The notes beneath the pieces were generated by a model, which was given only the letters and a program-made list of their open reading frames with translations, searched no databases and was not told the origin of the DNA. A stretch of DNA of 34,006 nucleotides from Kiritimatiellia bacterium. Lineage in GTDB: Bacteria; Verrucomicrobiota; Kiritimatiellia; JAQICX01. A program made the translations under genes and the position numbers. Positions within the stretch are counted from its first letter, which is position 1. Each line of letters begins with the position of its first letter. The stretch covers positions 1 through 34,006 of the forward strand of contig JAQICX010000082.1 in the NCBI GenBank assembly GCA_027858345.1. Reading direction: 5' to 3'. Positions 1 to 34,006 of the stretch are shown here, in pieces.

Positions 1-7
1 TCGTTCC

Positions 8-60
8 TCGAACACCTCCTCCCGCAGAGCGGGACTAGCGAGCTAGCCGGGGAGGAGCTA
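8..60. repeat. GC-rich multi-hairpin element, copy 1
   Basis: Contains two perfect small hairpins in a row: CCCGC-AGA-GCGGG at 21-33 and CTAGC-GA-GCTAG at 35-46, enclosed by CTCC.../...GGAG. The reverse complement of the whole block resembles the element near 678-727, so the two form a large inverted pair about 600 bp apart. Confidence 0.6.
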
Positions 61-508
61 ATACATCCTCATCGTCATAATAGCTTTTTTGTCAAACTTA
101 TACAAGCGAAGAATGACGCTCGACGCTATCCGCCTTCGTTCCTCCCAGCCTTCGCCTGTTAGGCTACGGCGGACAGGCCTTTGCGACAGGCAGGTGTGGT
201 GTCTGCCAACCAGCCTTTGTCCGCCAAAGCTCCTCCAGGGAACGCCGAGTATTACTCGGCTCTTCTGTAGCCGTGTCGCCTCGGCACGGACATAATAATA
301 TGAGCATAGCGAATTCCAGTATTTCACCACTCAGCGTTTACCATTTACAATTTTTAAAGGGGGGGGGCATTCAAAATGACCACTTCTCCCGCTCTGCGGG
401 ATCGTTGCTTTAGGGCACACAGCCAGAGGGAAGTGAGGCTGGAGCCTGCGACAGCAATGGAGCGTAGCGAATGGCCTACCTAAAGCTGTTCTCCCATTGG
501 TTGAATTG

Positions 509-542
509 ATGTTGGACGTTGGACGTTCGATGTTGGACGTTC
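509..542. repeat. Short tandem repeat (GTTGGACGTT type)
   Basis: Roughly ten-base units related to GTTGGACGTT follow each other. Read on the minus strand they spell a TSNIERPTSNI-like peptide. From memory, such low-complexity ORFs recur in Kiritimatiellota/Lentisphaerota-type genomes. I treat it as a DNA repeat and not as a gene. Confidence 0.55.
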
Positions 543-671
543 TCACCTTCTTTCCTGCAACCTGTTGACTTTCTCTCCCTCCTCCCTTAACCTTAATCTT
601 AACCTCAACCTTATTCTTCCTCGTCGGTCAACGCCCGACGCTCCAGCTATGAAACAGCAATTTAACATTTG

Positions 672-750
672 TCCGCCAAAGCTCCTCCCCGGCTGGCTTT
701 GCTAGTCCCGCAAGGCGGGAGGAGGTGGCTCGCAAAGCGAGCCGGAGGGG
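672..750. repeat. GC-rich multi-hairpin element, copy 2 (inverted)
   Basis: Inverted relative of the element at 8-60. It keeps the CCCGC-AAG-GCGGG hairpin (707-719) and has an extra perfect hairpin GGCTCGC-AAA-GCGAGCC (727-743) that is missing from the first copy, so one copy has gained or lost a hairpin module. The extra hairpin interrupts the GAGGAGGT...GTGTTC end that is continuous in copy 1. Confidence 0.6.
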
Positions 751-1180
751 TGTTCCTTCATCCTTGGGTATTTCTTATTGGATATTGGATATTCTTCTTT
801 TTTCTTATTGCGACTTTACATCTTTTGCGTCCCTTGCATTAAAATCTTGGTTGCCTGCCTGTTCGTGTATTCTCGCAGACAGGCGGCTACGCCGCCCTAT
901 GAATTTCATAATTAATGGTGAAAGGACTTGTGTTTCTCCAATAATTTCTGCTATAGTTCTTATAAATGGATATTCCTTATATTTGGTTTTATAAGGTATG
1001 ATTATACCATGATACCCATTTTTAAACGTTTTATGAACTTTTTGTTACAAAAAATACAAGTTGCTTTGCCTTTTGAAAGAGGCTCACTTTTTAATGATTT
1101 TAACTAATCCAATAATTTTTAAATAAAAAATCAAAGATTTTTCAAAAAGATTAGTCTTATCTAGTAAAGAAATATTATCT

Positions 1181-1729
1181 ATGGATGAATTTAGCGATGA
1201 ACAATTAATAGAGTTTTTTATAAATTCTAAAAAGATAAGTTATTTTGACGAATTAGTAAGGCGTCATATTGGTAAGATACGGGCTATGATTTATACAATG
1301 GTTCTGAATGATGCTGATGCTGACGAGCTCACTCAGGAAGTATTCCTGAAAGTTGTTAGATATATCGATAGATTTAAAGGTAAATCAAAGTTTTCTACAT
1401 GGTTATACAAAATAGCAATTAATACAGTTAAGAGTTTTTTTAGTAAAAGGAGTAAAAGTCAGGTTGACAACTGGGCTGAACCGCCGGAAATGCTGGACTC
1501 GAAGCTAAAGCCGGATACATGTTTAGTTGAGTCAGAACTAAATGGTAAAATAACTAAAGCGTTGTCAAGTCTTTCACCACTTTTGCGATCAGCAATAACA
1601 ATGACTTGCATTAACGGATTAAGTATACAAGAAGCTGCTGATGTTTCAGGTTGTGTTACCGCTACCATGTATTGGCGAGTACATGAAGCAAGAAGAATAT
1701 TAAAAATAAAATTACTGGATAAAGTGTAA
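1181..1729 (+). CDS. ECF-type RNA polymerase sigma factor
   Basis: The 182-residue product is a small sigma-70 family (extracytoplasmic function) factor that would direct RNA polymerase to a dedicated set of promoters. Region 2 is clear at about residues 20-85: a DELTQEVF motif followed by FKGKSKFSTWLYKIAINTV, the core-binding and -10-reading part. After an acidic linker, region 4 (about 125-178) has the SLSPLLRSAITM...GLSIQEAADVSG helix-turn-helix that reads the -35. Regions 1.1 and 3 are absent, as expected for ECF factors, and the length is typical. It heads a three-gene operon: the next start lies 2 nt after the stop, and the third gene overlaps the second. The second product has one membrane span, as many anti-sigma factors do. 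I cannot place it in a numbered ECF group. Its target promoters are unknown; the exported proteins downstream are candidates. Confidence 0.93.
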   Translation: MDEFSDEQLIEFFINSKKISYFDELVRRHIGKIRAMIYTMVLNDADADELTQEVFLKVVRYIDRFKGKSKFSTWLYKIAINTVKSFFSKRSKSQVDNWAEPPEMLDSKLKPDTCLVESELNGKITKALSSLSPLLRSAITMTCINGLSIQEAADVSGCVTATMYWRVHEARRILKIKLLDKV

Positions 1730-1731
1730 TA

Positions 1732-2463
1732 ATGAATAATGAATTGGATAAAATGTTAAAAGACTGGGCTATTAATAAAAGTCCTGATAGCGATCATTTA
1801 CATGATTTATCTTTGAAGATTAATGAAAAAATCTCAAGTAATAGTAATTTAAATGTAGGAAATATCGTTGTCAGAAAGGTACTGTTTTTGCAAAAACTAT
1901 TATACGCAGGAATAGGAGCAGTTGCTGCTATTTTTATTATGCTGTTAGTAAATGCAGGAGATACAGTGCCATCACCAGTTGATAGTTCTTATGGTCAAAT
2001 TGTAAATAGCGGAAAACTATTTAGTTGTATGCAAGAGTTGTTTCCCGATAATTTGCGTTGGATCACTGAATCAGCTGGAAAGATAAATCTTGGACTTGAA
2101 ACTCATAATAATGTAAGTTCATCAGCCCCACTACTTATCAGAATATCTATTGTTTCAAGAGAACGGGGATCAAAAGTCTGGAAACCAGAGTGGAGTTCAG
2201 ATATTACTCTTCGTGGTGAAGAACTTATAGAGATTGCACCTACCAGAGATGATGCTGATATAATAACTTTATGGGTATATTCTCTTAATGACGGTAAATT
2301 AGCAGTCGATACAAGTATTAAACTTGATACACCTGTACGTTTTGCTGTTGAAAACACCAATATCATAAAGCCTGGTGAATCTACGGTGCTTCTTTCTTTA
2401 ACGGAAGAAGATGTTGAATATAAAGTATTACAAACTATTACAAGACTGGATAAAAATGCGTAA
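1732..2463 (+). CDS. Single-pass membrane protein, probable anti-sigma factor
   Basis: The 243-residue protein starts 2 nt after the sigma-factor stop, so the two are almost certainly co-translated. A cytoplasmic N-terminus of about 50 residues (MNNELDKMLKDWAINKSPDS...) precedes one hydrophobic span at about 52-72 (LLYAGIGAVAAIFIMLLV). The rest should lie outside the cytoplasmic membrane. This topology and position match ECF anti-sigma factors, in which the short N-terminal part holds the sigma factor until a signal reaches the outer domain. I do not see the HxxxCxxC zinc motif of the ZAS class, so it would be a non-zinc type. The outer domain (about 80-243) is rich in predicted beta structure, with no family I recognise. 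The anti-sigma role is inferred from context and topology, not from a sequence motif. The gene overlaps the next by 8 nt. Confidence 0.8.
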   Translation: MNNELDKMLKDWAINKSPDSDHLHDLSLKINEKISSNSNLNVGNIVVRKVLFLQKLLYAGIGAVAAIFIMLLVNAGDTVPSPVDSSYGQIVNSGKLFSCMQELFPDNLRWITESAGKINLGLETHNNVSSSAPLLIRISIVSRERGSKVWKPEWSSDITLRGEELIEIAPTRDDADIITLWVYSLNDGKLAVDTSIKLDTPVRFAVENTNIIKPGESTVLLSLTEEDVEYKVLQTITRLDKNA

Positions 2464-3466
2464 AATTCTTTTAGTAATATATTTTATTGGTACATTCTGT
2501 AATGCAGAACCTATCATTTCTGATATAACAGAATCGCAATGCTGGTTTGCTGGCAGTGAGGTGAAAAATGCATTTAGCATTTCTGGAGTAGAAACCGACC
2601 GATTATCTGGACAATGGCGATTATCAATAGCCAACCATACTGTTATGCGTGGGGAAGCGGCTTTGAATACGGCAGGTGGTATAGCACCATTTAACATATC
2701 ATTTACTTTGCCTGAGGTTAAATCTGGTATAATTGCTGACCTCATACTGGACCTATCTGTTATAGATGTAGATTCCGGCAATAAATTAGTGACGACCAAT
2801 AAAATAATCAAGAGCTTTTCTCAAGACACGTTTGTTGACATGAATAAATGGTTGAAATCACTTGATATTGTACTCTTTGATCCAGAAAAAACTACTGCAG
2901 AACTATTTGATAATCTTAAAATTCCATATCGTTTTACTAAAAACACCGATGCTTTAACTGAAATAAATCAGGGGATTGTGATTGTGGGAGAAGGTGTATC
3001 GCTAAACGAAAACAAGGGATTATGGAATGTGCTTGTTGATGTTGCATCACGAAATGTCCCTGTGCTTTGCTTAGCTCTCCGAGACGGCGAGATGAAAATT
3101 CCCGGTATTGGAACCACAGACAATTCCCCAAAACCATCAGCGCTGACAATCAAACGATATCAAGCAATTACAGACCTAAACAAATCACTTGATAGGCAAT
3201 CATGGTGTGGAGAACGGATGGTTGCATCTCAAAGCGTAATATTTAAAGGGGAACGAGACCAAGTCATAGCAAGTATTGAAGAAGGATCTAAAAACTGGTT
3301 ATGGCTGGAACAGTCATTTGAAGGCTCCACTGCTAAACTTGTTTTATGTCAATTTCAAATAATAAAAAACTGGAAACAAAGTCCTGTTCCACAATATTTA
3401 CTGTTAAATATATTAGAAAACATGTGTCCGCAAAAAACGGGCAAAAAGGTTTTGTCAAAATTTTAA
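2456..3466 (+). CDS. Exported protein of unknown function, third gene of the sigma operon
   Basis: I chose the ATG at 2456, which overlaps the previous stop by 8 nt. It places a clean signal peptide at the start (MRKILLVIYFIGTFCNA, cleavage probably after A17). The frame is open further upstream to 2411, but that would bury the signal peptide. The 336-residue product has an N-terminal beta-rich half (about 20-125), then an alpha/beta-looking half (about 130-330) with LDIVLFDPEKTTAELFDNL, GIVIVGEGVSL and VPVLCLALRDG strands. That half is reminiscent of a Rossmann-like or class-I-amidotransferase-like fold, but I see no catalytic Cys-His-Glu triad. I do not recognise a family. Co-translation with the sigma and anti-sigma pair suggests a periplasmic or secreted partner, perhaps part of the signal-sensing unit. 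That is inference. Confidence 0.82.
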   Translation: MRKILLVIYFIGTFCNAEPIISDITESQCWFAGSEVKNAFSISGVETDRLSGQWRLSIANHTVMRGEAALNTAGGIAPFNISFTLPEVKSGIIADLILDLSVIDVDSGNKLVTTNKIIKSFSQDTFVDMNKWLKSLDIVLFDPEKTTAELFDNLKIPYRFTKNTDALTEINQGIVIVGEGVSLNENKGLWNVLVDVASRNVPVLCLALRDGEMKIPGIGTTDNSPKPSALTIKRYQAITDLNKSLDRQSWCGERMVASQSVIFKGERDQVIASIEEGSKNWLWLEQSFEGSTAKLVLCQFQIIKNWKQSPVPQYLLLNILENMCPQKTGKKVLSKF

Positions 3467-3479
3467 TGAAAATATAATT

Positions 3480-3857
3480 CCGGCCTCTGCTGAGACCGGC
3501 TACAGCGGTAACTGCTCAATCAATGTTAAATTGTAAATTGGGCTTGTCCTGCATAGCCCATTGGGCGAAGCATGGGAGGGTTGGCGTCCCCGCCGACCAA
3601 ATATAAAGGACAGCGAGGACGCTGTCCCTCCCATTGGAACAAATAACGTTAGACAGCTGGATTTGCAACTGTAGCCGAGGGTCACCTGCGTGACGGCAAG
3701 TAATGACTTCGGAGATAAAAAACAGAGGTATAAATATTTATATCCCTTAAATCAACAATGAATTGGGGGTAGGCTACCTGTCGCGCCGTAGACACGGAGT
3801 GCGAAGGAGGAAGCCTGCAGCTTTTAATAGAACCGCAAAATAAACTAGGAGTAAGCA
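3480..3857 (+). repeat. Hairpin-bearing leader repeat, copy 1
   Basis: This gene-free gap is the first of two copies of a leader-like repeat; the other is at 23745-24094. Similarity starts at CCTCTGYTGA and is very high from ACTGCTCAATCAATGTTAAA (3509) through about 3705. It weakens in the AT-rich middle and returns at AAGCCTGCAGCTTTT (about 3811), just before the start codon of the following gene. Inside lie a perfect hairpin GGACAGCG-AGGA-CGCTGTCC (3608-3627), GGCG-TCCC-CGCC, and outer GGGAGGG/CCCTCCC arms. The hairpins have no following T-run, so they are not standard terminators. A Shine-Dalgarno AGGAG lies near 3848. The role is unknown; a shared promoter or untranslated regulatory leader is the simplest reading. 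Confidence 0.8.
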
Positions 3858-4793
3858 ATGAAAAGAGTAGTAGTAATGATAATGATGGTGCTGGTTATAA
3901 CTGGCGTGTATGCTCAAGATATGTTCTCAACTAACATGTACCCAACTGCAATTTTTCCGTTTAATGAACGCGGTGCCGGTGTTAAAGGTTACGGCTCCAA
4001 GGTTAGCGACATTCTGTTTGCTCAACTAGTAATAGATCCTAAGCTTATCCTCGTTGATCGCGAAGAGATGAACAAAACTCTGGGTGAGCAAGAGCTGAAT
4101 ATTTCTGGCATGGTTAATTCTGCTCAAGCGGTACAGGTTGGCCAGCTAACGGGCGCAAAGCTTTTAATTACCGGGTCAGTAATTGAAGCGGACAAAACAA
4201 TCTATATTGTAGCTAAAATCATAGGAACAGAAACTTCACGCGTACTTGGAGAATCAGTAAAAGGCCGCACAACTGATGAACTTGGTCCTCTTGTAGAACA
4301 GTTGGCAGAAAAAGTCTCTGCTAAAATCAGCAAAGATGCCAACACACTTGTTGCAAAAGTTGAAACACATAAAGATCGTGTTGCAAAGCTTAACAAAGTC
4401 ATGGGGGATGCCAAGAGACCAACAGTTATTGTCTCAATCCAAGAACGCCATGTAGGTCAGACTACAATCGACCCTGCAGCCGAAACCGAAATTTCTTTAT
4501 TATGCAAAGAGACCGGATTTACAGTGCTTGATTCAGCTGCAGGCACAAAGGGAGCAGATATAATTATAAAGGGTGAAGGCTTCAGTGAATTTGCAATGCG
4601 CCGAGGAAATCTAGTGAGTGTTAAAGCAAGGCTGGAAGTCAAAGCCATTGATCCTGCCACAGACAAAGTCATCGCTATCGATCGCCAAGTTGCAGTAGAA
4701 GTCGACCTGACCGAACAGATTGCCGGCAAAAAAGCACTCCAGAAAGCTGCGGATATGATTGCTCAGCGTATGTTGCCAAAGTTGGTGAAATAA
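3858..4793 (+). CDS. CsgG/LpoB-like exported protein
   Basis: The 311-residue product has a signal peptide (MKRVVVMIMMVLVITGVYAQ) and a good ribosome-binding site (AGGAG near 3848). Residues about 28-160 form a CsgG/LpoB/TolB-N-like alpha/beta module. The strand TAIFPFNERGAG is followed by the family hallmark LILVDREEMNKTLGEQ and then LTGAKLLITGSV, matching the ER-x-x-L-x-x-LL-x-EQ and AD-x-x-I-x-GSI pattern of CsgG-family proteins. Residues about 185-311 look like a second, diverged copy (RPTVIVSIQERH, GADIIIKGEGFSEF). CsgG itself is the outer-membrane curli secretion pore; LpoB activates a peptidoglycan synthase. Here there is no lipobox, so the mature protein is probably periplasmic. It is the smallest member of the paralogous set in this window. 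Its leader is the repeat at 3480-3857. The function is not known. Confidence 0.83.
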   Translation: MKRVVVMIMMVLVITGVYAQDMFSTNMYPTAIFPFNERGAGVKGYGSKVSDILFAQLVIDPKLILVDREEMNKTLGEQELNISGMVNSAQAVQVGQLTGAKLLITGSVIEADKTIYIVAKIIGTETSRVLGESVKGRTTDELGPLVEQLAEKVSAKISKDANTLVAKVETHKDRVAKLNKVMGDAKRPTVIVSIQERHVGQTTIDPAAETEISLLCKETGFTVLDSAAGTKGADIIIKGEGFSEFAMRRGNLVSVKARLEVKAIDPATDKVIAIDRQVAVEVDLTEQIAGKKALQKAADMIAQRMLPKLVK

Positions 4794-4859
4794 CGTAAAA
4801 CTAATTCGTAGAATCGAAAGGGAAATGTAATGAACAGAATACTTGTTAAGGAGATTGAT

Positions 4860-5420
4860 ATGATAAAATTACTTGTTGGAACCGTTTTGGCCTTAGTTAT
4901 TGTCACAGTATGTGTCGCAGCTTGCCCTTCGGGGCTTTGCACGCTGCCTTCTACAACTACAACTACAACTAATACTACTACTACTACTACGGGGCTCTGT
5001 ATGCTGCCTGCTACTACTACTACTACGGGGACTCCCGTGATGCTAGATCTAAAAATCCAGTCGGCCTCTGCTGATGTAGGAGCAAAATCCACAATTCGAA
5101 TATCCAATGTTGGGGATTCACCGTACACGCTTTATGCATGCCCATCTATGACTTTGTGCTGTATTAAAGATTTACATATCATGCTTGGTTCGTCTGAAAC
5201 TGCTATATCTCTATTGGATGTATGTAAAGCTAAGAAACCAGTGCAACATGAAGTGTTTTTGCCTATCGGAGCGACTTTTGAATTTGATGTAACCATCCCA
5301 TCTGATTATTTTCCAGTAGGTTCAACTCAGCCAGGTGAGGCGCTTGTGATCCAACTTTGTTTAGAACTCACAGATGGCACGAGACTTTGCTCCGAAGCTA
5401 AGACAGCAAAACTTAAGTAG
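4860..5420 (+). CDS. Small lipoprotein with poly-threonine linker
   Basis: I prefer the ATG at 4860 (Shine-Dalgarno AAGGAG at about 4847-4852) over an in-frame ATG at 4830. It gives an ordinary lipoprotein signal peptide: MIKLLVGTVLALVIVTVCVAAC, lipobox VAAC, lipidated Cys at residue 22. The 186-residue protein then has two similar short cysteine motifs, GLCTLP and GLCMLP, each followed by a run of threonines coded by ACT/ACA triplet repeats. After that comes a beta-sandwich-like domain of about 130 residues (MLDLKIQSASADVGAKSTI...) with several cysteines (ACPSMTLCC, LDVC, LCLEL, RLCSEA). The threonine tract may be an extended, possibly glycosylated stalk holding the domain away from the membrane. 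No family is recognised. It follows the CsgG-like gene at 67 nt and may share its transcript. Confidence 0.82.
   Translation: MIKLLVGTVLALVIVTVCVAACPSGLCTLPSTTTTTTNTTTTTTGLCMLPATTTTTGTPVMLDLKIQSASADVGAKSTIRISNVGDSPYTLYACPSMTLCCIKDLHIMLGSSETAISLLDVCKAKKPVQHEVFLPIGATFEFDVTIPSDYFPVGSTQPGEALVIQLCLELTDGTRLCSEAKTAKLK
4951..5027 (+). repeat. ACT/ACA triplet microsatellites within the lipoprotein gene
   Basis: Two runs of ACT/ACA triplets (4951-4990 and 5011-5026) encode threonine runs and are separated by the GGGGCTCTG...CTGCCT segment, which repeats the GGGGCTTTG...CTGCCT segment before the first run. Slippage here would change the stalk length by whole residues without shifting the frame. Confidence 0.85.
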
Positions 5421-5519
5421 AGCTGTTGTGTTTTAAACATTGGATCTTTTGAGCTTACAATCACATGCTGCTAATGGGATAAAGTGTCTTTGACATATTA
5501 ACTGAAAAAAGGAGATATA

Positions 5520-5744
5520 GTGGTGCTTCAGCGACTTCCTAAATCGTCTTTAACTCCAAATCGGCGATACCTGATGTGGTTCCAATGTAAATATAGAGAT
5601 ATTCCCTCTCTAGTTGTTTCTCTTAATATTATTGATGAATACAAATCATACAGCGAGGTATTTCCAAGTATTTATACAACAGAAAACAACAAAATTATAC
5701 GCCTAGCGACTAATATAAAGCTTTGGAACAATATTGAATATTAA
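5520..5744 (+). CDS. Possible small hypothetical protein
   Basis: A 74-codon frame starts with GTG (5520), five bases after a good Shine-Dalgarno (AAAGGAGA, about 5508-5515). The translation (LPKSSLTPNRRYLMWFQC...) has no recognisable domain, signal peptide or repeat. The strong ribosome-binding site is the only support, and the region around it seems to be decaying, so this may be a gene fragment. Confidence 0.3.
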   Translation: MVLQRLPKSSLTPNRRYLMWFQCKYRDIPSLVVSLNIIDEYKSYSEVFPSIYTTENNKIIRLATNIKLWNNIEY

Positions 5745-5921
5745 CGTATTCTCATTCCGGAAATTAGCAATAAAAAGGTGGTTTGGCGACGGCATTGAAG
5801 CATAATGTTTTTATAATGCAATCGGCAGACAAGTTGTGGATTCCGCACATATCGCAACACGGGATACTTGAATCCCTCATTCAAGAAACCAACACAAAAC
5901 ACAAAATTATAAAGGAAAGAT

Positions 5922-5999
5922 GTGAACAAACTTATTGTTGGACGATTGCTGCTGCTTTGCTTATTGATGATTCAGTGCGGAGAAAATAATGATTTTTAG
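5922..5999 (+). CDS. 25-residue lipoprotein-like peptide or truncated lipoprotein
   Basis: A GTG at 5922 follows AAAGGAAAG (5911-5919) and opens a frame coding for MNKLIVGRLLLLCLLMIQC followed by GENNDF and a stop. It has the layout of a lipoprotein signal peptide: basic start, leucine-rich core, then a cysteine followed by polar residues. Gln at -1 of the Cys is not a classical lipobox residue. It is either a genuine tiny lipoprotein or the 5' end of a lipoprotein gene that lost its body. The latter fits the adjacent remnant at 6047. Confidence 0.4.
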   Translation: MNKLIVGRLLLLCLLMIQCGENNDF

Positions 6000-6046
6000 C
6001 TGTATGACTACAAATAAGGACAAACTAAACGCGATAAAGGCAACGA

Positions 6047-6109
6047 ATGAGTAAATTAATATCCAAAACGACAGAAGAAATCTCGTTTTTACAAAGAATT
6101 AAGAATTGA
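6047..6109 (+). pseudogene. Remnant of a paralogue of the gene at 12647; now an upstream mini-ORF
   Basis: A 20-codon frame (MSKLISKTTEEISFLQRIKN) ends in TGATG, its stop overlapping the start of the next gene by one base. The 74 bases from 6001 line up without a gap with 12601-12674, the leader and first codons (MNKSISKMTV) of the gene at 12647; by eye about 59 of 74 bases agree. The signal peptide body is gone here, and the TATAAT found at 12603 reads TATGAC. It is probably a truncated copy that now serves as a coupling leader for the gene at 6109. Confidence 0.55.
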
Positions 6110-7038
6110 TGAAACCATATAGATTGAGTATAGCTTTTGTCCTGATTCTGACTTGTCTCGTTCCGAGATGGGCTCATGCCCGTCCGGAAAAGCTTACTGT
6201 GACGGTTGTGCCGTTCACAGCGTACGGCGCTTCATATGCCGACCGTCAGCAAGCACTGGGTTTCTCTGAACTCATGTTGACGAAGTTCTTGGGCAGTTCC
6301 AGTTCTGACTTTGAATGGGTTGATCGTGAAATGCTTCCTTCTGTCAAGAGGGAGCTGGAGCTTGATTCAGGCAGTATAATGGGGGGCAGGTCGTCTCTTG
6401 CTATGGGGGAGTTTGCGCAGTGCGACTTGGTGGTGTCCGGTAGTTTTTCAGGCGGGGGCAAAGATGGATGGTGTCTGACCATCGAAATTATTGAACCACG
6501 ACATGCCGACCTTATTGTCAGTCGAAAACTTGACATATCACGCACAAGCGGAGCCAATCTTAGGCTGACAGATAAGGATGTCGAGAGCGCACGTCTACTT
6601 GTGCTGGAGGCATTGTCAGAGGCTCGTCTCACGTTGAAAAGAATTAAAGACAGAATCGTCATTGCCCCACTTTTGTTTCAAAATGAGATGCCTGGAACCA
6701 GGCTGGATTTTTTTGCAGCCGACATACGTAGTGGTTTCCTTGATAGGAGATATGATGCCAAATCAGTCCGGTTTACGACTCTTCCGCGAGCCTCGCAGTC
6801 GATAGGAGAGATAGATCTTTCCTTGCTGGGATTTACACAAAGTACGACCAATGCCCTCGACCTTGCTGATATCTATGTTTGGGGGACTTACTCAGAGGTC
6901 TACACGCAGGGTGTAGCATTTGCAGAGGTGCCAGTTGTTGCGACCATTACGCTTTGGGATGGTGCAGATGGACATCAAGTGTTCGCTGTGACCAACACTG
7001 CGGGGGGGGGGTACTACGATGGTTCAGCAGATTGTTGA
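6109..7038 (+). CDS. CsgG-like/propeller protein, N-terminal part (frame broken at a G run)
   Basis: The ATG at 6109 overlaps the upstream mini-ORF stop (TGATG). A signal peptide (MKPYRLSIAFVLILTCLVPRWAHA) is followed by a CsgG/TolB-N-like module at about 30-150 (KLTVTVVPFTAYG, FEWVDREMLPSVKREL, CDLVVSGSFSGGG) and a second module from about 185 (RIVIAPLLFQNEMPG, DIYVWGTYSEVY). The second module lines up with the paralogue at 9178 (VFIAPLFFSNKSEE, DYYVWGFYKEQY). Translation runs through ten G residues (7002-7011) and stops at 7038. In the paralogue the protein continues (NVYQLIIHAAMNS), and the matching sequence here (MVQQIVDKTIEHG) lies in the next frame from 7019. One G fewer would restore a fused product of about 1,020 residues. 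So this is the 5' part of a frameshifted or phase-switched gene, or the shift is a sequencing error. Confidence 0.75.
   Translation: MKPYRLSIAFVLILTCLVPRWAHARPEKLTVTVVPFTAYGASYADRQQALGFSELMLTKFLGSSSSDFEWVDREMLPSVKRELELDSGSIMGGRSSLAMGEFAQCDLVVSGSFSGGGKDGWCLTIEIIEPRHADLIVSRKLDISRTSGANLRLTDKDVESARLLVLEALSEARLTLKRIKDRIVIAPLLFQNEMPGTRLDFFAADIRSGFLDRRYDAKSVRFTTLPRASQSIGEIDLSLLGFTQSTTNALDLADIYVWGTYSEVYTQGVAFAEVPVVATITLWDGADGHQVFAVTNTAGGGYYDGSADC
7002..7011 (+). other. Ten-G homopolymer at the frameshift point
   Basis: Ten consecutive G follow ...AACACTGC and precede TACTACGATGG. With nine G the frames of 6109-7038 and 7019-9178 become one. Runs of this length mutate readily by slippage and are a classic site both for phase variation and for assembly error. 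Confidence 0.85.
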
Positions 7039-9178
7039 TAAGACGATTGAGCATGGCAGTCGTATGCCCGAAGATAAGAATGTAGATACCAACGTACGCC
7101 GCCGGATGGCACATAGTATGAGAACGTATGCAAGAAAGACACAGGATCTCATTATTAATACTGAGGATTTATGGAACTTTCAATCCGCGACTTGGCTTCA
7201 GCGGTGGAAGAATGCAGTGGATCTTTTGGCGGTTGCATCATTTGTGGATCCAACCAACGAGGAACTTCGCTTTGAACTGCTATTTGAGTACTCTCGCGTT
7301 GACATTTTAAGTAGCTATTCGACTCGAGATTATTGGACCTTCTCATGGCTGTTGGAGAAAGCTCAACTATGGAGCGAGTTTTGTGATGAATTTGGCTGCG
7401 AATGGGAGATGCCAAGCTGCATTTATCGGGACTGGATTTATGCGAATGATCTGCGTCATCGTGGATTGAGAACTTCGGGTTCAATATGTTTAAGGTCACT
7501 GGAAAATCTACGGAATAGTCTAGCTGATGCCCAAAACGGCCTGCCGGATGATGTTCGAGAGGCTCTTCTTGCTCAGACTGAACTAGACATTGCCAAGAAG
7601 AGTATTGCATTTACTAAAGAAACTCGATTTAAGAGGGGGCGGCTCATTAAGGATCCCTTGTCGGGATCCAAGCAGTCCAAGACAAGCAATGTAACCAATA
7701 AAATATGTGTTGCGAAGCGGGAGAGCTCCGAGTCGGAACGAAAGGGAGACCACTTTCCTCTTTCTACCAATGAAGCGATAATCATACACGAGCCGGCTCA
7801 ACCACCCACTGTTCAGGTTTCTTATGACAATGTCTCTTTTCTGAGGGATTTCTTTGTGCGAGAAGTAGAGAGCATCAGCGCAGATCATGGTCGCCTCTGG
7901 GTCTGCGTTGTAGGACAAAAATTATCAACGGTTAATGGTGCTGTTACCTACCTGTATGACCCATCCACAGATGTTTTGGCACGTTTGTCGAAACTCTATG
8001 GCAGGCATTCAATGCCGACATCGGTATCTGCCGGGAACAGTACCGTTTGGATGGGCTTTGATGGTGATGGCTTGTGGGAAGTAGATGCATCTTCTTTAAT
8101 TCCTACAAGGCACTGTATGCGAGATGGACTTGTTACCTCTCACATATCGTGTTTGGATGATACGGAAGACAACGTTTTCGTTGCTGGTAAGTCGAGTTGT
8201 GGCTACTGGATTGGAGTACTTAATAAGAAAAGTGGTGAATGGAGCCACTACAGATCACCTATGGACGGGGAGACCAAGCCTGTGCAAGTGACGTCAATAG
8301 CTGCGAACCAGAAATTGCTTGCTGTTTACTGTAAAAGTATATGGTCTACCGGATATGATATTCTTCTATGCCGCCTAGGCGATGGAGCATGGTTCGATGT
8401 GTTGGATACACTTCAAGAGCGGTATCCTAAAGTTTTTCCGGAACGCCGCTCTCTATCCTCAAAGGTAGTGGCTGTAGATGACTGGAGTGCATGGCTTCTT
8501 TCCGGCGACTATCTAGTCAAAGTGTCTGGATTGACGGGGGAGTTGGAGCAGTGTCTTCGCATGCCTAACCACCCAACATCAGTAATTACAGATGGTGATT
8601 ATTTCTGGATTGCCTGTTTCGATGGCAGGAACAATCCGACTATGGCAGTGAAAGTGTATTTGTTGCATAGACCGTCGATGAGTTTTTGTGCGGAGTTTTC
8701 AGTTGAGATGGGTGGGGTTGTCCAGTCAATGTGCCGTGAAGGCGGGCAGCTTTGGCTTGGTCAGGGAGGAGCTGTACACTCAAAGTTGAACGGCTGGAAG
8801 CATACTCTGGTGCATGCTGATGTGTCAAAGGTTCCTGGTTACGCCGATCAGATTCCACCATGGCAGAAATCAGAAGTTGTTACCAGTCGTGTCCGGTCTC
8901 TTGCAGACAGAGGAGCACTCCGCGACAAGTTTGTGGGTACATGGTTGTGTAATGGCATTGTCGAGGAACTCAATTCAGATGGGAGTTTTGTAGCGAAACG
9001 GGGAGGAAAACAGATTTCTACTGGCCGCTGGGAGATAGAGGGGCAGAATATCGTATGGTATTCAGGCAAGAGTAAAGACAGCAATCCTATCCTGACCATA
9101 ACTGAAGATACGTTTGTGCTTATGGAAATGAATCAGACTATTACTCGCCACATCCGAAAAGATCCAAGGGGGAAGTGA
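7019..9178 (+). CDS. CsgG-like/propeller protein, C-terminal part with lipocalin-like end
   Basis: This is the second piece of the gene broken at the G run. It has no signal peptide and no ribosome-binding site of its own. Its first residues (MVQQIVDKTIEH) continue the paralogue alignment, so translation alone is unlikely unless the frame is switched. Residues about 1-190 are helical (RRRMAHSMRTYARKTQ, VDLLAVASFVDPTNEELRFELL) and parallel the repeat-rich middle of the 9178 protein. After a charged linker, about 265-620 is a beta-propeller of the two-component-regulator/Kelch style (TVWMGFDGDGLWEVD, RDGLVTSHISCLDD, GQLWLGQGGAV). Residues about 630-715 (FVGTWLCNGIVEELNSDGSF, GRWEIEGQNIVWYSG) resemble lipocalin-like beta-barrel domains. 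The stop overlaps the next start (TGATG). Confidence 0.75.
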   Translation: MVQQIVDKTIEHGSRMPEDKNVDTNVRRRMAHSMRTYARKTQDLIINTEDLWNFQSATWLQRWKNAVDLLAVASFVDPTNEELRFELLFEYSRVDILSSYSTRDYWTFSWLLEKAQLWSEFCDEFGCEWEMPSCIYRDWIYANDLRHRGLRTSGSICLRSLENLRNSLADAQNGLPDDVREALLAQTELDIAKKSIAFTKETRFKRGRLIKDPLSGSKQSKTSNVTNKICVAKRESSESERKGDHFPLSTNEAIIIHEPAQPPTVQVSYDNVSFLRDFFVREVESISADHGRLWVCVVGQKLSTVNGAVTYLYDPSTDVLARLSKLYGRHSMPTSVSAGNSTVWMGFDGDGLWEVDASSLIPTRHCMRDGLVTSHISCLDDTEDNVFVAGKSSCGYWIGVLNKKSGEWSHYRSPMDGETKPVQVTSIAANQKLLAVYCKSIWSTGYDILLCRLGDGAWFDVLDTLQERYPKVFPERRSLSSKVVAVDDWSAWLLSGDYLVKVSGLTGELEQCLRMPNHPTSVITDGDYFWIACFDGRNNPTMAVKVYLLHRPSMSFCAEFSVEMGGVVQSMCREGGQLWLGQGGAVHSKLNGWKHTLVHADVSKVPGYADQIPPWQKSEVVTSRVRSLADRGALRDKFVGTWLCNGIVEELNSDGSFVAKRGGKQISTGRWEIEGQNIVWYSGKSKDSNPILTITEDTFVLMEMNQTITRHIRKDPRGK

Positions 9179-12100
9179 TGAACATGAATATATTTAAAAC
9201 AATATCAATTTTGATATGTTGTCTGGTCTGCGCAAGCTCGGCGGTCGCGACATCAAATAAAGCCCCTGCTGCGGAAATGTTGAGTAGAAAACCGACTGCA
9301 GTGGTGGCATTAGCGCCTTTATGGTCAGAAGATGATTCTTCGCCATGTGTGAGTGCCGCCCACCGTTTTACAGACATTCTTTATGCCGAACTGTTCAATT
9401 ATCCAGATGTAGAGTGTGTTGATCGAGCAAATATAGATCAAGCAATAAAGGAGTTGTTTCAATTGAGTGTTTCTAGTGAGCGTGGTACGTCTCTCAAGGT
9501 TGGCCACTGGGTTGAGGCTGATATTCTAATTCAAGGAGGCATTACTTTTGCAGAGAAGGAAGAAGACGGCCGAGTTTTAGTTCTAGAAGTTATAGACTTG
9601 TCGCGAGCAGAGTTACTTGCCTCAACACGAATACCTATACAACAGCACAAGCAAGAAATCCATAATACCAATGTACATCAAAATCCAGCATCAACTATAG
9701 TGATTACATCTCCTCGTGGTCCTGTGAAATATATGTATTCTATTGATAACAACATACTACTTGCATCGTTTAACGAAATCATCTCTAAAGCTATTGAGAT
9801 GCGTAAAAGTAGTAGCGGAAAAGTATTTATTGCTCCACTTTTCTTTAGCAACAAATCAGAGGAAACAGAGCGACTTGATTTCGCAGAAAGAGATTTGCTG
9901 GATGCCTTTGCTGCGGAGAACAAAAAACAGGCACAAATACATTTTATGAGCTTATCGAGTGCTGCCTCTGCTACCGAAGAACATAGTCTTGCTCTCAGTG
10001 GTCTTGTTGATGCAGAGTCAGATGAGTGGCGAGGTTTGGCTGATTATTATGTTTGGGGTTTTTACAAGGAACAATATCAATCGAAAATCCCTTTTGAGAA
10101 GGTTACAGTGAAATTTACCATCTTTACGTGGGATGGTATGTCGGCGCCAAAATCATTTTCTTTTGAAGAGCGGGTTGGCAATCTTGCAAACGTTTACCAA
10201 CTTATTATTCATGCAGCAATGAACTCTATCGGTCATGACAAGGAAAATTCTGCATACTCTGATGAGTTGAGGAAGACTGTTGCGGATAGCTTGTTTCTGC
10301 AAGCTAGGCTTGATATTGATAATGCCTTCCTCGATAAAAACCACCGTGAGGGGGCAGCAATAAACGATAACATGAAAAGTCAACACAGAAGAATCCTTAG
10401 GATGCTAGAAACTGCTCATTTTTTCTATCCGGAGAGCGATGTTATCGCTCGTGAACTGCTAATTGAGAAGTATAATAGAGTATTCTTGTCCGACAAGTCA
10501 CATTGGGCTCGAAACTACAAATGGGATCAAATCCATATCAATCAGGCTCGAGACTGGATAAAATATGCAGATTGCTATGGGTTCGCTTTTGATATTCCAT
10601 ACATGCCGATAATCAAGGGTAAAAAAATCCGTGATGAGCGAATATTTCCGTATGAAGGCGGAAGAATCTATTTTGAAAATTACATGCGTCTATCTGGTCA
10701 AACGTGGCCAGCAAATAATTATTACTCGTCTTTATCCTCTCATGAAAAGAATGTATACAGGGAAAATTGGAGTCGTCAATATATTGACAGTCTAGAAAGG
10801 GTATTCAATGACAAGGAGTTAACAGATTGGATTCCTGTAGCTAGACTCTGGTTTGGACGCTCCTTAGCAGACATTGACCCAAAGCAACGTGTTCGTTTTC
10901 TGGATATTGTTTCTTCTCATATATTCGAGAATGACACAGACAACTGTTGGAGCAAAAATTTGCCTGTAATAAAGCAGGCCTACAAGAGTCTTGGTGTGCT
11001 TGAACGTATGCCGGTTATGCAAACAAAATCTTTCAGTTCTCTACGTACTAAAACAGAGAAGCAAGTAGATATTAAGAGCACTCATACAAAGAAAGCTTCT
11101 TCATCCGGTGCAAAGAGAAGGTTTAGGTTTTATGCTCCGGAGTGTTTGCCTCCCAGTCTGAATGTGAATATGCGCAGTTTGCCTTTGGATAAATTTTGCA
11201 AACCAAAACAATGTTCGACAATGGCCTTCCTCCAAGGGCAGCTCTACTTCAGTACAGGGAACACGACTGAGTGGTCTTCTGGTTATCAATCCAAAGTCGG
11301 TTGCTACAATCCAATGACTGGTTCTTTGCAAAGCTTGACAGAGAAATTAGGTGTGAAATCGCATATAAAATCAATACAATGTAGTGATAATCGAATATGG
11401 TTTCTAGGCCCTTCAGATGGTGCGGTAACCTTAAAACCATCACGTCATTTCACGTTTCGTGATGGACTACCCACAATGCATATTGAGTGTAGTACACTCA
11501 TGAATGGGCGTATTTATGTTGGTGGTGGCAAGACACAGGCTGCTTGTGGTTATTATGACGCCGAACAAGATAGCTGGTTGGATCTGAAAGTGCCTCTGAT
11601 AAGAAAGCTTGCAGGCAAGCTGTTGCCTCCGGCTCCTATCACAGTCATGGGTTCGTTTGATGATTGTCTTCTTATCTATGGTGGTAACATTGAGCGGTCT
11701 GACTCATTTGGACGTTATGATTCTCGTGCAGAAAACGATACTTCTGCATATTTGTATTTATATAACTGTCGTTCCGGGATCTGGAGTGATGTTGGACTAA
11801 AACTATTCAATGATTCAAAATTGTTAAGATGGAATGGGTGGCATAAGCAGTTTGAACCATTTATGAAAGTAACATCAATTAAGTCTGACCAGACTGGTTT
11901 TTGGATTGGAAGTCATGATGGTTTAGTCCATTATAATCCGCATCTTGATGTAGTCAGAGCTTGGATGCCAGCCCACAATTTACTCATTGATGAATCTAAC
12001 CCCTTGTTTGCGAAAAGGCAGGAGTACTTCCTCATGCGGAGTCAGAACAATTCTGACTATCGAGATGCTGTTCCAATCACTCGTCTTGCAGGAAAAATTA

Positions 12101-12519
12101 CAGCTCTAGCGGGTGATGATGAATTCCTGTATATTGCGACTAGACCTTATGACATATTGAACACTGGACATAGCAATCCGCCTTGGCAAAAGCCACGAGT
12201 ATTTGTTTTAAGCAAGAAGACATTCCGTTGGCTTGGCCAATTTGAAGTTCCTGGTTGCAAAACCATTATGGCAATGGAAAATTCTCATGACAAACTGTGG
12301 GTCGCACCATTTAGCATGGGGCATTTCAATAAAGTTTTAATCTTTGAGATCAATAAGTCATCGTTTTTAGCCCCCCCCCGTTCACTGATTTATGACAAGG
12401 TACCAAATGAAGAAATAGAAGGCAGGGTTGCGGAGCTTCCCGAGGATCAGCGACAAAAATACTACTTTCTGTCAAATGCTGAAACATTTGTTGACTACGA
12501 GGATAAGGAGTTGAAGTGA
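9178..12519 (+). CDS. Large exported CsgG-like/beta-propeller protein
   Basis: ATG 9178 overlaps the previous stop. The ATG two codons later (9184) is equally possible and matches the start of the paralogue at 19584. The signal peptide (MNIFKTISILICCLVCAS) is nearly base-for-base identical to that paralogue. The product is about 1,113 residues. Module 1 (about 38-140) has TAVVALAPLWSEDD, VECVDRANIDQAIKEL and ADILIQGGITF, the CsgG-like hallmarks. Module 2 (about 215-310) has VFIAPLFFSNKSEE and DYYVWGFYKEQY. A helical middle (about 340-600) follows. Then comes a beta-propeller at about 660-1080 with NRIWFLGPSDGAVTL, RDGLPTMHIECSTL, GFWIGSHDGLVHYNP and KLWVAPFSMGHF blades. A run of nine C (12371-12379) lies in frame near the 3' end. 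It is a full-length relative of the broken gene before it. The location should be periplasmic or secreted, and the function is unknown. Confidence 0.85.
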   Translation: MNMNIFKTISILICCLVCASSAVATSNKAPAAEMLSRKPTAVVALAPLWSEDDSSPCVSAAHRFTDILYAELFNYPDVECVDRANIDQAIKELFQLSVSSERGTSLKVGHWVEADILIQGGITFAEKEEDGRVLVLEVIDLSRAELLASTRIPIQQHKQEIHNTNVHQNPASTIVITSPRGPVKYMYSIDNNILLASFNEIISKAIEMRKSSSGKVFIAPLFFSNKSEETERLDFAERDLLDAFAAENKKQAQIHFMSLSSAASATEEHSLALSGLVDAESDEWRGLADYYVWGFYKEQYQSKIPFEKVTVKFTIFTWDGMSAPKSFSFEERVGNLANVYQLIIHAAMNSIGHDKENSAYSDELRKTVADSLFLQARLDIDNAFLDKNHREGAAINDNMKSQHRRILRMLETAHFFYPESDVIARELLIEKYNRVFLSDKSHWARNYKWDQIHINQARDWIKYADCYGFAFDIPYMPIIKGKKIRDERIFPYEGGRIYFENYMRLSGQTWPANNYYSSLSSHEKNVYRENWSRQYIDSLERVFNDKELTDWIPVARLWFGRSLADIDPKQRVRFLDIVSSHIFENDTDNCWSKNLPVIKQAYKSLGVLERMPVMQTKSFSSLRTKTEKQVDIKSTHTKKASSSGAKRRFRFYAPECLPPSLNVNMRSLPLDKFCKPKQCSTMAFLQGQLYFSTGNTTEWSSGYQSKVGCYNPMTGSLQSLTEKLGVKSHIKSIQCSDNRIWFLGPSDGAVTLKPSRHFTFRDGLPTMHIECSTLMNGRIYVGGGKTQAACGYYDAEQDSWLDLKVPLIRKLAGKLLPPAPITVMGSFDDCLLIYGGNIERSDSFGRYDSRAENDTSAYLYLYNCRSGIWSDVGLKLFNDSKLLRWNGWHKQFEPFMKVTSIKSDQTGFWIGSHDGLVHYNPHLDVVRAWMPAHNLLIDESNPLFAKRQEYFLMRSQNNSDYRDAVPITRLAGKITALAGDDEFLYIATRPYDILNTGHSNPPWQKPRVFVLSKKTFRWLGQFEVPGCKTIMAMENSHDKLWVAPFSMGHFNKVLIFEINKSSFLAPPRSLIYDKVPNEEIEGRVAELPEDQRQKYYFLSNAETFVDYEDKELK
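12371..12379 (+). other. Nine-C homopolymer inside the propeller gene
   Basis: Nine consecutive C code for part of A-P-P-R near the C-terminus of the 9178 protein and keep the frame open. Slippage here would truncate or alter only the last roughly 45 residues. Confidence 0.85.
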
Positions 12520-12579
12520 ACGTAATTAGACTATGGATAAAGCCCGTATAATGAACATAATTAAAACCATCGAAGTTGA

Positions 12580-12608
12580 TTGAGAAATATTACATTAAGA
12601 TGTATAAT
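12580..12608 (+). promoter_or_regulatory. Probable sigma-70 promoter for the 12647 operon
   Basis: TTGAGA (12580-12585), a 17-base spacer and a perfect TATAAT (12603-12608) lie 38 bases before the ATG at 12647, with the gene's AAAGGA ribosome-binding site in between. In the matching decayed leader at 6001 the -10 is changed to TATGAC. The spacing and both boxes are close to consensus; no experiment supports it. Confidence 0.65.
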
Positions 12609-12646
12609 TACAAATTAAGACAACCTAAAAACAATAAAGGAAAAGC

Positions 12647-13537
12647 ATGAATAAATCAATATCAAAAATGACAGTAGTCGGTATGGCTGTTGTTATATTC
12701 TTGGTAACAACAAGCTTTGTTTTAGCGAATAAGAGTATTGAGGAGTTAGATTCGAAATCTCCCAACGGTACGGAATCAATACTCGGGGACGGTAAAACAG
12801 GTTTGAATGCTAAAAATATAATAGGAAACACTAGTTCTAATGTTCTAACCACAAGTTACACCCAAGACAATAATTTTCCCATACGCTACTTCGGGCCGAT
12901 TCAACCCCTATCCATGGACGATGAACATGATTTGAGGTCTGTCATCAAAAATTCTAAATATTCCGAACCATGGTTTGCTCTGATTGAAAGAAATGATTCA
13001 GGGACTAAAGAGGCTTATATCTTTGCCAGATTATTTTTCCATCCAGAGGAAAACTACAAGCAAGCATACAAAGGGGAGTTTATATTTCTACAAAAACAAT
13101 TAAATAGCATAGAGTGGCTGGTTGGACATAAAAAAAGACCGTATTTCTACCTTCAGCCTGAAGGTGAAAGTATAAAACCACCGGATTATGTGCCTGAATA
13201 CGGAGATTATCCTGCGTTCTTGTCCGAATACTTGTCGATCAACCATAAAATTTTGTTTACAGATGCTTTTATTCAACTTTATAGGACAATCGCATTAACT
13301 ACAGCCGCTAACCCTGAAAAAGGGGCATTATTCCATATTTGTCAATATAATGGCAAAATTCAGCTTAGCACAACATCGTTTTTCTCAAATGCTATTCAAC
13401 AGGATGGCATGACCTACTATGCAACTCCTGACTCCGGAGTTTGGAGAATCGAGGAAAGTAAAAAGATAGTTGGAAACCAGGCTGCACCACAGAGTAAATA
13501 CCATTTCATATGTGAATCATATAGGATAAAACCATGA
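12647..13537 (+). CDS. Exported protein of unknown function, coupled to a CsgG-like/ankyrin gene
   Basis: The 296-residue product starts after AAAGGAAAAGC and has a signal peptide (MNKSISKMTVVGMAVVIFLV..., cleavage probably after FVLA, about residue 27). A low-complexity serine/asparagine linker (about 28-75) is followed by a compact domain (about 80-296) with many aromatic residues: FPIRYFGPIQPLS, AYIFARLFFHPEENY, FLQKQLNSIEWLVGHKKRPYF and a C-terminal YHFICESYRIKP. I do not recognise the family. Its stop overlaps the next start (ATGA), so the two are co-translated and probably work together. A strong sigma-70-type promoter precedes it. A truncated relative of its leader and first codons lies at 6001-6109. 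Confidence 0.82.
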   Translation: MNKSISKMTVVGMAVVIFLVTTSFVLANKSIEELDSKSPNGTESILGDGKTGLNAKNIIGNTSSNVLTTSYTQDNNFPIRYFGPIQPLSMDDEHDLRSVIKNSKYSEPWFALIERNDSGTKEAYIFARLFFHPEENYKQAYKGEFIFLQKQLNSIEWLVGHKKRPYFYLQPEGESIKPPDYVPEYGDYPAFLSEYLSINHKILFTDAFIQLYRTIALTTAANPEKGALFHICQYNGKIQLSTTSFFSNAIQQDGMTYYATPDSGVWRIEESKKIVGNQAAPQSKYHFICESYRIKP

Positions 13538-15444
13538 TAAAACAAATAACTACATTCTTGTCAAGAATCTTCATTATGGCTCTTTATATAGCCGTAATGT
13601 CACAATCTTATGCCGCAACAAATGTGCTGCACGTTGCTGTAGTTACACCTAGTGATGATACTATTTTGTTGGCAGCTACAGACTTGGCTGAAGTTGAACT
13701 TAGCCAAAAAAAAGATATCGTTTTACTTGAACGAGACCAAATGAAAAGATTGCTTGACGAGCATAAAATCAACCTTTCTGGTTTTGTTGATGCTGAGGAT
13801 GCCTTGAAGCTTGGAAATATACTAGGAGTAGACTGTTTCGTTATTTTGCAACGTAGTGATGTTGATAATAGAGTTATTAGCCTTGTTGCTTTTCACACAG
13901 AAACAGGAGTTCGCTTACTACATGAAACTTTCGTGGATTATAATGTTGAATTACTATCAGATACAATTATCAAATCTGTAACAAAAATGGTTTATAAAAC
14001 AACATCGGATCAAAGCAAAATATTTACTGTATCAGTATTACCCATGCAGAATGCTGAATTCTCTAGTACTGAGAATGTTTTATGTTCGGGGGTGGACATG
14101 CTTGTCGAGCAATCTCTGCTGAAACTGCCTTCGGTTACCCTTCTTGAAAGAAAACAGCTGAACTACCTTCTTCGCGACAAATGGATGGGATTCTCTGCAC
14201 AGTCTAACTCTAACGAAGCCAACCTGCTACTCGGCAGTGGGCGTTATATTGAGACAGAATTAATACGAAGAGCTGATGGAAAGCCAGGTTGTGCTGTGAC
14301 CGTTTGGATTAAAGACAGACAACGAAATGAGATAGGTAAACAAACATGTCTGAGTTCTAGCATGAAAGCTCAAGATGTTTTTGAATCAATTTGGCCTTTT
14401 ATTGAGCAAGAGTTTGGGAAAGGTAAGGAGTTTATAGAAGAGTCAGATCCTATAGTAGAGTCGTGTCTACTTATGCAAGAAGCTTCTAGATTGAAGAAAA
14501 AAGATAGACCGTTTGCCGCATTGCGTTGCGCAGAGGCTGCATGTGCAGTTTATGATTCTAATCTTAATAGAAGAACGCTTGCTGATTACCAGATGAAGGC
14601 GGCCCTAGAAATACTAGATAGTAATGACTTGAGCATCCGTAAACTTGATTTAATGCTTGAATTGTTTATCAATGGCGCAAAAGCAAAAGTGGATAACTCT
14701 AAAAAAAGAGCATATTACTATGAATTTAGATCTCTATTATCTGGAAATCAAAGATTTGCAGAAAACGATCTTGGTATATTTGTACATGTCGAGAAACTGA
14801 ACAGAGTCTTGGATGATATTGTAAAAACAAGTGATATTTCTCAGGAAACACTGAGTATGGAAAAAAACTCGGGGAGGCTTGTATACAGCAAAACGTCTCC
14901 TGCAAAAGAATTTTCCAATATGAAAATGCTGAATCCGGATTTGACTTTTGATCAGGTAGCTATGCAAGCTGTTAGAAGCAAACGCTTGGATCTTTTGAAC
15001 TATGCACTAGACAATGGAGCCAATATAAATGAGCCAAAATTGATTTATCACGCAGCTCTAAGCAATTTTCAAGTTTTGAAGAATCTTGTCGAACGTGGAG
15101 CCGACACGAAAGCAAAAGCATATAGAGATGGAGTTCTTAATAAAATATGTAGCGACTCTTTTTGTTTCACAAACATGGGCTCTTGGGCTGACCTTCAGTA
15201 TAATGTTGTTATAAGATATTTGCTGGAACACGGAGCCGACATTAATTGTCCTGATGAATATCACAGTGATACACCTCTTATGGAAGCTATTAAACATAAG
15301 CGTCCTTTTTGTACTCAAACTCTAATGGAATTTGGAGCAGATTTGTCTCATAAAAATTACGATGGAAAAACAGCTCGAGATCTTGCCGTTGAAGTTAGTA
15401 TGCCGGAAATAGTGGAAGCTATAGACAAACAAGTAAAACAATGA
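13534..15444 (+). CDS. Exported CsgG-like protein with C-terminal ankyrin repeats
   Basis: The start overlaps the upstream stop (ATGA). The 636-residue product has a signal peptide (about 1-28, ending SQSYAAT). It has two CsgG-like modules: about 30-145 (LHVAVVTPSDD, IVLLERDQMKRLLDEHKI, LGVDCFVILQRS) and about 165-290 (FTVSVLPMQNAEF, VTLLERKQLNYLLRDK). A TPR-like helical stretch follows at about 305-345 (EASRLKKKDRPFAALRCAEAA). The last 165 residues (about 470-632) are ankyrin repeats: RLDLLNYALDNGANINEP, FQVLKNLVERGADTKAK, VVIRYLLEHGADINCPDE, TPLMEAIKHKRPF and FCTQTLMEFGADLSHKNYDG. Ankyrin repeats bind proteins, so this paralogue has swapped the propeller for a protein-docking end. Exported ankyrin proteins can act outside the cell or in the periplasm; which applies here is not visible. 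Confidence 0.85.
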   Translation: MIKQITTFLSRIFIMALYIAVMSQSYAATNVLHVAVVTPSDDTILLAATDLAEVELSQKKDIVLLERDQMKRLLDEHKINLSGFVDAEDALKLGNILGVDCFVILQRSDVDNRVISLVAFHTETGVRLLHETFVDYNVELLSDTIIKSVTKMVYKTTSDQSKIFTVSVLPMQNAEFSSTENVLCSGVDMLVEQSLLKLPSVTLLERKQLNYLLRDKWMGFSAQSNSNEANLLLGSGRYIETELIRRADGKPGCAVTVWIKDRQRNEIGKQTCLSSSMKAQDVFESIWPFIEQEFGKGKEFIEESDPIVESCLLMQEASRLKKKDRPFAALRCAEAACAVYDSNLNRRTLADYQMKAALEILDSNDLSIRKLDLMLELFINGAKAKVDNSKKRAYYYEFRSLLSGNQRFAENDLGIFVHVEKLNRVLDDIVKTSDISQETLSMEKNSGRLVYSKTSPAKEFSNMKMLNPDLTFDQVAMQAVRSKRLDLLNYALDNGANINEPKLIYHAALSNFQVLKNLVERGADTKAKAYRDGVLNKICSDSFCFTNMGSWADLQYNVVIRYLLEHGADINCPDEYHSDTPLMEAIKHKRPFCTQTLMEFGADLSHKNYDGKTARDLAVEVSMPEIVEAIDKQVKQ

Positions 15445-15547
15445 TACCGAAAGTTAAACAAGTGTTGTTGTGTGAAGAATTAAATATTGTGATTTGCTCG
15501 AAAGAAGTTATTAGTAATAGTTATCTAAAATAAAGGATATGTATATA

Positions 15548-18500
15548 ATGCGTATATTAATGTTTATTGGATTAGTACTTTTGTATTGTCCATCTATCTG
15601 CAGCTCAGAGCCTGTTGATGAAAGTGTTGAACCAATGTTGTCTCAATCAGAACAAGCTACCAAATTTCTTAATGAATGCCTGACAAAGAACAGAGATGTT
15701 ATACATCTTACAGGTTTGGCGTCTCTTGATGTAATGGGAATATATGGTGTTGAAGATATTCCAGAAGGAATTACTCCAGCTCTAATTATCAAGGCAATGA
15801 CAGAACACCCAGATAAAGTTGTTAAAATTTATGGCAATATCGGACAGTTGCGAGCCTTAGCTTTGAATAAGAAAGTACCTCTTTCTGAAGTTGGTGTTTC
15901 TGCTAAGGAAAGAATCAATGATATTTTGAAATTATATCTTTCAGGAAATAAACAGGTAATTACTGCTGCGGTTGTCATGTTGAATATTGTTCCAATGGAA
16001 ACAGACGATCGTGATAAGATGACGATGTATGTTGTGAGACAACTTCTGAAAAACGGCAAACTAAATGAAAAATTATTCATGAAGTTTGCTTTTCTTATGA
16101 GTTCAAACACGATGCAAGAGGGAGCTATCAGGCAGGAGTGGGTGACGTTGTTAGATGATATTTCGAATGACTACAAGAAAAAGTCAAAGTCTGTTCCGGC
16201 ATTTGTACAAAAACTTATTCATAATCAGAAAATGCTGGGTGCGCAAACCTGTCGTATTGACGTTCCATGGAATAAAGTTGAGTGTCTGTTTGAAGTCCAA
16301 GATAGAGTTGTGGATATCCTTGTATATGACGATTATGCATTGATGGTATGTAATGGTTATGATCAGGTGAGTAGTTATAGTAGATTGATTACAGTTCCAT
16401 TTGATAAAGCAAAAAAACCGATTGTAGGGCAACGAATTAATGTAAAAGTTAGTTACTCCTGCAACTCTTGCTCCTCAAGTGATACACAGAATTGCTATGT
16501 TGCAACTCAATCTGGGTTGGTTATACTTCCTTTACACGGTAACTCGGCCAAAATATTGAACGAAGAGAATGGATTACCTGGGAACAAGGTTGCATTTGTG
16601 GTGCCAATCGGAGACAACATTCTCCTAAATGTTCACAATGAAGGCTCAAACCTTTTATTGTATAATATACATACTGGAGAGATCAAGATGCTTGCATCTA
16701 CCTTACGGCGTGAAAAAAAGAATATTTTAGATTATCAAGAGTTTGCGATAGACTATTGCTCATTAGACCAAGATGGCAAAGGAGTGCGTCTTTGGACTCG
16801 AGATTTTGTGATGTTTCAAGGAGGTAAGCGCATTTCTGTTAAAAAGAAGTTATTCCATTATGACTTTGATTCTGGAAATGTTGTTAAACTAGAATATACC
16901 AATCCTCAGCAAAGCGATACTATATATAGATCTAATCAGATATATCCTGATAGAGAAATCCAAGTGGGGAACGACAAGTGGTGTTCTACCTGGAGGGACC
17001 AAAAAGGCCCAGAGACTTATCCTTTACAAATCGAAAAACCGGATGGCACTATTGTATTCCTTCCTCCGGTTATAGAAGGATTTGATAGAATAACTCCGAT
17101 TGCACTAGTTGACTCGGGAAATGCTGTTCTGGTAACCCGTTTCCTTTTGGATACGTACGCATATGGACCTAGAAGGATACTTCTATTACACCTAAAAGAT
17201 GAAGTCATAAGAGATATAGAGAAAGATCGCTTGAAACAAGCTGAAGATATTATCCTCAAGGAAGAAAGTGCATCTAAAGAAGAGCTTAATAACTCTAGTG
17301 ATAAGGGTAATGCAAATAATAAGACTGCCAGAATAGAAGAAGTCAACCATACGGTTGAGAAGGTTGCGATTATTGATGCAACACTTCAAGAAAATAGCCT
17401 AAGTTCTCAATTCAGAGATATGTTTTTAACAGAGTTGTCAAAGCCAAATGGATTACAGTTTGTAAAGTATACACCTTTTGATAGCAAAGCAACCAAAGAA
17501 GCACTTTCTGCCGTATCAGGATACACACCAACTCTTCAGAATTATAAAGATTTGGGGCAAGTTTGTAGTAATGCTAACGCGGTGATAGTTATCGAATTCC
17601 TCGAACATAATAAGTCTCAAATTAATGATAAATACGCTGCAATAAGAATTCAGCTTCTTGATTGCCGTTATGGCTTCAAGGTGACCGATAGAGTTATATA
17701 TACACCTCTGTCTGCACCTGAATTGCAAAAGGTTGCCAAGGATTTGGCAACTATATATTCTCGTAAAATACGTAAACTCGATAAGTTCCCAGAATCTACA
17801 AAATTAGTTAGATTCAACAGCCTCACAACCGATGAAAAATCAAATAATAAACATTGGATAGGGTGGGCTGCTGTATTGTATCTTGACACCCTCTATTTAA
17901 ATAATGTTGATTCTTTAGTGATTGAGCGGGATCGGATGTCTTTTTCATTGATAGAGAGCCTGATTGAAGATAAAGTTCCTGCAATACTTCGTGATTCAAT
18001 ATTAAGTTTTGGTATAAGTATATATTCCCAGAAAACAGAAAAAAACAAGTACTATTACACTTTTATGTTGAATTCTTTAAATGAAAAAAGCGATAAAGTT
18101 TTTTATATGCCATTCTACAACGGCATTAATTTGAACTCAAATGCATCAAGTATGGCACGTTATCTCAAGCTAAAAAACAACATAACAGAATCTATCAAAG
18201 CTGAGCTGAGGTTGATGTCTATACAGGCTAAATGTTTTGAACAGGCAGGAGAATATGACAAAGCACTGGCCGTCGTTGAAGTGCTGCTTACTTTTGACCC
18301 TGAAAGCTATCTATATAAGTTACAACGAGATAAATTATATACAGATGTGAGCCACAATGAAGAGCTTGACAACTTGAATTATAAGACTGCTGGAATACAA
18401 GAAGTCAAGCATGGACAAGAGACGCCCCAACAACTGAAGTCGCTAAATGTGCAGGGCGAGATGATGAAAGTTGCGATTATTGATCCAACTCTTCAAGAAA

Positions 18501-18571
18501 CAGTCCAACCTCACAATTTAGAGATTATCTCATTGAAGAATTATCAAATACTAAGGGAATGCAGATTGTAG
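15548..18571 (+). CDS. Exported propeller/CsgG-like protein, N-terminal part (frame broken)
   Basis: The ATG at 15548 sits ten bases after AAAGGA; the in-frame ATG at 15539 is too close to it. A signal peptide (MRILMFIGLVLLYCPSICSS) precedes a helical region (about 25-230, HEAT-like in feel), a beta-propeller (about 235-560: NGLPGNKVAFVVPIGDNILL, EGSNLLLYNIHTGEIKML) and a charged linker. A CsgG-like module of the family follows (about 595-930: VEKVAIIDATLQEN, VCSNANAVIVIEFLEH, VDSLVIERDRM). A second copy of the linker and module begins at about 937 (MMKVAIIDPTLQE). Within it, between about 18501 and 18511, one base is missing relative to copy 1. The frame then runs into NLEIISLKNYQILRECRL and stops. 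The rest of the module lies in the next frame to 19473. The unbroken gene would code for about 1,310 residues. Confidence 0.78.
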   Translation: MRILMFIGLVLLYCPSICSSEPVDESVEPMLSQSEQATKFLNECLTKNRDVIHLTGLASLDVMGIYGVEDIPEGITPALIIKAMTEHPDKVVKIYGNIGQLRALALNKKVPLSEVGVSAKERINDILKLYLSGNKQVITAAVVMLNIVPMETDDRDKMTMYVVRQLLKNGKLNEKLFMKFAFLMSSNTMQEGAIRQEWVTLLDDISNDYKKKSKSVPAFVQKLIHNQKMLGAQTCRIDVPWNKVECLFEVQDRVVDILVYDDYALMVCNGYDQVSSYSRLITVPFDKAKKPIVGQRINVKVSYSCNSCSSSDTQNCYVATQSGLVILPLHGNSAKILNEENGLPGNKVAFVVPIGDNILLNVHNEGSNLLLYNIHTGEIKMLASTLRREKKNILDYQEFAIDYCSLDQDGKGVRLWTRDFVMFQGGKRISVKKKLFHYDFDSGNVVKLEYTNPQQSDTIYRSNQIYPDREIQVGNDKWCSTWRDQKGPETYPLQIEKPDGTIVFLPPVIEGFDRITPIALVDSGNAVLVTRFLLDTYAYGPRRILLLHLKDEVIRDIEKDRLKQAEDIILKEESASKEELNNSSDKGNANNKTARIEEVNHTVEKVAIIDATLQENSLSSQFRDMFLTELSKPNGLQFVKYTPFDSKATKEALSAVSGYTPTLQNYKDLGQVCSNANAVIVIEFLEHNKSQINDKYAAIRIQLLDCRYGFKVTDRVIYTPLSAPELQKVAKDLATIYSRKIRKLDKFPESTKLVRFNSLTTDEKSNNKHWIGWAAVLYLDTLYLNNVDSLVIERDRMSFSLIESLIEDKVPAILRDSILSFGISIYSQKTEKNKYYYTFMLNSLNEKSDKVFYMPFYNGINLNSNASSMARYLKLKNNITESIKAELRLMSIQAKCFEQAGEYDKALAVVEVLLTFDPESYLYKLQRDKLYTDVSHNEELDNLNYKTAGIQEVKHGQETPQQLKSLNVQGEMMKVAIIDPTLQETVQPHNLEIISLKNYQILRECRL

Positions 18572-19470
18572 ATCAGTCATTCTTAGCGGGAACAGTAAAT
18601 AAAGAAGCATTATCCGTAGTACCTTGGGTATCACCTGGTTGCCAGAGTTACAGAAGTCTCGGTAAACTTTGCAATGTTGATGTTATAATGTCAGTTGAAT
18701 TTTTGAACAACCAAAAGTCTGAAACCACCAATGCATACGCTGCAATAAGATTTCAGCTTATAGATTGCCGTTATGGCTTCAAAGTGGTCGACAGGGTGTT
18801 CTATTCTCCTCTTAATCAATCGGAACTGAAAAAAACTGCTAAAGATTTAGCGATTATATATTCAAGTAAGATCAGTAAACTCAATAAATTCTCTGAATCT
18901 ACAAAATTAATTAAATTCAAAAAAGTCATCACCGATGAAAAAACAAAGAATAAACGTTGGGCAGGATGGGCTGCGGCATCGTATCTTGACACTCTCTATT
19001 TAGAAGATGTTGATTGCTTGGTACTTGAGCGGGATCGTATGGCCGGTTATGAAACAGATAGCCTGGCTAAAGATAAATTTTCAGGAGCACCTTTCGGATC
19101 AATTATTACGGTTGGGATAAGTATGTCTTACAGAAAAGCTGGCCACGGAGAATATGATGACACTTTGGTCGTAGGTATTTCTAAATCAGGTAGCGGTAGA
19201 TCTTTAGGACTGGGGTTGGGGAAGGATGTTAACTTTTTCTCGAAATCATCAAGTCTTGCAGGTCTAGCCAGGCTAAAGGCCGACATAACCGAAGCAGGGC
19301 AGTCCAAAATGCGGTTGATGTCCACACAGGCAACATATTTCGAACAGGCAAAAGAATATGATAAAGCACTATCCCTTATCGAAACACTGGTTGCTCTTGA
19401 CCCTAAAAACTCCATATATAAAGAACGACGTGATAAAATATATAAAGATTTTAGTTCGAAGAACGAAGAA
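17279..19470 (+). repeat. Intragenic tandem duplication of a 1.1-kb module
   Basis: Unit 1 (about 17279-18358) and unit 2 (about 18359-19470) follow head to tail. Both start with an EEL[ND]N...K-T-A-x-I-x-E-V linker and run through K-VAIID-TLQE, LxDCRYGFKV-DRV, GWAA-xYLDTLYL, LV-ERDRM and a final TPR-like AxCFEQAGEYDKAL / ATYFEQAKEYDKAL, ending in YTDVS / YKDFS. Unit 2 carries a one-base deletion near 18501-18511. Confidence 0.85.
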
Positions 19471-19473
19471 TGA
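18559..19473 (+). CDS. Second CsgG-like module, 3' part separated by a one-base deletion
   Basis: The frame opens at an ATG at 18559, but the homology extends upstream of it: the same frame reads QFRDYLIEELSNTKG, matching QFRDMFLTELSKPNG of copy 1. There is no ribosome-binding site or signal peptide, so it is best read as the tail of the gene at 15548. It carries LCNVDVIMSVEFLNN, LIDCRYGFKVVDRVFYSP, GWAAASYLDTLYLEDVDCLV, LERDRMAGYETDS and a TPR-like end (ATYFEQAKEYDKALSLIETL). An independent 304-residue cytoplasmic product is possible by reinitiation, since the upstream stop at 18571 lies 12 bases inside this frame's start, but I consider it less likely. Confidence 0.72.
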   Translation: MQIVDQSFLAGTVNKEALSVVPWVSPGCQSYRSLGKLCNVDVIMSVEFLNNQKSETTNAYAAIRFQLIDCRYGFKVVDRVFYSPLNQSELKKTAKDLAIIYSSKISKLNKFSESTKLIKFKKVITDEKTKNKRWAGWAAASYLDTLYLEDVDCLVLERDRMAGYETDSLAKDKFSGAPFGSIITVGISMSYRKAGHGEYDDTLVVGISKSGSGRSLGLGLGKDVNFFSKSSSLAGLARLKADITEAGQSKMRLMSTQATYFEQAKEYDKALSLIETLVALDPKNSIYKERRDKIYKDFSSKNEE

Positions 19474-19583
19474 GCATCTCTATATTTAGAGATGAAAGTT
19501 TATGTTGTATGGGAAATAGGAGCAAAACAGACTTTTTAAATCAATAGAAACAACTTAATATAACTACGAAGCATTACAAGAAC

Positions 19584-22500
19584 ATGAATATATTTAAAAC
19601 AATCTTAATTTTGATATGTTGTCTGGTCTGCGCAAGTCCTGCAATTGCTACCACAAATGAAAGTCCAACAGTGGCGGTTATTTATCCTCAGGCTGTCGGC
19701 ACGGAGGGGACGATATATTCTCTGATTGAATCACGCCTTGTAGAATCATCTGAATATGAATTTGTTGAGCGTGAAAGTATTCGTAGAGTTCTTTCTGAAC
19801 AGCGTTCAGCTCTGGGCGGAATGACCAGAGGTAAAGATAGTATTGCTCTTGGCAAGCTGATTTCAGCAGATATTTTGATATCATGCTCTCTCATATCGGC
19901 GGTAAGTCAGGAGAGTAACGAACCACTCTGTATTCATGTTCAGGTATTTGAGGTTGCCAGTTCTCTTAAACTGGTTGATGCAATGGTCTCTGTTACTGAT
20001 TTTGGTGATATTGACTATGTTGTTGCAAGTTCTGTTGAACTGGTGAAAAAAGGCATGTTGAAATTTCCTTGTCGTGCAACAGGCATCAAACGGGTGGCTG
20101 TTTTGGATGTGGCTTGTGAAACGTGGAATCGCAATCTTTTTCCGCAGGCACAGGCTTATATCAATTTGCTGGAAAGTATCCTTATAGAATCGCCGGACAT
20201 AGCCCTTCTAAGCAGAAAAGAGCTGGGATCAACTCTTTTAGAACGTTTTATAGAACATCAACCGCCTCCACTTGGAGCGGATATTACAATCGAAACAGAA
20301 ATGCGGAGAACACCTGATGGAAAGAGTTTGTTAAAAACCAGATTTAGCGGTCAAGATGTGCAAACTGTTCAGGATGTGAAGTTTGAGACTCTGGATAGAA
20401 CCATAGTGCTCAAACAGGCAAAACAAATTTTGACATCCCTACAAGTTCAGGCAGGTGAAGATTATAATGAATCTGATTTGCAGGAAGAGGCAAAACGTCT
20501 GTTTATACGTGCCTATGTGTTAACTCGCAAACACGACTTTGAGCAAGCTTATAAGCTGGCGCAAGCAGCATGCGTACTTGATCCTAAATCTTTGAATGCC
20601 AGAAGACTTAGTGAACGATTGTATGCCAAGTTGGTTGCAGCGTCATTTAACAAATGGAGCAAACTAAGCGATGAAACAAAAAATACCATAGGAGAAGAGG
20701 CTCGTTGGTATATGGACGATTATTATACTAGGTTGATGGCATGCTACCGTGATAATGATTCAAACATTTTGGGAACAGTAGAATTTCTTAAAATGGGTGC
20801 ATTGGAGGGTGGATACGAATTAGGACCCGAGCAATTCGAACTATCAAATCTCAATCAATTGCCGGCATTGGCTGAGTTACACAAAGAAAAGCGGTTTCAA
20901 CTGTGCCGTACTTACAAAGAGGTGATGGAGAAAAGTGGTGACGCTCGAATGAGACATAGACCTCGCGGTGAAAAGTATTTCGGCCCACCGCTACTCTACA
21001 TCTATATGGAGCTTCTCAATGATGACAGAGAGTTGTTCAAGACAGCTCGCACTTACTTTTCACAAGAGAGCGGTACATATCAATGGAACAACCCCGGTGC
21101 GGTCTATGTTAAAGGATATTCCACTTTGTTTTATCTTCCTCCTGATATAATTGTGAAAAGGTTTCTTGATGGTCGTTCCCAGGATTGGCAGCTCCTTGAT
21201 GAATTTATTACTTGGCTGAATAGCCTTCACACACCACTTGCTGACTTTTGGTCGGCTCGGATCATCGATCAATTGTGGAACAAGCTTCCTTCGCATATAA
21301 CAGCAGATTGCAGTCGTCAAAAAATCCAACAACAATGCCTGCAATCGTTAATAAAGATTGCTGGTGGATTAAATGAGGATGGTGCCATTGGTCGTCAGTA
21401 TCTTGAAAAAAGCATGGTACTCTCTCGGGGCGGACGTAATTTGTGGAACCTTGCAGACGTTGACTCACTGCAAGAGTGCTGGGTTGTAGCCAAAGGGTAC
21501 AATAAGACCTGTCGAGCTGTTGTTGCCTCAAAAATACTGCCACTGCTGCGAAAACATAATGCAAATGAGCAAATTATTGATATTGCATCTGAAGCCCTCA
21601 AAGATATTTCTCCTGGTCAAAAAGAATATAATATCATTCTTTCAGCTCTTATCGCTGCTGAAAAAAAACTGGGAGTGATTACTACAAATCCGCCAATTTG
21701 GGACAAAGCCGTTTTACTTATGGATACAGCCAACAGAAAAACATTAAAGAGTCCATTTTGGCAAAGCTTTACGCTATGCGATAACAGTGTGTTTTTATGT
21801 GACACCAGAAACTCAGAGATTCTGCGTATCAACCTTGCTACAGGACAAACCGAACAGTTTTCTTTCGCAGATCTGAAATTACCATTCAAAGGATCAAGAC
21901 ATTGGCATAAAGGTGTTGTACAAGATGTCGGTCTGGTTTGTGCAGGACGTTTTTGGCAACCTCTTCAGACAGGACTGCTTTCCATAGATCTTGAATCAGG
22001 AGACTCTCGCGTATACAACAGCACAAATGGACTTTTTGCCGATCAGGTGACTTCCATCTGTTCTGTAGGTGAAAAAATTTATGGAATCTCACGGGGAACC
22101 ACGTCAGCAGAGTGGAATTGGCGCAACTTTGCCGGCGGCGGACCATTTGTTCTATTTGAACTGGATCCTGCAAATGATAAAATACGCAATATAGATGGTT
22201 CGGGCATGGGAGAGGGGAGACTGGCGGGATCTACAACTGTATCCATCAATGGACTTCTTGGAGATGAAGAGCGGAATGGACTGTGGGTAATGGAAACATG
22301 GTGGACTCTTGGTTTTCCTCATTTCTACGACATCAAAAATGACACCTGGACGAGGATTAGAATTAATGCTTTTGACTGGCAGCAGATAAAAGCTTGTAAG
22401 GCTGCACTTGTTGCTCAGCCTAAAGGGATGCTCTTTGGTTCATACCTATATAACCCTGATATCGATTCTTTCTCATATCTGCCATACTTCAGTGCATCAT

Positions 22501-23720
22501 CAAACAATAGTAATGTAACTCCCCGTATAGATATTTCTCTGCCAATGACCGAATGGCGAGGTCAAGTTTGGGGCGTTAGCCATGATGGCAGACTTTCTCG
22601 TGTCTCCGCAGATGGTTCTAATACAGAATACGGAACTTCATTTGTCGAAAATGGCTTAAATATTTTTCAGATTATGCCTTCTGCCAAACAGCTTGCGGTT
22701 ATTGCAACTGATAGTCAGAAATCAAGAATTCAGGTTTGGAGTATTGATCCGTTAGCATCGCCGGAAACTACTCAAAAAAGAGAGGGAAATTCTTATTGTG
22801 CCACTCAGGTAGTGGAACAGGCAAAGTCTGGAACACCGCTTTCAGGGTTATCTTTGCCGGATATGATGTCGGTTGACTCCGCCTCAATCCCCAATATTGA
22901 AGGTCTGGCTCCTGGAAGCAAAGATGCGCAGCTTCGACAACTGGCATATTGCCATTCTTCGGGATTGCCTGTAGAAACCGTTAATCAAACCAAGATACGC
23001 TTTCGCCTGATTCCGCCTGGTTCTTTCACCATGGGAAGCCAACGTGCATACGCTCATTATGCCATGTGGCGATCTTCAGAACATAAAGTCACTCTTACCA
23101 AACCTATATATGTCAGTAGCACTGAAATTACACAGGGTGAATGGGAAACTATTATGGGAAGTAATCCTGTTCGTTTGGGGCCTATAGGCAATAATCTTCC
23201 TGTAGAGGAAGTGAATTGGTCCGAATGTCAGGAATTTTTGAAGCGACTTTGTAAAGCCGAAGGGGTACCGCAAGGTTCCTACCGAATGCTAACCGAAGCT
23301 GAATGGGAGTATGCGTGCAGAGCCGGCACAGATACTTTCTCTTGTTTTGGCGATAACCTTACACGTAAACAGGCAAATATGCGAATTCCACACGGCATAT
23401 ATCCTGACATACTGGAACCACGAATTACAGAGAGTATTACTCCTTTGCCCGTAGCAAGTTTTGCCCCTAATGCTTGGGGTTTATACGATATGCACGGTAG
23501 CGTGGAAGAGTGGTGCGAGGACAAATATCATTGGACGTATGATCGTGCTCCTTGTATAAACCCAATTCAGACCTCAAAAGGATGGCGTAGAGTATCACGT
23601 GGCGGAAGCAGATATTCAGACGACATGAAATGTTCGTCGTTTTATTGTGAAGAGGCTCTGATTTCATCAGATGTTAAAGCCAGAGGCTTCGGATTTAGAA
23701 TTGTAAGAATAATTGAATGA
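19584..23720 (+). CDS. Giant exported CsgG-like/propeller protein with SUMF1 (FGE-like) domain
   Basis: The 1,378-residue product is the longest in the window. Its signal peptide (MNIFKTILILICCLVCAS) is almost identical in bases to that of the 9178 gene. CsgG-like module 1 is at about 28-140 (TVAVIYPQAVGTEG, YEFVERESIRRVLSEQ, ADILISCSLISA) and module 2 at about 168-290 (VAVLDVACETWNRN, IALLSRKELGSTLLER). TPR-like helices (about 303-350, HDFEQAYKLAQAACVLDPKS), a long helical middle and a beta-propeller (about 715-1075) follow. Residues about 1137-1378 are a SUMF1/formylglycine-generating-enzyme-like domain: IPPGSFTMGSQ, EITQGEWETIMGSNP, LPVEEVNWSECQEF, YRMLTEAEWEYACRAGT, NAWGLYDMHGSVEEWCED, RRVSRGGSR and GFGFRIVR. 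A C-x4-C pair (CSSFYC) sits where FGE enzymes carry their copper-binding cysteines. However, most SUMF1 proteins are not sulfatase activators, so the activity is open. Confidence 0.88.
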   Translation: MNIFKTILILICCLVCASPAIATTNESPTVAVIYPQAVGTEGTIYSLIESRLVESSEYEFVERESIRRVLSEQRSALGGMTRGKDSIALGKLISADILISCSLISAVSQESNEPLCIHVQVFEVASSLKLVDAMVSVTDFGDIDYVVASSVELVKKGMLKFPCRATGIKRVAVLDVACETWNRNLFPQAQAYINLLESILIESPDIALLSRKELGSTLLERFIEHQPPPLGADITIETEMRRTPDGKSLLKTRFSGQDVQTVQDVKFETLDRTIVLKQAKQILTSLQVQAGEDYNESDLQEEAKRLFIRAYVLTRKHDFEQAYKLAQAACVLDPKSLNARRLSERLYAKLVAASFNKWSKLSDETKNTIGEEARWYMDDYYTRLMACYRDNDSNILGTVEFLKMGALEGGYELGPEQFELSNLNQLPALAELHKEKRFQLCRTYKEVMEKSGDARMRHRPRGEKYFGPPLLYIYMELLNDDRELFKTARTYFSQESGTYQWNNPGAVYVKGYSTLFYLPPDIIVKRFLDGRSQDWQLLDEFITWLNSLHTPLADFWSARIIDQLWNKLPSHITADCSRQKIQQQCLQSLIKIAGGLNEDGAIGRQYLEKSMVLSRGGRNLWNLADVDSLQECWVVAKGYNKTCRAVVASKILPLLRKHNANEQIIDIASEALKDISPGQKEYNIILSALIAAEKKLGVITTNPPIWDKAVLLMDTANRKTLKSPFWQSFTLCDNSVFLCDTRNSEILRINLATGQTEQFSFADLKLPFKGSRHWHKGVVQDVGLVCAGRFWQPLQTGLLSIDLESGDSRVYNSTNGLFADQVTSICSVGEKIYGISRGTTSAEWNWRNFAGGGPFVLFELDPANDKIRNIDGSGMGEGRLAGSTTVSINGLLGDEERNGLWVMETWWTLGFPHFYDIKNDTWTRIRINAFDWQQIKACKAALVAQPKGMLFGSYLYNPDIDSFSYLPYFSASSNNSNVTPRIDISLPMTEWRGQVWGVSHDGRLSRVSADGSNTEYGTSFVENGLNIFQIMPSAKQLAVIATDSQKSRIQVWSIDPLASPETTQKREGNSYCATQVVEQAKSGTPLSGLSLPDMMSVDSASIPNIEGLAPGSKDAQLRQLAYCHSSGLPVETVNQTKIRFRLIPPGSFTMGSQRAYAHYAMWRSSEHKVTLTKPIYVSSTEITQGEWETIMGSNPVRLGPIGNNLPVEEVNWSECQEFLKRLCKAEGVPQGSYRMLTEAEWEYACRAGTDTFSCFGDNLTRKQANMRIPHGIYPDILEPRITESITPLPVASFAPNAWGLYDMHGSVEEWCEDKYHWTYDRAPCINPIQTSKGWRRVSRGGSRYSDDMKCSSFYCEEALISSDVKARGFGFRIVRIIE

Positions 23721-23744
23721 GAAAATTGTTCTTTCAAAAAAATT

Positions 23745-24094
23745 TCAAACCTCTGTTGAAACAGGTTCCAGTGGTAACTGCTCAATCAATGTTAAACTGT
23801 AAATTGGGCTTGTCCTTCATAGCCCATTGGGCGAAGCATGGGAGGGTTGGCGTCCCCGCCGACCTAAATATAAAGGACAGCGAGGACGCTGTCCCTCTCG
23901 TTGGTGGAAATAACGTTAGAAAGTCGGATTTGCAACTGTAGCTGAGGGGCACATGCGTGATGGCAAGTAATGACCTCGGATATAAAAATAAAGAAATTAA
24001 AACAAACTTTTATAGAATTAATTTGGTTAAAAGCATCATACAAGGCGGAAGCCTGCAACTTTTGACAGAACAAGCAAAAAAAAAGGACAGAAAA
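23745..24094 (+). repeat. Hairpin-bearing leader repeat, copy 2
   Basis: Second copy of the leader-like repeat at 3480-3857. The stretch from ACTGCTCAATCAATGTTAAA (23778) to about 23970 is nearly identical to copy 1, including the perfect GGACAGCG-AGGA-CGCTGTCC hairpin (23875-23894). The AT-rich middle diverges. Similarity returns at GGCGGAAGCCTGCAACTTTTGACAGAAC (24044 on) and ends at the start codon at 24095. An open frame of 74 codons (23717-23941) crosses it but is a by-product of the repeat. Confidence 0.82.
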
Positions 24095-25954
24095 ATGAAG
24101 AATAGTTTCGTGAAAATGATAATGGCATGCCTATGTATCTGCGTCAGTACATCGGTATTTGGAGGTCCAAAAACAGTGTTGACAGAAGCGGAACAGAAAG
24201 CAAAGGATGCAAAATACAAGGCGTTTGCAACTGAAAACCTGAAAGTTGATAAGCCGGCTCTTGAGGACGCATGCATTAATGCAAAAAAGTCAGGGAAATA
24301 TGTATTGGTTGTGGTGAAATCGAAGTCGTGCAGTTGGTGTCGTATTATGGATAAAATTTTAAAGAATGATACCACAATCGCACCCATCGTGGAGAGCAAC
24401 TATGTTCAGGTTAACATCAACTATTCTTCATTTAAGACGCTTCTGCCTGATGTGCAATATATTGGTATGATTCCAAATTTTGCTGTTCTTTCATGGGACA
24501 AGAAGCTTGTTAAACGCTTCAATCCTGTATCGATTGAGACCAAGAATCCCTCAGGCTATGATAAAGAAAAGCTTCATGCATTTTTTCTTGAATGGGCTCC
24601 GAACAAGGATAAGTCTGCTATGCCGGCAGTTGCTTCCTTGACAAATACAGTACCTCTTAATATTGAACCTGGAGAGCAAGGTAAAGTGCAATGTGTTGAT
24701 GCTGCAAAGTATCAGTACGACCTATATCTTCCGTCGTCCTACGGCAAGGGAAAACTGCTCCCTATTATTTACACATCTAGCCCGGGAGGTGGAGGCATGG
24801 TCAATGCTTACAAGGCCATGGGTGAAGAACTTCAGGTTATTGTCGTTGGTGAGCTAGCGTATCGCAACAATCGTTCTATCTCTGATATTATTGGTAGTGT
24901 GTTTGCCATGCTTCGCGATGTTCGCCAGCGGATCGAGTTTGATCCTACAGCTCAGTTTACGGCGGGAATGTCAGGAGGAGCCTGGCAGTCCTACAGCGTT
25001 GCTCGCTGGAATTCAACATCTATCTGTGGTGTAATGGCTATGGGCGGTTGGTTGGGAATGCAGTATGAGCCTTGGTTTAGGCATGGAACAGGGCTGCTTG
25101 TGGCACGAGGTGCTGGCGTTGACGATAAAGGTAGCAATAGAATGAGTAAGCGCGATTCCACATTTTTGTCTCGTTTCAATGCGACCGTTAAAGACTGGTC
25201 TTTCCCCGGTGGGCATGTTGATGCTCCAACACCTGTGAAAGTCGAAATGCTGCAATGGCTTTTGGACGAGCGTACCAGTCAGGATGACGTTGCACAAAAA
25301 TCTGCAGAAGCTCAATGGGCGGAATGGAATACGAAGTGTGAGCAGGGGAATGACGGCACTGTTTTTGTTGAGTGTGTAGAAGCTGTACTGGAACATCCCA
25401 GAACATGGATTGCATATGAAGCAAAAAAAATTATTGATAGGCAGTTGCAGGACTACAGTAAATTTCAGGGATTATCTCTTGATGGGCTTCCAACCGGACA
25501 ATATGCAGAAGACTATTTTGGGTTCATCGCATACGGTTCTGGAATGGCGGGGGATGCAGATACATTCCATTCTGCGTTAAAGTGTTTTCAGAGCTGCGGC
25601 AACTGTGATCCTGAGTGGGCAAGAATCCTTGCATCAATTATGCTCTTCGCTCCGAATGACGACGTTAGGGATATGGTTGAGGGGCAACAGCTTCTTCAGG
25701 AAGAAATTAAGCGAAATCCTAACAATGACAGCCTTAAAATGTTGTCTGCAGCTTATTATATAAAAAAGAGCCAATTTGCAGAAGCAGCACTATTGTTAGA
25801 AGATATCCAGTTACCTGCGTTGAAGTATTCTGGTCCTGTTGCTGACAAAATCACAAAGAACGAAAATATTGCTTACAAGCAGATCGAGAAATCAATAGCT
25901 GAGAAAAAAGATCTTATTAAAGGAGATGTATGGCTTCAAATATTACCAGATTGA
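24095..25954 (+). CDS. Exported thioredoxin-like/alpha-beta-hydrolase fusion
   Basis: The start at 24095 follows AAAAGGACAG and gives a signal peptide (MKNSFVKMIMACLCICVSTSVFG). The frame is open upstream, but that part belongs to the leader repeat. The 619-residue product begins with a thioredoxin-like domain (about 45-170) carrying a CSWC active-site motif at C79-C82 and a cis-proline-like MIPNFAVL. Residues about 185-390 are an alpha/beta-hydrolase of esterase type: YDLYLPSSYGKGKLLPIIY, the nucleophile elbow GMSGGA (Ser about 293) and a candidate catalytic His in PGGHVDAP (about 374). The acid residue is uncertain (perhaps in GAGVDDKG). The C-terminal about 220 residues look like TPR-type helices. 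A redox domain joined to an esterase is unusual; it should act in the periplasm or outside. It shares its leader with the CsgG-like gene at 3858. Confidence 0.85.
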   Translation: MKNSFVKMIMACLCICVSTSVFGGPKTVLTEAEQKAKDAKYKAFATENLKVDKPALEDACINAKKSGKYVLVVVKSKSCSWCRIMDKILKNDTTIAPIVESNYVQVNINYSSFKTLLPDVQYIGMIPNFAVLSWDKKLVKRFNPVSIETKNPSGYDKEKLHAFFLEWAPNKDKSAMPAVASLTNTVPLNIEPGEQGKVQCVDAAKYQYDLYLPSSYGKGKLLPIIYTSSPGGGGMVNAYKAMGEELQVIVVGELAYRNNRSISDIIGSVFAMLRDVRQRIEFDPTAQFTAGMSGGAWQSYSVARWNSTSICGVMAMGGWLGMQYEPWFRHGTGLLVARGAGVDDKGSNRMSKRDSTFLSRFNATVKDWSFPGGHVDAPTPVKVEMLQWLLDERTSQDDVAQKSAEAQWAEWNTKCEQGNDGTVFVECVEAVLEHPRTWIAYEAKKIIDRQLQDYSKFQGLSLDGLPTGQYAEDYFGFIAYGSGMAGDADTFHSALKCFQSCGNCDPEWARILASIMLFAPNDDVRDMVEGQQLLQEEIKRNPNNDSLKMLSAAYYIKKSQFAEAALLLEDIQLPALKYSGPVADKITKNENIAYKQIEKSIAEKKDLIKGDVWLQILPD

Positions 25955-26102
25955 TGAAGAGTTCTAATGCAAGGTGTACTTGGCGAATGCCTCTGTTCTG
26001 GGAGCTCGCGCTGCTCTCAACAGAAGTTCATCAAATACTTCATGGCCAACTTGTGGATTTTGAGGTGGAGAGCAAACAAGCATGCGAAAGAAAGGCTAAT
26101 AA

Positions 26103-26225
26103 ATGAAATACGATGTTATAAGTCAATGCTTCGACAAGTGTCTTGAGAAGGCTGTAGGTAGTAGTTGTGGTGGGCATTGTAAGGATTTTTCTTATCTAGC
26201 AGAAGAATATGTGGAGGAAGATTAA
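26103..26225 (+). CDS. 40-residue protein with two CxxxC motifs
   Basis: An ATG at 26103, a few bases after AAAGG, opens a 40-codon frame: MKYDVISQCFDKCLEKAVGS, then SCGGHCKDF and an acidic end. The pairs C9-C13 and C22-C26 could bind a metal or form two disulfides in a small helical hairpin. There is no signal peptide. It overlaps the first 17 bases of the next gene, which suggests coupling. An overlapping basic frame at 26042-26146 (MANLWILRWRANKHAKERL...) competes for the same DNA. I prefer this one because of the ribosome-binding site and the ordered cysteines, but the evidence is modest. Confidence 0.5.
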   Translation: MKYDVISQCFDKCLEKAVGSSCGGHCKDFSYLAEEYVEED

Positions 26226-27246
26226 TGAAAAAAAATTAAAATATTCGTTAGGCATAGGGATTGCAGCTGTTGTTGTCATAGTTACCATAGAAACAATATC
26301 ATTTAGACATATAAATTCTGAATTCAGTGTTTCCCAAATGAAACCATCGTTTGATCTAGGAAAAAGAACATCATTTACATTTAAGAAACCGATTCGTCTT
26401 GCTGACGACAAAAAAAGAAGAATAAAAGAATTAGAACAAACAGGATATGTTCCAATGGGTAGTGGATCTGAAAATATGTTTCTTGCACAGTATACTTCTT
26501 GGTGGGGGCAACCTCTTGATCCTGAAGAATTCTGGCAGGATGAAGTTATTTGGTTTGATAGTAGAGCTCGGGCACGAGCAGAGCATTATGGACGACGTTT
26601 TCCGCCTATACCAAGTCATATTGATATGGAAACTATTCCAGGTTCAAACAAGGATGACTATTGGCTTAAACCCATAGCGTGGAAGCATGCAAATCCTAAC
26701 TACGTTCAGACAGAGCAGGAACGAACCTTTTGGTTTTTCAGACGTCACCTTCTGCCAAGATCGCCTGAAGAAATTGATACTAAGCAATTAGAGATTGCAA
26801 AAAGTATTTTAAGAACAAAAATTAGACTCCAGAATGCCAAGAATGAGATAAGAGGATGCCCGAGAAATAATAGAGAGTATACTCCTGAACAGCTTGAAGT
26901 CGAGTTAAATAAAACACGAGAATCATATCAAAAAAGAGCGATTGATGATTTTGATTTTCCTCCAGAGCCATTTCAGAATCAGAATATGTTGCTTTACAGC
27001 TATGTAAAGGATCAACGTGATAAATATCATAAAGCTGTTGATAAGGATGATGAACGGGGGAAAAATCGCATATTGAGGTCTCTGATGGTAGATAAGAGTT
27101 ATATTACCAATGACTTGGAGCCTAGTTTTGTTGCAAGAGGTACGGCTTGGCAGGCCAATTACCTATCTCGTTTACGCAACGAAGGGTGGGATGAGTCATA
27201 TGTTGAAGCATATAAAAAAGCTTGGGATGTCAAAAACTTTGACTAA
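26209..27246 (+). CDS. Membrane-anchored protein of unknown function
   Basis: The 345-residue frame from ATG 26209 has a short basic start and one hydrophobic span at about 13-32 (SLGIGIAAVVVIVTI), which fits an uncleaved signal anchor, then a hydrophilic body. The body is charged and rich in aromatic residues (YTSWWGQPLDPEEFWQDEV, TEQERTFWFFRRHLLPRSPE, PPEPFQNQNMLLYSYVKDQR) with a central helical, probably coiled segment (about 195-245). No family is recognised and there are no obvious catalytic motifs. The start overlaps the small CxxxC protein gene. The ribosome-binding site is weak, so translation may depend on that gene. The stop is 3 nt before an IS256-type transposase remnant. Confidence 0.75.
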   Translation: MWRKINEKKLKYSLGIGIAAVVVIVTIETISFRHINSEFSVSQMKPSFDLGKRTSFTFKKPIRLADDKKRRIKELEQTGYVPMGSGSENMFLAQYTSWWGQPLDPEEFWQDEVIWFDSRARARAEHYGRRFPPIPSHIDMETIPGSNKDDYWLKPIAWKHANPNYVQTEQERTFWFFRRHLLPRSPEEIDTKQLEIAKSILRTKIRLQNAKNEIRGCPRNNREYTPEQLEVELNKTRESYQKRAIDDFDFPPEPFQNQNMLLYSYVKDQRDKYHKAVDKDDERGKNRILRSLMVDKSYITNDLEPSFVARGTAWQANYLSRLRNEGWDESYVEAYKKAWDVKNFD

Positions 27247-27249
27247 AGA

Positions 27250-27351
27250 ATGATTTATACCACGAATTGTATAGAAAGTTTAAATAAAAAAAATAGGAGA
27301 ACAAAAAAAATACGCGGGAGTTTTTCCAATGAAGATAGCACTATGAATCTA
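27250..27351 (+). pseudogene. IS256-family (mutator) transposase C-terminal remnant
   Basis: About 34 codons read IYTTNCIESLNKKNRR, then IRGSFSNEDSTMNLI. This is the conserved tail of IS256-family transposases, typically R-x-IYTTNAIESLN...R...RG-x-FP-x-[DE]-x-A. Everything before it, including the DDE catalytic part, is gone, and the true C-terminus is replaced by the post-gene repeat, which stays in frame to 27432. No inverted repeats of the element can be found. It marks an old insertion at this spot. Confidence 0.72.
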
Positions 27352-27361
27352 ATTGTTACGG

Positions 27362-27410
27362 CCCAAATTACACCTAGTGCGCCAAGGAAAGCCTTGGACG
27401 TCTTATGGGG
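27362..27410 (+). repeat. Post-gene hairpin repeat, copy A
   Basis: Element of about 48 bp with CCAAATTACA, a perfect hairpin CCAAGG-AAAG-CCTTGG (27382-27397) and GACGTCTTATGGGG. In this copy it is fused in frame to the transposase remnant and reads SAPRKALDVLWGREK before a stop at 27432. Three further copies are at 28424, 32480 and 32994. Confidence 0.85.
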
Positions 27411-27543
27411 GAGAGAGAAAATTAAACTTTAAAAGTTATCCTCTTTCATGTTATTATTGTGTGATATAGACGATGCGAGTGGTGAGCGAGTGTGTTGTAT
27501 ATTTTAAGAGAGAGTATGATGAGTTTAAAATAAAGGATTAGTT

Positions 27544-28398
27544 ATGAAGAAGTTTATTAAATATATGGTTGTTGTTGGATTTATCATAATTGCTTGTGCT
27601 GCTTTTTCTCTTCAGGCTATTGCAGCACCTGGTTACAGTGAAGCGCAAGTAGATAGAATGATACGAAAGTTGGACAGAAAGAATTTGGCTGATCTGAAAA
27701 AAAATTATCCACAACTTTATGAGGAACAGGTTGAACTTATGGCGTGTCACAGGATAGAAGGCACCACATATCATTATCCATGTATGTGCTTGGGAATGGG
27801 CAAGTGGAACTGGGATCTCTATAAGAAAGTATTTAAAGTGGAAATACCCGACCCGATTATGGAATTTGATCTGCGCGATGATGTACTTTTAGATAATTGT
27901 TCTAATGTAACCAATGTCTTTCGTTCATACGCTCGCTATTTGTATAATTCAGATGATAAAAATATAAAAAAAATAGCGGATGACAGTGAAAATGAATTCC
28001 TGTGTGCCGTCATAGGGCCATTCTCTGGAACGTTTGATCTCAAAAAACGCCCTATAGCTAGACTGATGTTTACAGCGAGACGTAAATATAAATCCAAGGA
28101 ATATATGTTTTTTGTGTATCGGGTACAAAGCGATAAAAATCCGGAAGATGATTTCGTGCAACTATATGGAGCTATGTTCAAGCAGGATAAAACGAGATGG
28201 CTTTTAACCGATGATTTGTCATGGAGCTTTCTGTTATTTTGGCCGGATTTTGCGAAGTATGATAGTAGTGACCTTCCATATCTTCCAACATATGATGAAT
28301 TTCGGTCTGTAATGAAAAAATCTGAGCTCCCTTCTCAATTCTATGAATTAAAAAGCACCGTAACTAATTCCATTAAATCAAACGTTTCAAAAGACTAA
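27544..28398 (+). CDS. Exported protein of unknown function
   Basis: The 284-residue product starts after AAAGGATTAGTT and has a signal peptide (MKKFIKYMVVVGFIIIACAAFSLQAIAA, cleavage about residue 28). The mature part has a helical start (YSEAQVDRMIRKLDRKNLAD), then a cysteine pair with histidines (MACHRIEGTTYHYPCMCLGMG) that could bind a metal. A beta-rich core follows (LCAVIGPFSGTFDLKKRP, RLMFTARRKYKSKEYMFFVY, FVQLYGAMFKQDKTRW). I recognise no family. It lies between two copies of the post-gene repeat. A 38-codon frame holding repeat copy B begins 3 nt after its stop. Confidence 0.8.
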   Translation: MKKFIKYMVVVGFIIIACAAFSLQAIAAPGYSEAQVDRMIRKLDRKNLADLKKNYPQLYEEQVELMACHRIEGTTYHYPCMCLGMGKWNWDLYKKVFKVEIPDPIMEFDLRDDVLLDNCSNVTNVFRSYARYLYNSDDKNIKKIADDSENEFLCAVIGPFSGTFDLKKRPIARLMFTARRKYKSKEYMFFVYRVQSDKNPEDDFVQLYGAMFKQDKTRWLLTDDLSWSFLLFWPDFAKYDSSDLPYLPTYDEFRSVMKKSELPSQFYELKSTVTNSIKSNVSKD

Positions 28399-28401
28399 AA
28401 A

Positions 28402-28518
28402 ATGTCAGGCAAAGATGTTGCTAACCAAATCAAACAAGGTTTGCCAAGGAAAGCCTTGGATATTTTATGGGTGGTAAAGAATGGAAATGAAAACAATAAT
28501 TATAGGAGAAAATTATGA
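28402..28518 (+). CDS. 38-residue ORF containing repeat copy B
   Basis: An ATG 3 nt after the previous stop opens MSGKDVANQIKQGLPRKALD, then ILWVVKNGNENNN and YRRKL, and its TGA overlaps the ATG of the next gene (ATGA at 28515-28518). Residues about 14-23 (PRKALDILW) are shared with the other repeat copies. It has no ribosome-binding site of its own and could be translated only by reading on from the upstream gene. It is either a small protein of a repeat-borne family or a chance frame over a DNA repeat. Confidence 0.4.
   Translation: MSGKDVANQIKQGLPRKALDILWVVKNGNENNNYRRKL
28424..28471 (+). repeat. Post-gene hairpin repeat, copy B
   Basis: ACCAAATCAAAC, then the perfect CCAAGG-AAAG-CCTTGG hairpin (28444-28459) and GATATTTTATGG. 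Compared with the other copies, its changes inside the core (GAT for GAC, ATT for GTC/ATC) are synonymous or conservative in the PRKALD[IV]LW frame. Confidence 0.8.
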
Positions 28519-29177
28519 ATAAGACCTCTCAAGTTTTCAAATGGATCGCAATCGCCGGGGCTGTCATGCTGACCTGTGGCGTGCTTTTCGTTTCTTTCGT
28601 GTTTTTTGTCGTGGTTCCCGCACAAAAGACAATCATAAACGTTGTGTCCAAGCCGGTGGATGAGGCCAAAGAGGCAGTGCGAATGTACTATGCCTCGCAT
28701 AATCGACTGCCAACAAATCTGGTAGAACTTGCTGACTTCGCACAAGATAACAGTCTATCCTTTGATGGTGCATCGTACAAGAGCATGAGCTTCGCCATGA
28801 CCAACGAAACAGTTTATGTGTCGTGCACCGGGCGATTTTCTCAGGGGTGGTTTAATTTCCCGCTCGAGGAGCCAGTTAATGATTTCATGGGAGACCATCC
28901 AGAGTACGAGCAGTTTCTGGAAGACCCACGGGATTTGACAAAGGTCATTTGCGCATTCTATGACGAACGCAATGCACTTCCGGAGGATCTAGACGATCTC
29001 AAAGAATTTGTTTCCTCCTCCAAACTTGATGTTGACCTGACTCCGTACCAATCGGTGTTTGTGAAGAAGAGGCTGTTTGGGGATGTCAAAGTGGAATATA
29101 AGACGGTGCCGGTTGATAACAACCATCGTTCTGGCACGTTCCCCATACCGAAAACATATTTAAAGCGAATAAAATGA
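28515..29177 (+). CDS. Membrane-anchored protein with two similar helical repeats
   Basis: A 220-residue product with a strong ribosome-binding site (AGGAG, 28504-28508). An N-terminal span (about 8-36, WIAIAGAVMLTCGVLFVSFVF) anchors an outside domain. Two related segments can be seen: VRMYYASHNRLPTNLVELADF (about 55-76) and ICAFYDERNALPEDLDDLKEF (about 141-162). Both have the pattern FYxx-[HE]-N-x-LP-x-[ND]L-x-x-L-x-[DE]F, which is also seen in the helical parts of some pseudopilin-like and exported proteins. The gene is clearly more GC-rich than its neighbours, with codon use like 31410-32470, suggesting a different origin. The function is unknown. Confidence 0.78.
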   Translation: MNKTSQVFKWIAIAGAVMLTCGVLFVSFVFFVVVPAQKTIINVVSKPVDEAKEAVRMYYASHNRLPTNLVELADFAQDNSLSFDGASYKSMSFAMTNETVYVSCTGRFSQGWFNFPLEEPVNDFMGDHPEYEQFLEDPRDLTKVICAFYDERNALPEDLDDLKEFVSSSKLDVDLTPYQSVFVKKRLFGDVKVEYKTVPVDNNHRSGTFPIPKTYLKRIK

Positions 29178-29492
29178 TCTGTTTTCTGTTGCCTGCCAAA
29201 TTAAAAAGGTATAGGACTGTCAGATTAAAGATGTACGGAAATGGGAAGAATGAAAGTTAAAAGGGAAAATTGAAAATGGAAAAAGAAATGTGATCCGTCT
29301 TCGGTACTCCCGCCTTCATTTCATTAAGGCGCGGCACAGCCTGCGCGACAGGGAAGTGAAGAGTAGGGAAAAGCTTCCGCAGGTCTGTATGAAAAGGAGG
29401 CGGGAGGATTTGGGTATTAGTTGACAAAAACCGTAGATTTTATTATAGTCCTAACAGTGTTTAATAAAATTGAGTTATGGAGATGAATAAAA
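29178..29492. other. Intergenic gap with simple sequence, a hairpin and a promoter
   Basis: This 315-bp gap starts with purine-rich simple sequence (AAAGTTAAAAGGGAAAATTG-like, about 29248-29285; a similar tract lies near 32538-32567). It continues with a hairpin CGCCTT-N9-AAGGCG (29311-29331) and GC-rich debris (29330-29410), and ends in a good promoter (29421-29449) for the toxin-antitoxin remnant. I see no gene. Confidence 0.6.
29421..29449 (+). promoter_or_regulatory. Strong sigma-70 promoter of the antitoxin gene
   Basis: A perfect TTGACA (29421-29426), a 17-base spacer and TATAGT (29444-29449), 44 bases before the antitoxin start. It is the closest match to the housekeeping consensus I found in the window. 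Confidence 0.72.
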
Positions 29493-29717
29493 ATGATTGC
29501 TATGCAAAAAAGAATACATGTCTCTAATGGTGATGTTTCTTTCAAGTTGCCACATGAGTTGTGGGATAGTGATGTTGAAGTGTTGGTCTTTCCTGTTCTA
29601 AAGCAAAAAGATAAGAAGTCTCGCAAAATTAAAGATGTTATTGGTAGTTGGAAAGGAAAGATGGAGTTATCAAAGGATTTTGATGAACCTTTAGAGGGTT
29701 TTAAGGAATATATGTAA
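29493..29717 (+). CDS. VapB-type antitoxin (DUF2281-like)
   Basis: The 74-residue product (start ATG 29493; ATG 29502 is possible) reads QKRIHVSNGDVSFKLP, VEVLVFPVLKQ, IGSWKGKM and ends SKDFDEPLEGFKEYM. The FDEPLE-x-F-KEYM tail is characteristic of small antitoxins paired with VapC/PIN toxins, where it wraps around the toxin. The N-terminal half would be the DNA-binding part that represses its own promoter, the strong one at 29421-29449. Its stop overlaps the start of the toxin remnant (TAATG). Since the toxin is truncated, this antitoxin is now an orphan that may still neutralise related toxins elsewhere in the genome. Confidence 0.75.
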   Translation: MIAMQKRIHVSNGDVSFKLPHELWDSDVEVLVFPVLKQKDKKSRKIKDVIGSWKGKMELSKDFDEPLEGFKEYM

Positions 29718-29824
29718 TGAAACTGCTGTTAGATACAAATATATTGCTTTGTTTACAGCAGGATGATAGCCGAATCAAACAGATACAACAAACAGTAAAA
29801 AGGTTGATCAGCCAGTTTGGCTAA
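29717..29824 (+). pseudogene. Truncated VapC/PIN-domain toxin
   Basis: The frame overlaps the antitoxin stop (TAATG) and begins MKLLLDTNILLCL, the classic first strand of PIN-domain ribonucleases with the first metal-binding aspartate (D6 in LLDTN). It ends after 35 codons (...KRLISQFG), while VapC proteins usually have about 130 residues and three or four acidic residues. The rest is missing, and the AlbA_2 gene follows 20 bases later. The toxin cannot be active. Confidence 0.75.
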
Positions 29825-29843
29825 AAGATTTTAGAGATTAAAC

Positions 29844-31217
29844 ATGAACATATTGACAACAGATGAACTGAATGAGCTAATCGCAACCGATGAGGGCTAT
29901 TCTCTAGAATTTAAGCGAACAGCTGCGCATTTGGGTCGAGAAATATGTGCGTTCGCTAATTCTGCAGGAGGTATTGTTCTGATTGGTGTGGATGATGATG
30001 GATCGATTGTAGGTATAACCAATATGAACCGAGTTAAATCGGAAGTGCAAAATATTGCTCGCTCTATGGAACCTTCTTTGATGATTAAATTGGAGGTAAT
30101 GGATGATATACTGGCTGTTGTTGTGCCTTCTGGCCCAGATAAACCATATTCTGCAAATGGCAAATTTTACCTACGGGATGCATCCTCTTGTCAGCAGATG
30201 AGTCGTGACGAAATTAGGGAATTCTTTTTCAAGGAGGGTTTGATCCAATTTGATCGTCAGTCCTGCATCGGTTTTTCATTAGAAGATGATTTTGACCCTG
30301 AAAAATATAGTCTTTTTGCCAATGTAGCTTTGATTCCTGAGGAACTTCAGCGAAATGATGTTCTTATTAATTTGAAAGTGGTCGAGAATGGACAAATGAC
30401 CAATGCCGGTGCATTGGTTTTTTCCAGAGATGTTTCGAAGTTTTTTCTGCAGGCATCTGTGGTATGCGTTTTATTTCAGGGAACCAGTAAAAGCAAAGTA
30501 CTCGACAAACAAGTTTTTGCTGGCGGTGTGGCGTTTGATTTTGATGGTGCGATGACCTGGCTGTTGGCACACATGGATACCGAATATATTATTGGTGCAG
30601 GAGCGAGAGTAGAAAAATTAGAACTGCCTGAAGCGGCTTTACGTGAGGGGTTGCTTAATGCCGTTGCACATCGTGATTATCGTTTCTCCGACCATATCCA
30701 GGTTAACCTTTTTCGTGATAGGGTGGAAATCATCAACTCTGGTGGTTTGGTTTCCGGATTAGAACAGAAGGATTTGGGGAGGGTTAGTCGCCCGCGCAAT
30801 CCACTTCTTTTTTCATTGCTCGAAAGGATGAACCTGGTAGAAAATATTGGTTCTGGCATTAAACGGATGCGAAATGCTATGCGGAAGTATGGTTGTGATG
30901 AACCTATTATTGAAGTTGCGGAATCTTGGTTCTCAATTTCATTTCCACGTTCTCACTCAGGCCCCGACTCAGGCCCCGACTCAGGCCCAGGTTCAATTCG
31001 TGAAAAAATACTGTTGGCGTTAATGGAAAAATCGCACAGTCGGAGTCAGCTAGCGGAAGTTCTGGGGCATAAAGGAATTTCAGGGAAGCTGAAGCTGCGT
31101 ATGAAAGAATTGCTGAAGGAGGAACTGATTGAAATGACTATTCCCGACAAACCTTCCAGCCGTCTGCAGAAATACCGATTGACAGAAAAAGGTGTTCAAA
31201 ATAGAAAAAATCTCTAG
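29844..31217 (+). CDS. AlbA_2-domain ATP-binding protein (putative transcriptional regulator)
   Basis: The 457-residue product has the standard layout of the AlbA_2/Schlafen-like ATPase family. The N-terminal AlbA_2 domain (about 10-130) shows the E-G-x-x-x-E-F-K-R start (EGYSLEFKRTAAHLGREI) and AFANSAGGIVLIGVDDDGSI. A middle GHKL/HATPase_c_4 part (about 265-365) has LPEAALREGLLNAVAHRDY, VEIINSGGL and NIGSGIKRM. A winged-helix C-terminus (about 385-457) has SRSQLAEVLGHKGISGKLKL. A linker coded by a 12-bp tandem repeat (GPDS x2, then GPGS) joins the ATPase and winged-helix parts. Such proteins are often found in defence islands and with toxin-antitoxin genes; their exact function is mostly unknown. 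It lies in the same orientation just after the VapC remnant and may have replaced it. Confidence 0.88.
   Translation: MNILTTDELNELIATDEGYSLEFKRTAAHLGREICAFANSAGGIVLIGVDDDGSIVGITNMNRVKSEVQNIARSMEPSLMIKLEVMDDILAVVVPSGPDKPYSANGKFYLRDASSCQQMSRDEIREFFFKEGLIQFDRQSCIGFSLEDDFDPEKYSLFANVALIPEELQRNDVLINLKVVENGQMTNAGALVFSRDVSKFFLQASVVCVLFQGTSKSKVLDKQVFAGGVAFDFDGAMTWLLAHMDTEYIIGAGARVEKLELPEAALREGLLNAVAHRDYRFSDHIQVNLFRDRVEIINSGGLVSGLEQKDLGRVSRPRNPLLFSLLERMNLVENIGSGIKRMRNAMRKYGCDEPIIEVAESWFSISFPRSHSGPDSGPDSGPGSIREKILLALMEKSHSRSQLAEVLGHKGISGKLKLRMKELLKEELIEMTIPDKPSSRLQKYRLTEKGVQNRKNL
30957..30992 (+). repeat. 12-bp tandem repeat in the AlbA_2 gene
   Basis: TCAGGCCCCGAC occurs twice, followed by a third unit TCAGGCCCAGGT. 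It codes for (S/G-P-D-S) repeats in the linker between the ATPase and the winged helix. Unit changes would alter linker length only. Confidence 0.8.
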
Positions 31218-31409
31218 GAGTCTAAAGTGAAAGTTATTGAGAATACTGTAATAGTTGTATTATCTTTCAAAGCATTAATTATTGAGTGTTATTTCATATA
31301 AAATTATCCAATCAAAGGTTGAAAAATTACTTTTGAGATTATTAACAAAATACTGAAAAGACATTGTTTTGCGAACATTCGTATAATGATTGTTAGAGAA
31401 GGAAGAAAA

Positions 31410-31796
31410 ATGTACATCTTTTATCAAGTAGCCCAGTGGGTATCGTTGGCTGTCTTGCTTGCGACCGCAGTCGCAGCGATGTGTGCTCTTCGATGGTCAA
31501 GGCGGCCAGTTTATATATATTTCTTGCTCGCATGTCTCGGGTTCGCTCTCGCCCCGAGCACCCCATGTGCATCACGCATCGTGAAGCAGCGACAGATGAC
31601 CGAGAAGGAACGCGTACGGGAAGACGCCATGATGGAGGAGTTTATGGCTGTTAACGAGAAGTATCATCCTATCCCCTATTCAGAAGTGCCGTATATCCTT
31701 AACCTTCCATTCGGACAGGTCTTTCTTCTCCTTGGCGTTCTCTATCTGGCGAATGAGGAGCGAAAGGGTGGCAAGAAAGTGGGCGCCAACAATTGA
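31410..31796 (+). CDS. Small integral membrane protein of unknown function
   Basis: I use ATG 31410, which has AAGGAAG five bases upstream; the frame is open to 31386, but without a ribosome-binding site. The 128-residue product has three hydrophobic stretches: about 3-24 (IFYQVAQWVSLAVLLATAVAA), 31-47 (VYIYFLLACLGFALAP) and 100-116 (LPFGQVFLLLGVLYLAN). The second span is followed by APSTPCASRI. A charged helix (KQRQMTEKERVREDAMMEEF) lies between the second and third spans, and the tail is basic. No family is recognised. Like the next gene it is GC-richer than the neighbours, suggesting the two arrived together. Confidence 0.75.
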   Translation: MYIFYQVAQWVSLAVLLATAVAAMCALRWSRRPVYIYFLLACLGFALAPSTPCASRIVKQRQMTEKERVREDAMMEEFMAVNEKYHPIPYSEVPYILNLPFGQVFLLLGVLYLANEERKGGKKVGANN

Positions 31797-31945
31797 ATCG
31801 ACTCGTGTTTTAAAAAGCTGTGCTTTTGAAAAAAGGTCATTCAAAGTATTGGACGAATGAAAACTGGAGAAGCAACTCAGTAACAAACAGGGATCGTTTC
31901 GTTGTTTCATGAACGATCGCGAATCAAATACAGAAAGGACATTAC

Positions 31946-32470
31946 ATGAACAAGGTGTCAAAAAGTTTCTTCTTGGGTTCCACCGCTATTGGCTTTGGAA
32001 TTGTCGATGTGCTCCTCGTTATCTCGGATGTATGGATCAAAACAAGTTCCCCAGAAGCGGGTCTCGGCCTGCTCGGATTGTCATACATTCTGGTGCTCTT
32101 CGGTGAGATTGTCCTGGTCGTACTTTTGTATAAATCCTGGGCGGCGATCCAAGATGGTCACGCGAGGACGACGCCTGGGAAGGCCATAGGGTTCTTATTC
32201 ATTCCGTTCTTTAATATCTACTGGGCCTTCCAAGCCACATGGGGGTTGTCCAAGGATTTCAACGCATACCTACAGAGAAATTCCATATCCGTTGCAGCAC
32301 TTCCAGAAGGACTCTTTCTCTCTTTCTGTATTCTGAGCATCACGGCGTGGATTCCGATTCCTATTCCGAGATTTGTGCTACCCGTTGTGTTCTATATCTT
32401 TGGGTTGATCATGGTTTCCACCCTGTGTGACGCAATCAATGCGGTCGCAGAGAAACCACACCAGCAATAG
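31946..32470 (+). CDS. Multi-spanning membrane protein with 'TPGKAIGFLFIPFFNIYW' motif
   Basis: The 174-residue product starts after AAAGGACATTAC and has four hydrophobic spans: about 8-28, 42-62, 82-103 and 121-165 (possibly two). Between spans 2 and 3 is the sequence RTTPGKAIGFLFIPFFNIYW followed by AF-x-ATWGLSKDFNAY. I know this signature from a widespread family of small bacterial membrane proteins (DUF4328-like in style), whose function is not known. The conserved Pro-Gly-Lys, Pro-Phe-Phe-Asn and the Asp-Phe-Asn after the third span are all kept, so the gene looks intact. Copy C of the post-gene repeat starts right after its stop. Confidence 0.8.
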   Translation: MNKVSKSFFLGSTAIGFGIVDVLLVISDVWIKTSSPEAGLGLLGLSYILVLFGEIVLVVLLYKSWAAIQDGHARTTPGKAIGFLFIPFFNIYWAFQATWGLSKDFNAYLQRNSISVAALPEGLFLSFCILSITAWIPIPIPRFVLPVVFYIFGLIMVSTLCDAINAVAEKPHQQ

Positions 32471-32479
32471 CTGTTAAGT

Positions 32480-32526
32480 ACCAAATTAAACTGGTGCGCC
32501 AAGGAAAGCCTTGGACGTCTTATGGG
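32480..32526 (+). repeat. Post-gene hairpin repeat, copy C
   Basis: ACCAAATTAAAC, the perfect CCAAGG-AAAG-CCTTGG hairpin (32499-32514) and GACGTCTTATGGGG, nine bases after the stop at 32470. In this copy the small frame is broken: the expected ATG is CTG (32471), and the segment before the hairpin is two bases shorter than in copy D. Confidence 0.85.
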
Positions 32527-32657
32527 GAGAGAGAAAAAGTTAAAATTGAAAAGGGAAAGTGGAAAAATACAGGAATAGTCTAGTCCTTTCTATTAAGAAA
32601 GTGTCAACTTGTATTAGGATAAGACAAAGGAACTCTTAGCGGACAGGTAGGTAAAGG

Positions 32658-32984
32658 ATGTCAAAATTAATGGAGCCAAAACAGCAATATAAATTTTTAA
32701 CATTTCATAATCTACTGCGTTTTATAGTAGTTATATTTTACCCTACAGTTATGCTGGTTTTAATGGATAGAGAACGTAAATTTAATATCACTTTTCCAGG
32801 AAGATACGTATATGATTTAATGTTGATCTCTATTGTGTTATGTTTTATCTCTGCTTTATTTAGTGTGAAACATGGCTTCTTAGCATTTCTTTTGGAGTTG
32901 GTATTGCTAACTTGTGGATTGATAGCAAGCGTTATTGTTCTCGGAGTTATGTTGATGGCCTTAGACGGTGGATTGTATAGGTAA
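32658..32984 (+). CDS. Small three-span membrane protein of unknown function
   Basis: The 108-residue product starts after AGGTAGGTAAAGG. Hydrophobic stretches at about 18-36 (LLRFIVVIFYPTVMLVLM), 53-68 (LMLISIVLCFISALF) and 72-101 (FLAFLLELVLLTCGLIASV...) suggest three spans, with a basic loop (DRERKF) after the first. No family or motif is recognised. The base composition is AT-rich, unlike the gene before it. The tiny frame of repeat copy D begins on the base after its stop. Confidence 0.7.
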   Translation: MSKLMEPKQQYKFLTFHNLLRFIVVIFYPTVMLVLMDRERKFNITFPGRYVYDLMLISIVLCFISALFSVKHGFLAFLLELVLLTCGLIASVIVLGVMLMALDGGLYR

Positions 32985-33059
32985 ATGTTGTCGACCAAAT
33001 TAAAAGCGGGTGCGCCAAGGAAAGCCTTGGACATCTTATGGGGTAAACCCTTTGAGTAA
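32985..33059 (+). CDS. 24-residue ORF containing repeat copy D
   Basis: An ATG directly follows the upstream TAA (TAAATG), opening MLSTKLKAGAPRKALDILWG then KPFE and a stop. It shares PRKALDILW with the ORF at 28402, which also starts right behind a stop codon. No separate ribosome-binding site is visible. Whether it is translated is unknown; placement and shared core are the only support. Confidence 0.35.
   Translation: MLSTKLKAGAPRKALDILWGKPFE
32994..33042 (+). repeat. Post-gene hairpin repeat, copy D
   Basis: ACCAAATTAAAA, GCGGGTGCG, the perfect CCAAGG-AAAG-CCTTGG hairpin (33015-33030) and GACATCTTATGGGG. It starts nine bases after the stop at 32984, the same distance as copy C from its gene. 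Confidence 0.85.
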
Positions 33060-33085
33060 AGATTTCAGATGGTAGATGTTTGCTC

Positions 33086-33114
33086 TTGTGTAATTCAACT
33101 AAATTATGTATTAT
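33086..33114 (+). promoter_or_regulatory. Possible promoter of the nucleotidyltransferase toxin-antitoxin operon
   Basis: TTGTGT (33086-33091), a 17-base spacer and TATTAT (33109-33114). The ATG of the first gene is at 33122, so transcription would start at or within a base or two of it, giving a leaderless message. The -35 box is weak. Confidence 0.4.
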
Positions 33115-33121
33115 CTTTAAT

Positions 33122-33319
33122 ATGAAAAAAAGAAATTTGACAATAAAATTTTATGATTCTTTTGAGCAAGAAGAAATGGCTGAAGTTCAAAGGCGTACTA
33201 ATAAAACTCCAAAAGAGAACCTAGATGAGTTTGCTATACTTCAAAGTAGAGTATTTGGGGAAAACTGGCATAAACAAAAGATGGTTCGTAAGATAACCTT
33301 TGAAAAAGTGACGTGGTGA
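33122..33319 (+). CDS. Antitoxin-like partner of the nucleotidyltransferase
   Basis: The 65-residue product begins MKKRNLTIKFYDSFEQEEMA and continues EVQRRTNKTPKENLDEFAIL and GENWHKQKMVRKITFEKV. I chose ATG 33122; an upstream TTG (33080) would add 14 residues that overlap the promoter. Short proteins of this kind (a beta-strand, an acidic 'SFEEAE' helix, then a helix with a Pro-Glu-like turn) commonly precede AbiEii/DUF6036-like nucleotidyltransferases, as toxin-antitoxin partners. The gene ends 3 nt before the nucleotidyltransferase, so they form one operon. The antitoxin role rests on this pairing. Confidence 0.68.
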   Translation: MKKRNLTIKFYDSFEQEEMAEVQRRTNKTPKENLDEFAILQSRVFGENWHKQKMVRKITFEKVTW

Positions 33320-33322
33320 TTT

Positions 33323-33772
33323 ATGTTTTTTAGTGATGACATGAAAGATTTAATAACTTTCTTCGAAAAGTATTCTGTTCAATATCTTTTGGTTGGTGGT
33401 TTTGCTGTAAATTATTATGGTTATGTTCGAACTACTATGGATATTGATATTCTCGTATTTCCCTCTAAAAAGAATGCAAATCAAATAATGTTGGCTTTAA
33501 AGGAGTTTGGTTTTGGTGCAGCAGAAATACCTACCGATTATTTTTCAAAAGAGGGTTGTGCTATACATTTGGGTGTTGAACCAAATAGAATTGATATTCT
33601 TACTAAATTAAAAGATATTTCCAATGAACAAATTTTTAATAATTCTCAGAAAATTCAATATGAGGGAATAGAATTGAATATTATTTCAAAGAGTGATTTG
33701 CTTGAGTGCAAAAAGAAATCTGGTCGTTTAAAAGATTTAGCTGATGCTGAAGAGCTTGAAAAGTTAAAATGA
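33323..33772 (+). CDS. Nucleotidyltransferase toxin-like protein (AbiEii/DUF6036-like)
   Basis: The 149-residue product (ATG 33323; ATG 33341 is an alternative) is a minimal DNA-polymerase-beta-type nucleotidyltransferase. The active-site pattern is complete at its start: VGGFAVNYYGYVRTTMDIDI, with the GG of the nucleotide-binding helix and the D-I-D metal-binding pair, followed by a third candidate acid in NRIDILTKL (about residue 93). The C-terminal K-S-D-LLECKK...LKDLADAEEL is also typical of the family. Such enzymes in pairs with a small upstream partner are type IV/MenT-like toxins that modify tRNA or other targets. The pair here looks intact, unlike the VapBC pair at 29493. The exact substrate cannot be read from sequence. 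Confidence 0.82.
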   Translation: MFFSDDMKDLITFFEKYSVQYLLVGGFAVNYYGYVRTTMDIDILVFPSKKNANQIMLALKEFGFGAAEIPTDYFSKEGCAIHLGVEPNRIDILTKLKDISNEQIFNNSQKIQYEGIELNIISKSDLLECKKKSGRLKDLADAEELEKLK

Positions 33773-33829
33773 TTTGTCTGAAAAATTAATGACAATAGAG
33801 ATTGTTTGGGATTTTATACATACGCTAAC

Positions 33830-33910
33830 CTGGCTTGGCCACAACATCCCGAAGGTGGTTAACCCAAGCGTATTCCCCTTCAATGGTAGGAAGCGTCCCT
33901 CCCATTGTTA
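33830..33910. repeat. Degenerate relative of the hairpin leader repeat
   Basis: CAATGG (33881-33886) and CCATTG (33902-33907) flank AGCGTCCCTCC, recalling the GCTGTCCCTCCCATTGG end of the leader repeats at 3480 and 23745. The GGACAGCG arm is missing. I see no gene between 33773 and 33983. Confidence 0.4.
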
Positions 33911-33921
33911 AAATTTTAAAA

Positions 33922-33983
33922 GTGTAGTCTCCCGCCGCATTTGTTATAATGCGGTAAGCAACAAAAAAACAGGAGAACTACAC
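33922..33983 (+). promoter_or_regulatory. Leader that can fold over the ribosome-binding site
   Basis: GTGTAGTCTCC (33922-33932) can pair with GGAGAACTACAC (33972-33983) with one bulged base, closing over the Shine-Dalgarno AGGAG (33971-33975) just before the ATG at 33984. An inner hairpin CCGCATT-TGTTAT-AATGCGG (33935-33954) sits in between and also contains a TATAAT (33945-33950). If TATAAT is the -10, transcripts from this promoter would lack the 5' arm and escape the stem, whereas read-through transcripts would carry it and be silenced. Confidence 0.5.
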
Positions 33984-34006
33984 ATGGGGAATATAGCAAA
34001 AACAGA
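33984..34006 (+). CDS. Start of a gene cut by the window edge
   Basis: ATG GGG AAT ATA GCA AAA ACA codes MGNIAKT before the window ends. The AGGAG eight bases upstream is well placed. The RBS-hiding leader is of a kind often found before transposase genes, so an insertion-sequence gene is a reasonable guess, but seven codons do not identify a family. Confidence 0.5.

Follow-up and report, generated by a model that had tools for sequence, protein, structure and literature searches.

Why should a bacterial genome keep, side by side, a run of large, predictedly exported proteins that resemble each other at the front and differ at the back? The question is raised by a contig from a Kiritimatiellia bacterium (JAQICX010000082.1, assembly GCA_027858345.1), of which the 34,006 nt analysed here, on the forward strand, are called the window. 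An initial annotation had described, from 3858 onwards, an array of proteins with a common CsgG-like front module and interchangeable C-terminal ends. The array is real, but it belongs to a larger unit that begins upstream of that region, at 1181, with the gene of an ECF sigma factor. From there the gene order is sigma factor, putative anti-sigma factor with one transmembrane segment (TM), a protein of no known family, a core protein of 311 residues, and then several very large module-bearing proteins, hereafter giants. Neither tRNAs nor RNA families were found in the window. The features are as follows, all on the forward strand; genes are named below by their first position.

1132..1159, forward: ECF-type promoter CAAAGA-N16-GTCTTA, starting 49 bp ahead of the sigma gene
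1181..1729, forward: ECF sigma factor (Sigma70_r2 1.3e-16, Sigma70_r4_2 3.7e-7)
1732..2463, forward: putative membrane anti-sigma factor, one TM at residues 50-81, without profile match
2411..3466, forward: no-family protein with residues 19-37 forming a leader or TM, conserved directly upstream of the core gene
3858..4793, forward: core protein, 311 aa, with signal peptide, predicted TolB-N-like domain (25-160) and predicted CsgG/PelC-like domain (169-311)
4830..5420, forward: small protein within the array, leader and Thr-rich stretch
6106..7038, forward: tandem modules, apparent first piece of a split giant gene, matching residues 8-283 of the L071 giant
7019..9178, forward: helical part and propeller, apparent second piece of the 6106 giant, matching residues 308-425 and 645-940 of the L071 giant
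9175..12519, forward: giant with signal peptide, two modules (the second from the structure model, not from the profile), helical part and propeller
9180..9261, forward: export leader, 85% DNA identity to 19580-19661; the likeness ends after the signal peptide
12647..13537, forward: leader-bearing protein within the array, no known Pfam family
13534..15444, forward: signal peptide, two modules, helical part (our reading) and ankyrin end, from Pfam and module profile
15539..18571, forward: giant in reversed order, with helical part, propeller and then a module pair, running into a frame break
18559..19473, forward: second copy of the 15539 module pair, past the frame break (17612-17911 against 18715-19014, 77%)
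19580..19661, forward: export leader common with 9180-9261, from DNA comparison
19584..23720, forward: giant with signal peptide, two modules, helical part, propeller and FGE/SUMF1 end, from Pfam and profiles

The front module and the core protein

That these proteins carry, behind a signal peptide, a common module of the CsgG/TolB-N group had been proposed from the sequence, and is borne out by Pfam, by a dedicated profile and by predicted folds. Pfam CsgG exceeds its cut-off (20.8 bits), with partial profile coverage, in 3858 (1.9e-9; profile positions 35-102 of 210 only), 13534 (1.6e-6) and 19584 (5.3e-5); 6106 is matched weakly (0.19) and 9175 has no Pfam CsgG match. A module profile of 30 rows, whose seeds include the first four genes named here, detected in this genome 13534 (7.1e-30), 19584 (7.6e-29), 6106 (9.5e-26) and 9175 (1.1e-24), together with the non-seeds 3858 (5.4e-18) and 18559 (2.1e-6). 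The match in 18559 and the inverted order of 15539 agree with an earlier observation that a sixth gene (15548/18559) bears modules near its C-terminus. Outside the array, the profile found two genes: one, on contig C186, matches CsgG over nearly the full length (1.4e-35), and the other, on contig C229, we read as LpoB-like. The arginine of the helix motif and a glutamate nine residues further are invariant in 30 of 30 rows, and a comparable module profile gave zero matches against reversed sequences. The front module is real, of CsgG/TolB-N type and usually present in tandem. Pfam TolB_N matches nothing in this genome at E 0.01 and, even at E 1, no window gene, so the kinship with TolB rests on predicted fold.

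In the structure model, the core protein is closest to the TolB N-domain in its first part and of CsgG type in its second, which shows no detectable sequence kinship with the second module of the giants (12%). The predicted folds thus agree with the suggested CsgG group, without extending to a pore. CsgG is a lipoprotein that forms a nonameric ring, to which each subunit contributes two transmembrane beta-hairpins; the modelled second domain of the core has three long strands (235-249, 252-265 and 270-283) joined by short turns, and no such hairpins. It comprises 143 residues, against about 224 in CsgG (30-253). It is therefore improbable that the core forms a CsgG- or PelC-like ring for outer-membrane secretion or assembly, with the giants as its gates or cargo. 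Lipoboxes are also rare: among 64 core genes, 49 encode a leader without lipobox (the window gene, too, has none), 4 a lipobox-like leader and 11 no clear leader, and only 4 of 71 complete giants have a lipobox. No recurrent cargo gene was found at the loci. A secretion pore is accordingly not supported by the model and the leaders.

Neither Pfam nor NCBIfam assigns the 2411 protein to a family above cut-off. Two ideas about it were discarded. One was that the L049/L069 giant has a member of the 2411 family fused to it as its ThuA/DUF4350-like end; a 2411 profile, however, misses that protein, and by six-frame search L069 contains a distinct 2411-type gene. The other, a domain common to the 2411 protein and the anti-sigma factor, was likewise unsupported (0.2%).

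Giants and their ends

The window holds five giants, in most of which, as in giants generally, the module is repeated in tandem, according to the profile and the 9175 model; the repetition had been noticed for several genes beforehand. Two of the five appear split. The 6106 and 7019 frames align to consecutive parts of one intact relative, and both 6106/7019 and 15539/18559 look like one gene divided by a frame change, although they were kept as separate pieces in the analysis. Splitting of two in five suggests that the array may be decaying, or that the assembly contains errors.

Interchangeable ends had been proposed from FGE, ankyrin, propeller and lipocalin-like domains. All but the last are upheld: the FGE domain of 19584 (3e-32) and the ankyrin repeats of 13534 (5e-11) are clear, and the propellers of 9175, 7019, 15539 and 19584 are connected by profile, whereas the lipocalin-like end of 7019 falls below cut-off (0.058). 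The propeller profile was obtained by single-seed iteration, which succeeded with three of these seeds and not with 19584; an alignment of the four window seeds was unsuccessful. For 9175 the propeller is also modelled, in a modest model (pLDDT 63, alignment of 8 rows); a large protein database yielded two homologues, then four with an alignment as query, 9175 itself included. Propellers fill the list of structural matches to this model, and TolB is absent among the matches listed.

By profile, one propeller family is common to 57 of 80 giants and is the default end; ankyrin, FGE, WD40, HEAT, EF-hand and FG-GAP ends also occur. Ends are swapped: on a tree of the modules, FGE ends require three changes and ankyrin ends likewise three. 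This tree leaves out two giants without a module in their first 420 residues, and 6106 was labelled by hand as a propeller protein on account of its second piece. To call the array diversifying, as had been done, goes too far given the prevalence of one propeller family and the closest giant pairs, whose ends are as similar as their modules. Polymorphic toxins and phage defence were rejected as explanations, no toxin domain being present in the window genes or among the end families listed for relatives (25 of 50; 19 of 19). PADLOC, run on 10 window proteins, matched only 13534, via its ankyrin repeats, and 29844, which lies outside the array.

A conserved gene set and its promoter

With the core protein as sole query, 80 loci were collected, of which 28 belong to Planctomycetota, 15 to Verrucomicrobiota, 12 to Lentisphaerota, 8 to Kiritimatiellota and 4 to other phyla, 13 being unassigned; some share one genome (L072 with L091, L087 with L095), and the loci are thus not all independent. 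The gene set extends from Kiritimatiellota to Planctomycetota, and a Gilvimarinus isolate has a partial set. Cultured organisms with a locus are Gilvimarinus sp. 2_MG-2023, Aeoliella straminimaris, Rhodopirellula sp. SM50 and JC639, and Kiritimatiellaeota bacterium B1221, the last with the sigma pair at its locus. By six-frame search, a 2411-type gene directly precedes the core gene in 73 of the 75 loci with enough flank, a homologue of the ECF gene lies upstream of the core in 39 of 63 (none nearby in the other 24), and an anti-sigma homologue is present in 42 of 68. Giants, counted on the same strand within 9 kb, accompany the core in 43 of 55 loci and are missing in 12; opposite-strand giants in L107 and L129 were left out of this count. 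Among 57 genomes of the class, all 14 strong core loci have a module-bearing frame of at least 900 aa within 20 kb. Arrays thus occur in related genomes as well, and the conserved gene set, together with its promoter motif, now backs a functional link that had previously been inferred.

The sigma operon of the window has the features of an ECF system, with regions 2 and 4 and its own promoter motif. The putative anti-sigma factor matches no family or profile; its position fits, and one TM is predicted in 29 of 30 homologues. The promoter agrees with CAAAGA-N16-GTCTAA at 11 of 12 consensus positions and scores 20.8 bits on a matrix built without the window sequence, against 12.5 for the next-best window site. 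The same motif precedes four giants elsewhere, but within the window it was found only ahead of the sigma gene. A genome scan with at most one mismatch gave 54 matches against 83 for the backward-read pattern, that is, no sign of enrichment in the rest of the genome. Thirty of the 54 were inspected and scored, and none is a convincing further copy: the single further exact match, L154 at 19.6 bits, falls within an open frame, L168, L156 and L161 (16.2-18.9 bits) fall within long frames, and L159, at 15.6 bits, stands about 90 bp ahead of a 156-aa frame. For the genes that follow 3858, control by the sigma factor is therefore putative in this genome; the gaps 3467-3857 and 5421-6105 could contain other promoters.

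These data bear on two further explanations. The array might be an ordinary expansion of a common periplasmic fold, its members old paralogues with unrelated jobs that stand together only through tandem duplication. The module superfamily is indeed widespread, two of the window giants are split, no other array member of the window has the promoter, and of the 31 module-bearing frames of at least 900 aa in the class, 6 are not close to a strong core gene. However, the same neighbours recur in the same order across phyla, the promoter motif is held in common, and the module tree places the window giants on two branches or more, one supported at 97, the other at 94 and unstarred. This argues for selection on the set and not for local duplication alone, and we regard mere expansion as quite unlikely. 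Somewhat less unlikely, though still improbable, is that the giants are sensors and not outputs, their ends binding periplasmic ligands and signalling via the 2411 protein to the anti-sigma factor, so that a single sigma factor would respond to more kinds of cue. Linkage to the sigma/anti-sigma pair is frequent, the recognised ends are mostly binding folds with no toxin domain among the families listed (25 of 50), and the Foldseek list for 9175 includes BT4663, a periplasmic propeller sensor. Against this, giants mostly follow the sigma pair, four have the sigma promoter, as outputs do, and 24 of 63 loci have a core without a nearby sigma gene.

Proposed envelope adaptors and known systems

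The explanation we tentatively prefer, at somewhat short of even confidence, is that a conserved set of sigma factor, likely membrane anti-sigma factor, no-family protein and core precedes giants, predicted to be exported, that act as oversized TolB-like periplasmic adaptors with exchangeable ends. An envelope signal would free the sigma factor from the anti-sigma factor; the sigma factor would then activate its operon from CAAAGA-N16-GTCTAA, as well as, in some genomes, those giants that have their own promoter copy. TolB, FlgT, PelC and CsgG dock with their partners or rings and, by analogy, core and giants may use the common module to bind either a single partner or one another. Each end, mostly a propeller, could bind a different envelope ligand. 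The array proteins are likely envelope adaptors, which would be switched on together. We consider it possible, yet doubtful, that they constitute an undescribed envelope machine of PVC bacteria and a few other phyla, with one sigma switch, a hub of TolB/CsgG fold and giants that dock by tandem modules and swap heads; if so, a lineage could retool envelope binding by changing the ends only.

PVC bacteria have unusual envelopes, and many of the large proteins that they export are not known to have an assigned function. With five parts and a promoter of its own, the gene set offers a defined entry point for study. Here the TolB/CsgG/LpoB fold group would serve as a plug for exchangeable heads, a use of which we found no description in the open-licence literature; nor did we find one there of such a system as a whole.

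Among known systems, Neisseria MafA/MafB islands place a CsgG-likened oligomeric outer-membrane protein beside variable partner genes that encode toxins (PMC7738311). In the array, by comparison, the partners themselves bear the CsgG-like module, and no toxin domain occurs among the families listed.

TolB of the Tol-Pal system, whose partners are Pal and TolA, shares with the array the predicted N-domain fold and, in the giants, a propeller behind it (9175 model; 57 of 80 by profile); the core has no propeller. Giants differ from TolB in usually having two modules, about 600-1700 aa, a helical insert and exchangeable ends, in numbering up to several per locus and in being sigma-linked, in a genome without a Pfam TolB_N match (E 0.01). 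Likeness to CsgG consists of the Pfam matches of three window genes and the predicted fold of the second core domain; absent pore hairpins in the core model and the missing lipobox of the window core gene set it apart. FlgT differs in context, as FliF was found neither in this genome nor in any of the 13 class genomes that have the core; of the 57 class genomes, 3 contain FliF_C, and all 3 lack the core. Resemblances to the type IX secretion proteins PorZ and PorK/GldK are those of common folds, with GldK below its family cut-off. LpoB, PelC and PqiC-type DUF330 proteins belong to the same predicted fold group, but are small (targets 133-175 long), whereas the array modules stand in tandem and carry large ends.

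Gene array and its conservation

The window is one complete contig of 34,006 bases from a parent assembly of 4.03 Mb in 256 contigs. Its array opens with regulatory genes and continues into very large proteins that carry CsgG/TolB-N-type front modules, here called giants; export and folds of the encoded proteins are predicted.

Genes of the array, by start coordinate
From 1181, + strand: ECF sigma factor, first gene of the array
After the sigma gene, + strand: putative anti-sigma factor with one TM segment, second gene
2411, + strand: 351-aa protein of no known family, third gene, before the core
3858, + strand: core protein, 311 aa
6106/7019, 9175, 13534, 15539/18559 and 19584, + strand: giants, downstream of the core (paired numbers denote one gene, apparently split by a frame change)

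The family encoded at 2411-3466 has no Pfam or NCBIfam match; to judge from matches below significance, its front may be a beta-sandwich and its rear DUF4350-like. Named genomes were scanned with the core alignment alone, which yielded 118 confirmed relatives, of which 80 were kept: 28 loci from Planctomycetota, 15 from Verrucomicrobiota, 12 from Lentisphaerota, 8 from Kiritimatiellota, 2 from Thermodesulfobacteriota, 1 each from Pseudomonadota (Gilvimarinus) and Omnitrophota, and 13 without a phylum in the title. Where enough flank was available, the core was preceded by a 2411-type gene in 73 of 75 loci, by an anti-sigma-type gene in 42 of 68 and by an ECF-type gene in 39 of 63. Giants on the same strand lay within 9 kb in 43 of 55 loci (one giant in 24 loci, two in 16, three in 3, none in 12). 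The five giants of the window, spread across 18 kb, exceed any of the 80 core loci as counted within 9 kb. The next commonest neighbour family, from clustering of greedy gene calls, occurs at 12 loci only, and the members inspected are antisense frames across the core gene. In the Verrucomicrobia loci L133, L139 and L143, extra core-like 300-aa genes adjoin the core; L143 has five of them and no giant that was detected. Core and giants also occur together in one Gilvimarinus record and two Desulfobacteria records (L117, L118, L127); on the module tree the L117 and L127 giants form a sister pair (100), suggesting transfer.

Within the class, core orthologues classed as strong (E at most 1e-80) were found in 13 of 57 genomes, at 14 loci. 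The 44 genomes without any include three with a module-bearing frame of at least 900 aa anywhere, and one (G006) in which a 3 kb contig carries a weaker core-like gene (9e-13). Because all 14 strong core loci have such a frame within 20 kb, and 25 of the 31 frames of this size in the 57 genomes adjoin a strong core gene, the family members do not lie scattered singly without arrays, the pattern that the initial annotation had set against its own proposal. A second cluster in the genome of the window (L008, contig C229, 1466-7587) holds two genes with CsgG-type matches above cut-off, one of them LpoB-like by our reading. Next to them are genes for a small lipoprotein and for two further proteins, one ending in a PEGA-like and the other in an FGE-like part. 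Another recurrent set, of small module-bearing genes adjoining large module-bearing proteins, is found in class relatives (L062, L064/L065, L066, L067).

Front modules and their ends

Pfam CsgG scores above cut-off in three array genes. Profile iteration that started from five modules of the window detected modules in 86 proteins of at least 550 aa in the window and the 80 fetched loci; removal of three window proteins and three core-gene fusions (core-like score at least 150) left 80 giants, nine of them interrupted by a contig end. Two modules lie inside the first 420 residues in 70 of 83 giants (the 80 plus three from the window). In profile comparison the first domain of the core is homologous to both giant modules (99.3% and 97.7%), and its second domain has no detectable homology to them (12%). 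None of the eight profiles used matched reversed sequences at E 0.01.

Taken together, profiles from three window propellers place a propeller in the middle to rear part of 57 of the 80 giants; by the same profiles it is absent from 23, including 5 interrupted by a contig end. Other ends were tallied with Pfam in two sets of 43 and 37 giants, with 25 of 50 families listed for the former. Among the families listed are FGE (2 giants in the set of 43, 3 in that of 37), ankyrin, WD40-type, FG-GAP and HEAT (2 giants each), and EF-hand, Kelch, PQQ and Reg_prop (1 each). A purpose-built FGE profile reaches a sixth FGE row only if 19584 is counted, and one giant has a ThuA/DUF4350-like terminal part, below cut-off.

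In a tree built from 82 module regions, of whose 79 inner branches 30 are weak and whose 'other' end class includes cut genes, end types require at least 16 changes vs 27.9 when shuffled; end types thus also cluster. FGE and ankyrin each require three changes, with starred branches forcing three and two of them; the changes may be gains or losses. The window giants fall on two or more branches: one joins 6106 and 9175 with L071 and L138 (97), and another joins 13534 and 19584, the latter a long branch, with propeller giants of Kiritimatiellota and Planctomycetota (94, unstarred). Furthermore, 9175 and 19584 have leader DNA in common (85% identity across 82 bases), the similarity ending with the signal peptide, and 15539 has its modules behind the propeller. 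Given these tree changes, the common leader and the reversed order in 15539, ends and domain order are exchanged among giants, which bears out the earlier proposal of a shared front module with exchangeable ends. The accompanying description of the system as 'diversifying' is not supported: modules are only mildly above ends in identity (medians 33 and 27%; higher in 176 of 201 pairs), and not at all in the closest pairs (modules/ends: L126-L129 95/95%, 9175-P0002 82/84%, L123-L125 80/83%). No sign of fast diversification was seen. The relative P0002, with 85% identity to 9175, comes from a different assembly, on a contig of 42,362 bases.

Sigma promoter motif and possible role of the giants

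A two-box motif recurs ahead of the sigma genes, in a comparison of 45 upstream regions. One exact box pair occurs in 10 of the 45, vs at most 3 in 20 shuffles, and CAAAGA-N15/17-GTCTAA, a consensus derived from the same set, matches 22 of 45 with at most one mismatch in 12 positions, vs 0.1 expected from shuffles. A matrix built on 29 other loci gives the window site at 1132 a score of 20.8 bits, and the runner-up in the window 12.5. The 80 loci contain 52 sites of at least 15.5 bits, 36 of them at sigma genes (training sites included), and 297,562 bases of shuffled sequence contain none. Of the 16 non-sigma sites, seven have other locations (one is within a giant), and the rest precede genes of the set: giants in L075, L085, L094 and L126, at a distance of 34-67 bp; 2411-type genes in L115 and L143; anti-sigma genes in L120 and L134; and a core gene in L074. 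In the interval from 160 bp upstream to 60 bp downstream of the start, a site of at least 15 bits is present at 4 of 71 complete giants vs 3 of the 465 genes that do not belong to the set (p 0.007), and at 2 of 7 giants heading a unit vs 0 of 164. In other genomes the motif links giants with the sigma factor, on these small numbers. No convincing second promoter site was seen elsewhere in the genome of the window, so that sigma control over the far part of its array is something we infer.

Alongside the parts, gene order, homology, motif and end swapping demonstrated here, our favoured, still tentative reading, to which we give slightly less than an even chance, is that the giants would act under sigma control as TolB-like adaptors with exchangeable heads; the docking, ligands and inducing signal are those we infer for such adaptors. 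That the giants linked to the sigma factor would be sensors, not outputs, is one of the main rivals and seems unlikely; that core and giants would form a ring is another, and is less likely still. By the tests run, the set belongs neither to CsgG nor to FlgT or the polymorphic toxins; for TolB the sequence profile test failed, whereas the predicted fold agrees. The parts have known folds; as a set, the system lacks a description in the open-licence literature searched, an account in subscription journals being possible.

Other genes of the window

Directly behind the array, 23957-25954 encodes a thioredoxin-like protein whose middle part is esterase-like by our reading. The protein at 29844-31217 combines Schlafen AlbA_2 and a RecG-C-type HATPase with a Fic-like C-terminal domain, and shows a partial match to pAgo-type models in PADLOC. 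At 33080-33772 there is a small frame and, after it, a nucleotidyltransferase-like gene whose below-cut-off matches include AbiEii; the two could constitute a toxin-antitoxin pair.
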